A DNA stretch of 64,000 nucleotides from assembly GCA_016946835.1 (NCBI GenBank), contig JACVTC010000034.1, forward strand, positions 310,001 to 374,000. The letters run 5' to 3'. The notes below the pieces were generated by a model, which was not told the DNA's origin, did not search any database, and saw only the letters and a program-made list of their open reading frames with translations. Source of the stretch: Neocallimastix lanati (nom. inval.) (taxonomy: Eukaryota; Neocallimastigomycota; Neocallimastigomycetes; Neocallimastigales; Neocallimastigaceae). The position numbers were made by a program, and so were the translations under genes. Positions within the stretch are counted from its first letter, which is position 1. The number at the start of each line of letters is the position of its first letter. Shown here one piece after another: positions 1-64,000 of this stretch.

Positions 1-569
1 ATAAGATATCTGGTCTTGTTTTTGTTGAAACAAATATTAAAGCACTAATAATAGATTTATAATCTGTTACGTTTGCTGGTGCTGAATTTTCTCTTTCTTT
101 TAAAGTAATTTTTCTACATGGATTGTTAATTGGTTTTGTCTTATTCATCTTGTAATTCTTAATTAATTTTTCAATGTAGTCTTGTTGATTAGTTTTATAT
201 CTTTCTTCAGTTTTAAAAATATTTATTCCTATAATTTTGTTAGCTTCCGTGTCTTTTGAAATTTTATATTTTTCTTTTAATTTACTGCTTATAAATTTAA
301 TTTCTTTATCTTCTCCAGTAAGTAAGATATCATCAACATAAAGACATAATATAGCACATAAATTTCCATTGTGATATTTTGTAAATAAACATTGATCAAT
401 ACTCAATTGTTTTAAACCAATATTTTTTAAATAACTTGATATTTCTTTATACCATTGTCTTCCGGCTTGTTTCAAACCATATAGAGCCTTATTTAATATC
501 CAATATTTTCCAGAATTATAATTTTTATCTCCTTCTGGTATGTCCATGTATATTCTTCTAATTTGGCAT
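1..569 (-). pseudogene. copia A reverse transcriptase, palm region (partial)
   Basis: On the minus strand this continues the RT domain begun in the 570-2291 frame. After a 1-nt frame change near 545 it reads a conserved copia palm: ALYGLKQAGRQW near 470-505 and the catalytic YVDDILLTG near 310-340. It then continues toward the RT/RNase H boundary (TRPDI) at the window edge. A short deletion at about 570-580 removes the end of the DIKA(A/S)YLNA motif and shifts frame, so the enzyme is not encoded as one protein. The rest lies outside the window. Confidence 0.85.
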
Positions 570-2291
570 TTAAATTGCCTTTATATCCATTTGTCTTAAG
601 TTCCATTTGTATTGTGATGCAATGGCAATTGTAATTCTTAAACTATCTGCTTCAATTGTTGGTGAATATGTTGATGTATAGTTAACACCTTTTCTCTGTT
701 TGAATCCACGAGCAACTAATCTTGCTCTTTTAACACTATTATCTTTAGTAGTAAATACCCATCTAGTATCAATTAAAGTAGTATCTTTAGGAATATTATT
801 AATTATTCTCATTACTTTATGTTCATACATATTATTGATTTCTTTTTTAATTGCATCTTTCCATTTATTTGAATCGTTAGAATTTATTGCTTCATCATAA
901 CTCTTGGGATTAACTGTTTTAATTAATAATACTTTGTTTTTCTTTATTGTTAATTGTTCATTATCATTTGTATTTTCTTTTTCATTTAAATCAATGAATT
1001 TTCTTTTGTTGTTATTTTTATGAGTATCAGTATTTTCCATTTCTTTGTTTTCTAAATTATTTTTGTTATTATCTTGAATATTTATAGCCATATCATTATT
1101 ATTAAAATTATTTAAATTGTTGTTTGAACTTTTATCAATTAATATATCAGAGTTTTGATTTGTGTTTAAGTTTTCATGTTTTTTATTCAAATTCATGTTA
1201 TTATTAATATTGTTATTAATGTTATTGTTGTTATTGTTTAATATAATTTTATTATTGTCATTAATAATTTCTTGGTTGTTATTATTTGAATTATTTGAAT
1301 TATTTAATTGATCATAACTGCCTTTTTCCCCCTCAATTGAATTATTCGAATGAAAAATAGAATTAATATATTCTTCTGATAGAAAGGTAGTATTAATAGT
1401 TCCAGGAATATTTTCCAAGAAATAAACGTCTCTAGCTAATACAATACAGTTAGAAGATAAATCTAAAATACGGTAACCAGTAGAGTCCGAAGCATAACCA
1501 AGAAAAGTTCCAGGTTTAGAATTGTTTTCAAATTTATTCTTTTTATGATTATTATAGAAATATACTCTGCAACCAAAAACACGTAGGTGTGAAATATCAA
1601 TAGGTTTGTTGAAGAAAACTTCATCTGGGATTTTTGAATTATTACCTTGATGAGGATTAAGGTTATATAAACGACATGCACATAGAATAGCAGAATCCCA
1701 AAAATTAAGAGGTAATTTGGCAAAATTAAGTAGAGTGGTTGCACAATAATTAAGAGTTTGATTAATTCGTTCTGAACGACCATTTTGTTGTGGGTAGCCA
1801 GGAGTTGAATGAATTAATTTTATACCATTTTCGGAAAGGAACTTGCTGAAATTTTCATTTGTGTATTCGGTTCCATTGTCGGTTTTTAAAGTATTAATTG
1901 TAAATTCAGTAGTATTATTCATTAATTTGTGAAATTTAATAAATGCGTTATAAACATCAGATTTATTTTTTAAAAGGTAAATCCAGCATTTTCTACTATA
2001 GTCATCCATAAAAGTTACGTAGTAATTGAAATCGTTATAGGATGTTTTTAATTTACCAACTACATCGGAGTGTACAAGTTGTAGTGGTTGTGTGGTACTG
2101 TTTTCAATTGCATAAAATGGTTTTCTTCTCATTTTGCTGATTTTACATTGAGTGCAGTCCTTTTTGTTGTGAATACAAGTGTGGTTTAAAATAAATTTTT
2201 CAATATCTTTATTATTATTATTATGATCTTTGGCATGCACGATTAGGTAATCGTGCATGCCAAAGATCATAATCGAAATTGCTAATATCAA
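570..2291 (-). CDS. copia A integrase, Asn-rich linker and RT N-terminus
   Basis: A 573-codon open frame, internal to the Pol polyprotein, so its first Met is not a real start. Residues about 40-55 hold the CX2C of the integrase zinc finger (CTQC), but the matching HH half is replaced by an inverted duplication (2220-2273). The integrase core has all three acidic residues: D in LVHSDVVG, D in LKTDNGTEY, and E in QQNGRSERINQ. A GAxxFLGYxxxSxGYRI-type C-terminal integrase segment follows. Residues about 310-430 are an Asn-rich linker. From about residue 455 the RT begins (WVFTTKD, RARLVARGFKQRKG, SPTIEADSLR). The frame ends in DIKA, where copia RT should continue YLNA, because of a small deletion. 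Confidence 0.9.
   Translation of the reverse strand: MILAISIMIFGMHDYLIVHAKDHNNNNKDIEKFILNHTCIHNKKDCTQCKISKMRRKPFYAIENSTTQPLQLVHSDVVGKLKTSYNDFNYYVTFMDDYSRKCWIYLLKNKSDVYNAFIKFHKLMNNTTEFTINTLKTDNGTEYTNENFSKFLSENGIKLIHSTPGYPQQNGRSERINQTLNYCATTLLNFAKLPLNFWDSAILCACRLYNLNPHQGNNSKIPDEVFFNKPIDISHLRVFGCRVYFYNNHKKNKFENNSKPGTFLGYASDSTGYRILDLSSNCIVLARDVYFLENIPGTINTTFLSEEYINSIFHSNNSIEGEKGSYDQLNNSNNSNNNNQEIINDNNKIILNNNNNNINNNINNNMNLNKKHENLNTNQNSDILIDKSSNNNLNNFNNNDMAINIQDNNKNNLENKEMENTDTHKNNNKRKFIDLNEKENTNDNEQLTIKKNKVLLIKTVNPKSYDEAINSNDSNKWKDAIKKEINNMYEHKVMRIINNIPKDTTLIDTRWVFTTKDNSVKRARLVARGFKQRKGVNYTSTYSPTIEADSLRITIAIASQYKWNLRQMDIKAI
2220..2273. repeat. perfect 26-bp inverted repeat, 2-nt loop
   Basis: Arms 2220-2245 and 2248-2273 are exact reverse complements around GG. 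The right arm, read on the minus strand, is the normal copia coding sequence for DYDLWHARL. The left arm is its inverted copy and takes the place of the conserved GHFN part of the integrase zinc finger, which is intact in element B near 30620. It looks like a fold-back template-switch event, or an assembly chimera. Confidence 0.95.
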
Positions 2292-2294
2292 TAT

Positions 2295-2830
2295 TTAATG
2301 ATTTATACATTTTAAAGGGAGTAGTGTATAATGAGATGAGATTTTCTTTGTCGGCATAACTTTTCGCAACTGGTTTATTGTTTTGAATAATTGAAGTCTA
2401 TCCTTATTTAAATATTCATCAAAATCGATAATAATGGTAAAATTATTTCTGACAAGATAATGTGTTGAAATTAAGTTATTTTTGATGTTTGGTGTGTAGT
2501 GGACTTTTGAGAGTTTGAAATCGAAATTTTTAATAGCACCATTATATGTCCCTACTTTTACAATTTTGTCAGATTTTCCGTCAGGATAGGTGATAAATTT
2601 GTTATTGACAGTTTTGGTGTTATCTAGGTCCTTTTCTTCTTTTGTTAAATTTAATGATGTACCGCTGTCAATAATCCATCTTGTTGGTTCTTTCTTTTGA
2701 TTAATTATGGGTTCATTGTTGGAAATAGCGTTGACATTAATTTTTCCTGAAAATCCAGTGAAAATTTCATCTTCGCTAAGTTCATTAGAATCTTCTAAAT
2801 CAGTAGTATTTTTAATTCCTTCTATATTAT
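2295..2830 (-). CDS. copia A aspartic protease region
   Basis: An uninterrupted frame of about 175 codons on the minus strand lies between gag and integrase. It contains the retropepsin-type active site WIIDSGTSLNLT near 2650-2680 (catalytic D-S-G). It then has the copia-typical stretch ending in KNNLISTHYLV, which precedes the GAG-pre-integrase zinc finger. It ends with TAA at 2295-2297, a few bases before the next open frame, so protease and integrase are now in different frames. Element B has the equivalent region at 30120-30436. It would cleave the Gag-Pol polyprotein in the particle. Confidence 0.85.
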
Positions 2831-3550
2831 TGGAACGATAATTTTTGTTTTTTGAATTGTTTCTTGATATACTGCTTCTTTCTTGGTGTCTGATGTTTTC
2901 ATTTGAAGGATTTTATTATTTCTTCTATCTTTTCTTCTTGGATTTAAAAAACATTCATCAGTAGTGTGTCCGTGTTTATGGCAAATGTGACAATATTTTT
3001 CTTTTTCTTTATCTTTATCAGAGTCATTTTTAAATTTATATGGTAATTTACCATTTCTAACTCTATTAACCGAAAGCTCTTGTTGTAGTTTCGTTGCTAT
3101 AGTCAATTTTTTCTTTATGTCTTTGTATTTTTTAATAAAAACACTAGTCAAGGCTATCCGTTCTTTTAATTCTTCAAAGGTTTTAAATTCGACTAAAAGT
3201 ACTGGAGGAACTCCAAATTTAACAATTTCTTCAGCTGAAAGTAAAATTTTAGTTTCTTCGTCTAATTTTGTTTTTTCACATCTTTTTGATTCCTTATCGT
3301 GAAGTTGAAACAAGTAATTTAATTTGTCTATATAGAGTTTTATATCGTCATTTTCGACCTCTAGTTTCTTGATTTGGTATTCAATTTGATATAATTTTGA
3401 AGGTCCAACCTGCAAAAAGTAACTTTCTAATCTTATAATCATTTCATAGGCGGTTTCACATCCTTCAATAAGTTCGGCGGTAGTTGAATCTAAGCTGCTT
3501 TCGATGATGGTTTGAGTTGCACAGTCTTCCTTGAGTTCATCATCATCCAT
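2822..3550 (-). CDS. copia A Gag, C-terminal part with CCHC zinc knuckle
   Basis: A 242-codon frame resembling the copia UBN2-type Gag. A helical, acidic/basic region (KLYQIEYQIKKLEVEN, then KLNYLFQLHD) is followed near residues 187-200 by the nucleocapsid knuckle CHICHKHGHTTDEC, which fits CX2CX4HX4C. The knuckle binds element RNA during packaging. The N-terminal part of Gag is in a different frame (3562-4005), separated by about 12 nt, so this copy needs a frameshift to make full Gag. The same architecture is seen in element B at 29530-30015. Confidence 0.88.
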   Translation of the reverse strand: MDDDELKEDCATQTIIESSLDSTTAELIEGCETAYEMIIRLESYFLQVGPSKLYQIEYQIKKLEVENDDIKLYIDKLNYLFQLHDKESKRCEKTKLDEETKILLSAEEIVKFGVPPVLLVEFKTFEELKERIALTSVFIKKYKDIKKKLTIATKLQQELSVNRVRNGKLPYKFKNDSDKDKEKEKYCHICHKHGHTTDECFLNPRRKDRRNNKILQMKTSDTKKEAVYQETIQKTKIIVPII

Positions 3551-3561
3551 TTCTGTAATAT

Positions 3562-4005
3562 CTAGGTCTTTTTGATGCAGTCAATAAGATCTAATGCTGT
3601 TAAGTGACGTTTAAGAGCTCTATACCATCTTGGAAAGTTTTCTGGAGTTAATTTAAAATTTTGATAATTAAAAACCGATTTATTTGTCATATCTGACTTT
3701 TTTCTTCTCATGAGTTTTTCGTTGGCTCTGTTTAATCTTTTAATAGAATTCTTTGTGTTTCTATCTAAGATTGAGGATTGTTTGTTGATATTTTCTTCTA
3801 AGTCATTTAAATTTTCTTCAATATGTTTTCTTCTTGACTTTGAAATATTATTTTGTTTGTTTACATTTTCTTCAAAGTCTTTCAAAAAATTGAAATCATC
3901 ATTTTCATAATCTTGAATTTCTTGTTCTTCACTTTCATAATTATTGTTTTGTGAAGTTGATGATTCTTCAAATTTTCCTGAATTTCTTGATTTGTTAGTT
4001 TCCAT
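3562..4005 (-). CDS. copia A Gag, N-terminal part
   Basis: A 147-codon frame starting METNKSRNSGK at 4005, the first ATG downstream of the LTR/PBS, which makes it the likely Gag start. It is highly charged and rich in Glu, Asn and Lys, with a probable coiled coil across residues 45-105. It ends in the copia Gag signature FPRWYRALKRHLTALDLI, which should continue in the downstream Gag frame. A small indel near 3555 breaks the frame. The 5' leader to the PBS (4006-4182) is non-coding and A/T-rich. Confidence 0.85.
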   Translation of the reverse strand: METNKSRNSGKFEESSTSQNNNYESEEQEIQDYENDDFNFLKDFEENVNKQNNISKSRRKHIEENLNDLEENINKQSSILDRNTKNSIKRLNRANEKLMRRKKSDMTNKSVFNYQNFKLTPENFPRWYRALKRHLTALDLIDCIKKT

Positions 4006-4182
4006 TTTGGAATTTATAATTTTGAATTTTAATTAATTTTAAAAAAAAAATTTAAATTTTGAAATCTAATTTCAATAATTTTTGAATTTGTAAATTTTAA
4101 ATTATTTATTTAATATTTTAATTATAACAAGCTTGTTTAATTTAATTTTTGTATTTTTATAGCTAATAGCTCATTAGGTAAG

Positions 4183-4196
4183 TGAGACTCTTAATT
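4183..4196 (-). promoter_or_regulatory. primer-binding site of copia A
   Basis: The plus strand reads TGAGACTCTTAAT. Its complement directly follows the 3' end of the 5' LTR on the element's sense strand. The sequence equals the anticodon stem-loop of eukaryotic tRNA-Lys(CUU), so a half-tRNA could prime minus-strand synthesis. It matches the PBS of elements B, C, D and H except for the last base. Confidence 0.8.
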
Positions 4197-4449
4197 TGTT
4201 AAGAATGTAACCGAAATCTCACAATCTCAATTATGATTATTTTAGTTAATATGACTTTTATTTATTTATATTTAATTATATGAATATTACATAATAAAGA
4301 ATATTACAGTTTAACAAAATATAATAAATAAGATTTATAATAACTATTTAATAACTATCTAATAACTAATGTATTCATAATGTGGCTTATAGTGGCGTAT
4401 TAATATTACAATGTATAATGTATAATTATAATGTAGCTAGGGGTTAACA
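4197..4449 (-). repeat. 5' LTR of copia A (253 bp)
   Basis: On the minus strand it runs from TGTTAACCCC to TTCTTAACA, a TGTTAA/TTAACA terminal inverted repeat, and abuts the PBS. It includes two GTGGC(T/G)TA motifs (4381-4400, plus strand). The partner LTR lies outside the window, so the outer boundary is inferred from the TG...CA ends alone. Confidence 0.7.
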
Positions 4450-4526
4450 TATATAAATATAATAATATTAAAATCACTATCAACTATAAAAATAAAAATT
4501 TATAATTAAATATGATTATTAGATAT

Positions 4527-5084
4527 TGATATACAACTCAAAAGTTCGATGTACTTTTGTTGGGATTTATTTATTAAATTTATTAATTTATTATTTATTT
4601 ATTTATTTAATTTTATATAGAAACTACATATATTTAAAAAGACTATTTAACAACTTTCTTATTCTTTTAATTACAAACTAACTTAACATAATATAACTTT
4701 TAATCTTAACTTTTACTTAACAACGACGACTACAGCCCTTCTCTTAATTCAGAGAAATGCTTTATTTTTATGTTATTTAGTTATAATTAACTATTTAATT
4801 AATTGTTCCTGTGATTAGAATAAACTATTAATAATTATTATTTAAGGAAATATTTAATAACTATATAAATATAAATATAAAATGATAAGAATATAATTAA
4901 AACATTGATTTATGCTATAAAATTTATTATTAATTAAATATATAATTAATATATAAAATCAAGCCACATATTGAAATTGTTGTAAAATCATTAGATTTAA
5001 ATTTGATTTATGACATTAATTTATGTTTGAATAATAAAAACTAATTTTATATTAATTAAGGTTTGAATATTTCATTTTATATCA
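4527..5084 (-). repeat. LTR family E, copy 1 (inverted relative to copy 2)
   Basis: On the minus strand this corresponds along most of its length to 33859-34414. Shared landmarks include ATGTGGCTTGAT, the CTCTGAATTAAGAGAAG block and the terminal ACTTTTGAGT segment. Starts TGATAT and ends near ATATCA. It lies immediately upstream of copia A, which appears to have inserted beside or into it. Boundaries are approximate. Confidence 0.65.
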
Positions 5085-5428
5085 ATATAATAAAATAATT
5101 TACTATATAAAATAATATATTGAAATAATATATTGAAATAATATATAAAAATAATATATGTAAAAAAATTTTTTTTTTAAATTTAAAATTTAATCAAAAT
5201 TTCTATATTAATAACCATTCGCAATACTAATTTAAAATATATTCAATCTTCCTTAATTCTATAATTAAAAGTTCTTCATCCAAACTCTTCTTTAACTTCT
5301 AATTATAAATTAAATCACCTTTTTAAATTGATATAATTCAAATAAAGGATTCTTTAAGTTATTGTAAATAGAAATTTATATATGAAATAAATTAAATTTT
5401 GTAAAAATTATTATACTTCCTCCCTGAA

Positions 5429-5443
5429 CCGATATTTCCACCA
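5429..5443 (-). promoter_or_regulatory. putative primer-binding site of an E-type LTR element
   Basis: The minus strand reads TGGTGGAAATATCGG, identical to 34417-34431, where it follows an E-type LTR by 2 nt. A sequence starting TGG is expected for a tRNA 3' CCA end. Here the adjoining LTR (above 5446) is too diverged to delimit. Confidence 0.5.
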
Positions 5444-5445
5444 AT

Positions 5446-6575
5446 TTAATAAGGTTCAGTTAAGAAATTAACTTTAGTCACTTAAAGAGAGGTTTTAAGA
5501 ATAGTTTCTTTTTATGATCTTTTTATTTATTAATTGTATATTTATGAACTATTTTCCTCTCTGAACAAATGAACTATTTTTGTACTATTTATATTTTATT
5601 TTAATTGTAAATGTTATTATTATTATAAGATATGATGTTTACTATGAAATATATTAAATATATTAAGGAGTAAATGTCAGGTGTTATAATGATATTCTCT
5701 AATAAAATTCCTATTCTTAATAAATGTTATATAATTACTATTTTTCTATATGACTATAATAAAATATTTCCTAAACTCTAATTAATATAATTTTTCCTAT
5801 TTACTATTTATCCATTTGTTTTACATTAATTCCTTACATTTTGTATACATTAATTTCATTTAATACGTAATAATTATTTACATTTATATTTTATAATTAT
5901 TTTATGATATTTTTACCTATCTTCTTATTTTATTATCATTTCATATCACTAATAAATAATTTAAATAATATAATTTAAATTATTTTGTATTGATTATCTG
6001 AAAATAATCTTTATAAATATTAAATATTAATAATATATTTTTTTTTAAAAAATAAATTTAAATTGTTATTAATATTGATGGATTAGATTAAATATTATTA
6101 ATTAAAGTTTAGCAAAAATAATGAAATTTATATTATAGATTGAATTTGATTTAATTTTCATTTAATAAAACAATTGTTGAAAATAAAGTATAATATTATT
6201 CCTATTTCATTATTAATTATATAGTTATACAAATTTATATATAGTAAAATTTATTAAGTAAATTTATGTATGTAAAATGTGGCTTGTTACATTATAAATA
6301 TTTATGTAATACATTTATGATTCATGTAATGTTATTGTTATGATATATTAAGATGTATATTATATTATTTTTAATAAAATGAAGTTAATAAAGTAATTTC
6401 AATTGATCAATTTACATTTAATTTTCAACAATATTATTTTTAATGGATTGATATAATTGGACATTTTAAAATCATAAATTAAAATCTGAAATGTATTAAA
6501 TAAAAATGAATATTGTAATAAATTAAAATTTTATTGAATATAAAAAGTTTTGTTAAATTAATTTCTCAGATACTC
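5446..6575. other. AT-rich intergenic / decayed repeat DNA
   Basis: No open frame of interest. The stretch is over 80% A+T. It holds an isolated LTR-like AATGTGGCTTGTTA block at 6276-6289 that resembles the conserved motif of several copia LTRs here, so part is probably an old solo LTR. Confidence 0.5.
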
Positions 6576-6580
6576 TATTT

Positions 6581-6863
6581 TGTTATAAATCACACTTTTT
6601 ATTTATTAAATTTTTGTTCAAGAAAATTTTCTACATAATATTATTTACATTTAAAATTTATATTCCTATCTATAATAAATTTACATTGATTCATATGATA
6701 TATATCATTAAATGATATACGCCACAGTATACATAAATTTATTCTTTATAACTATATTTATTTATTTACACTAAAATTTATTTTATACTTATTTTATATT
6801 TATTTATTTTTTATTAATTATTTATTAATTATTTATTAATTATATTAAAACTTATTTCTGACA
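6581..6863 (-). repeat. 3' LTR of copia C (283 bp)
   Basis: Ends TGTTATAAATCAC...TTTCTGACA on the plus strand. It differs from 10755-11036 by about six changes. It carries the shared GCCACA (TGTGGC) motif at 6721-6726. Confidence 0.95.
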
Positions 6864-6876
6864 TTCCCCCGTAAGT

Positions 6877-7125
6877 TTAATATTCATGGATTTTCGTTAA
6901 TAAAGTGTCTCGTAACGTTTTCATTATGGACCCATTCAGATTCTTTGTCAAAAAGTCAGCTAAATTATTTTGTGATTTTACATACTTTAATTTTATTTTT
7001 TCCTCTTTAACTTATTCTCTAATTTTGTGATATTTTAAATCTATGTGTCTTGATTTTTGATTTATACTTTCATTTTTACTATTATAGATAGCAGCTTTAT
7101 TATTTACATTTATATATATATATAT
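6877..7125 (-). pseudogene. copia C RNase H C-terminal tail
   Basis: The minus strand reads NNKAAIYNSKN, then KSRHIDLKYHKIRE, and ends NNLADFLTKNL...TLRDTLLTKIHEY with TAA at 6877-6879. This is the invariant C-terminus of copia Pol (ADxLTK motif). It is separated from the main RT-RNase H frame by a (TA)n run at 7111-7126, whose length change shifted the frame. One further internal stop lies near 7015. Confidence 0.85.
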
Positions 7126-9051
7126 TTTATATTTATACCTAACTCATTAAGTAGATTTTTTAACCACATACACTTTAGAGCACATTCATTCAAACTATAA
7201 TATTCACTTCCAGCAGTAGAAACAGCCACAAAATGTTGTAATTTAGAATACCAGGTTATAGGCGTATTTCCCATGATTATTAAAAATCCGCTAGTAGATC
7301 TTCTTGTTTCTTCGTCCCCTCCTAAGTCAGCGTCGACGTAAGCAGCTATATTTATATTTTTTGATATTTTTATTCCATAATATTTAGTATAATTTAAATA
7401 TTTAAATATTTTTAAAACATTAATCCAATCTTCATAAGTTGGATTTTTATTCTTTCTTGAAGCCTTACTAGTAGCGAACATAATATCCGGTCTGGTGCCC
7501 ATGGCAAGATATAACAGACAACCTACAGCTTGCATATATACCTTTGGGTTAAATTTTCTATTTTTTAATTTTTTATTTTCTATATTGATCATATTAGATG
7601 CCTTTTCATTTTCGTTTATTTTAAATTTATCTAATATTTTTTCTAGATATCTTAATTGATGTAAAATGTAACCATCTTTACATTTTATAAATTTTATCCC
7701 TACAATGAAGTCTACATTTCCAATATCGCTTAATTCAAAATACTTATTTATTTCTAATTTAACTTTATTTATTGTTTTATTATTCCCTGCTATTAATATA
7801 TCGTCAACATAGATTGCAATAATACATAAAATATTTTTATACTTATCTTTCAGTATGTACACGCAAGGTTCACTTTTTAATCTTTCAAACTTAAGTTCTA
7901 GGAGTGTTTTATTTATTTTATCATTCCAGAGGCGGCCAACTTGCTTCAATCCATATATAGCCTTTTTTAATTTAATATACACTCCTACATCCATACCTTT
8001 AGGAATTTCCATATACAATTCCTCATTAATTTCTGCATTTAGATAGGCAGCCTTGATGTCCAATTGATATATATTAAAATTATTATAAATAGCTATAGAA
8101 GTAATTATTCTCAGAGAATCTTGCTTAAGGGTAGGTGAGAAAGTGTCAACATAATCCACACCATACACTTGTGAAAATCCTCTTGCTACTAACCTTGCTT
8201 TATATTTTGTTATGTTACCTTTATCGTTTCGTTTATAACTAAAAACCCACTTGCAGCTGATTAAATTTTTTTCTTTTGGTACTTCATTGACTATTTCAAA
8301 AACTTTCTTTTCTTCCATATTTTTTAATTCCTTATTTATAGCTTCTATCCATGAGTTTTTATCTGGTCTATCGAATATTTCTTCATAGGTTAATGGTGGG
8401 TCTAATTCTATTGTCTTATTTGTTATTAAGATATTCGTCATTATTTGTTTATACTTTTTGTTTACATTATTTTCACTCTCATTTAATTTTCTTTTTAAAT
8501 TATAATTATTTATTTTTTTTCCTTTATTAAATTCAATTTCGTTAATTGAATTATTTAATTTATTTTCAATTTCATAATTATAATTATTTAAATTTGTAAT
8601 TTCATTATTTTTATTTAAATTATGTTTATTAATAATATTATCATTGCTACTTCCTGGTTTGTTTACATTTTCAATTAAATTTTTATTTTTTAAATTTTCA
8701 ATTAAATTTTTTTTATTTACATTGTTAATTGAATTAATTTCATTATTTGAATTATTATATGAATTATACTCATTATTGCTAATTTCATTTTTCTTACCAT
8801 TTGAAATTAAATTGTTTAAATTGTTTCCTGTATTATTTGAATTTCCTGTTTGTTTATTTAATTGTGTTAAATTTGAATTTTGATCATATAATTTACTTTT
8901 TTGAATTAAATTCAAATTTAAATTTTCATTTCCTGAATAATTATTAATTTTATTATTATTTAAATTATCATTTTTATTATTATAGTTTTTATTATTTAAT
9001 TCAGAATAATTATTATTTTGGATATTATAATTTTCAAAATTGCCATTTGAA
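7110..9051 (-). CDS. copia C Asn-rich linker, reverse transcriptase and RNase H
   Basis: The frame is open from about 9049 to 7110. The first about 200 codons are an Asn/Lys-rich linker with no predicted fold. RT follows: WVFSYKRND, YKARLVARGFSQVYGVDY, SPTLKQDSLR, QLDIKAAYLNAEINEELYM, AIYGLKQVGRLW and catalytic YVDDILIAG, all intact. RNase H has the copia motif AAYVDADLGGDEETRRSTSGF followed by STAGSEYYSL. The frame ends artificially in a TA dinucleotide run, with the last about 80 residues of RNase H in another frame. The RT looks catalytically competent by motif. Confidence 0.93.
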
Positions 9052-10398
9052 TTATTTTAAATGACCACTTTGAGAATTGAAATCCTCATAATAATGTTTT
9101 GGAGAAGAAAAATTTTGTTTTAAATTATTATATATATTATTATTTAATTGTAAATTATTATTATTTAAATTATTGGCTGATTCAGAAAAAATTTTTTGAG
9201 CTGGATACAAAATTAAATTTCTGTTATTCTGTGGATCATAAAAAATTTTATAATTATTTGAATAAATTATATTATTTTGATTAATTGGAGAAGTATTATT
9301 TATATTATATTTATTAATATTTATATTATTTTCATTATTGACTTCATTATTATTAGTATCAATATTATTATATGGAGTATTTATGACTGCACTTTCGTTA
9401 TTATCATTAATATTAATATTATTATTATTATTATTATTTGGATTAATATTATTATTGTTATTATAATTATCATTATCAATAATATTATTGTTAATATTAT
9501 TATTATTATCACTAATATTATTATTATTATTATGAAAACCAATATCATCGTCAATATCACTTCCCCCGTTTTCATAATAAGGAGTAAGATTAATAAAGTC
9601 CGGAGAAGAAGAAGGGGCATCACAGTTACCGGGTGAGTCTTCAAAAAATACAACGGCACGAGAGATAACTACTTTATTATTAGTAATATCATAAATACGA
9701 AAAGCCGAGGGGTTATTATCATATCCAAGAAATATTCCGGGTAAAGCCGAGTTGGTTAATTTGTTACGTAGTTGTTTGGGTACATAAAAAAAAACTTGAC
9801 ATCCAAATACTCTAAATTTCTCGAAGTCCACTTTTTCATCATAAAGAAGTTCATAAGGAACATTGTTATTGATACCTTTATGTGGGATTCTATTATATAT
9901 AAAATTAGCAGTAGCAACTGCATCTTCCCAAAATACGTGATTAAGGTGTGCATCCTCCAACATAGCTCTAGCATTAGGAATAAGAGAACCGTGAAGGCGT
10001 TCAATCCTTCCATTTTGTTGAGGAGAATAAGGAACAGTGTATTCATGAATGATACCGTTTAAGTTACAGAAATTATCAAAGTTGTTATTGGAAAACTCCG
10101 TTCCATTATCTGTTCTAAGATGTTTGACACTTTTATTAAAAATATTCTTCACCTTTAAAAACCAATTATGAAAAGCGTTAAATACGTCACCTTTGGATTT
10201 TAAGAAGATGACCCAACCGAACCTTGAATAATCATCTAAGATAGATAAGATATATTTATTTCCGTATAAAGAGTAGTCGCTAATAGTAACTGTGTCCATA
10301 TGGATTAATTCAAAAGGCTCACTTGCTCTTTTAATATTTGAATAAAAGGGAAATTTCTTAACTTAGATTTTGCACATATCTTGCATTTATATTTATTA
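9052..10398 (-). CDS. copia C integrase with long Asn-rich C-terminal extension
   Basis: The longest frame begins at 10299 (MDTVTISD), but this Met is internal. Coding similarity extends upstream to the zinc-finger CX2C (KCKICAKSK near 10370-10395) across a small frame slip. The core has D in LIHMDT, D in LRTDNGTEF and E in PQQNGRIERLHG. The copia-type FGCQVFFY and PGIFLGYDNN segments follow. The last about 150 residues are mostly Asn, Asp and Ile repeats. The frame ends at 9052 in SGHLK, and the Asn-rich linker resumes one frame over, so a 1-nt indel separates it from RT. Confidence 0.92.
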
Positions 10399-10528
10399 TT
10401 TATTTTTGGGAGTGTGTCTTTTAAACCTTCAATATTAAAGTGACCCTAGCATCACATTTTAACATAGGCTTAGTTACAGATTTATCATAGAATTTTCTTG
10501 TTGTTCCTGGAACTGATTTATAATTCTT
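10399..10528 (-). other. copia C collapsed gag/protease region
   Basis: About 130 bp now replaces what is roughly 2 kb of Gag and protease in elements A and B. Fragments such as VPGTTRKFYDKSVTKPM are readable, but no knuckle or DSG/DTG site is present. This indicates a large internal deletion. Confidence 0.6.
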
Positions 10529-10675
10529 TCATTCTTCGGAAATTTTTTTAATGCTTTCCTTTAAGATATAATTTTCCAAATCTCTTTCTTGTAGTAAAAG
10601 AAACAAATCTTGTTTCCATGATTTAAAATTGGAATTATCCAAGATTTCCAAGGTAGCATTTTCCTTGTTTGTCAT
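10529..10675 (-). pseudogene. copia C Gag N-terminal stub
   Basis: The ATG at 10675-10673 opens MTNKENATLEILDNSNFKSW, a typical copia Gag opening in which a conserved FxxW segment follows a short acidic lead. The frame stops after 48 codons with TGA at 10529-10531. Downstream Gag is deleted. The start is supported by its position about 65 nt after the PBS. Confidence 0.75.
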
Positions 10676-10740
10676 TTTATTCACACTTATTAAAAATACA
10701 CTAAACACAATAAATTATTAACACTCACTTATTGAGTCAA

Positions 10741-10754
10741 TGAGACTCTTAATC
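10741..10754 (-). promoter_or_regulatory. primer-binding site of copia C
   Basis: TGAGACTCTTAATC on the plus strand directly abuts the LTR at 10755. It is identical to the PBS of B, D and H and complementary, in element sense, to the tRNA-Lys(CUU) anticodon arm. Confidence 0.85.
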
Positions 10755-11036
10755 TGTTATAAATCACACTTTTTATTTATTAAATTTTTGTTCAAGAAAA
10801 TTTCCTACATAGTATTATTTACATTTAAAATTTATATTCCTATCTATAATAATTTTACATCGATTCATATGATATATATCATTAAATGATATACGCCACA
10901 GTATACATAAATTTATTCTTTATAACTATATTTATTTATTTACACTAAAATTTATTTTATACTTATTTTATATTTATTTATTTTTTATTAATTATTTATT
11001 AATTATTTATTAATTATATTAAACTTATTTCTGACA
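10755..11036 (-). repeat. 5' LTR of copia C (282 bp)
   Basis: Pairs with 6581-6863. TG...CA ends, with TSD TATTT immediately outside at 11037-11041. Contains the shared GCCACA motif at 10895-10900. Confidence 0.95.
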
Positions 11037-11992
11037 TATTTTAATTTATTTGTTGAACATTATTAAAGTTTTGTGTAAAACTTTAATTATTAAAATTTCT
11101 ATTATTACTATAGGAATAATTTGAATAATTAATATTATTTAATTTAATTTGAATTTTTTTATTTGAATTTATTTGAATAAGTTTTGTACTTGATTGCTTC
11201 TGTTATATATTAATTTAGTTATGATTTATTTTTCATAAATATCATTATTCTTATTTTTTCTATTAGTAAATTTTATATTTATAATGTTAATTTCTTAATG
11301 TAATTTTGTTTGTCTCTGTTTATATTAGTTTTTAATTTTTTAAGTTCTTCATTAATATTTTGTTAAAAATAGTTATTAACTTGAATAAATAGTTAATTTT
11401 TCATTAATTATTATTAGTCTTGATGACTTAAATGACTATTTCTTTTTGTATTTAATTATTTTCAACTTAAGCTATTTGACAATTATTTTTATTTTTATTT
11501 TCAATTATTTTCAACTTAGCTAGTTGACTATTATTTTTATTTTATTAACAATTATTTACAACTTAGCTAGTTGACTATTATTTTTATTTTAATGATTTTT
11601 TAAAATTTTAATTTAATTATTTTTTTATTTAGGTATATTTATATATTTAAATTTATTTTTGAAAAAATAATAATTTTAATTTAATTATTTTTTTATTTTG
11701 GTATTTATATATTTAAATTTATTTTTGAAAAAATAATAACTATGAACTATTGCAATATATACTTTAATTATGAACTATTACAATATATATTATAATTAAC
11801 AACTTATATCCTCAACACACTCAATATTGCTCTGTAATGTTTGTTTATTAATAATGGTTATTATATTTTGTTTCTATAATGAATATTATAAGAATAATAA
11901 AAATATATTTTTATTAGTTTATGAATGATATAAAAAAAATATTATGTTTATTTATTTCAACTTAGCTTTATTTGATAGCTCAACTGAAGAGT
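11037..11992. repeat. AT-rich spacer with tandem repeats
   Basis: No gene. A perfect 11-bp-arm hairpin lies at 11062-11087. Three tandem units of about 47 bp with the core AACTTAGCTAGTTGACTATT span about 11455-11593. They are followed by a two-copy tandem duplication of about 66 bp (about 11608-11672 and 11673-11738). The last 50 bp (11941-11992) look like leader sequence of a D-type copia, ending at its PBS. Confidence 0.7.
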
Positions 11993-12006
11993 TGAGACTC
12001 TTAATC
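11993..12006 (-). promoter_or_regulatory. primer-binding site next to the D LTR
   Basis: TGAGACTCTTAATC on the plus strand abuts the LTR at 12007. It is followed outward by a TCAACT...AGTTGA hairpin (11975-11996). Confidence 0.8.
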
Positions 12007-12166
12007 TGTGAAAAGTAGGAATCTCTTTTTTATTATATAATAAGAATAAAGAATAATGTATATACATAACTTTGTACTTTTTTATTGTATTTATAGTAAA
12101 CATAATATGTGGCTTATTATTATTATTGGTCACATATCTTACACTAATATATTAATATTTATAACA
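12007..12166 (-). repeat. copia D LTR (160 bp)
   Basis: Plus-strand ends are TGTGAAAAGT and TTTATAACA. It lies exactly between the PBS and a purine tract (AAAGGAGTAA on minus, 12167-12176). Carries TGTGGCTTA at 12108-12116. It is short for a copia LTR, and no second copy is in the window, so boundaries rest on PBS/PPT placement. Confidence 0.7.
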
Positions 12167-12296
12167 TTACTCCTTTAATTAAAGCTTTGTATTTTTGTTT
12201 CTAACAAATTTTTATTATCCATAGTTTTATTAGAAATTTCAATAATTTTATGCCTATCATTAATATTATTATTATGATCATGTGTTTTATCATTAT

Positions 12297-12977
12297 TTAA
12301 ATGTTCAGATGAAGATTTATGTAAAATTTATCAGGTAAAATTGATAAATAATAATTTAAAATATTATTTATATTATTATTTGATGAATTAGGTTCTGATG
12401 ATTTTATTTTGACCAATAGCTTTTTAGAAAATTTTGATTCAATTTTTGAAAAATTTTTATTAAAACTTTTTTCACTTTCATCAAAATTGAAATTTTCGTC
12501 ATTTTCAATGATTTTTCCTTTACCTTTATTTTTAATCGAAGGAATATTTATAACACCAGGATTTATTGGGAGTTTTTTATCGTGTAAATTTGTACCATTT
12601 TTATATTTCAATCCAAAATTTTTAGTCGTATTATCAATAAAATTTTTGTAACTAACAGGAATATTAAGTAAGGTATTTTTCTGAGAATTATGATTATTAA
12701 TACTTCCATTTAAAAATGTATTATCTTTTAAAACGGTATTAATTTTATTATTATTAATTTTGATATTATTTTTGAGTAAAAATTCTATTTCATTGGAATT
12801 TCCAATTTCATTTGAATTAATTTCTTTATTTGAATTATTTTTATTTAAATTATCTTTTCCTACAATATTATTTTCCTTTGATAGGTTAATTTCTTCTCCA
12901 TAAATGTTGTTATTTTCGATAAAATTATTATTGTCAATTAAATTTACATTTACGTTTTCATTTAAATTATCGTTCAA
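12297..12977 (-). CDS. copia D Asn-rich integrase-RT linker (orphan)
   Basis: A 226-codon frame, almost all Asn, Lys, Ile, Glu and Ser, without recognisable motifs. It lies just downstream of an integrase C-terminus, where the other copia elements here carry the same kind of linker before RT. No RT follows, because an internal deletion joins it to the PPT about 120 bp later. It should not be taken as an independent gene. Confidence 0.7.
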   Translation of the reverse strand: MNDNLNENVNVNLIDNNNFIENNNIYGEEINLSKENNIVGKDNLNKNNSNKEINSNEIGNSNEIEFLLKNNIKINNNKINTVLKDNTFLNGSINNHNSQKNTLLNIPVSYKNFIDNTTKNFGLKYKNGTNLHDKKLPINPGVINIPSIKNKGKGKIIENDENFNFDESEKSFNKNFSKIESKFSKKLLVKIKSSEPNSSNNNINNILNYYLSILPDKFYINLHLNI

Positions 12978-13194
12978 ATTATTATTTTCATTTATGTTAT
13001 TATCTATGTTTAAATTATTATATGTTTAAAATATAGTTCTAATTTAAATTAATATTTTCATTTAAATGATTATTGTCATCATAATTATTATCGTCATTTA
13101 AATTTCTATTTTTAATGTTTCTCTCATCAAAGTCCATTATAGTAAAGGAGAAATAAGGGCCTTGAAAACCGTTATTTGGATATTCAAAATTTCC

Positions 13195-13512
13195 CTATTC
13201 TTCTTCAATGCATTCATTATCATTAACATAATTTAATTTTCTATTTTCTTTGTCCATAATAATATATGAATATTTCTTATCAAAACCAAGGAAAATACCT
13301 TTCCTTGAATTTGGTTTAAATTTAAATTTGTGTGGGGTTTGATCTCTGAAGTAGCAAGTGCATCCAAAGGTTCTTTGTTTTATATTTACTTTTTTATTAT
13401 AAAATACTTCATCAGGAATTAAAATATTATTTCCTGAATGTGGAATAATATAAATAAAAGCATGCTTTATTGTGAAATTCCAGAAGTTTTCCGATAATTT
13501 AGCCCAATACAT
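13195..13512 (-). pseudogene. copia D integrase C-terminal fragment
   Basis: About 106 codons read LSENFWNFTIKHAF, IPHSGNNILIPDEVFYNKKV, FGCTCYF and KGIFLGFDKKYSYIIMD. These are the conserved region just after the catalytic Glu of copia integrase. Residues before LMYWAKLSENFW continue upstream to 13544 (RNSAKTL) and then stop at the edge of repeat G. The catalytic triad is therefore absent and the insertion or deletion point is at 13545. Confidence 0.88.
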
Positions 13513-13544
13513 GAGTGTTTTTGCTGAATTTCTAAATGCGTTAT

Positions 13545-14012
13545 TGTAACGATTTTGTTATTTATTTTATCTCACTAGGTCATTGTAGATGTGTTATCTA
13601 TAAACAAACTACTATATGTGAGATTTTATTATTTGTTATTACACTAAATTATCTTATTATTTAATATTTTCATAATTATGGTTTTATATTATTTTTTATT
13701 TAATATTAATTTTAAGATACATTACTTTGTTAATATCGTCTCAAAGAGTCAAAATAAAATAATAATACGATTTTTATATTTTTATATTCAGAAAGTTTAT
13801 AAACTACATGATTGGTTTAGAATTAAATGAATACATGATAATTATTTAAATAAATATTATTATAAAATTAAATGAATAAAAGAATTAATAACTAAATAAA
13901 TATTTTATTCCAAAAGATAAAAGAAAAGATTCGAATCAGTGACATTTAGTAAGGCAAGGTAGGCACCATTTAGTAACGATAACCAAGGTATAACGATGCT
14001 GATATCGTTACA
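13545..14012 (+). repeat. repeat G copy 1 (LTR-like, 468 bp)
   Basis: Starts TGTAACGATTTTG and ends GATATCGTTACA, giving a 9-bp terminal inverted repeat TGTAACGAT/ATCGTTACA. About 95% identical to 15399-15867 in the same orientation. It truncates copia D on its left, and its right edge is the first base of the NRPS fragment. It could be a solo LTR or a MITE-like element; no clean TSD is seen around this copy. Confidence 0.8.
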
Positions 14013-14810
14013 ATCCCCTCCAAAAACATTAATTGAAAAAGAAATATGTTCGATCTTTAGTGATTCATTGAATATTTCTAAACATATAATAGGAAGGAAT
14101 TCAGGCTTTATCGATATTGGTGGTGATAGTTTTAGTAGCTTTAATATTGTATAATATAAATTAAAATTAAATATTAGAGATATTTTATCAAAACCAATTG
14201 TTTATGAATTAAGTGAATACATAGAAAAATTATTGAATGATAAGAATAATGAAAAGAAAATTGAAATTATTGAAAAATGTGGAAATAAGGAATTTCCTGT
14301 TACTTCACAATTAGGAATGTACATTGATTCAATTAAGAATCCTAAAAGTATTGTTTATAATATTCCAATATTCTTTAAAAAATGATATTAATATTCAAAA
14401 AATTAAAACTTCAATTACTAAAATATTTAATAAGCATGAAATATTAAAAACTAAATATTATACAAAAGAAATTAATGGAAATACCAGTATTTATGGATAT
14501 ATTTGATAATTGTAAATTAAATTTTGAATGATTATGAAAATGCAAAGTCATTTATTCGTCCATTCGATTTATCAGTAAGTCCTTTAATAAGAGTAGGATT
14601 CATCAAAAATGAAATTTTACTAATTAATATGCACCATATCATTTCAGATGGTACTAGTGTTTCAATCATTAAGAAGGAAATAAATAATTATTATAATAAT
14701 AAAATTGAAGATATAGAAATTCAGTTCAATGATTTTGCTTATTTAAACAAGAATAAAAATGAAAAAACATATTCAGACCAAATTAAATTATATAAAAGTA
14801 TATTTTCGCC
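14013..14810 (+). pseudogene. NRPS fragment: carrier (PCP) plus condensation domain N-half
   Basis: Frames in order read a thiolation domain (PPKTLIEKEICSIFSDSL, then GFIDIGGDSFSSFNI), in which the Ser of GGDSF is the expected phosphopantetheine attachment site. The condensation domain opening follows (FPVTSQLGMYIDSIKNPKS), then MHHIISDGTS near 14629-14658, an intact HHxxxDG catalytic motif. Frame breaks occur near 14153 (TAA), 14385 and 14507. Similarity ends near YSDQIKLYKSIF at about 14805; no adenylation or thioesterase domain is present. Carrier and condensation modules assemble nonribosomal peptides. In gut fungi such genes are thought to be bacterial in origin. This is a broken relic, not an active synthetase. 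Confidence 0.85.
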
Positions 14811-15398
14811 TCTACGATCGGATACCAGACAATCTAATCTAACACCAACTCGAAGAAGATTAGTAGAATTAAAAACAGAATAATAAAAGAGATATCCATG
14901 AATACGGAAGCTAGAGATATTAGAATAGTAGAAGAATAGGAAAAACAAAAGATGTATTCCATGGATTAGATTAGGGTGAGTTGCGCATTAGTTGTAGCCT
15001 GTACCGGTAGTGAGTTTATTCGATATTCTGGAGCGTTATTTTAAATTAAAGTTTTTCATATGGTGGGTAACTTGATCCTCTTGATGGATGCACACTTGGT
15101 TTGATGAAAATCGGGGTTCCATTTGATAGATGGATAACAGATACAAAACTTGATGGATGGATGCTTGTTCAGGTAGATAATTTCATAAACTTTATAAACC
15201 ATAATTATTTTTATCAGAGATCACCAATCAGGATTCAGGAAGTAACAGAAGTAATAGAGTCCACAGCAAGAGTAAATTTATCTAAAATATTATTAAAACT
15301 TTTGAATATAAATAAAATAATGAAAGGTTAGTGGTATGTTGGGTGGATTAACACATCTACCACAAGGTAGCGAGTGTGTTTCCAACGGGAGTCGATAT
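14811..15398 (+). other. GC-richer unassigned segment between NRPS relic and repeat G
   Basis: Base composition jumps to clearly higher GC than the flanks. There are short open stretches: SDTRQSNLTPTRRRLVELKTE ending at 14883; one beginning MNTEARDIRIVEE near 14897; and one of 76 codons at 15101-15331 (IGVPFDRWITDTKLDGW, then VTEVIESTARVNLSKILLK). None is recognised. The many breaks suggest an old captured coding sequence or TE gag. It is not NRPS sequence by eye. Confidence 0.45.
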
Positions 15399-15867
15399 TG
15401 TAACGATTTTGTTATTTATTTTATCTCACTAGGTCATTGTAGATGTGTTAACTATAAACAAACTACTTTATGTGAGATTTTATTATTTGTTATTACACTA
15501 AATTATCTTATTGTTTAATATTTTCATAATTATGGTTTTATATTATTTTTTATTTAATATTAATTTTAAGATACGTTACTTAGTTAACATCGACTCAAAG
15601 AGTCAAAATAAAATAATAATACATGATTTTTATATTTTATATTAAGAAAGTTTATAATTAAACTACATGATTGGTTTATAATTAAATGAATACATGATAA
15701 TTATTTAAATAAATATTATTATAAAATTAAATGAATAAAAAATTAATAACTAAATAAATATTTTATTCCAAAAGATAAAAGAAAAGATTCGAATCAGTGA
15801 TATTTAGTATGTAAGGCAAGGTAGGCACCATTTAGTAACGATAACCAAGGTGTAACGATGCTGTTAC
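15399..15867 (+). repeat. repeat G copy 2 with 5-bp TSD GATAT
   Basis: Direct-orientation copy of 13545-14012. It is flanked by GATAT at 15394-15398 and 15868-15872, consistent with an independent integrase-type insertion. The 3' terminus (GCTGTTAC) differs slightly from copy 1. Confidence 0.75.
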
Positions 15868-18800
15868 GATATGATAAGAATGTACCAAATAATGCATTCT
15901 TAATTAAATCTACAAATCATTTCTAATACATTATGTATACATTATTATTTTTGTACTTTAATAAATTTTAAATCCAAAGATCAAAAATTAAATCAAAAAT
16001 TATATTAAACATTATATTTTTATATTAAATCTTATATTAATAGTAATATTTTTATATATTTAAAACTTATATTAGCAATATAAATAATAAATCTTATTTT
16101 TTTTATTTTTATATTAATAATGAAAATTTGTATTAATAATATTTTTATATAATGATAATTAAAAATTTATATATTATATTTTAACTTTTATTATAAAATT
16201 TTATATCGAAATATTTTATTTTATATTGACAAATATTTTATTTTATTAAAAACCTTTATATTGGAATAGTATTTTTATTTTTATTTGAATATTTTAACAG
16301 ATTGTAATAAAAATTATAGCCAATTAAATAAATTCTTATTAGTAATATTTTAGATAGATTATTAAAAAAAAATGTTTTATTAATATTATAAATGTATTTT
16401 ATTTATATTGTTATAATTAAATTTTATATAATTGATTATAAAAATCAATTTAAATTTAATAGTTTTTATAAAAAAAAAATAAAATGTAATTTAGTGGCAA
16501 GAACAACTTTTATGCCTTGAAAAAAGTATAAATAGTTGTAAATTTTGCTACCAATTTTTAAAAATCATCGATCAAATTAATAAAATTAATAAATAAAATA
16601 ATAAATAAATAAAATTTGTGTTTCTTTTACTTTTATTTTTATTTAATTCTCTAAAACCTTAACAGATACAAATAATAAATAAAAAATAAATAAAAAATTA
16701 AATAAACTATTAAGATTAATTAATAAATAAATAAGAATAAAATATTAAATTATTAAAATATATAATAATGAAATTAAATAATGTATAAATAACTAGATTA
16801 TTTAAAATAATGTACTAATTGTATTTATTTAATATTGTAATAGTAAACAATTAGATATTTTATTATAAATAATTAAAATTATATTTATTATTATTTTATA
16901 TTTTTATTATAAAATTTTTATAATACTTTATTATATTTTTATTATTTTTCTTATATTAAATATTATATTAAAATTATATTTTATTAAATTTTATTATTAT
17001 AAAATTATTATATTTTTGTTATTATATTTTTATTATATTTTATATTTTTATTTTTACTCCAATCAAATAAATGTTTTAAAGATATAAAAAGAACAAAGTA
17101 AAACAATACTTTAGTTCTTTCTCTTCTTTCAACTTTATTTTTATATTTTTCTTTTAATTTTTCGAGAATGAATTAGTAAATATATAATATTAGTATAAAT
17201 GAATAATTAAATAAATAAGTAAATAAAATTAAATTATTCTCTAATTAGATTGATTAGTTTTGTTTTTGTGTTTTATTAGAGTTAAGGATAAAAATAAATT
17301 TTGTTGGTTTTAAATATTTAGTTTATTAGGTAATTTAGCTATAATTTAGAGATAAAATTTATTAAAGTATTTATTTAAGTTATTTATATTATAATAGTTA
17401 AAATAATATTTATGTTTGTTAGTGAAAAATTAAATTTTTAATTATTAGAATATATTATTTTTTTTAAAATAATCTTCAATTCTGTACCAATGCTGATAAA
17501 TAATGAAATTATAAAATTAAAATAAATAATAAATAATAAATTCTTGTCAAGGATTTGATACAAATTAATTTATATTCATTACTACAAAAGTAATAATTTA
17601 TTTAAAAATATAATTTGTACTCCTTAAATCCTTGTACCGTTCATAACCTTATTAATATTGTATTGCAAATTAATTAATATTATCCCTTTTATACATTATT
17701 GAATAACTAATATATTAATTGATTAATATTGTATTACATATTAATATTATCCCTTTTTTATATTAATTAATATAGTTGAATATTATTTATAAGAATTGTT
17801 TTTTTTATTAATTATATTATCTTATATATTTTATTATCTTATATTATATATTATTATTTTATATATTAAAATTATATTTTATATTGTTATCTCTAAATTA
17901 GTATTTATTAAAATATATTATTAAATATTTTATATTGTTTTTCAAAAATATAAAAGAACAAAAAAATATTCTTTTTTAAATCTTTGTAAGATTATTATTT
18001 ATTAATAATCTGATAACTTTATAATAAAATATATTAAATAAAATATAGTTAATTAAAAGTTTAATAATAAAATAATATATTTTTAAAATTTGAATAAATT
18101 AATTTATAAAATAAAATAATATCCATAAGGTAATTAGATTAAAGGCTTCCAACCAAGTTTACCCTTTAATCTAAGTACCAACTCAACAATTCTCATTTAA
18201 CTTAACCCAAAATTAATTCTTTTAGAAGTCCCGAAATCAAATTAAGAAAATTAATTAAAAGAAATACATGAAAATAAAATAATAATAATTTAATTAATCA
18301 TTAAAAATTTTAATTAAAACTTAAATAAATTAATAATTAATATTCTTATAAAATTATAAACAAACATAATAATAAACAAATTTAATAAATTGTTAATACT
18401 AAATAAACAAATTTATAAATATTTCAAAATTAAAATTAAATAGCTGAATAATCTTTAAATTACCTTTTATTTAAAATAATTAATATTTTATTTATTTTAT
18501 AACTCAACTTTTATAAACAAATTATAATTAAAACTTGTTTATTTTAATACTTTATTTGTAAATATTTATAACAATTATTTATTTATTGTTTATAAATGTA
18601 AATAGTTTAAAATCATTGAAAAATATAAAAGCATATAAATATTTCTTTTAAATTATTCTTTATTATTAATAACTTCAATAACTTATTTTATATATTTTAT
18701 TAGTTTATTAATAATCAAATTATAATTATTAATAATTTCAATAAATGATTTTATATATTTTATTAGTTTATTAATAATCAAATTATGATTATTAACAAAC

Positions 18801-19136
18801 TTGATAAATTATTTTATATAGTCTATTAGTTGTTAATAATCAAATTTTTATTATTAAAATTTAAATAAATTATTATAAATAATAAATATTTTATTTTATT
18901 ATTTTATTAGTTTTAATAATTATTTTTCTTTTATTAATTTAAATAAAAATTAATAATTAAATAAATAAAAATTAATATTAAAATAAAACTATTTTTTTTA
19001 ATAATAAAACAAATTTTGTGTTCTAATAAAACATATTTATTTTAAACTTCTTAAATTTTTCTTAGTATTTATACCTTTATTCACTTCTACAAAATCTAAT
19101 TTTTGTAGATTAAGAATGTCCGGTATAAATCAATGC
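15868..19136. other. 3.3-kb AT-rich region without genes
   Basis: No credible coding frame. Structured items seen: a hairpin-like inverted repeat CAAGGATTT (17548-17556)/AAATCCTTG (17626-17634); an imperfect direct duplication around TTAATATTGTATT...ATCCCTTT (17650-17695 and 17723-17762); a 12-bp stem 18134-18145/18163-18174 in a locally GC-richer patch (18121-18240); and TCTACAAAA/TTTTTGTAGA near 19087-19110. A CAATGCTGATAAATAAT block at 17485 resembles the left edge of the gypsy LTR at 19137, so an old gypsy LTR may begin there. Confidence 0.6.
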
Positions 19137-19750
19137 TGATAAATAATAATAAATTAAACTATAAATATTAATAATAATAAATTATTATAAATTAATTAAA
19201 TTAATTAAATTACTAAAATTACTTAAATTAATTAGAATAATATAATTAATTAAATTAAATTAAAAATTAATATTAAATATTTTTAGTAAATTATTATAAT
19301 TATAAATAGTTAATTTTCTAAATTATTTTTATTTTTATTTTAAATTATAATATTATATTAATAACTTTTATATTATTTATTATAAAAGAAATATATTTAA
19401 TATTTCTTTTAATTATTACTATATATTCAATAATTATTTTAATTATTATTTTTTTGTATAATTAACTAAATTATTTTTATATATATTCAATACTATTAAT
19501 TAAAATATAAGAATTATGCTTAAATATATTAAATAGTTTATTTTTGCAAACAAATATTACTTTATTTTAATTATTAAATATAAAAGAGAGAAAAATGTAC
19601 TTAATAAAAATGTAACGATTATTAAAAATTTATTCTTAATAAAAATATTAAAAATAAAATATTTTTATAAATAAATAATAATAATAAGTTCAAATAATAA
19701 TAATTTTAAGAAGTATTATTATTCAAACGATAACTACTAAATAGTTATCA
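19137..19750 (+). repeat. gypsy 5' LTR (614 bp)
   Basis: Begins TGATAAATAATAATAAATT and ends AAATAGTTATCA. It differs from the 3' copy at about a dozen positions. Confidence 0.95.
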
Positions 19751-19752
19751 AG

Positions 19753-19766
19753 TGGTGGAGAACTCG
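19753..19766 (+). promoter_or_regulatory. putative gypsy primer-binding site
   Basis: TGGTGGAGAACTCG lies 2 nt after the 5' LTR. A leading TGG fits pairing with a tRNA 3' CCA, and the E-type LTR element at 34417 has a related TGGTGGAAATATCGG at the same offset. I cannot name the tRNA. Confidence 0.55.
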
Positions 19767-19830
19767 TTCTACGGTGGCGGAAAGTTCTACCTTTGCCTAC
19801 TTCTCTCTATAGTTTCATAGGAAACTTTCA

Positions 19831-19936
19831 TTCTACTTGTGTAATATTCTACTTGTGTGATTTTCAACTTGTGTGATATTCAACTTGTAGTATTCTACGG
19901 TGTTATTTTCTAACTTGTAGTGTTCTACCGTGTTAC
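19831..19936 (+). repeat. iterated TTCTACTTGTGT motif in gypsy leader
   Basis: Six to seven diverged 14-19 nt units, such as TTCTACTTGTGTGAT, TTCAACTTGTAGTA and TTCTACCGTGTTA, fill the 5' leader between the PBS and the gag ATG. They may act in packaging or translation; that is inference. Confidence 0.65.
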
Positions 19937-19970
19937 TTTATTTTCTTTTTATTTCTATTTTTTTTTCAAT

Positions 19971-20852
19971 ATGACTTCTGAAGATAGTGGTAAAACTGAC
20001 TATGAAAAAGTCTCGAAAATGGCAAGAGACATAACTGCTTTAGGTTCTAAAAAAGCTTAAGTATTTCAAATGAAAAAGAGATCTTTTAGACATCTTTGAA
20101 GACTTTACTCTTTCAGAAAAGGAAAAGAAAAGGATAATGTTGTCTACTACTGTCGATACTACACATGAATTGTGTGAAGAATTATACTTTGAAGAGAAGT
20201 CAATGACAGCCGAAGAATTCAATAATAGAGTTGAAGAAATAATTGAAACAGATAAAATATCCTCTTTTAGTTCTGAAAAGTTGGAACATACAAAAATTGG
20301 AAAAAAAATGTTAGAATTTTTAACCTTCATTTTAATGACCTTCTTAACGAAATTAAGGATAAAGATAAACCTTTTGAGTCTAGATTAATTGTTCTTTATA
20401 TTAAAGGATTAAAAGAAAAGCGTAATCTTTATTCCGTTATGATAGCAAAAAAGTATGACTCACTAAAACAAGCAATGAAATTTGCATTAAGAATTGATTC
20501 AAGAATTCAAGTTTATGAAGATGAAGGAGAATATTCCAATCAAAATAGTAATTCTAACTCTAAATATTTAAAGAAGAATAGCTTTAATAAACAATGTTAC
20601 AATAAAAAAAATCCTAGTAAATCATCTACAAAGAACATAGATAATAGGCATATCAATACTAGTGAATCTTCAAATCAAAAATATAATTCTGACCTGGATA
20701 AACTTACCAAAAAATTTGCAAACATGTCCTTGCATGTTTGTCATCATTGTTCAAAAAAAGGTCATGAAGCTCATATCTGTACTAATAAACTCTCTGAACA
20801 TAATAAGAATCTCCTGGATAAATTCACTCATATACAAAATAATTTAAATTAA
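19971..20852 (+). pseudogene. gypsy Gag with CCHC knuckle
   Basis: Starts MTSEDSGKTDYEKVSKMARD at 19971, the first ATG after the leader. The frame is lost near 20057. Coding continues in other frames: DIFEDFTLSEKEKKR, then EEFNNRVEEII, and a last segment from about 20325 (FNDLLNEIKDKDKPFESR) through 20852. The last segment includes an Asn/Ser/Lys-rich hinge and the nucleocapsid knuckle CHHCSKKGHEAHIC (CX2CX4HX4C) near 20738-20779. At least two frameshifts break the protein. Gag would form the particle and bind RNA. Confidence 0.85.
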
Positions 20853-23190
20853 TTCAGGGAAGTTCTCAATCTTCCAGATCTTGTAATAAAATTGATAATA
20901 AATATTACAAACCTAAATTTCCAAATTCTAATAAAGAATCATACATAATTCCTAATCAAAAACATTTAAAATTTGATTTAAATGATATTAAACGAAAAAC
21001 CCTTGAAGTAAATAGTAATACTTCTTCTAATCAAACAAATAAGAAATTTAAATTAAAAGACAATCCAATTCCAATTAAAACTAAAGCTCTTTTATAAAAG
21101 AACAAACAAGAATCTAATAATTCTAAAATCGATAATAATTTTAGAAATAATCTTCCTACACCAAGTAATAATACTGATAATCTGGAAATATTAGATACCT
21201 CTTTTATTGCTAACAAAAATATTAGATCTGCAAAAAAAATTAATAAAGAAATAAGAAATAAAAATCGTTTGGAAAGCGATGTTCAATATGACAAGAACAT
21301 CTCAACTGAAAATAAAAATTCTAAAACTAATGATAAAACAAACTTTTATGATTATCTAAGGGCAACAAATATGCTCAAAGATACTAACGAGTATGATCTT
21401 TTCGATTCATTGAACAATACGAATGCAAGAATAACCTTTGGTCAATTATTCTCTGTCAGTCCTCTTTTACGTAGACTTTGTATTAAAAGATTAAAATTAA
21501 ATCCTAATTACATTAGAAAAATTAATTCAATATATAACTTTAATGAAAGTAAAATTGACAATGAATCTTTAGAAAAGTCTACCACAAATCACCATAATAG
21601 AGTTTATCATGAAGAACTGGAATCGCTTGATTTGAATAATTCTCCTCATTCAAACTTAAAAAATAACATTAATATTATTCAAAAATCGAATATTGCTTCT
21701 GTAATGAGTAAAATAAAAGATATTCCAGTTAAAGTTTTAATTGATACAGGATCCAATGTTAATGTAATTAATAAATCATTTTTTAAGAAAATCTCCTCCC
21801 AAAACCAATCTAAGAAGAATGAAGAGACTTTCTTTAAACTTGCTTCAAATACGGTAATACGTTCTAATTCAACAGTAGACCTTTGCCTTTCCTTTAAGAA
21901 TACTAATATCACTTCCAAATTCTGGATTCTTGATGACAAGGATTCCTGTTACGATATTATTTTGGGAAGAACTTCACAAAAAGAACATAGGCTTTATATT
22001 GACCCTGACGATGATGCTCTATATAAGAAAACTGATAATAAACCAATTTGTGTTGCTAACCCTGTTCCGTTTCTAAATTCTGTTAAAAGCATCTTTACTA
22101 TTTCTATTAGGAACTATAAACGAAAAATCTCTAATTTGGAAGACCTCGCCAACGAAGAAACTAGTACTTTTAATAATTTGTTAAAGGAATTTGATGATGT
22201 TTTGGTAGACTCCATTGAAAAAGTCTCAATCGCTAAGGTGGAACCTCATTCCATCGAACTTACAAACTCGAATCCTATTAAATTACGTCCATATAAAATT
22301 TTGTTGGAAAAATCGAATGCTTTGAAAGAAGAAATTATCAAGCTAATAAAGTATGGTTTTATCGAACCATCCCATTCTCCATGGTCGTTTCCGGTCATTC
22401 CAGTTAAGAAAAAAAATGGGATGTGGAGATTATGCGTCGATTACCGACGCCTAAATGATATGACAATTAAAGATGCCTACGCACTGTCATTTATCGACGA
22501 ACTTCTTGAATCATTTCATGGAGCAAGATTTTTCTCCGCTCTTGATCTCTTCTCAGGATATTATTAAATCCCTGTTAACCCAAAGGACAAGGAAAAAACC
22601 TCTTTCACTACAAAGTTCGGAAACTACCAGTTCAACGTGATGCCCTTCGGACTTACTAATGCTCCTGCTACTTTTCAGCGGGAGATGAACAGAATACTGA
22701 TGCCCTAAATTGGTAAATGTCTATTTGTTTACATAGATGATATTTTGGTATATTCTCCCACGTTTGAACAACATATTATGGATCTTAAAAAACTATTTTT
22801 ATTACTGAGAAAAGCTCATCTATCTGTCAACATTGATAAGTGCAAATTTTGTAGCAAATCTGTTGAAGTTCTTGGTCACATCTTAACTAGCGAAGGTTTA
22901 AAACCGGTTCCAGATAAAATACAAGCTATAAAATCATGGAAACCTCCAGCTAATGTTAATCAATTACGATCATTTTTAGGTCTAGTAGGCTATTATAGAA
23001 AGTTTATACCTAATTTTGCAAGCCTTTCTGACAACTTATACAAGTTAACTAGTCCAAAATCGTCTTTTATATGGACTATAGAACACAATGAAAACTATCT
23101 TAAATTGAAAAACGCTTTATGCTTTAATCCTATACTCAGTTATTCAAATTGTAAAAATCCTTTTATAATTTCGTACAGATGCCTCCACCT
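20835..23190 (+). pseudogene. gypsy protease and reverse transcriptase
   Basis: One reading frame with three TAA stops (21095-21097, 22565-22567, 22706-22708). A basic, Asn-rich region leads to the retropepsin site VLIDTGSNVNVI near 21736 and its flap segment (YDIILGRTS). RT follows: GFIEPSHSPWSFPVIPVKKK, WRLCVDYRRLND, FSALDLFSGYY then stop, [14 protein letters not shown], catalytic FVYIDDILVYS near 22728, and LGHILTSEGL. The stop at 22565 sits where gypsy RT has a conserved Gln (GYYQI), consistent with CAA to TAA. The frame is left near 23190, just before RNase H. Confidence 0.9.
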
Positions 23191-24758
23191 ACCCTACTGG
23201 AGCCGTTTTGCTTCAAGTTCCAGCTAATTCTAATACAGAACACCCGGTTTATTGTGTAAATCGCACTCTCAAGGAAGCCGAACGCCACTATTCAGTTACT
23301 GAAAAGGAAGGCTGTGCTATCATATTTGCTTTAAAGAAATTCAGGCCTTATATCTCAGCTTCCCCTTTCACTGTTAAACTTTTCACCGACCATAAACCAT
23401 TAATTGGTTATTTTAAATAAAGCATTCCAATAAGTGATCACCATATCCGTTGGATTTCCCTTTTTAACGAATTCATAGTAGAATTAATTTATGAAAAAGG
23501 TAAAAACAATATTTTCGCAGATGCTTTGTCCAGATTACCTTCTAGTAACCTTCCTGAAATTAATTCTATTTCTGCTATTCTTTCTTCATCTTTGGAATAT
23601 ACTCCTAAGCCTATTTCAGATTACATAAAAAATAATTACTCGTTTATTGATAATAAATTAGTTTATAGGAATGACCAAGGAAAACTTCTTCAAGTTATAG
23701 AGGATGATAAAAAGAAATTTTCTTTGATTCAAAAGGCACATCTTGTGGGGCATGAAGGCGTCGAAAAAACACTAGCTCGACTCAAAGAATCATTTTACTG
23801 GCCAGGAATGTGGAACGATTTGAATCAAGTGGTAAAAACTTGCCTGGAATGCCAATATTTTCGTCCCAAACCAATTACAAAGAACTTATCTAATAATGTT
23901 TCCCCTGTAGAAAGACCTTTTATTAGGGTAGGACTAGATATTGTAGGTCCTTTACCAATTACTCGCTCTGGTAATCAATACCTTATTGTTTTAGTGGACT
24001 ACACAACAAAATGGGAAGAAGCCTCTCCATTACAGCATATTAAAAGTACTGATGTTATAAACTTCCTTAAAGACATTTTTGCTAGACATGGAGTGCCAGA
24101 AGTTATAATTACGAACAATGGATCTCAATTTTCTTCTGATGTAACTAAGGCTATGATTGATCTTTATGGTGCTTGGGTTCGTTTTGTTGCTCCTCATCAT
24201 CCGGAAGCCAATGGCCAAATTGAAAACCGTAACCGTGAAAAAGTTAAAATATTACGACATCTTTGTAAGGACCAAACAAAATGGGATGAATATATTCCAG
24301 CCGTTCTCTGGGCCTTGCGAACTTCTAAGTCCAGCGTTACAGGATTCTCAAGTTTTGAACTACTTTATGGAAGGCAAGACTTATGGCCACTAAGTGTAGT
24401 AATTCCAGACATTGTAAGAGCTCCAGACGAATCAGAAATTGAGTATAACGCAAGAAGATTTATACGACATCAAGCTTGGGTTCAAGAGGCTATTGCAAAT
24501 ATTCAACAAGCTCATTCATACTGGCTACAACGTATACAGGCCTCAAACAGTACACAACAAGAATACAAACCAGGAGATCTAGTTTTAGTAAGATATATCG
24601 GAAGAAAAAAATTAGATCCCTTCTTTATTGGTCCTTTTCGACTACTTAAAGCTTCGAAGTTCAATACTTTAGTGCTAGAAACTGTGGACACACATAAGCA
24701 ATTAGAAAGAAATATTCATATTAAAAACGTTAAGCCATATTTAGTTCCAATAGTATAA
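23180..24758 (+). pseudogene. gypsy RNase H and integrase
   Basis: The frame is open from about 23190 to the TAA at 24756-24758 except for one TAA at 23418-23420. RNase H shows DAS-type start sequence near 23178, KEAERHYSVTEKE, LFTDHKPL and FADALSRLP. Integrase follows: zinc finger H...H...CLEC (AHLVGHEG to TCLECQYF), core D in VGLDIVGPLP, and E in EANGQIENRN. The C-terminal segment has YKPGDLVLVRYIGRKKLDPFFIGPF, the GPY/F-like module of gypsy integrases. The second catalytic Asp of the T-D-N-G motif is changed to Asn (TNNGSQ, codon 24114-24116 AAC). This alone should abolish strand transfer. Confidence 0.92.
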
Positions 24759-24823
24759 TATAACAAAATTTTATTATTATTTATTGTGGTTCTTTTATTC
24801 ATCTGCTTTCAAGAAGCCATCTT

Positions 24824-24837
24824 AGGGGGTGAGATCT
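24824..24837 (+). promoter_or_regulatory. gypsy polypurine tract
   Basis: AGGGGGTGAGATCT lies directly before the 3' LTR. It is the expected plus-strand primer and is conspicuous in this AT-rich sequence. Confidence 0.8.
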
Positions 24838-25452
24838 TGATAAATAATAATAAATTAAACTATAAATATTAATAATAATAAATTATTAAAAATTAATTAA
24901 ATTAATTAAATTACTAAAATTACTTAAATTAATTTGAATAATATAATTAAATAAATTAAATTAAAAATTAATATTAAATATTTTTAGTAAAATTATTATA
25001 ATTATAAATAGTTAATTTTCTAAATTATTTTTATTTTTATTTTAAATTATAATATTATATTAATAACTTTTATATTATTTATTATAAAAGAAATATATTT
25101 AATATTTCTTTAAGTTATTACTATATATTCAATAATTGTTTTAATTATTATTTTTTTGTATAATTAACTAAATTATTTTTATATATATTCAATACTTTTA
25201 ATTAAAATATAAGAATTATGCTTAAATATATTAAATAGTTTATTTTTGCAAACAAATATTATTTTATTTTAATTATTAAATATAAAAGAGAGAAAAATGT
25301 ACTTAATAAAAATGTAACGATTATTAAAAATTTATTCTTAATAAAAATATTAAAAATAAAATATTTTTATAAATAAATAATAATAATAAGTTCAAATAAT
25401 AATAATATTAAAAAATATTATTATTCAAACGATAACTACTAAATAGTTATCA
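24838..25452 (+). repeat. gypsy 3' LTR (615 bp)
   Basis: Direct copy of 19137-19750, ending TAGTTATCA. It is followed by ATGTTGATATCGTTACA, the terminus seen in repeat G copy 1. Confidence 0.95.
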
Positions 25453-25468
25453 ATGTTGATATCGTTAC

Positions 25469-26615
25469 AATTATTAATTTTTTCAGCTTTTCCGTTTATT
25501 TCTGGGAAATAAAGAGAAGAATACACCTTTTCAATACCATTTTCTTTACAATATTTATTTATCTTTTTATTTTTATATTCCTTTCCTCCATCGGATTTAA
25601 ATATTTTTATTGTATAATCCTTAAATTGATTATTTAGATAGGTAAAGAATTCTATTATTCTATTATTTTATCTGGAGCTTCAGCTTTTGACTTGAGAGTA
25701 AATATTCAGACTTTTCTAGAGAATTCGTCCATTATTGTGAGAAAGTATTTCTTGTTATTAATAGATAGATTATATGGCCCAGAAATGTCTGAATGAATTA
25801 TTTCCAGAAGTTCTTTTTCCTTTGGAGTTTACCCATTATAAGATCCCCTCCTCATCTTTGAAATTTTGCAATCTATGCATGGAGGAGTTTTTATATTATG
25901 CAGTTCTAGGTATTTAGGTAAATTACTTTGATAAAATGGCCTAATCTTCTATGTTATATTTCAATACTTTTGTCATCTAATTTACCTATATGCATTATAT
26001 CATTTCCTATTATTTTATTACTGTTGAAGTTTTGTGTTTTGATAGGAAATTGATCATATTTAGATGATAGAAAAGTACCTAGATTAGTTTTATTTTTATC
26101 CCATAATTTTAATCTTGCTTTTTCTCCATCAGAAGAATTAATTAAAGAAATAAATCCTGATTTTGCAAGTTCTATACTAATAAGATTTTTATGAACATGT
26201 TTGGATAATAAAACTTTTTCAAGTTTAATATATTGTTTATTTATGAAACATTCATAAGTTCCATATCCTTCAAATTGGCAAATTAAACCATTTGCACAAC
26301 ACAACTTAATGGTTTCATATTTAAAGTTAACGAGTAAAGATTTATCATTTGTTTCATGTTCGCCGTCACCTGTATCATAAAACCATGTAACATCATCTGT
26401 TATTACGTTACTATGATTAATAAAATCAATAGATTTATTGTATATATTATCAAAATCATGAGTATATTTATTATTATTTGGAATAATCTCCAATAAATTT
26501 ATATTTTTCATTAAATTTTTATTATTTTGCTTTCTCTGATATATTAATGCTTTAGCATCCTCAAAATCAAAGTTTTCATCATAATTTCTAGTATTATCAG
26601 AGTAATCCTTGAGTT
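25469..26615 (-). pseudogene. copia protease-integrase remnant
   Basis: On the minus strand, codons from about 26615 (DYSDNTRNYDENFDFEDA) run into the open frame 26511-25954. That frame holds the copia protease site WFYDTGDGEHETND near residue 44 and the pre-integrase stretch KHVHKNLISIELAKSG. From 25953 to 25469 an integrase follows in broken frames: RRLGHF, PCIDCKISKMRRG, IIHSDISGPY, YFLTIMDEFSRKV, FKSDGGKEYKNKK and EINGKAEKIN. The left end is cut by GATATCGTTACA (repeat-G-like) next to the gypsy LTR. The right end abuts a poly-T run. No LTR was found for it. Confidence 0.85.
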
Positions 26616-27430
26616 TTTTTTTTTTTTTTATGTTATTTATTTATTTAATATAATAATACGAAAGTATTATGGTTAACAAAGAGAGAAATGGATAGTACAT
26701 TCATGATGTTTTATATAGAATGTATATCACATGAATACATTTGTTACGTAAATACAAGTTACACAAAATAATTAAAATGATTTTTGACATAAATTTATCC
26801 AATATAAAATAAGATAAACGTATTAACTAATTTACTGAAAAGTGGTGGTCCACTTATAAATAAAACAATAGGCAACACCGAAAATTAATAATAAGCTAAA
26901 AACGTTTTATAAAAAATTTGTTTTATTAATTTATTAAAATAAAATTTATTAAATTAATTATTTATTAATTATTTAATTAATTTTGTAATATATCAAATTA
27001 CTTATTATTAACTGATAAATTAATAAAAGCACGAATTTTTTAAAAATATTTCTTTTGTGAAAATTTTACTCATATTTATATTTTTTACGGAAAAACAGTT
27101 TGTATGATTTTCAAAAATTTTAGAATCTTAGAAAAATCGTTTAAAACTGATTTTTTCGGTTAAATTAGAAACTAATGGAAGAAAGGATAAAATAAAAAAA
27201 AAATTCAATTTGATTATTAAGAATTTCTATGAAATTCTTAAAGAAAATACAGAAAGAATTAACTAGAACAATGAAAATAAAATATTTAAAAAGTAGGTTT
27301 AAGTGTGAATCAAACTTGAGTAGTTCGATTTATGGCTATAGCTCTAACAGCTATACCAAAATTTCCTTTTACAAATTTTTGTTATTGTTTGCTTATTATC
27401 TTAATTTAGAATTTAATTTCTAAGAGTGAT
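26616..27430. other. AT-rich spacer
   Basis: A T-run at 26615-26630, then no credible gene. The 64-codon frame at 27229 has no recognisable feature. Local inverted bits such as AAGTGGTGGTCCACTT (26841-26856) are short. Confidence 0.5.
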
Positions 27431-27846
27431 AATATTAAAGTTTTGAGATAATTTGGTCTTAACTATTAGGTCAAGATGCCAAATTATAGTAATTAATTAA
27501 TAATTTAAATTTACTCTTATTTAAAACATATTGTTATTAGTAAATTTTATAAATAAGTTTTTATTTAAAATATAAATTTTACTTAATCTTAATAATATTT
27601 TATTACATTATATTTTATATAATTATTACTATAATTAAATTGCAATAATCCTACAAAGGATTAATCAAAAGATTTAAACTTGTATTTATATAAAATAATT
27701 AATTATTAAAATATTAATTATTAAATATGAATATGAATATGTATTAGTATTAATATAAGTTTGATATTGACAATATAAAATAAGATAATAATATAAATAT
27801 TTAATATAAATAAAATATAAGAATCTAATATAGCTAAATATTATAT
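27431..27846 (+). repeat. repeat L copy 1
   Basis: Reverse complement of 36197-36598 at high similarity. Landmarks are TTTGGTCTTAAC...CAAGATGCCAAATTATAG and AATCCTACAAAGGATTAATCAAAAG. It is non-coding, and its identity as LTR or other TE is unknown. Confidence 0.8.
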
Positions 27847-28739
27847 TTTATATCATTATTTAATATATATTAATTTCAATATGTTAATAATATTTAGTAT
27901 AACAAAATTAAATGTTTTATAATCAACAAATTAAAATTTTATTAAAACACAAAATATCTTAAACTATAAAGAAAAGCAAATTTCTTAAAGTTAAAAAATA
28001 ATAAAATTTTAAATTAATATTTTTTGAGAAATTAATTATTTTTATTTATTAATTCTTCTTCTTTAAGTTTGAGATTTTTTTACAAGTTTATATATTTTTC
28101 TTTTAAATTAAAGATTTTAAAATAAAACTATCTAATTATTATTTTTAAACAATTATCATTATTTTTAAACTTAAGTTTACATTAAGATTTTTTATAATAT
28201 ATCATTTTTAATTTTTATTATCAAAATTACATTGTTCTTTAAAATAAAATATTTAATATTTAATAATTTTAATTATTTTAACAATTTAATTTATTTATAT
28301 TATTTATTTAAAATATTTACTATTATTATTATTTAATTTATAGTTATTGTTTAGATGGTATTATGATTTATTTTATTTTGTTTAATAATTTATTCATTTT
28401 CAATAATACAATGTATATAATGTTTTATTGATTTATAATTTAATCCTTTATCATTTAAGAATTCGTTACATTTACATAAAACATTAACAAAAGTACACTT
28501 TAATAAATTTGTGTTAAGTTAATAACTGAATTTCAATTTAATTCAATTTCAACTTCAATAATTCAGTTATTTGAATTTCAATGTTAATAAATAATAATAT
28601 ATAATAAACATTATTAAATTAACTTAATTAAAATATTTAGAAAATAGTCTAGGCCAACTAACTGACTAAATATTATTAACCTATTGAAATTAATCTTATA
28701 TATTAAATAATTTAAACACGTGATTGCCGTATTAAATTA
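27847..28739. other. AT-rich spacer left of copia B
   Basis: No gene seen. Contains short AT repeats only. Confidence 0.5.
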
Positions 28740-28744
28740 ATTTC

Positions 28745-29020
28745 TGTTAAGTATTATGAATGTCATAAGAACATTATGCACAACATATATAATACGTCTC
28801 ATAAAGCTTCATTAGCTATAACTTTATTTTGTATATAGTTATTTTATAGTTTAATTAAAATTAAACTATTAATTTGGTTGTTGATTTTATAATAATAAAA
28901 TATATGTATTTTTTATATAACAAATAAAAAATAAATAAATAAATAAAATTATATAATAAATATATACAAATCACCAGGTATGCTATATTTTCGTGTTCTC
29001 TGAATTCACAACCTTGAACA
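28745..29020 (+). repeat. 5' LTR of copia B (276 bp)
   Basis: Starts TGTTAAGTATTATG and ends CACAACCTTGAACA. Lacks the TGTGGC motif seen in the other copia LTRs; the corresponding place reads ACG(T/C)CTCATAAAGC. Confidence 0.95.
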
Positions 29021-29034
29021 GATTAAGAGTCTCA
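29021..29034 (+). promoter_or_regulatory. primer-binding site of copia B
   Basis: GATTAAGAGTCTCA directly after the LTR, complementary to the tRNA-Lys(CUU) anticodon arm. Same sequence as in C, D and H. Confidence 0.85.
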
Positions 29035-29148
29035 TTTGACTCTAAGAGACAACTCGAATATATAAATCCTTAAGGAAATATTAAATCTATTTATTTTAAA
29101 ATAAATTATTATTTTATTAAAAATTGTTAAAACATTTAATTCTTAAGA

Positions 29149-30100
29149 TGGGAGTAAAATCTAAAAAAAGTATCCCAATCATCACAGAATACTGAAGATG
29201 AAATGAAATAAATGAAACTACTATTAAAGGTACATCTTCTACCCCTAAAGTCAGTACAGTGCAAAACAATAACACTACTAACACTGTAATAATTGACATG
29301 ACCAAAAGATCCGTGCTTAATTACACTAATTTTGGACTCACTACTGAAAACTTTCCAAGATGATTTAGAGCTTTGAAACGACATTTAACAGCATTAAAAT
29401 TAATTCAATATATTAATGTCAAAATAGACCCTATGAACATGGATGAAACTCAAAATGAAGATATAACGCAACTCAACCTATATTGAGAATAGTTTAGATG
29501 ACCCAACAAGTAAATTTCTTATTGACTGTCGAACAGCTTTCTAAATGAATGAAGAACTGAAAGGTAGATTTGATCAGTCAGATCCATCAAAGCTATATGA
29601 AATTGAACATAAAATTAAAACATTAATGATAGAAAATAATGATTGTAAATTATACCTAGATAATTTAAATACACTTTTTGATTCTCATAAAAGGGAAGCT
29701 AATGAATTCGACAAGTCATTGTTAGATGAAGAAATTAAAATTTTGTTTGCAGCTGATGAACTTGTCAAAATAGGTATTCACCCAATAAACTTTATTCAAT
29801 TTAAAACTTTTGGTGAATTAAAAAATTCAATTACAGAAATGGAAATATTTATTAAAAAATATAAGAAATGAAAAAAATAGTAGAAAATCCAATTCATAAG
29901 TAAATGTGTCAGTAAAACTGATACTAAAAAATCAAATAATAAAAATCATGAAATTAAGAACAAAGAAAATTATTGCTACATATGTCATAAAGATGGACAC
30001 ACCACTGACACATGTTTCTTTAATACTAAAAGGAAAAATAAAAATAATCCTAGAAAAAACGATAATAGAAAACAATAATATTAAAAATGAATCAAATTCT
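29149..30100 (+). pseudogene. copia B Gag with CCHC knuckle
   Basis: Readable in pieces: a region with FRALKRHLTALKLIQY, preceded by a Trp-to-TGA at 29361-29363; then an open 108-codon stretch 29545-29871 (KLYEIEHKIKTLMIEN, LDNLNTLFDSH). The knuckle CYICHKDGHTTDTC at 29974-30015 fits CX2CX4HX4C. Several frame changes and stops separate the parts. Compared with the copia A Gag (2822-4005), it is homologous along its length. Confidence 0.85.
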
Positions 30101-30109
30101 ACTGATACT

Positions 30110-30470
30110 GAAGAAGAAAATACCAATGTTGGATTCTCTGGTAATATTATGGTAAATAGTATTACGCAAACCACAAAAGAAAATGCCAATACAGAATGGA
30201 TAATTGATTCAGGATGTCCTATCAATTTAACCAATGAAATTAAGAAATTAAAAAACACTAAAAATATTAAAAATAAATCAATTACGTATCCCAATGGTAA
30301 ATCCGAAAAAATTAAAAAAGTTGGAAAATACATTGGAGTCTTCGACAACGATTCTTTAAAACTATCAAATGTTTATTATGCTGATAATATTAAAAATAAT
30401 TTATTATCTACACATTATTTGGTTGTTAAAGGTTAAACTCTTATAATGGATTATGACGATATCGAAAATA
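30110..30470 (+). CDS. copia B aspartic protease region
   Basis: Open within 29906-30436. The first third of that frame is out of frame with Gag, and coding similarity begins near ESNSTDTEEENTNVGFSGNIMVN. The active site is WIIDSGCPINLT at 30197-30232 (D-S-G intact). The pre-integrase lead-in KNNLLSTHYLV ends at a stop near 30434. Matches the copia A protease (2295-2830) throughout. Confidence 0.85.
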
Positions 30471-31530
30471 AAGATTGTCTACAAATTTATAAGAATAATA
30501 AATTAATTTCAACAATTCACGCAAATAACGACTTCCTATTCACTTTAAATACTCAAAGTATAAATAATTATAGTTTAGTCAATAATACAAATGTAATAAA
30601 CTTTGATTATGATTTATAGCATGCAAGACTAGGACATTTCAACAACAATAAAATATTCAAGAATTTGTTTTAAAGCATATAAACTTACATAATAAAAAGG
30701 ATTGTCCTCAATGCCATATTAGTAAAATGAAGAAAAAGCCTTTTTACACATCTATTAATAAATCAACACACCCACTTCAATACATTCAAATGTTGTTGGA
30801 AAATTTATTTTGTCATACAATGGTTTCAATTATTATGTTGCATTCTTAGATGATTTCTCAAGAAAATGCTGGATTTATTTATTAAAAATAATAAATCTGA
30901 TGTCTGCAACGCATTTATTTATTTCCATAAATTAATGAAAAATACTACCAACAATAATATCGTAACTCTTAAAACTGATAACGATAAGGAATATGATAAT
31001 ACTAATCTCATCAAATATCTTGCAGATAATGGTATTGAGTATATTCATTCTTCTCCAAATTGTCCTCAACAAAATGGTCGTGCAGAAAGCATTAATCAAA
31101 CTTTGAATAATTGCGCTAAAACTCTTTTATCTTCTGCTAAACTTCCTATTAATTTTTAGGATTTAGCAATTTTATGTGCTTGTCGTCTTTATAATCTAAA
31201 TCCTCATCAAGGTAACAACTCTCTTATTCTTGATGAAGTTTTCTTCAACAAGCCTGTTGATATATCTCATTTAAAGTCTTTGTTTGTAGAGTATACTTTT
31301 ATAACAATTACAAGAAAAATAAATTAGAAAACAATACTAAACCTGATATTTTTCTTGGATATGCTTCTGATTCTACAGGTTATAAAATTCTCGATATATC
31401 TACCAATTCTATCATATCTGCAAGAGATGTATGCTTTATGGAAAATATTCCTGGTTCTATCGAAACTACTTTCTTATCAAACGATTATGTTGATTCTCTT
31501 TTTGATTTTGATAATTAACAAATTGAGGGG
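30471..31530 (+). pseudogene. copia B integrase
   Basis: The zinc finger HARLGHFNNNKIF...CPQCHISKM spans 30618-30725, with a stop (TAG) at 30617-30619 replacing a Trp that copia A retains. The core has SxDVVGK-like sequence in a shifted frame, then the frame 30866-31159 with D in LKTDNDKEY (usually DNG) and E in QQNGRAESINQ. A second Trp-to-TAG at about 31157 follows KLPINF. The C-terminal part ILDEVFFNKPVDISHL, FLGYASDSTGYKILD and ENIPGS reads in two further frames. Inactive as written. Confidence 0.87.
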
Positions 31531-32034
31531 GAATATTCCAATAATAATTCAAACAATAATAATTCACAATTCATGAATAATCAAAATTTAAATAATAATT
31601 TAAACAATAATAATTCTAATACCAGGATTATTAATATAAATAATTCAAGTAATAATAATTCAGAAACTACAGATATTAATAACAATAATACTGAAACAAT
31701 AATTAATAATGATAATAATAATAAAAATAATATTACAAATAAACAAAACATTATTGAAAATAATGAAAATAATAACAAAAATAATAATAATATTAACACC
31801 AATGATAATAATCAAATTAAATCAGATAATGACAATAGTGAAACAAATACTAATAATAAAAGAAAATTTATTAATGAAAACAATAATGATAACAAAAATA
31901 ATAATGACGTTATTAAAGAAAATAATTTAAATCCAAAAAAGAAAAACAAAATTTTAAATATCAAACTTAATAATCCATCAAATTATGAGGAGCAATTAAC
32001 TCTAAAGAATCAAAACAATGGAAACAAGCTATAA
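31515..32034 (+). CDS. copia B Asn-rich linker
   Basis: The open stretch 31573-32034 encodes about 150 residues dominated by Asn with Lys, Ile and Asp, ending NPKKKNKILNIKLNNPSNYEE. The PSNYEE motif marks the entry to RT, as in copia A (PKSYDEAINS). The frame ends at 32034 through a small indel. It is low complexity and has no enzymatic motif. Confidence 0.75.
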
Positions 32035-32948
32035 ACAAAGAGCTTAATAACATGTATAATCAAAGAGTTATGGAAATAATTAATAATGTTCCTCGCAATG
32101 CAATATTAATTGATGGAAGATGGATATTTACAACAAAAGATGATAGAACGAAAAAGGTAGGATGGGTAGCTAAAGGTTTTAGACAAAGAGAAGGCATAGA
32201 TTATAATAACACATACTCTCCAGCAGTACAAGCTGATAGTCTTAGAATAACAATTGCAATAGCTGCCAGATATAATTGGAAATTAAAACAATTAGATATA
32301 AAAGCATCTTACCTGAATGCTAAATTAAAAGAAAAAATTTACATTATAATTCCAAAAGGAGATAAAAATTATAACAAAGGTAAATATTGGTTATTAAAGA
32401 AAGCTCTCTATGGTTTGAAACAAGCTGGTAGAGAATGGAATAAAGAAATTTCTAAATTCTTAATAAGTATAGGACATAAACAAATTAATACTGATAAATT
32501 TACTAAATATAAAAATAATAAATTATCATTAGTATTAAGTCTATATATTGATGATATTTTACTTACAGGTACTAATGAAGAAATAAAATATGTATCAAAC
32601 AAACTTCATAATAAATATCAAATTTCGAAATATACAAATGCAAATAAAATAATTTGAATAAACATTTTAAAAACAGATCAAGGATACAAAATTAATCAAA
32701 TAGACTATATAGAAAAATTAATTAAAAAATATAACATGAAGAAAATAAAACCAATCAAATATCCTAGTAGGAAAATACCTAAGGATGAAAGAGAAAATCT
32801 CCAGAAATTAACAAAACAATTTATAAATCAATTATTGGAGAATTATTATTTATAGCTACTAAAACAAGCCCGGATATAGCCTTTGCTATTAATCAAGTAG
32901 CAAGACATTCAGAAAATCAAAGAAAAAGTAGACTTAAAATCAGCTTAT
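32035..32948 (+). CDS. copia B reverse transcriptase
   Basis: The open stretch 32052-32657 reads ILIDGRWIFTTKDDRTKK, WVAKGFRQREGIDY, SPAVQADSLR, QLDIKASYLNAKLKEKIYI and ALYGLKQAGREW. The catalytic YIDDILLTG is at 32544-32570 (usually YVDD). A TGA at 32655-32657 replaces a Gly present in copia A (NKIIGIN), and coding continues (LKTDQGYKINQIDYIEKLI) in the same frame, then shifts near 32810 (ATKTSPDI). All palm motifs are present, but the frame is broken at the thumb. Confidence 0.9.
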
Positions 32949-33470
32949 ATGATTCTACAATACTTAAATTCAACAAAAGAAAAATCAATTCATTATATAG
33001 GAGATACAAACATATCCGTTTATAGTGATGCAGATTTTGCTGAAGATGAAGAAACAAGAAAATCAACAACAGGATATATATATCATAATGGAAATAGTCC
33101 TATTTCTTGGAAATCACAACTACAAAAATGTGTAACTTTATCAACAGCAAAAGCAGAATTTCGCCTAACTGAATGTACTAAGCATGGTATGTGGCTACAA
33201 AAATTATTGAGAGAAATTTTCAAAAACAATTTTATTTTGAAAATAAATATTGACAATAAATCTTGTAAATACATCGCCAAAGATGAAAATTCTAATGCAA
33301 GATGTAAACATATATGTAAACATATGAATATCAAATAAATACTTAAATGAAAAAATAAATGAAGGAAAAATAACATTAAGATATGTTGAAACAAATAATA
33401 TGGTAGCAGACTCATTAACAAAAAATATTTCAGTACCAAAAATGAAAATTTTTACAGATTTTATTTTCGA
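32949..33470 (+). CDS. copia B RNase H
   Basis: The open stretch 32949-33338 has VYSDADFAEDEETRKSTTGYI (copia RNase H core), NGNSPISWKSQLQ, and STAKAEFRLTECTKHGMWLQ. A short tandem duplication of GTAAACATAT near 33304-33330 (CKHI CKHM) shifts the frame. The C-terminus (ETNNMVADSLTKNIS, then MKIFTDFIF) continues to about 33470 in another frame and matches the copia AD-LTK signature. Poly-A/poly-T and the PPT follow. Confidence 0.88.
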
Positions 33471-33534
33471 ATAAAAAAATTTAATATAAAAAAAAAAAAA
33501 AAAAATTTTTTTTGTAAATATGTTAATGCAAATG

Positions 33535-33543
33535 TAGGGGGAA
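33535..33543 (+). promoter_or_regulatory. copia B polypurine tract
   Basis: TAGGGGGAA directly upstream of the 3' LTR. Confidence 0.8.
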
Positions 33544-33816
33544 TGTTAAGTATTATGAATGTCATAAGAACATTATACACAACATATATAATACGCCTCA
33601 TAAAGCTTCATTAGCTATAACTTTATTTTGTATATAGTTATTTTATAGTTTAATTAAAATTAAACTATTAATTTGGTTATTGATTTTATAATAATAAAAA
33701 ATATATATTTTTTTATATAACAAATAAAAATAAATAAATAAATAAAATTATATAAATATATACAAATCACCATATGTGCCATATTTTCGTGTTCTCTGAA
33801 TTCACAACCTTGAACA
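33544..33816 (+). repeat. 3' LTR of copia B (273 bp)
   Basis: Direct copy of 28745-29020, with TSD ATTTC outside. Confidence 0.95.
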
Positions 33817-33858
33817 ATTTCTATATTAATTTATTATCAAAATTTTTACATATTTTAA

Positions 33859-34414
33859 TGATAAATATATAATATAAAATGAAATATTCAAACCTTAATT
33901 AATATAAAATAGTTTTTATTATTCAAACATAAATTAATGTCATAAATCAAATTTAAATCTAATGATTTTACAACAATTTCAATATGTGGCTTGATTTCTA
34001 TATATTAATTATATTTATAATTAATAATAAATTTTTATAGCATAAATCAATGTTTTAATTATATTCTTATTATTTTATATTTATATTTATATAGTTATTA
34101 AATATTTCCTTAAATAATAATTATTAATAGTTTATTCTAATCACAAGAACAATTAATTAAATAGTTAATTATAACTAAATAACATAAAAATACAGCATTT
34201 CTCTGAATTAAGAGAAGGGTTAAGTCAAGTTAAGTTATTTTATGTCGTGTTTAGTAATGTTAAGTTAGTTTGTAAATTAAAAGAATAAGAAAGTTGTTAA
34301 ATAGCTTTTTAAATATATGTAGTTTTTAAATAAAATTAAATAAATAATAAACTAATAAATTTAATAAATAAATCTCAACAAAAGTACATCTAACTTTTGA
34401 GTCGTACTTTATCA
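33859..34414 (+). repeat. LTR family E, copy 2
   Basis: Reverse-complement counterpart of 4527-5084. Ends GAGTCGTACTTTATCA immediately before the PBS. Contains ATGTGGCTTGA at 33984-33994. The left boundary is approximate. Confidence 0.7.
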
Positions 34415-34416
34415 TT

Positions 34417-34431
34417 TGGTGGAAATATCGG
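34417..34431 (+). promoter_or_regulatory. putative PBS of the E/F element
   Basis: TGGTGGAAATATCGG, 2 nt after the LTR, repeated exactly on the minus strand at 5429-5443. The tRNA is not identified. Confidence 0.6.
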
Positions 34432-34621
34432 TTTTTTTTAAGGGGGGTAAGATACTATAAAATTTACCAAATTTATATTATAAAATTTTAATTAAATATA
34501 TTAATTTTCATAAGTTACCTACTAGTTTTAGTAGATTTTTGTCCTTACTTTCTACTTGATTAAGTAGAAATTTAATTATAATAATTCACAATATAAATTA
34601 ATTCATAGTAATAATAGTAAA

Positions 34622-35460
34622 ATGGATGAACAAGAAGATATTTTTGGATCTCCTGATGTTATATTTAATATTTTGAAAAGATTAAGAATTGACGACAATG
34701 TTAATATTACCGATTTTACTTTTGTATACCGAAAAATGTATGATTGTCTACCTAAGGAATATGTAGAGCAGATCACTATTAAGGACTACCTTAATTCCTT
34801 GGAAATATTAAGAGAAATAACGAAAATGATGGATTGGGAAAATTCAGGAATGTCATTTAGGAAAACGTTGGAAAGTATAAAAGTATTTGTAACATCTTTT
34901 ACCAACATGGTTATCAATACCAAAATCTATATAAAGGAACCAAATTCGATCCTTCTAGGCCCTTTAATGAAGAAAATAAACTGACATATTCAAAAATATG
35001 TAGCAAAGAAATTAACAAGGATAATAAAAAGAATAGAAACAATTCAGAAATAAATGAATTAAAAGAAAATAATTCCACTAAAAGAAAAATTGATGAAGAA
35101 GAAATAAGTAGACCCTATAAGAAGATTAGAACTAATATTACATAGAAAAAGTTAAAGATTAATAAGAAGCCCAGAAATATTAGAAAACGCAAAATAAATG
35201 ATAGTTATAAAAATAATCAAGATAATAAAAATAAAGAAATTAATAAATGGGAGTATGTCATAGCGGAGTATGAAAAACTTAATTCATGTGACAATCAAGT
35301 CAAATCGGTGATTCAAATTAAAAATTTAAAAGACAATAATAATCAAAAAATTGAAAGAATTATTAAGTTAACAAAATTTTTAATATACAAAGTATCAAAT
35401 AAATTAAATAAAATTTTAAAAAATAAATTTTCAGAATACATTCATTATATAAGGCTTATG
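34622..35460 (+). CDS. E/F element Gag-like protein (unrecognised, two frames)
   Basis: The first ATG after the leader starts a 120-codon frame (34622-34984), MDEQEDIFGSPDVIFNILKR, predicted mostly helical. It breaks near 34965 and continues in another frame with a Lys/Asn-rich, nuclear-localisation-like stretch (STKRKIDEEEISRPYKKIR). After one TAG at about 35143 it goes on to about 35460 (INKWEYVIAEYEKLNSC, then KLTKFLIYKVSNKLNKI). No zinc knuckle or enzymatic motif is visible. Its position between PBS and PPT is the reason to call it Gag-like; the fold is not recognised. Confidence 0.55.
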
Positions 35461-35701
35461 TAAATATTTCCTTTTTTATAAATGAATGTTTCTCAAGATA
35501 TCAATTAAAATTTTTATTAAAGAAAAATTATTATCAAAAAAAAATATTATTATTATAAAAAAAAATATTTATTATTATAAAAAAAAAAATTTTATTTTAT
35601 TTAGTTCTTATTATTAAAAGAAGAATTCAAATTTTTATAATAAAAATATTATAAATTCTTCTTTACAACTACGATGTAGTTGTAACTAAAGGAGGGAGAT
35701 A

Positions 35702-36196
35702 TGATATGAAATAGAAATAAAAACTCTAATTAATAATAAATTTATGTTAATTAAGAAATGTAGTAAAAGCATAAATTTATGTATTAATCTAGTTTTATTG
35801 TATTTATATTAGAAATTAATTTATATATATTTATTATTTAATTTATACATTAATGAAAGTAAATTAATATTTATACTTTAATATAGGAAAATTTTATTAT
35901 AGTAAATAGTTATAAAAGAGAAAAATACTTGAAATAGTTTTATTTCTCTGTCCAAGAATAATAAATAATAGATTATAGTAATTTTTGAGATCAAAATATG
36001 AAAATAAATATTAATTATAGAAATAAATGATAGTTTACATTTTAAATAATGATAAGTAAATGTATAATAAGTAAACGTAATTCTTCTAAATAAATACCAT
36101 TTAAATAAAATTATTTTTATAAAACATATAAATTATATCCACCCCATTTAAAGAATAAACCTTAAAAGAACCGAACCTGAACTTCGTACTTTATCA
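35702..36196 (+). repeat. LTR family F, copy 1 (495 bp)
   Basis: Starts TGATATGAAATAG after a purine tract and ends CTTCGTACTTTATCA. A second, interrupted copy lies inverted at 51969-53987. Confidence 0.85.
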
Positions 36197-36598
36197 TATA
36201 ATACTTTGCTATATTAGATTCTTATATATTATTTATATTAAATAATTATATTATCATCTTATTTTATATTATCAATAACTTATTAATACTAATACATATT
36301 TATATTAATAATTAATATTTTAATAATTAATTATTTTATATAAATACATGTTTAAATCTTTTGATTAATCCTTTGTAGGATTATTGCAATTTAAATATAG
36401 TAATAATTATATAAAATAATCATGTAATAAAATATTATTAAGATTAAATAAAATTTATATTTAAATAAAAAACTTATTTATAAAATTTACTAATAACAAT
36501 ATGTTTTAAATAAGAGTAAAATTAAATTATTAATTAATTACTATAATTTGGCATCTTGACCTTATCGTTAAGACCAAATTGTATTAAAACTTTAACAA
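36197..36598 (-). repeat. repeat L copy 2 (inverted)
   Basis: Reverse complement of 27431-27846, beginning exactly where the F LTR ends. Together the copies form a long inverted repeat about 8.4 kb apart that brackets copia B and the E/F element. Confidence 0.8.
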
Positions 36599-37980
36599 TT
36601 TGTTAAGAATATATTTGGTTTTTAATATAACTTGGTTGGAATGCTATAAACTAATAACTTCCTTATAATAACTAATTTTTATACTGTTAGTATTCTTTTT
36701 AGAATTTTCTTTATATTTTTGTATTATTATTTTATTTAGTTTTATTTAATAATATTTTTCAATTTATGAAGTAATAAGATTATTAAAATATTAATAATCT
36801 TACGAAGATTGTTTGAAACAGTTAATTCATTATTCTTTTATACATAAAGAAAAAAAAACAATTAAAAAGTTATATAATAATACATAAAAAAATAAGCAAT
36901 AGTTTAAAAAGTTAGGCAATAATAAATAAAAAAATAAACAATTAATTATAGTTTAAAAAGTATAAATTATATTCAACAATCTTATTATTATTATTGATAA
37001 ACAAATTATAATAATAAATATAAAATGTTTATACTGAAAGTTTTCTTTGCGTTCTTAACATTATATAAGAAGTTTTTAACAACTTTATTAACTAAAAAAT
37101 TATTTGTTTATTTTGTTGTATAAAAATAAACTTTTGATTAACTTAAAACTATTTTAAATAAATAATTAAATAAATTTAAATTTTTATCTTTATGTTATGT
37201 TCACTCTGATATAACTAAGGAAAATATATTTTTGTATATAGTTATTTTATTTAATTTTAAAATAACATACAACTGGACTTCTACTACTTTTCTTTTCTTT
37301 TAATAAAGTCTACTTTTCTAAATTATTTCTTAATAAATTTTATACTATAATTTTCATAATAATTTAAGTTTATAATAATTAATATATTATATTATATTAT
37401 TATATTAATATTATATGAGAATAATATAATAATAATTTATAAATAGCAATATATAAAAATAATATAAATTATTTAATATAAAATAATTATCAAACTACGT
37501 TAATTTCATACATTTGGTAAACATTTTGTTTATTTACATTTTCATAAAACTTAATTTTATAATAATTCTTTATCAATTATTATTATTTAATAATATTAAA
37601 TAATATATATTGTATGATCATACTAAATAATAATTAATTTGTTATGGTAATGAGGCTTGTACAGTTCATCGAGTTATATCCTTTACAAATTTACATAATA
37701 AATAAATATATAAAATAATATAAATAAATATAGAGTATAATTATTAAGTAGTTATCAATAATAATAATAATAATAATAAAACAAATAATAATATTGAAAA
37801 TCATATGGATTATACATCAAAAGAATTCAAGACCAATATAAATGAAGTTCAAAATTTAAACAATTATTTTTATATATAAATTTTTATATATAAATATAAA
37901 TAAATATATTTTATTATTATTTTGTTATATATTTCTTATATAATAATATATATTATTAATTTAAATTTTTTTAAATATAT
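36599..37980. other. AT-rich spacer
   Basis: No gene seen. Simple repeats only, including an ATA triplet run near 37758-37778. Confidence 0.5.
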
Positions 37981-38345
37981 AGAATAATAGAACTTAACAT
38001 ATATTTACAAATAGTTAATATAGTGATGGCTTAACAAATTTTATAATAGTGTAGTTGTAAATTTATAAAAAAAGGGAATGTTACATTTTGAATGTGTTGT
38101 ATTTCGGAAAATTACATTTTTAATGTGGCGTTTTTTTAACATATTTAATGCCATAAATTTTTTAATATTTTTTAATACAATTATAAATAAATAAATAAAT
38201 AAAAAATAAATAAATTATAATAAGATTTTGAAATAAATGAAACTGTATTAATTATTAAAAAATAAAATATTTTAAATATTTTGAAACATGAAAGGCTTGA
38301 TAATTAATATTAATTTATTTATAATAAATAATTAATTTAATAATA
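37981..38345 (+). mobile_element. copia K remnant: Pol C-terminus, PPT and start of 3' LTR
   Basis: At about 37985-38050 degraded codons resemble the copia C-terminal N-I-V-D-G-L-T signature. A PPT (AAAAAAAGGGAA, 38067-38078) precedes TGTTACATTTTGAATG at 38079, an LTR start that includes AATGTGGCG (38123-38130). A similar LTR piece lies inverted at about 51390-51441. The remnant is cut on its right by copia H. Confidence 0.5.
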
Positions 38346-38350
38346 GAAAT

Positions 38351-38606
38351 TAATAAAATTTGATTTTATTTAAAAGTTTATTTATTAATTAAATTTAATA
38401 AAAAGGTAATTACAATGTTTTAACATAAAATAAAGTCATGCTTTTTATATACATTTGAAATGTGGCGTAATTAAATAAAACATTTTTCTATTACTAATGT
38501 ATTACTAATATTTTGATCATGTGAGTAATGATGAATTATTCTAAAATTCTATAATTATTAATAATAAAACTAAAATTACTAATTAAATTATTTTCATATT
38601 TTAACA
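38351..38606 (-). repeat. 3' LTR of copia H (256 bp)
   Basis: Plus-strand ends TAATAAAATTTG and ATTTTAACA. Contains AATGTGGCGTAATTAA at 38459-38474. Confidence 0.93.
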
Positions 38607-38618
38607 TGCATTCTCAAA

Positions 38619-39317
38619 TTAAATTATTTTAAAAAAAATTTTATTTGCAAATTTAGTCATTTTAGTACCGTTAACATTTTTGGTTAATATATCAGATAAC
38701 ATTTCATTTGTATTTATATATTCTAATTTTATAATGTTCTTTTCAATGAGGTCTTTATTAAAATAATATTTTATTTCTATATGTTTTAATTTTGTGTTTA
38801 AATCTCCGTTTTCCATGCTTGTTTTACTAGAAAGGTTATCAGTGTATAATTTTATTGGCTTGCTAAATTTAAATATTTCGTTTAATATATTTTTATACCA
38901 TAAAATCTTTTTTATGCATTCTGAAGTGCTGATGTATTCAGCTTCCGCAGTTGATGTTGCAACTATAGTTTGCTTTTTAGATGACCAGCTTATTGGAGAA
39001 TTTCCCATTAAAATTATATAACCTGATGTTGATTTTCGATCCTTTATATCTCCAGCAAAGTCTGCATCTGAGTAAGCTATAATTTCACCTTTTCCATCAT
39101 ATTTTAATTTATATTCTTTTGTCCCATTTAAATATTTTAATATGTTCATTACTTTTTTCCAATCGATTATTGTTGGTTCTTCACAATTTCTTGCTGCTTT
39201 ATGTACAGCAAATGTAATGTCAGGTCTTCTGCATTTAGATCGGAATATTAATGCACCAATGTCACTCATAAATTGTTTTGTTAAATTCTTTTTTATTTTC
39301 TGTCTTAATATTATCAC
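38619..39317 (-). CDS. copia H RNase H
   Basis: A 232-codon frame: FMSDIGALIFRSKCRRPDITFA (RT/RNase H junction), then IAYSDADFAGDIKDRKSTSGY, NSPISWSSKKQ, STAEAEYISTSE, and the C-terminus EMLSDILTKNVNGTKMTKF. The conserved Asp and Glu residues of copia RNase H are present. It overlaps the RT C-terminal frame (39262-39636) in another phase, so one indel near 39290 separates them. Confidence 0.92.
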   Translation of the reverse strand: MIILRQKIKKNLTKQFMSDIGALIFRSKCRRPDITFAVHKAARNCEEPTIIDWKKVMNILKYLNGTKEYKLKYDGKGEIIAYSDADFAGDIKDRKSTSGYIILMGNSPISWSSKKQTIVATSTAEAEYISTSECIKKILWYKNILNEIFKFSKPIKLYTDNLSSKTSMENGDLNTKLKHIEIKYYFNKDLIEKNIIKLEYINTNEMLSDILTKNVNGTKMTKFANKIFFKII

Positions 39318-39817
39318 CGGTGCATGGTGTTTTGGACTTCTTAATATTATTTATGTTGAATCTTTCTAATATATTGTTTATGTAGTTCTTTTGTGAAATA
39401 TAATATATGTTATTTTTATTTTTTATTTCGATTCCTAAAATGTAATTTAAATCTCCAGAGTTGGATATTTTAAAATTTTCTTTAATCCTCTTTATTATTT
39501 TATTTGTTTCATTTTCAATCCCGGTAATGATCATATCGTCTACATATATTCCTATTATACATGTTAATTTATTTTTATTTTCTTTTATGAATATACATTG
39601 TTCTGATTTCAATTGCTTATATCCATTTTTAGTCAAAAAGTTTGATATAGTTCTGTTCCATTGACGTCAGGATTGTTTCAATCCATATAGTGCCTTATTA
39701 AGACGCCAATATCCCCTCTCAAAGTAGCGGTCACCTTGTGGAATAGTTATGTAAATTTCCTCATCAAGACGTGCATAAAGGTACGCTGCTTTGATATCTA
39801 ATTGCTTGCAAACCCAA
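39262..39817 (-). CDS. copia H reverse transcriptase, C-terminal half
   Basis: The frame 39636-39262 holds YKQLKSEQCIFIKE, the catalytic IGIYVDDMIITG near 39525-39560, and SGDLNYILGIEI. Upstream to 39817, after a TGA at about 39667-39669 where copia has Gly (GLKQSGRQW), the same protein reads AAYLYARLDEEIYITIPQGD and ALYGLKQS. Palm motifs are intact apart from the stop and one frameshift near 39818. Confidence 0.88.
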
Positions 39818-40881
39818 TTAAATTTTTGCAGCAATAGCGATAATTAATTTGAGGGCATCCATATTAAGTGTAGGAGAATATGTTAAATTGTAATCAATGC
39901 CCTTTTTCTGTCTGAAGCCTTTAACAACGAGTCTAGCTTTGAATTTACTGATATTATTGAATTTGTCCTTTTTAACTGTAAAAACCCATTTTGTAGGAAT
40001 AGCGCTTTTATTTTTTGGAAGAGTAGGAATAAATGTCATAATATTGTTGTTATATAAATTATCGATTTCATCTTTAATGGCGAGTTTCCATTGTTGGTTA
40101 CGAGGACCATAAATAGCTTGTTCATAAGTGAGAGGTGTATCATTAGTAATAATTGAAATTGATTTATTGTTTGAAAGATTATTGTCATTATTTGAGATAT
40201 TGTTGATACCAGAAAATGGATTAGAATCAACTTCAAATACGTCGATATCATCATCTAAAGAGTTGAAATATGCATTCATATTTGTGATATTTTTATTAGG
40301 TGTTCTTGTATTAATAACCTTTTTATTTTTTATATTTAGTTTTTTATTATTAAAATCTGCTTTGTCTAAATTAATTTTATATTTAGGATCAATTATATTA
40401 AATTTGTTTTTCCTTTTTTCTAATATATTTTTAATTCTATTGATTTTGTTACTATTATTATCGAGATTATTATTTTATCGTTATTAGTTTTTGAAATATT
40501 CATATTATAATTATTTTCATTTGAATTATTTTGGTTATAATCTATTATTTCTAAATTATTTTTATTCATATTAAATCCATCGTATTCATGACTATTATTC
40601 AAAATTTCATTATTTTCACTATTTATTTGACTATTATTCGAATTTTCAATATTTGAATCATTATTTTTAAATTTATTATTATTATTGAAATTTTCATCAT
40701 TAGGTACAATGACGGTATTGAACTCGTCACCTTTTGGTTCATAGTCTAAATTATTATTATCATTAGAATTAATTATTATAGGATATGTTGCGGTATCAAA
40801 CTCAGGACTTTTCGTTTCGTTCTCAAGACTTTCCGGTTGCACCAAATAATCTGTTCTGTCATTTATAAAATTCGTCATGTC
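39818..40881 (-). CDS. copia H Asn-rich linker and RT N-terminal half
   Basis: The frame 40279-39818 reads TPLTYEQAIYGPRNQQWK, IPTKWVFTVKKDKFNN, FKARLVVKGFRQKKGIDY, and SPTLNMDALK, then breaks before the DIKAAYL motif. Upstream, 40878-40420 is Asn-rich linker (MTNFINDRTDYLVQPESLEN at its start), in another frame. The linker continues across the two LTR insertions to 41792, reading NEPAGTNNYLD just before MTNFIND. The Met at 40878 is thus internal to Pol. Confidence 0.87.
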
Positions 40882-41752
40882 TGTAAAATATTTAATAATT
40901 TGAATACGTATTTAAATGTAATGTAATGTAAATTATTGTGGATAAAAATGTTTTCCAAATTTTTAATATAAATTTAAATGTATTCCAAATTATTAATTTA
41001 AATGATTTTCTCAAAAATGTATGACTAAATTATTTGGAGAATTTACATCATTATTACTCACTTTGAATCATGAAACTTTGTAAATTAAAAATAATTAGTC
41101 ATAAATTAGTTAAATTAAAATAATCAAAGAAAAATTTCCTTTTCCGTTTGTTTACAAAAACTTGCCGTTTTGTTTATTTATTTTAGAAATATTAGATAGT
41201 TTTAAATAGTTTTTATATTAAAATAATTCATAAAATTTCATGTAATTTATTATTAAATGTAATTACAAATATATAATATTTTAGTTAGTTTATTACAATT
41301 TATTCAATTTAAATTTTAATTTTCAAAAAGTATAAAAAGAGTTAATTTTCAACTATTGAACGATAGTTGGAAAATAGTATAGCATAGAATAGTATAGGAA
41401 AATAGTATAGTATAGATTTTATATTTTATTAATTAGTATTATAACTATTATTAGAATAGTTATTTTTTATAAAACAATTTTATTTTAAATTTTATTTTAA
41501 AAATCTTAACTGCTAGTAGGCTTTCCGGTAAAGGACCCTACGGTACCCAGTTAAGTGATTGTTGATTTATAGCATAGATAAATTTGATAAATAAGAAATA
41601 TCAATAAAGGATTTTTTTATAGAACAAAAAATTAAATTAGTTTTTAGTTTTAGTGTTTTAGTTAATAATTAATTATAGTGTTGATATAATAAAATAGTGT
41701 AAAATAAATAATAGTCTGTCCTCACCGACCTAAGCTATTAGTTTATTTTACT
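40882..41752 (+). repeat. solo LTR of gypsy family I (copy I')
   Basis: 871 bp, TGTAAAATATTT...GTTTATTTTACT, flanked by a perfect TSD ATGTC (40877-40881, 41753-41757). Nearly identical to 47484-48325. Contains a TTTTCAACTAT/ATAGTTGGAAAA hairpin (about 41348-41376) and a GC-rich TTAACTG...CAGTTAA stem block (41509-41555). It is inserted in the copia H linker. Confidence 0.9.
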
Positions 41753-41792
41753 ATGTCTAAGTAATTGTTTGTTCCTGCAGGTTCATTTCCCA

Positions 41793-42980
41793 TGTCACGA
41801 ATACTAGTGGATTGAAGTTAAAATTCATTATTAGATCAATTGAAATTTAGTTTAGTTATTGACAAAAAATTATTTTAATTCGATTTAATTATAAAAATAA
41901 ATATTAGAAACATTAAAGAATTAGAAACCAAAGGGTTTGGACTTATTTATTAAAGATAATTTAATTTAATTTAACCCTTAAGAATTTGATAAAAATAACA
42001 TGAAGGAAAACAACGATAACTCAACAAATAATGGAAATATTGTATTGATATTCCCACTAAAAATATATTCATTAGAAAGCTACGGTCGAGAACTACAACA
42101 TATGTTAAAATCAACCTTATTGGACAACTAGATAACGAGATATTAGACTTTAAAGATATTTAAATATAAAAATACAATTTAATTATTTAATTAAGACCCT
42201 AAATTATTAATTAAGAAATTTATATTAGATAAATCTCTTAACTTGGAAATTATATTATTAATTTTTATTATTAATTGAAAAATACAGAATTAGTTATTAG
42301 TAATAGTTTTATATTATTTTAAACAAGTTTTATAAGTTTTATATTTTATTATTATATATTTTTATTCAATTATTTCTAAAAGATTCTAAGGAATTCTTTA
42401 TCATTCTAAAGATTTCCGAAAGAGAATTTTTAATTAGTTTTAATATTTTATTTTTTTTTTATATTTTATTATTAAATTAGTTTTATTATTAAATTGTTTT
42501 ATGAATAATTTATATAGTTATTTTATTAAAAGATTCTTATCAATATTATTTTATTATTATATTTTATATAGTTTATATACATGTATGAATATTTTAAGAT
42601 TAAAATGTATTAATTAATTATATTGTTAATATTATTTTAGTTTAGTATAAAAAGGATTTGAAAATCCATATTTTGAATTCTTTGTAAGATTATTAATTTA
42701 ATGTATCAACATAAAGTTAATGAATTAATTATAACAATAAATAATTTTTTTATATTAATCTTAGTTAAAGTTTATTATTAAAATATATATTAAATAAAGT
42801 TCTAATAAAACATAAACCTTAAATATTGAAATCTTAATTATAAAACTCTGTGTGTGTTATTTATTATTTAAATTTAATTAAATTGTTATAATTAATAAAA
42901 ACATCTTGACCTGACCAATTTAACCCAAACTAGGAAAGATATAGCAAGAATCTTACCTAAACACTCAATTTAATTTTACA
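41793..42980. mobile_element. insertion M, 1188 bp, TSD TCCCA
   Basis: Begins TGTCACGAATACTAGTGG and ends CAATTTAATTTTACA, flanked by TCCCA at 41788-41792 and 42981-42985. TG...CA ends plus a 5-bp TSD suggest a long solo LTR. It interrupts the copia H Pol frame exactly (VVFMG | NEPAGT). A short frame from 41999 (MKENNDNSTNNGNI) is seen inside but is not recognised. Confidence 0.8.
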
Positions 42981-43922
42981 TCCCATGAAGACTACTTCCA
43001 TTACAAAATGAATAGATTTGTCGATTTTATCCATGATGATATAACTATTTGAACTTTTGTCATAACCAAGATGGATTCCTTCATTAGCATTAGATTGAAA
43101 TTTGGGTTTATTTTGAGTTAATACTTTATAAAATGCCTTACAACCGAATACTTTAAAATATTTTAAATTGACCTTCTCATTATGGAAAATTTCATATGGT
43201 ATTGAGAAATTAATTCCAGAGTGTGGAGTAAAATTATAAATGAAATTAGCATGTTTTGCAGCAAAATCCCAGAATTCAAGATCTAATTTACTCCATTGTA
43301 ATAATGATTTTGTAATCTTTATTAGTGTTTGATTGAAACGCTCAATCAAACCATTGTTTTCATGGCTATATGGAGGAGAATATAACTTAATTATACCATT
43401 CTTTTCACAATATTTATGAATTTTGTCGTTGTTATATTCCTTTCCCTTGTCAGTTTTAAAATATTTAATATTTTTATTATCAAAATGATTTCTGATTAGT
43501 TTAAAGAAATTAATAACTTTGTTTGGTACGTCGGATTTATTTTTTAAAGGGAAGATCCATGATTTTCTTGAGTATTCATCAATTATGGTTAATATATATT
43601 TATTTCCTGAAAGGGTGTCTTCAATAGGACCTATGAGGTCTGAGTGTATGACCTCTAATATTGCATCAGCTCTTGGGGGCGTCTTATTATGTGGTTTTCT
43701 TTTAATCTTGGTGATTTCACAGTCTTCACAATTTGCTTTTGAAATATTTGGTAACTTCAAATGGTTTTTTATATTATCGAAATTAGTATGACCAAAGCGA
43801 TTGTGCCAAATCTTTTTGCTTTCTTCATTAAGGTTATTAATGTTTAATAAAGTTTTATTATTTTCAATATTTTTAATTATTAATTTTACTGTATTTGTAT
43901 TGCTTTTTTTGATATTTTCCAA
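42957..43922 (-). CDS. copia H integrase
   Basis: A 321-codon frame. The zinc finger is IWHNRFGHTNFDNIK with CEDCEITKIKRK. The core has D in EVIHSDLIGP, D in YFKTDKGKEY and E in NNGLIERFNQ, so the triad is intact. The C-terminal part has FWDFAAKHANFIYN, SIPYEIFHNEKV, FKVFGCKAF and GIHLGYDKSSNSYIIMD. The true coding sequence ends at EVVFMG (about 42981). The last residues and the stop come from insertion M, so the frame's end is an artefact of that insertion. The first Met is internal to Pol. Confidence 0.93.
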   Translation of the reverse strand: MENIKKSNTNTVKLIIKNIENNKTLLNINNLNEESKKIWHNRFGHTNFDNIKNHLKLPNISKANCEDCEITKIKRKPHNKTPPRADAILEVIHSDLIGPIEDTLSGNKYILTIIDEYSRKSWIFPLKNKSDVPNKVINFFKLIRNHFDNKNIKYFKTDKGKEYNNDKIHKYCEKNGIIKLYSPPYSHENNGLIERFNQTLIKITKSLLQWSKLDLEFWDFAAKHANFIYNFTPHSGINFSIPYEIFHNEKVNLKYFKVFGCKAFYKVLTQNKPKFQSNANEGIHLGYDKSSNSYIIMDKIDKSIHFVMEVVFMGCKIKLSV

Positions 43923-44477
43923 TTACTTTTCCGGATTTTGTTTTTAAAATGATACCTGCCTTTCCATTAACATTAGTTATTATTCCTTCGATCTTGTTTT
44001 CTTCCTCCAGTTTTATACCGCTAATTAAATTTTTATTTGTTTCTTTTGAAAAGTATACCTTTTTAAGTTCTATAAGATTATTATTAATTAATCATTTATA
44101 TGTCCCATATCCTTCAAACTTGCAAGTAGTTTTATTTGGGCACATCATAGTTATTAATTTTCTTAAAATTGTCTAAAATATTTTTATTATTTGTTATATA
44201 TTCACTGGCACCGGTATCATAGGTCCAACAACTTTCATTATTTCTATTAGTTTCAATATTATGTATAATTTTATTTATTTTACTATTATTTATTTCAACG
44301 TTAGTCTTGGGATTCGGACCAGTGACACTATCTTCATATTTCAATTTGATAATTGAATTTTGGTTAATTTTGTTTTCGTCATTAGTAGGGTTCGAAACAG
44401 TGACATCTTCTTGGGTTAAGTCGTCATTTTCCATCTTACCATACTCGCTAACTTCTTCATCATCTGTAAGAATCTAT
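43923..44477 (-). CDS. copia H aspartic protease region
   Basis: The frame 44434-44132, open further to 44477 (LTDDEEVSEYGKMENDD), contains ESCWTYDTGASEYITNN, the D-T-G active site of copia protease. After a break near 44131 the pre-integrase region (ELKKVYFSKETNKNLISG) runs to 43923. The upstream end is cut by gypsy element I at 44478; before insertion it joined gag at 49161. Confidence 0.85.
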
Positions 44478-45448
44478 TGTAAAATATTTAATAATTTGAA
44501 TACGTATTTAAATGTAATGTAATGTAAATTATTGTGGATAAAAATGTGTTCCATATTTTTAATATAAATTTAGATGTATTCCAAATTATTAATTTAAATA
44601 ATTTTCTCAAAAATTAATGACATAATTATTTGGAGAATTTACGTAACAATTACTCAGTTTGAATCACGAAACTTCATAAATTAAAAAATAATTAGTTATT
44701 AATTAGTTAAATTAAAATAATTAAAGAAATATTGCCTTTTCCGTTTGTTTACAAAAACTTGCCGTTTTGTTTACTTGTCTTTTAAATTATAGAAATTCTA
44801 AAAATAAAAATAGCAAGTTGTGGTTTAGTAAATTGGTTTTCACAACTTGGCAAAATTTAAATTAAATAAATGGATAGAATATATTTAATCATATAATTAA
44901 TGAATTAAACTCTAAATTTTCTTCATAGAAAATTTTAGAAAAATTAGGTAGTTTTAAATAGGATTTATATTAAAATAATTCATAACATTTCATGTAATTT
45001 ATTATATAATGTAATTGATAATATAAAATAATATTTTTATGTAATTTATTAAAATTTATTTTGATTTAAAACTTTATTTTGAAAAAGTATAGAAAGAGTT
45101 AATTTTTCAACTATTGAATGATAGTTGGAAAATCGTATAGTAATAGGTAAATCTAAAATCATTATTAGTTTCGTAACTATTATTAGAATAGTTATTTTCT
45201 TATAAAACAATTATATTATAGTTTGTAAAACCTTAACTGCTAGTGGGAACTCCGGAAAGGACCCTGCGTTACCCAGTTAAGTGGTTGTTGAAAATTAATT
45301 AATAAATAAAATAAAATAAATAAATAAAAGAAATTAAAAAAAAAAAAAAATAATTAATTAATTAATAGAGGTTTAGAATATAGTGTTATTTGTGTAGTAA
45401 AGTTAGTATATAGAATAGCCACAAACCTAAACTAAATAAGTATTTTAT
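44478..45448 (+). repeat. element I 5' LTR
   Basis: Starts TGTAAAATATTTAATAATTTG. Shares the CCGTTTGTTTACAAAAACTTGCCG box, the CAACTATTGAA(T/C)GATAGTTGG hairpin and the GC-rich stem block (45236-45283) with 40882-41752. Elsewhere it is diverged and has extra poly-A sequence. The 3' boundary (ATTTAACA) is approximate. Confidence 0.75.
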
Positions 45449-45534
45449 TTAACAATTTTCCAACTCTTTAGAATAGAAGTTTACCTTTGTGGCATTGTTA
45501 AGAAATAAGGAATAGTTAATATTTTTAGTTTTAG

Positions 45535-45573
<39 letters not shown>

Positions 45574-45672
45574 GTTTAAAATTAGTAATAGTAAATAAAG
45601 GTGGATTTAATAATTAGTTATAGTATAGTATATAGTTTATTGTTTAGTAATAATAATAGGTTTATAAATAGA

Positions 45673-46495
45673 ATGGAGTATTTGAGAATCAACAACCAAG
45701 ACCCAGGAGCTAGGAGAGACTTTGACGCAGTCTCTGAAGCCAGCTCTATGGAAGTAGAAAATGAGGCTGGTAATCATGTCAATACCAGGGCACGCCTCAT
45801 TCCAAAACCTAAGGTATTTTCAGGAAAAAGGAACGAACTGTCAGCGTTTTTAGGCCAAATTTCAAGATATTTCAAATATAACTTAGAAGGTGAAGCAATT
45901 GAAGATGACGAATTCAAGATAGATGTAGTAAGCAGCTACTTAGATGGAACCGCTGCAGAATGGTATGCTGACTTGTGCAAAGAAGAAAGCCCCTTGCTCC
46001 AAAGTTACGATCTCTTTATAAATGCATTAAAAGAAAGATATAAAACCTGTGCCAGTACCGATGTAGCGAACAGTAAGATTACGAAGATAAAAAGCCACCA
46101 TTATCGTTCTCTTGCCGAATACTGTGATCAGTTCGAAAAGGTAGCCAGAGACTCCTCCTTTAATGATGAAGCCAAGATTCACTTTTTTATTGATGGATTG
46201 CCAGCAAGAGCAAAAGAAAGAACAAGACTGATCTATCCCAGGATCAGGAAACTCAACGAACTAATTAATGTGGTATCTGCCAACGCTGAAGAAGACCGTC
46301 GTGTTTTTGGAAATGACCCCATGGATGTAGACCAGAGAAGAATTAGACCTTTTAGCAGAAGTTTAGGAACAAGCCGCTACAGGACTAATTACCAAGATAC
46401 CGAAAGAAATTATGGAATGCCGCCAGCAAATAAATTGTCAAGAATTAAGAAATGTTTTATATGCAACAGTACTAAATCATTTGAAGTCTAACTGT
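45673..46495 (+). CDS. element I Gag
   Basis: Starts MEYLRINNQDPGARRDF at 45673, chosen because the upstream in-frame extension to 45601 lacks ATG. A gypsy-type capsid region runs from residue about 45 (KVFSGKRNELSAFLGQISRY) through DGTAAEWYADL, SLAEYCDQFEKVARDSSF and FIDGLPARAKERTR. At the end the knuckle begins CFICNSTK, and a 1-nt indel near 46473 throws its second half (HLKSNCPK) into the next frame. Composition is notably less AT-rich than the flanks. Confidence 0.9.
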
Positions 46496-47493
46496 CCTAA
46501 ACAAAAGGAGAAAATTCGGAGAAGAGAAAAGGTATTACAGATAACTGTTAGTAAAAAGAGTTTATCTCACACCTACAATGTAGCTATCAAGTTCAGAGAT
46601 GGATTAATCCTAAAGGCAATTTTAGATACCGGATCTGACTTTAACTTAATTGATAGAAAAGTTGTCGACATGTATGGTATTCCAATGCAACGTCTTCGTT
46701 ATGAAAAGAATGTTTTAGGTATTAACGTAAATGGAATTATCCGCTATGACCCATTCCTTTAACTATGGTTATGGGTCAGCATTCTGAAACTATTAATTTT
46801 TACATTTATGATTTACCTGAAGGAATACCCATTATCCTTGGAAATCCATGGTTAAAGAAACACTGCCCAACAATTGAATTTGACCACGGAAATATTAGAT
46901 TCAGTTCCCAGTATTGTAAAAGAAACTGCTGTGCTACCGCCGAAGAAATTGCCAGAAGAGTTGAAGAAAAAAGAAGAAAAGAAGAAGAAGAACGCAAGAA
47001 TAAAATCCAATTAGCAAAAGAAATTATTAATTATAAGGTTGAAAATAATAAAGATAATTGTATTAGATTAGATAATGACGATTTTAAAAGTAGTTTAGAG
47101 ATTGAAAAAAATAAAGCATATATTCGTAAAGTATGTAGTAAAAAGGCTGTTATGAAAAATAAGAGTTTAAAAAGAAAAAATTTAAATAAAGATAAAATTG
47201 AAAATTATGTATTTTATTGTGTTTCAAAAACTGAAAGTAAAGATAAAGTTTTATGTGTTATTAGAGAAAAATGTGAAAATGTAAAAAGGAATACTAGTAT
47301 TGATCGAGAAAAACAAGATAGAAATAAAATTAATATAAAAGATGAAGTTAAAGAAGAGATTCCAGAACAATATAAGGAATATAAAAATGTATTCGATGAA
47401 AGAAAATGCGATAAATTACCTCCTCACTGGTTGTATGACTGTAAAATTAGATTAAAGGATGATGTTGACTTATTTTATGGTCCAAATTTTTAA
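46470..47493 (+). pseudogene. element I protease and RT start, truncated
   Basis: The frame 46412-46762 carries the end of the knuckle, then AILDTGSDFNLIDRKVVDMYGIP, the D-T-G protease site. A stop at 46760 is followed by a +1 frame with IILGNPWLKKHCPTIEFDHG, the protease C-terminus. A 130-residue Glu/Lys-rich region leads to YKNVFDERKCDKLPPHW, the conserved entry of gypsy RT. At DVDLFYGP the sequence switches, with a few bases of microhomology (TCCAA), into the middle of the 3' LTR. Confidence 0.87.
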
Positions 47494-48325
47494 TATAAAT
47501 TTAAATGTATTCCAAATTATTAATTTAAATAATTTTCTCAAAAATTTATGACTAAATTATTTGGAGAATTTACATCATTATTACTCACTTTGAATCATGA
47601 AACTTTATAAATTAAAATAATTGGTCATAAATTAGTTAAATTAAAATAATCAAAGAAAAATTGCCTTTTCCGTTTGTTTACAAAAACTTGCCGTTTTGTT
47701 TATTTATTTTAGAAATATTAGATAGTTTTAAATAGTTTTTATATTAAAATAATTCATAAAATTTCATGTAATTTATTATTAAATGTAATTACAAATATAT
47801 AATAATATTTTAGTTAGTTTATTACAATTTATTCATTTTAAATTTTAATTTTCAAAAAGTATAAAAAGAGTTAATTTTCAACTATTGAACGATAGTTGGA
47901 AAATAGTATAGCATAAAATAGTATAGCATAGAACAGTATAGGAAAAGAGTATAGCATAGAATAGTATAGGAAAATAGTATAGTATAGATTTTATATTTTA
48001 TTAATTAGTATTATAACTATTATTAGAATAGTTATTTTTTATAAAACAATTTTATTTTAAATTTTATTTTAAAAATCTTAACTGCTAGTAGGCTTTCCGG
48101 TAAAGGACCCTACGGTACCCAGTTAAGTGATTGTTGATTTATAGCATAGATAAATTTGATAAATAAGAAATATCAATAAAGGAATTTTTTATAAAACAAA
48201 AAAATTAAATTAGTTTTTAGTTTTAGTGTTTTAGTAAATAATTAATTATAGTGTTGATATAATAAAATAGTGTAAAATAAATAATAGTCTGTCCTCACCG
48301 ACCTAAGCTATTAGTTTATTTTACA
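47484..48325 (+). repeat. element I 3' LTR, 5'-truncated
   Basis: Lacks about 90 bp of the LTR start. It is nearly identical to I' (40882-41752) but with an expanded ATAGTATAGCATAGAATAG minisatellite (about 47899-47991). Ends GTTTATTTTACA before TSD TCTAT. Confidence 0.85.
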
Positions 48326-48337
48326 TCTATAATTATT

Positions 48338-49154
48338 TGCTAACAAATAATTATATTTTCTTAGTTAAGTTATTATAACTATAACTTTATTTAATTACAT
48401 ATAATATTTATTAAATTTATTTAATTTAATTTTAAATATTCATTAATTTAACAAAATTTATTTAATTAATTTTAAATAATATATTTACAATATGTTAAAT
48501 TCTCTACTGTAACTAATGTATTCTGTATTGCATTGCATTCTGTATTTTATAATGTATTCTGTATTTTATAATGTATTCTGCATTTTATTAACTATTTAAT
48601 TTTATATTTTTAATATAAGGATAAATTATATGATCGAAATATCTTTATTATTTTATTCTTTTATTTTCGATCATTAGATTAGATTGGAAAATCGGTTAAT
48701 TAAGATTTTTTCCAATTACTTTTTAGAAGTAATCGGTTTTACTTAATTAATGCGATGATCGATATGGATAGAATATCGATCGAAAACTTATCTAGGTTTT
48801 TCTATCTAATCTTTTCCTAGATAAGAGATTTGTTAAGATTAGAAAACCCTTTCTTATTTAACCTTATTTTCATAAAAAATTATATATAAGGCTCTTGAGT
48901 TCTCTTTAAGAAATCAAGAGTTATTATTATAAAAACATAGTTATAATAGTAACAATTTTATATTTTTAACTTTAATAAATTAATAAAATATTTTATTCAA
49001 AAAACATATTTTAAAATCAAATTTATACAAACAATTCTTCTCTTACTTCTCGTGTTATTATTATAATTAACTTTATAATAAACTCTAAAGGTAAAAAAAA
49101 ATTTATCTTATTTTATTTTCTCAACTTAATGAATTAGTCGTTAAGTTGTAGTCA
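48338..49154. repeat. repeat J copy 1 (solo-LTR-like)
   Basis: TG...CA ends (TGCTAACAAATAATT to TTGTAGTCA). Contains TTTTCCTAGATAAGAGATTTGTTAAGATTAGAAAACCC and an AGGCTCTTGAGTTC...AAATCAAGAG block; a diverged homologue is at about 58415-59170. It separates copia H gag from protease. No exact TSD was seen. Confidence 0.6.
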
Positions 49155-49160
49155 ATAATT

Positions 49161-50172
49161 CTATTTTGAGTTAGTTCTTAATAGAATTATTACATCATCT
49201 TTTTCAATCCATTCTAAATTACTTATATTTTTTTCAGTAAATAGACAAATATCTTCATAATCAATATCATCTTCGAATTCCATGTTTTCGATATATCTAT
49301 TGTGCTGATATTTTCTATTTAATTTTCTATCTTCTTCATCTAAAAATTTATAATATTTACTCTTTTTATTAAAAATATTATATTTACAGTCCTTTTTAAT
49401 ATGCTTAATTGAATTGCATATAAAACATCTTCTAACTTCTTCTTTATTATAAGGGTGTTTTCCTTTGTAATCACTTCTTTGTTTTTGATTATTGATTCCT
49501 TTATACTTGCGGGTAATTGAATCAATATCCATCGGGTCATCTGGTCTTGTATCCTGTTTTGATTCTATTCTTCTTATATAAGAGGTATCTTCCATATATA
49601 TTTCATATTTTGTAAATTCTCTAATTTTCTTGATATGAGAATTTACAGTCGTATCGTTATCGATTACAATCTTCATTTGTGTACAACTTGGCATGGCATT
49701 ATATATAAATTTCATCTTTTCTTCTTTACTCAAATTCAGATTATTTTCTTCCATGTTTGAGTAAATTTCTTCAATTTCATTCAAAATATTGAAAACTTCT
49801 TTTTTATTTCTTGCTTTTAGGAGTCTTAATTTTGACATCCACTTTTCCATGGATTCATTCAAATCTTCTTCATATTTTTCTTTCAATTTCCTTAAAATGT
49901 CGTAGGCGGTCTTTAAATTTCTAATACTATTGTGTGTTTCAATGTTTATAGTATTAAAAATAACCATTTGGACTTTTGAATCTTGCATTATTGTTTCTTT
50001 GATTCTTGCTTTATCATTTGGGTTTCTTCAATAGCTCAATTACATCATTTTCGATGAATTCCTTAAGGTTCATGCTGGTTAATGATACTTCTAATCTTGA
50101 TAACCAGACATTGTAATTCTTGTTAAGAATTACATTGTAGTTCATAACTTCGTTTTGGTTGTTTGTAAACAT
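49161..50172 (-). CDS. copia H Gag
   Basis: Starts MFTNNQNEVMNYNVILNKN at 50172, about 17 nt after the PBS. A single indel near 50020 shifts into the 275-codon frame 49988-49161 (VIFNTINIETHNSIRNLKTA, LKEKYEEDLNESMEKWMSKL). The UBN2-like Gag helices are followed by the knuckle CFICNSIKHIKKDC (CX2CX4HX4C) near 49400-49441. The C-terminus (SNLEWIEKDDVIILLRTNSK) was originally followed by protease, now 4.7 kb away behind insertions J and I. Confidence 0.88.
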
Positions 50173-50188
50173 TTTTTATTAAGCTAAG

Positions 50189-50202
50189 TGAGACTCTTAA
50201 TC
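50189..50202 (-). promoter_or_regulatory. primer-binding site of copia H
   Basis: TGAGACTCTTAATC on the plus strand abuts the 5' LTR at 50203. Identical to the PBS of B, C and D. Confidence 0.85.
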
Positions 50203-50459
50203 TAATAAAATTTGATTTTATTTAAAAGTTTATTTATTAATTAAATTTAATAAAAAGGTAATTACAATGTTTTAACATAAAATAAAGTCATGCTTTTTAT
50301 ATACATTTGAAATGTGGCGTAATTAAATAAAACATTTTTCTATTACTAATGTATTACTAATATTTTGATCATGTGAGTAATGATGAATTATTCTAAAATT
50401 CTATAATTATTAATAATAAAAACTAAAATTACTATTTAAATTATTTTCATATTTTAACA
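50203..50459 (-). repeat. 5' LTR of copia H (257 bp)
   Basis: About three differences from 38351-38606. Contains TGTGGC at 50313-50318. Confidence 0.93.
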
Positions 50460-51524
50460 AAAATAAATAATAAATAATTGTATAAAATTTTAATTTTTAG
50501 TAAATAATAAATAAAATTTTTTCTTAAAAACAATTTTATTGTTAAAAAAAAATTGAATTTTTAATACTAATATTAATTTGACTAAATCATTAAATATTAT
50601 TTGTGAATAATTAAAATTTTTCAATAATTATTTAAATTATTTATTCTCAAGAAAAAAAAAAAACATCTTTTTATAAATTAATATATTCATTAAAATAAGA
50701 AAATTTTTTATCTCAATAATGATTATAAAAGGAAAAGTGCATTAATATAAAAAAAAAAAAAAAATTAGGAAAAACTGATGAAACCAATATTTTAATATAA
50801 AAAAAAGAAACTATGGAATCCAAATTTAATTGATAATAGAAGAGATAGAAATAATATTATTGAATTATGGTTTAAATGTTTAATTTAAATAATATAAATA
50901 TTGATTTCTAATAAATGACAGAGTAATGATAAAAAAAAAAAAAAAAAGATTATCTGAATTAAACTGTACAAAATTATTATTTATAGTATAAATTATTCTT
51001 AATTAAAAATCTACAGACTCAAATTTTAATTTTTTTTTTAAAAATTTAATTAAAAAAAATATTAAAATATATTTTTATCATTAAATATTTCTAAATAATT
51101 ATTTTACTTTTACTTTTATTTTGTTTTTATCAATAACCTTTATATTATAAAACAAAGAATAATTTTTTTATATCATTTTTTTTTATTTTTAAGATATAAG
51201 CCTTTTTAATTTTTTTAATATTTTTTTATTTTCATTTTAAATACTTTTTATAGATTTAAAGAATTTCAAGAATATTTTATTATTTTAAATATATTTATAT
51301 ATTGAAAAAAAATAAAAAAAAAATCATATAACTTAAAAATATAATTTGGCATTATTTATTAAAATTATTTATTTATTAATTAATTTATTAAAATTTTAAA
51401 AAGCCACATTTTATGAAATGCAACAAATTCGTAAATGTAATTTTAATATAAAATATTTTTTGCCTTTTTTTCATTTTTTTTAAATATAATTAAAATAAAA
51501 TAATAATAAATAACAATAATAATA

Positions 51525-51557
<33 letters not shown>

Positions 51558-51776
51558 GATATAAAACGTAAATAAAAACTTTAATTATTAATAAATTATT
51601 TTATTAATAATTACATAAAAATAAATTAATAAATCATTTGCATCGTGACATAAATAAAACGTGATCGAAAATAACGTGATAAAATTAAAATTATGTAAAG
51701 ACATAAAATTATGAAAGAACATAAAAATTAATGTAAACATAAAATTTATGTAATAAATTTTATGTAATGCTAAAAT

Positions 51777-51811
<35 letters not shown>

Positions 51812-51968
51812 TTTATATCTTATATTTTTAATTTTTTATTTTATATATATATTTATTATATATATATATATTTTTTTTTTTTATTTTTTATTTTTATTTT
51901 ATGCTAAAATTGAAATAATTTATAAATTTCTTTTTATTATTTTTATATTTAATATTTTATTTTATTAT
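50460..51968. other. AT-rich spacer with simple repeats
   Basis: No gene. AATAAT runs near 51500-51550, a T-run at about 51780-51809, and an inverted K-LTR-like piece (AGCCACATTTTATGAAATG, 51402-51420). The block 51811-51905 recurs almost exactly at 53376-53470. Confidence 0.6.
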
Positions 51969-52276
51969 TGATAAAGTACGAAGTTCAGGTTCGGCTCTTT
52001 TAAGGTTTATTCTTTATTTGGGGGATATAATTTATGTTTTATAAAAATAATTTTTATTTAAATTTTATTTATTTAGAAGAATTACATTTACTTATCATTA
52101 TTAAAAATTATAAACTAACATTTATTCTTAACATTTAATATTTATTTTCATATTTTGATCTCAAGAATTACACTAATCTACTATTTCTTATTCTTGGACA
52201 AAGAAATAAAACTATTTCTAAATATTTTTCTCTTTTATAATTATTTACTATAATAAAGTTTTCCTATATTAAAGTA

Positions 52277-53811
52277 AGGGGAGGAGCATTTCGCAAAATT
52301 TCATTTCGGAAAGTTTCATTTCGGAAAATTTACATAAAAAGTTTCATTTCGCAAAATTTCATTTCGGAAAAGTTTCATTTCGCAAAATTTTTAATAAATA
52401 AATAAATTAATAATAAAATAAATAAATAATATATAAAATTTAAATAAAAAACTAAATAAATAAAAATAAATATATAAAACTATAATAAATAAATAAATTT
52501 TAAAATTAAATTTTTTTAAAAAAATATACATATATATATGGACATATATATATTAAATATACATTATATAATAATAAATATTCATTAGAATTAACGCTTT
52601 AAAAAAATAAAATATTTTATCATATGTTTTAAACGTTTTATAATTTTTTAAAATATATATAAGAATTTTATATATATAAAAAAAATAAGTATTAATAATT
52701 TAAAAGATGTAAAGGATAATAATTTAAAATATAATTATTAAATTTAAAAATAATTATTAAAAAAAATATTAGAAAATAATATTTAAATAATTAATTGATC
52801 ATTTTACACCTTTTAAGTCCTTGCGCAGTATTTTAAAAATCTTAAATTGCTAATAAATTTTTTTAATAAAAGAAATATTTATAAATAATTCAGTAAAAAA
52901 AAAAAAAAAAAAAAAAAAAGATGAGGACATCATAAAAAAGGGAGTTAAAAGTAGCACAAAATTAGGATGATTTTAGGTGGTATCTATTTTTTTATTTTTT
53001 ATTTTATATTTTATATTTTATATTTTATATTTTATATTTTATATTTTATATTTTATATTTTATATTTTATATTTTATATTTTATATTTTATATTTTATAT
53101 TTTATATTTTATATTTTATATTTTATATTTTATATTTTTTTTTATTTTATATTTTATATTTTATATTTTTTATTTTTTTTTATTTTATATTTTATATTTT
53201 TTTTTATTTTATATTTTATATTTTTATTTTATATTTTTTATATTTTTTTTATTTTTTTTTATTTTTTATTTTATATTTTTTATTTTTATTTTTTATTTTT
53301 TATATTTTTTTTTATTTTATATTTTATATTTTTATTTTATATTTTTTATATTTTTTTTATTTTTTTTTATTTTTTATTTTATATCTTATATTTTTAATTT
53401 TTTATTTTATATATATATTTATTATATATATATATATATTTTTTTTTTTTATTTTTTATTTTTATTTTATATTTTATATTTTATATTTTTTATTTTTTTT
53501 ATTTTTTATTTTATATATATATATATATTTTTTATTTTATATTTTATATTTTGTGTTTTATATTTTTTTTTTTTTTTTTATTTTTTATTTTATATTTTTT
53601 ATTTTATATTTTATAATTCTTTTTTTTTTATTTTTTTATTATTTATTTATTTATTTATTTTATTATTTATTTATCTATTTATTAAAATTTTGCGAAATGA
53701 AACTTTTCCGAAATGAAATTTTTGCGAAATGAACTTTTGCGAAATGACACAAAAAATTTTGCGAAATGAAACTTTTCCGAAATGAATTTTTGCGAAATGA
53801 CACACACTCAA
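52277..53811. mobile_element. terminal-inverted-repeat element with CATTTCG iterations
   Basis: 1535 bp flanked by a 7-bp TSD TAAAGTA (52270-52276, 53812-53818) inside the F LTR. The left end carries six CATTTCG(C/G) units (52287-52392), and the right end seven inverse (C/G)CGAAATG units (53692-53803), giving inverted ends of about 110 bp. The core is A/T only, with a (TATTTTA)n tract near 53000-53137 and no believable gene. It looks like a non-autonomous DNA transposon (MITE-like). I do not recognise the family. Confidence 0.8.
53000..53137. repeat. (TATTTTA)n satellite
   Basis: About 20 near-perfect 7-bp units in the core of the TIR element. The long Phe/Tyr/Ile open frames across it are only the translation of this repeat. 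Confidence 0.9.
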
Positions 53812-53987
53812 TAAAGTATAATTATTTACTTTCATTTATGTTTAAATTAAATAATAAAAATATATAAATTAATTTCTAATAAGAAATACAATAAAAACTA
53901 GATTATACATAAATTTATGATTTTACTACATTTCTTAATTAACATAAATTTATTATTAATTAGAGTTTTTATTTCTATTTCATATCA

Positions 53988-54397
53988 TTATATTTTTAAT
54001 TATTTTTAATAATTATTATTTTATATTAATATTTTATTTATAATAAATTTATATTTTTATTAATATTTTATGAATATTTTATATTTTATTTTATACTTTT
54101 ATATTAAATACTTTAAATACTTAATAGTTACTCTAAGAGAATTAATTAATTAAATAGTTTATTATGAATTTCAAATATAAAAACAAGAATAATTCTTTAT
54201 AATTATTCTTTGCAGCAAAGTTTTATGCCAAATTTATTTTATAATTATTTTATATTTTCAAGATAACTATTAAATACATGTATTAATTGATTTTATAATT
54301 ATTTTTAAATAATAAATAAATAAAAATTTATAATTAAATAAATACTTAATAGAACTTCTCCCAACAAGAGAACTTGAACCCAAAGGTTACTTTATCA
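53988..54397 (+). repeat. possible diverged F-like LTR
   Basis: Ends GAACCCAAAGGTTACTTTATCA, resembling the F terminus GAACCTGAACTTCGTACTTTATCA. The rest is too diverged to align by eye. Confidence 0.35.
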
Positions 54398-56165
54398 AAT
54401 AATATAATTTTTAATTAATTTCTATTTTAGAAATTTATGTAATTAAAAAAAATATAAATTTATTAAATAATTTATAAATTTATTAATTTATATATTTATT
54501 AATTTACTAAATAATTTATTATATATATTTTTATTTTTCCTTTGAAAATTGAGTATTAATTAGATTCATTCATTAAATAAAAGAATATTATATGATATAA
54601 TATGGTATAATGATATAAATATAAAAGTTTAAATATATATATATTTATATATTTTTATATATATTTATTTATTAATCAATTTATTTATTTATTTATTTAT
54701 TTAATAAAAAAAATATATATAAATATATTTAGAATGATAGCTGTTAACTCACTTAAATTTATGATTAATAAATTTTAATGTTGTTTTTTTTATTTTTATT
54801 TATTAGGAATTAAACCTCTGTTTTTATGTAAATATTACAGTAAGCATTTTATGTATTTAACAATTCATCATTTGTGACACATTAGATTTATGTATATCAC
54901 GTGCATCAATAATTATTATATACATAATTTTAGGACAGTTATCAATAGCAATTAATAATAATAAAAATAATAAATATTCATTATAATTACAAATAATTAA
55001 TATTCATAGTTAAAGAATAAAAATAATAATCAAAAATTATTATACATAAATAATGGATTTATTTATTATATGATGCACATCTGTTTACTTTTAACGTGAT
55101 ACCTATAATTAATGAACAAGGTTTTTCACTTTCAATATATATACAAAGTAAGTATCTTCCCAACATCATTTTTTTTTTAAAAGAATTTCTTTAAACTTAT
55201 AAATATTTATTATAAATACAATAAAAACTTTTTTTTTTGAAAAAAAAAAATAAAAAATAATTGTATTTCATGTAATATTTATTTAACATGTTATATTTTA
55301 TTTTTATTCATTTAAACTGACATTCATACATTTGAAAAAAAAAAAAGTAACCAAAAATAGAAAAAAAAAAACTACCAAAAAAAAAAATAAAAACTACCAA
55401 AAAAAAAAAAAAAAGATTAAAATAAAAAATAATAAATTAATATAATAAAAATTAATTATTATTCCATAAAAGATAAATTTAAAATAACTTTAATTTTCAA
55501 AATATAAAAAATTAATTAAATATTTAAAATATTATTTTTTTATTTATTAATAAATTAATATATTTATTTATCATTTAATTATTTATTATTTATTATTTAT
55601 TATTCAATTATTTATTATTTATTAATAAATAACTCTTTTTTATTATTTATTATTTATTATTTATTATTTATTATTTATTAATAAATAACTCTTTTTTATT
55701 ATTTATTATTTATTATTTATTATTTATTATTTATTATTTATTATTTATTATTCAATTATTTATTAATTATTATGATGACAATTTACTTTTTATTATTAAA
55801 GATACATTTATGATATTGAAGTATCCGACATATTAATGCGAAATACATAAAAATCAATCAAATAATAGTTAATTTATTTTTTTAAGTCTTTTTTTATTTT
55901 AAAGTCTATTTTTATTATTATTATAAAAATTTTCTAATTTATTTTATTTTTTTTATTTTTTTTATTATTATTAACACATATTTAATAATATATATATTTC
56001 CTATTATATATATTTTTTATTTTATTTTTATGATATAATTTATAAATTATTATAATATTAAAAATATATTTAAATATTAAATATAATGAATAAAATAAAA
56101 AAAGAACTAATAGTATATATATATTTATTTGAAAACTCATATTAAGCATTATAATATTATTAATA
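54398..56165. other. AT-rich spacer with (TTATTTA)n
   Basis: No gene. A 7-bp TTATTTA array interrupted by a repeated TAATAAATAACTCTTTTT segment spans about 55580-55755. Poly-A tracts near 55335-55415. Confidence 0.6.
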
Positions 56166-56723
56166 ATGAAGGAAAAGTCAGTCGTTGTAGGAAAAACAGA
56201 TAGCGAAATAAAAAAAAACTCAAAAAAAGAAAAATGTACATATTATGTTATTTCAGTATCACAATCAAGTGATATTACTATAAATGGACCTTTTACATCT
56301 TCAAAAAAAAAAAATAATTTCTTAAAAAATAATTACAATAAAAAAAAAACTAATTATCTAAATAATGCGAATAATAGTTTTAAAGATTTTAAAGGGCATA
56401 GAGACTCTAGTGGAAGTATTCATACTAAAATTACTAATTATTTTTCAAATTTTAAGGGATTCTGTAAAAATTTTTTTAAAAAGAATACTAATAATAATTC
56501 CAGTAAAAAGAAAAATAGAAATAATTTAGATAAAAATAAAAATAAAAGTAATTTTAATATTAGGCATTCTTTTGAAGTTGTAAAATATAATTTTTTAAAA
56601 ATATGGAAAAAGAAAAATAAGGATACTTATTATGTTGTATCTGTATCTTCAGAAAATGGTGAATTTTCAATCAATGGACCATACATAACATCAAATAAAC
56701 AAAAATTAATAAACAATTTTTAA
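56166..56723 (+). CDS. 185-aa Lys/Asn-rich protein with two YYVVSVSS repeats, unknown
   Basis: ATG at 56166, single uninterrupted frame. Two related segments: YYVISVSQSSDITINGPFTS (about residues 26-45) and YYVVSVSSENGEFSINGPYI (about 155-174). They are joined by a long basic Lys/Asn/Ser linker (KKKNNFLKNNY, KNTNNNSSKKKN). Each segment looks like a beta-hairpin-forming module with a conserved INGP turn. No signal peptide or membrane segment is evident. Function unknown. The second module is repeated at DNA level downstream, so this may be a member of an expanding repeat family rather than a single-copy host gene. It is one of the few undamaged frames in the window. Confidence 0.55.
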   Translation: MKEKSVVVGKTDSEIKKNSKKEKCTYYVISVSQSSDITINGPFTSSKKKNNFLKNNYNKKKTNYLNNANNSFKDFKGHRDSSGSIHTKITNYFSNFKGFCKNFFKKNTNNNSSKKKNRNNLDKNKNKSNFNIRHSFEVVKYNFLKIWKKKNKDTYYVVSVSSENGEFSINGPYITSNKQKLINNF

Positions 56724-57300
56724 ATATATACATTTATATATATATACAAGATAGATGTGGAAAAAGAAAGACAAAAATATTTATTATGTTGTTTCAGTAA
56801 TTTTCAAAAAATACTGAATTTTCACTTAATATACGTTATATACCATAAGATATACATTAGATACACATGGACATTAATTATTTATTATGTTGTATTAGTA
56901 TCTTCAAAAAATTATGAATTTGTAATTAATAGACTATATATACCATCAGATATACAAGGACATTTATTATTTATTATGTTATTAATATTTTTAAAAAAAT
57001 AGTGAATTTTCAAAAATGGATCATATATACTATCAAATAAACAAGAACATTTAAGGACATTTATTATTTATTATGTTATATTAGTATCTTCAAAAAATAA
57101 TGAATTTACAATTAATAGAATATATATATACCATCAAATTAACAAGACCTTAATTATTTATTATATTATATTAATATTTTCAAAAAAAAAAAAAAAAAAA
57201 AAAAAAGTGAATTTTAAATCAAGGACTATATTAAATAACAGGATTACTTATTATAGTATAGTATATCTTTAAAAAGTAATGAATTTTCAATCAAGAACAA
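56630..57300 (+). repeat. decaying tandem copies of the YYVVSVSS module
   Basis: After the ORF, units starting TATTTATTATGTTGT recur at about 56637, 56776, 56884, 56969, 57067, 57158 and 57245, each about 85-140 bp. Each retains TCTTCAAAAAATxxTGAATTT and an ATATACCATCA-like end. Reading frames are increasingly broken (for example 56757-57002), so these are pseudo-repeats of the last coding module. Confidence 0.75.
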
Positions 57301-58118
57301 TAATTTATATATATATATTTATATGTATAAAATTATTTTTGTTTCTTTAGTTATTTTTAGTAAATAATTATGCTTGAGGAAATAGAGATGAATAAATGAA
57401 TATTTTTTATAATCCTTTTAAAATATAAAAAAAATAATAATAATTCAAAATATATATATATATATATGTATTATATATATTACAATACCTAATTTATATT
57501 GCAATTATTTATTTTTTATTTATATTTATATCAATATCAAATAATTTTATATAAAACATAATTATTATTTTTCATAATGTAAAAAAAATAATCAAATATT
57601 AATATTTATTTTATTTCCTTTTTTCTTACTTTTTTGTTCAAATTTTGTTTAATTTATATATATATATATTTATTTTTTAAATTTTGACTATTTAAAAATA
57701 TTCCAAACAATAACCTTTTTTTATATATATATATTATATCACATATTTAAATATTTATAATAATAATAATTAATTTAATAACTACATAAATTTATATATT
57801 TATAATAAAATATGATGTCATTTTGTAATTTAATAAAATACCTTTACAAAAAAATAATATAATTTTGATTGTTTATTTTGAATATATATAATAACTAATT
57901 TAATAACAACATAAATATATATATATTTATAATAAAATATGATATAATTTAATAAAATAGAATAAAATTATTTTATAATAATAATTGAATGCAATTATAA
58001 TTCTTTCTTTTTTTTTTTTTCTTTTTTCTTTTTTCTTTTTTCTTTTTTTCTTTTTTTTTTCTTTTTTTTTTTTTTTAATTATAAATATTTCATTATCATA
58101 TAATAATGGTAAATAATC

Positions 58119-58154
<36 letters not shown>

Positions 58155-58414
58155 GTTCAATTATTGATAATGTTAAGAATATGTGAATATGTTATTCTAA
58201 TACATGAATATGATTAATGTAATATAATGTAATGTAATATAATTAATATATTAATTACAAAGTATTAATTTAAAAGTATTATAAACCTAAATACTTACCA
58301 TATAATAAAATATATATATAGTAAAAGTTTGACATCATTATAAACCATATAAATTCATAACTTCTAACAGAAAATAATAGATAGTTTTAAGAAATTACAT
58401 TATTTTTTTTTTTA

Positions 58415-58630
58415 AACAAAATAATTATATTTTCTTAGTTATGATAATTTATCTAATTATATAATAATTTTTACATTTAAATATTGCTGATGTACATAAT
58501 TTATTTAATTAAATATTATTCGTTTATTCAAATTAATTTAAAAATTTATTTATTCAATTATTCTTCATATATTTATATAAAAAATTTATTTAAGTATTCA
58601 TTTAATTATTAAATTAATTAGTAATTAATG

Positions 58631-58665
<35 letters not shown>

Positions 58666-59170
58666 AAAATATTAAAAATAATATTTTTCTGTGATTTGGT
58701 AATTAAATTTATTATATTAATAATTCATTATTTTGTATTTTAATGTAAAAATCTATATAAGTTAGAACTAAATCGATAAAATTATATTTTGATTGAAATA
58801 TTTTTTTTACTCCTAGACTTTTTCTTTTTCATGATAATCAAGAAAAGAAACTTGTTAATATTAGAAAACCATTTTATTTAAACTTTTTTACGTCATAAAA
58901 AAGAAAAAAATATGAATTATGGCTCTTAAATTTTCTATGGGAAATCAAATAATATTATAACAACAAATTAATTATATATGATTTTTAATAAAAGAAACAT
59001 ATATATATATTTTTTTAATAAAACAATTTTTTTTTTAAATTAAAGAATTTATTTATTTATAAATAACTTCTTTTTTTTTTTTTTTTTTTTTTCTTGTTTT
59101 TCTGTTTATATTCTGTATTTCAATAATTGTATTATATATTTGTTATAATTATAATAATTTCACAACTATT
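58415..59170. repeat. repeat J copy 2 (diverged)
   Basis: Shares AAATAATTATATTTTCTTAGTTA, TTGTTAA(T/G)ATTAGAAAACC and GGCTCTT(A/G)A(A/G)TT segments in the same order as 48338-49154, with many A/T indels. Confidence 0.55.
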
Positions 59171-61620
59171 TTGAGTTAAAAATATTATTTCTCTTTAAAT
59201 ATTAAATAGTATTCTCAATTACTATTAATAAAGTCGTAGCAAATAAATTTTAAATTTTAATGATAAATAGAATTTTTTTAATAAATACATTTCAATAGTA
59301 ACATTAATAAAGTTAATAATGCTATTGTCAATTTTTTAATATACTTATATTTCTATTATATGATATGTTATATATAATTTACATTAATTGATATTAATAT
59401 ATTATATTATTTAATAATACAAACCATAATATATTATTATTAAAAGTAATATACATTATACAAAATCAAATTATTTACATGAAGCTTTAGGAAAAGTCAT
59501 TTAGAATAAAGGGTTTAATTATATTTTTGAAACATTATTAAAAATATTACTAAAAAACAAAGGTTCTTAAATATATTAATTTGTTTTATATAAAAATATT
59601 TTGTAAACTCAGTAATTATATTTTTTTTTTTATTTTAACTTGTTTATTTTAAGATAATTGGTTTTATATTTCTTTTTAAAAATATTTTCATTTATCTTTT
59701 TTTTTTAATTTAATTTTTTTTCTAACTTAATTAATAATATTTAATTAATTTAAAAAAAATACTTCATTTACTATGATATAGATAAAATTAACATATAATA
59801 ATAATAATAATAATAATAAAAGAGGTAAATTTTAATTTCTTATATATTTAAAGTATATTAATATGAAAATTTATATTAACTTTTCTTTTATTATTTATAA
59901 TTAAAGATATATATTCATATATATATATATGTTTTTTAATTTAAAAATTTTAAATAGATAGATAATTATTGTTTTTAATTTTTACATTTTTTACACTAAT
60001 TATTTTTGCTTTTATTTTATTTTATTCATATTTTAACTTGGTGTTATGTCAAATCAATTTTTTTATGCTTTTATTTTTTAAAAATAAAACTACACTTTCT
60101 TCTTCTTTATAATGCTTGTTCCTAGGCTATCAACTTTAGAATGCGGTGACGTTGTTATTCATACTGTTTAAATATTTTAACACCATCCTTTCTGATTAAC
60201 AAAGAAAAATATCAAATAAGTTAACCAATTTAGTGACAACTTCAATGGAGGAAATTTCATTAACTATTAATTAAATCATCAAGTCTAAAGGTTACCTTTC
60301 CTTTCACCTTATATATTTTTCTATGTTTTCCTAATCTTTTTTTTTTTTTTTTTTTTTTTTTAGCTATAGCTAATTGAGTATTTTGTTGTAGCATTGGGTC
60401 AAATATCTTTTCTATTCTTTTTCTTAATATTATTGATATTCATCTGGTATATTATGGATATATTCAATTAATATCAAATTTAATAAATATTAATATTAAA
60501 TATTATTATAAATTCTTTTATTAATATCATATATAATAAAAATTACTATCTTAAAAACATAATGTAATAAATATTTTATATAAAATAAAGAAGCATAAGA
60601 TTCTGTACAATAAAAATATCTTTCAAACTTAAAATAAACTTAAAACAAAATAATAACAAAAGAAGCATTAAAATTAAATTAAAGTTTTATTAAAGTAAAA
60701 GGAAACAAAAACATCCAAAATACAGAAACTTTTAATAATAAAATAAAATAAAATATAGAAAATATTAATTTTGTATGATTTTTACTATTAGGAAAATATC
60801 AAGAAGAAGCTATCACCAAGAGTACGGTGATACAATCTCAAAATTTTAATTTTTAATTTAATTAAATGTTCCTATTGTTAAATAAAAAATATTATTAAAA
60901 ATAAATTGAATTAATAGTTAAAATAAAAATAATTAAAACGGTTATTTAAGTCATATATTATAAAAAATAAAAGAATGTACTAATAAAATTATAAAAAGAA
61001 GAATAAATTTTTTTTAATCTTAATTTTAAATAGGGATAATTTTAAAAATTTAATTTTTTTATTGCTTTCATAATTATATTCTATTTATTGTGTTTAATTT
61101 TTATTCTTTTTAGTTTCGAATATCTTTATGTTTTAAACCCAAGCCCATATTATTTATGTGTAAGAATCTATTTATATTCTTGAAGAATATTATCTATATT
61201 CTCTTTCTAATTAATAATTAATTTTAATTAATCTATTATTTTATATATTTAATTCTTTTTTAAATTTTATTCCGCTTTATTTTTTTCGTTCTTTTTTGTT
61301 ATTATTAATTAGTTAAAAATTTGTTAAAAATTAGTTATTAGAAATTTATCCATTATTAATAATGATTTTATCTAATAATACGATGATCCATATGGGAGAT
61401 GTGCATTTTATCAAAATGAGGCTTAAAAAATTTTTAAAAAATAAACATATGAATAAATAAAATAAATAAATAAATAAAAAATATTTAATAATAATTTAAT
61501 TTAATATTTTTAATAAATAAAAAAAAATAAATATATTAAAAATATTTTATTATTATTCTTATATTTTATCTTAACTTCTATCAATTTTTAGTTTTATTTT
61601 ATTATTAAAATATTAATAAA

Positions 61621-61850
61621 ATAAAAAAACTATATAATATTGATATTGATAATAATAATGAAAAAACTATATAATATTGATATTGATAATAATAATGAAA
61701 AAACTATATAATATTTATATTGATATTAATAATGAAAAAACTATATAATATTTATATTGATATTAATAATGAAAAAACTATATAATATTGATATTAATAA
61801 TGAAAAAACTATATAATATTGATATTGATATTAATAAAAAAATAACTATT
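61621..61850. repeat. minisatellite, ~31-42 bp unit
   Basis: Five to six units of AAAAAACTATATAATATTGATATTGATAATAATAATG with length variants, head to tail. Non-coding. Confidence 0.85.
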
Positions 61851-62029
61851 ATCAAATGGAACAGCTTTAATTATAATTTAATTTATAAAAAAAAATTGAA
61901 AAATAATATCTTTTAAAATTATAATCTTAATTAAAAAAAGTTAAAAAAATACTAATTATAAAAAATTAATATTTTATATTATTTAAATGAATTAAACAAT
62001 CTTATCATAATTCAACTATATCATCATCA

Positions 62030-62711
62030 TCGCATCCAATAAAAATTAATTTTTTCTTCTTTATTTTTATAATATTCAATTAAAACCTTGACTTCATCAG
62101 TTCTATTAATGGTTTTTATTTTTTTTTTAAAAAAAAAGTACCTCTAATTCTCCTATCGTAATATAAAATGTACCATCTGCAAATATAATCTTCATTATAT
62201 TGTGTGAATAGCTTTGTTTGGAATGGGGATTGAAAAATTATTAAATTAGGATTTTTGAATATCATAAAATTATCACCATTTTTTGTTTTATATAATATTC
62301 TGATTCCTCCAGAATTTCTTCAAAACTTGTTATGTCAGGAGGTAATTGCTTATTTTGACTTCTTATTATTTGGATTCTAATGGAGTTAAATTCAGAACAT
62401 ATTAATCCCATGTCCTGAGAAATTTCATTAGATATACGCTTTGGTCTAATATCCAAAGAAAAAGTCCTTTTTCTTATTGTTTCTTTGATTTTATGCTTTA
62501 CTATCGATTTAGATGCTTCATATTCTTTTTCAAGATGATTATGTTGACTTTCATATTTTAAAATCTTCATCTTATCATTTAAAATAATAAAAGAATTACA
62601 TTTATTTGAAATTCTATATTCTATGCATCTATATACCTTTCTTTTCATTTGAAAAATTAAATTTATATTTTCTGTTAATAATAATTTGCTTTTTTCCTCG
62701 ATTTGTTTCAC
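62030..62711 (-). pseudogene. MULE transposase remnant with FLYWCH-like N-terminus
   Basis: The minus-strand frame 62711-62262 (149 codons) reads KRKVYRCIEYRISNKCNSFIIL with a downstream HNHL, fitting the C...C...H-x-H pattern of a FLYWCH/WRKY-like zinc domain. It then has KIKETIRKRTF, common in MULE-FLYWCH proteins. After a break it continues (NPNLIIFQSPFQTKLFTQYN), and in a shifted frame FADGTFYI near 62160-62195, where the Asp matches the first catalytic residue of Mutator-like transposases. The rest of the DDE domain is missing. Family assignment is from remembered motifs. Confidence 0.7.
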
Positions 62712-62839
62712 CTATTTCAATTTTAATACTTTTCTACATTTCCAATAAAATTTTTTAATAATAAATATATTTATTATATATAGATTTTAATAGCGTCGAT
62801 AAAATGATTTTATATTTAATATTTAAAAAATATAATAAT

Positions 62840-63998
62840 AATCATATAACTAGAAGTTGCCCAACTTATAGATGCTCAAAAGGTGGAGTTAAATAGTAAT
62901 ATTCAAATAGCGGGTCAAGCTGCTGTCAAAGCATTAGAAGATTCAGCAACAATAAAACAAAAACTTCAAGAAGAAACCAAAAATCGCAATAATGCCTTAA
63001 CCTTATTTACAGAAGAATTAAACAAGAAAGGCTCTCTTTTAGATATGGAATTGTCTTCCCTTAAAGATGAAAACAAGACTACATTCGATATGTTCCAATC
63101 TATCATTGGAACTCATAAACAAGACCTAACAGAATTCGCTAGCATAAAAGATGTTGATGACTTAAATAATAGAATTATGAAATATTATGAACAGTTGGAA
63201 AATACTAAGTCTACCCTAATTAAAATCTCAAAAGAAGATGGAAAACTCCAAGGGGAAGCTTTGGAAAAATTATGCAAAAGATTTGAATTAGCACTTTTGA
63301 AAAGTTCACCAAAGCTTATGCCACTGAATCCATTACTGTTGTAAAGAAATCTAGATGAATCTATCTCTTCCGCCGTTGCTAATAGCAAATTCCCTGAAAA
63401 ATTGGCGATTACAACAGCTCTCAATAAAGAGGATCATGCTTTAATTAGAAAAACCATTAATGTTGTTACGGATATAGCTTCTCAGTTTGCGGTTACTATG
63501 GCCGCTACCCAACAGTTACTTGAAGAGCAACAGAAAAACTCTACCACCAACAGAAATCAGATAATGCAAGCAATATTCTCATACTCCGAACTGATTAGCT
63601 TTTTTTAAGGAATTTACTGATAGAAACTCTCTTTTCTATGGCAATAACCACGGATCTCTTATAATTGATTTGGTTTCTAAACCCATTAAAGACATCTTAA
63701 CTAGAATCGAAAATATTAATTCCACCCTCTGTTACTGTTCTTCCCAAAGAAACAAATTACAAGAGATTTAACAATTCAGTATATCTTGACATTATTACTA
63801 GATATCCTAAAACTGCTATCCTTTTTAATATTTCTCAATCCAACGGTTTTATCACAGAATTAAGCATAAAGGATAAATTTAAGAAGGATGAGGAATTACT
63901 GGAATTTCTAGAAAATATAACTTTAATTCTGATTTCCTTTATTATGAGCCTCAACACTACGGATGTATTAAATCTTCCCTTTAGAGACTTTCTTGAAG
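62840..63998 (+). pseudogene. unidentified broken coding region, coiled coil
   Basis: GC content rises well above the surroundings and codon choice looks protein-coding. The first frame (from about 62850; ATG-less lead EVAQLIDAQKVELNSNI) runs through 63344. It has heptad-like helices (KQKLQEETKNRNNALTLFTE, then LNNRIMKYYEQLENTKSTL). Frames then shift near 63300-63345 (SRDESISSAVANSKFPEKLA), 63606 (KEFTDRNSLFYGNNHGSL) and 63727 (NSVYLDIITRYPKTAILFNI), running off the window's right side. At least three indels or stops. I do not recognise the protein. A structural, transposon- or virus-like helical protein is possible, but there is no catalytic motif. Confidence 0.6.
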
Positions 63999-64000
63999 AC

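Follow-up and report, generated by a model that had tools for sequence, protein, structure and literature searches.

The sequence GATTAAGAGTCTCA is very probably the minus-strand primer-binding site (PBS) of many, and probably most, of the copia elements in this genome, the primer being the 5' half of a tRNA-Lys(CUU) cut between nucleotides 40 and 41. The site directly follows the 5' LTR in three elements and corresponds exactly to part of the host tRNA.

Within the window (the whole 64-kb stretch of DNA that was analysed), the 14-nt string TGAGACTCTTAATC was found to occur exactly at four places, on the plus strand at the sites of elements C, D and H and on the minus strand at that of element B (Table 1). 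A further copy, on the plus strand in element A, matches at 13 of 14 positions with the mismatch at the last base; the five places given in a sequence-only reading of the same DNA are thus four exact copies and one near copy. The string always lies on the minus strand of its element, and the element RNA therefore has GATTAAGAGTCTCA after the 5' LTR (in element A, GATTAAGAGTCTCA minus its first base). By arithmetic at the 20% G+C content of the window, ~0.0003 exact matches would be expected in 64 kb. With up to three mismatches, the 12 matches in the window are not clearly above chance, as shuffled sequences gave a mean of 7.6 and 11 of 100 shuffles reached 12.

Table 1. Copia elements and their predicted primer-binding sites in the window (strand is that of the element).
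Feature	Position	Strand	Remarks
PBS of element A	4183..4196	-	13/14 against tRNA-Lys nt 27-40
Element A, coding remains	570..3580	-	Pol_BBD, integrase and start of RVT_2; copia order INT-RT
Element C, both LTRs	6581..11036	-	LTRs 6581-6863 and 10755-11036, 97.0% alike; TG...CA; TSD AAATA
PBS of element C	10741..10754	-	Directly after 5' LTR; GACTC 2 nt downstream
Element C, pol ORFs	7110..10362	-	Integrase, then RVT_2
PBS of element D	11993..12006	-	5' LTR taken as starting at 12007; remainder of D fragmentary
Element B	28745..33816	+	LTRs 28745-29020 and 33544-33816, 94.7% alike; TG...CA; TSD ATTTC; BBD and RVT_2 fragments
PBS of element B	29021..29034	+	GATTAAGAGTCTCA on plus strand, directly after 5' LTR; GACTC 3 nt downstream
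Element H with nested insertions	38351..50459	-	LTRs 38351-38606 and 50203-50459, 98.9% alike; LTR end ..TA; flanks ATTTC/ATTTT
PBS of element H	50189..50202	-	Directly after 5' LTR

The LTR borders of B, C and H were set from the pairs found by self-comparison together with reading of the LTR ends. In all three of these elements the spacer between LTR and site is zero, the junction being ...CA followed by GATTAAGAGTCTCA in C and B and ...TA followed by GATTAAG in H. A partner LTR for A and D was looked for in the window and none was found; here we infer adjacency from the TG which follows the site and, for D, also from a family match, the stretch 11393-12014 having a ~72% DNA match to one gag-bearing family (L089, L091-L093, L095, L096, L105, L108). 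The proposal that the string adjoins an LTR in all five elements was therefore confirmed by paired LTRs in three of them. Part of the LTR side of A also exists as an inverted, partial copy at 33865-34406.

Domains of copia type (BBD, INT, RT or gag) uphold the assignment of A, B, C and H to copia, and no domain was found for D in the window. The integrase lies upstream of RVT_2, as is characteristic of Ty1/copia elements, in A and C (rve preceding RVT_2 along the element). In element H, gag and RT are represented by fragments, as is INT (42957-43922); the order is INT then RT, although this INT piece could instead be from an inserted element. In B, BBD is followed by RVT_2, and an integrase was not found in the scanned ORFs. 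The LTRs with 5-bp target site duplications (TSDs) also agree with Ty1/copia, the duplication being exact in C and B and matching at 4 of 5 bases in H, and B, C and H share with Hemiviruses a PBS which is complementary to an anticodon arm and adjacent to the 5' LTR. The term "lineages" appears fair for A, B, C and H, because their protein pieces are only 32-61% identical where they could be aligned by blastp. No relative of the RT of C was confirmed by tblastn against viral contigs or genome contigs.

The site was found to correspond to nt 27-40 of the genome's own tRNA-Lys(CUU) (numbered with G at nt 26, stem 27-31, loop 32-38 with CTT at 34-36, and stem 39-43), and its strand is such that a primer paired with it would have its 3' end directly against U5. 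The genome contains the full anticodon arm, TGAGACTCTTAATCTCA, at 73 places (reversed control, 0), and ARAGORN predicted 20 tRNA-Lys(CTT) genes in the 20 of these loci that were examined, all with the string as nt 27-40, in agreement with the earlier identification of the string as this anticodon arm. A host arm differing from the PBS, or another tRNA fitting it better, would have spoken against that identification; the identity is exact, and this arm is absent from the 12 further tRNA species seen in the genome, the comparison set of 13 isoacceptors being incomplete for the genome. The match between site and tRNA ends at nt 26. This nucleotide is often dimethylated in eukaryotic tRNAs and is then hard to copy, which would explain the length of the site. 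The complement of the tRNA-Lys(CUU) 3' end including CCA is found at 61 dispersed places, so that conventional priming by the whole tRNA-Lys is probable for other elements.

The exact 14-mer has 1902 copies in the genome, compared with none for the reversed string and ~1 expected by chance in 199 Mb (arithmetic at 20% G+C); 1829 of them (1902 minus 73) lie outside full tRNA arms. Fifty-three sites, 52 of them exact and the other that of A, were sampled from 28 loci at the start of the 14-mer list, from gag loci and from the window. Clustering at 75% identity separated these sites into 30 groups by LTR, 28 by leader and 26 by both together (joint families), and the LTRs are thus indeed unrelated, as had been noted for the window. 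All sampled sites except A were chosen for an exact match, and the sample consequently describes the spread over families and not the frequency among elements. The gag profile PF14223 gave at least 150 scored matches of 1212 candidates. Among 30 gag loci which were not selected by site, 18 had an exact site, one had a site with one mismatch and 11 had neither within 1.5 kb upstream; in L098, one of these 11, an exact site lies slightly farther out, 1620 nt upstream. No site was seen within 1.5 kb upstream in L094, yet this locus shares gag and LTR with the family of D. For the five gag matches (among the 150) located on contigs C1-C12, an exact site was found upstream in four and a one-mismatch site in the fifth, the 14-mer list used for this comparison being complete as far as C12:183756.

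Elements of the copia and Osser type are primed by a half of the initiator tRNA-Met. In this genome a string count finds an initiator-Met-type arm, GGGCTCATAACC, at 53 places spread over 14 contigs, with C24, C555 and C746 together holding 34 of them, and a primer of this kind was dropped given so few and mostly clustered places. The Lys(UUU) half was likewise dropped, as its nt 27-40 have 42 genome copies only, all on contigs which also have Lys(CUU) tRNA arms. Judged by these counts, neither arm appears to be in use as a dispersed site on the scale of Lys(CUU). The earlier suggestion of a switch from the usual initiator tRNA found no support; among fungi, half-tRNA-Lys priming may be the ancestral condition, since fungal FunCo1 copia elements have already been reported with the same Lys site.

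The leader downstream of the site shows two kinds of flank. GACTC, which is able to pair with GAGTC in the site and has the same letters as tRNA-Lys nt 30-34, lies 1-6 nt downstream of the site at 555 places in the genome (scrambled CAGTC, 0) and near the site in 9 of the 26 sampled families. A stem between site and flank was better than in mononucleotide shuffles (p<=0.05) in 13 of 26 families and not significant in the remaining 13, counts which are not independent trials, as families may share descent. Against dinucleotide-shuffled flanks, the folding energy had a mean z of -1.24. The 555 GACTC places and the 13 significant stems are in favour of self-priming, in which the site would be paired with another stretch of the same RNA and a cut in that stretch would yield the primer, as in Tf1, or in which GACTC downstream would itself prime, as the GalEa hairpin might. 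However, the best stems in the 13 families are of 5-10 bp and rarely reach the LTR-side end of the site, the other half of the families has no significant stem, and the exact 14-nt identity with a tRNA would be left unexplained. Self-priming is accordingly considered improbable, and its Tf1 form was dropped, the longest exact complementary run in the LTRs of B, C and H being 5 nt. It is also conceivable that the hairpin is a working part of half-tRNA-Lys priming, with the GACTC arm closing the site and the half tRNA opening it, that such gated sites gave rise to the Conserved Hairpin Site of GalEa, and that fungal copia elements moved from half-tRNA to hairpin priming; this extension is speculative and unlikely.

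The second kind of flank continues the match towards the tRNA D-arm. Such an extension was detected at p<=0.01 in 4 of 26 families, including that of window element A (p=0.005) and the family of D, compared with 0 or 1 families for each of 12 other tRNA 5' halves in the same test. Copies having the A-type flank together with the complete 14 nt exist elsewhere in the genome. The motif TGAGCTA is found 7-14 nt downstream of the site at 172 places, of which ~73 should be tRNA genes and ~99 others (sequence read for 22), and one flank variant, aligned in the tRNA register, agrees at 14 of 19 positions, 7 of which were fixed by the search pattern itself. However, the pooled extended match of Lys(CUU) has a z of 1.75, the fifth of 13 tRNAs after Ile(AAU) at 2.85, Lys(UUU) at 2.80, Thr(UGU) at 2.18 and Ala(AGC) at 1.86. 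In an earlier extension test with poor clustering (34 sites merged, AT-rich flanks) Lys(CUU) ranked third, and a control stretch 120-160 nt away was also above shuffles (107 compared with 97.3, sd 5.6). Because of this pooled rank and the high control stretch, the D-arm extension is only suggestive and would concern a few families, not copia elements here in general. The tRNA match which had been sought beyond the 14 nt is suggested on the D-arm side in four families and does not stand out for Lys(CUU) in the pooled data.

Priming by a 5' half of tRNA-Lys, as the sequence-only reading had proposed, is supported by the site, its strand and the exact identity with nt 27-40; the half and the cut themselves, with the packaging, pairing and priming, we infer from the half-tRNA precedent of copia and Ty5. 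The host tRNA-Lys(CUU) would be cut after nt 40, in the 3' strand of the anticodon stem, and nt 27-40 of its 5' half would pair with GATTAAGAGTCTCA. The 3'-OH of C40 would then be extended straight into U5, whose DNA would thus be joined to a tRNA-Lys end of ...CUCUUAAUC, and this direct extension would account for the LTR ending exactly at the site. In some families the leader beyond the site would also match the tRNA D-arm, and in others it would form with the site a short hairpin which the primer would have to open. A different primer end, either at nt 39 or 41 of a 5' half or at the 3' end, located elsewhere, of a whole tRNA-Lys pairing through its anticodon arm, is very unlikely. An end at nt 41 could be read from the first LTR base on the minus strand, which is T in 52 of 53 sites, tRNA nt 41 being likewise U, and an end at nt 39 from the match of element A, which reaches only that nucleotide; however, the terminal CA of the LTR in B and C, elements with TSDs, lies immediately before the site, and a first DNA base opposite that A corresponds to an end at nt 40. 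Least likely of all is that the string is a leader motif for packaging or RNA structure, with a tRNA likeness due to descent or chance and another RNA as the real primer, for although many flanks can fold with the site, the zero spacer to the LTR, the exact identity with the tRNA and the D-arm extension in four families argue against it.

Half-tRNA-Lys priming sites are already known from FunCo1, copia elements of Pezizomycotina whose PBS ATTAAGAGTCT, a Lys site, is contained letter for letter in GATTAAGAGTCTCA, and the present elements are a further case (PMC5445492). According to that report FunCo1 hardly occurs outside Pezizomycotina and was found in none of 245 Basidiomycota assemblies; the main text of the report does not contain the words Neocallimastig- and chytrid (PMC5445492). 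The elements described here, likened to FunCo1 by their PBS, differ in their probable gut fungus host, in the 26 sampled families and in the flanking hairpin or D-arm extension (PMC5445492). The Hemiviruses Drosophila copia, Ty5, 1731 and Osser are likewise described as using a tRNA that is cut within its anticodon arm, the 5' half being the primer (PMC1181622, PMC5371799, PMC8515867), with the priming start at nt 40 (PMC1181622). In Ty5 the primer is initiator tRNA-Met, the internal cut being mediated by RNase P (PMC5371799), and Osser has a half tRNA-Met primer (PMC6317226), whereas the primer indicated here is tRNA-Lys(CUU). Half-tRNA sites are similarly typical of whole lineages of plant copia elements, for which the survey lists only half tRNA-Met (Osser, Bryco and part of Gymco-II) and half tRNA-Ile (Bianca) (PMC6317226). 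GalEa elements resemble the present ones in a hairpin in which the nucleotides immediately following the LTR pair with a short inverted complement further on; however, their Conserved Hairpin Site has a 9-bp palindromic CHSeq1, mostly CTGATCAGT or CTAATTAGT, and is reported without a putative tRNA-matching PBS, whereas the hairpin arm here is the perfect tRNA-Lys site GATTAAGAGTCTCA and is not a CHSeq1 (PMC5445492). Tf1-type elements also have a short duplex at the site (PMC7175516), but the full complement to the PBS which they have at the 5' end of the RNA, within the LTR, is absent from the LTRs of B, C and H.

Fungal dockerin CBM_10 domains, which are typical of anaerobic gut fungi, gave at least 150 scored matches of 1440 candidates in this genome and none in 14 control genomes, which makes an anaerobic gut fungus the probable host. 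The 20% G+C content of the window points the same way; that of Neocallimastix californiae is given as 18.2% (PMC11003543). A limited literature search found no report on copia primer sites in anaerobic fungi, which is not proof of absence; the probable host phylum, the many families and the downstream flanks which pair with the site or extend into the D-arm are new here.

One half of a single host tRNA matches the primer site shared by many diverged copia families, which implies that primer choice can be conserved to a far greater degree than LTRs and leaders. Taken with the report from Pezizomycotina, this points to a possibly ancient origin of half-tRNA-Lys priming among fungal copia elements. 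The families also offer naturally occurring material for studying how the predicted cut at nt 40 is determined and whether hairpins gate primer sites.

In 13 of the 26 sampled families (joint LTR/leader groups), the bases adjoining the 14-nt primer site imply that the LTR ends 3' in AA, TA or AG and not in CA. Among these non-CA ends, paired LTRs confirm only that of the copia element H, which is TA. The primer site itself can be duplicated, as at the genome locus L002, where the site and its flanks form a tandem duplication with a step of 74 bp (positions 1501 and 1575). The genome-wide site list also holds two primer sites 77 bp apart on one contig (C2:1906249 and C2:1906326), and this pair may be a similar tandem duplication.

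Features of the window
Feature	Position	Remarks
Ty3-like element	19137-25453	LTRs 98% alike
Copia element H	38351-50459 (-)	paired LTRs
Tandem repeat block	52955-53732	overlapping long open frames, all on one strand

Genes for tRNA-Lys(CTT) recur at a spacing of ~5.4-5.7 kb and in alternating orientation on the small contigs C188, C251, C353 and others (loci L039-L058), where they form large inverted tRNA-gene arrays; Ile, Lys(TTT), Gln, Asp, Val and Ser tRNA genes lie close to them at these loci. Dockerin-type (CBM_10) domains are numerous across the genome, often in clustered genes (e.g., on contigs C106, C112, and C761).

In the Ty3-like element the LTR is followed by TGGTGGAGAAC, which over 10 nt is similar to the sequence complementary to a tRNA-Ala 3' end. 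A genome-wide search for the sequence complementary to the 3' end of tRNA-Lys(CUU), CCA included, found 61 dispersed copies. It thus appears that tRNA-Lys(CUU), whose 5' half is the proposed primer of the copia elements, is also used intact to prime other elements.
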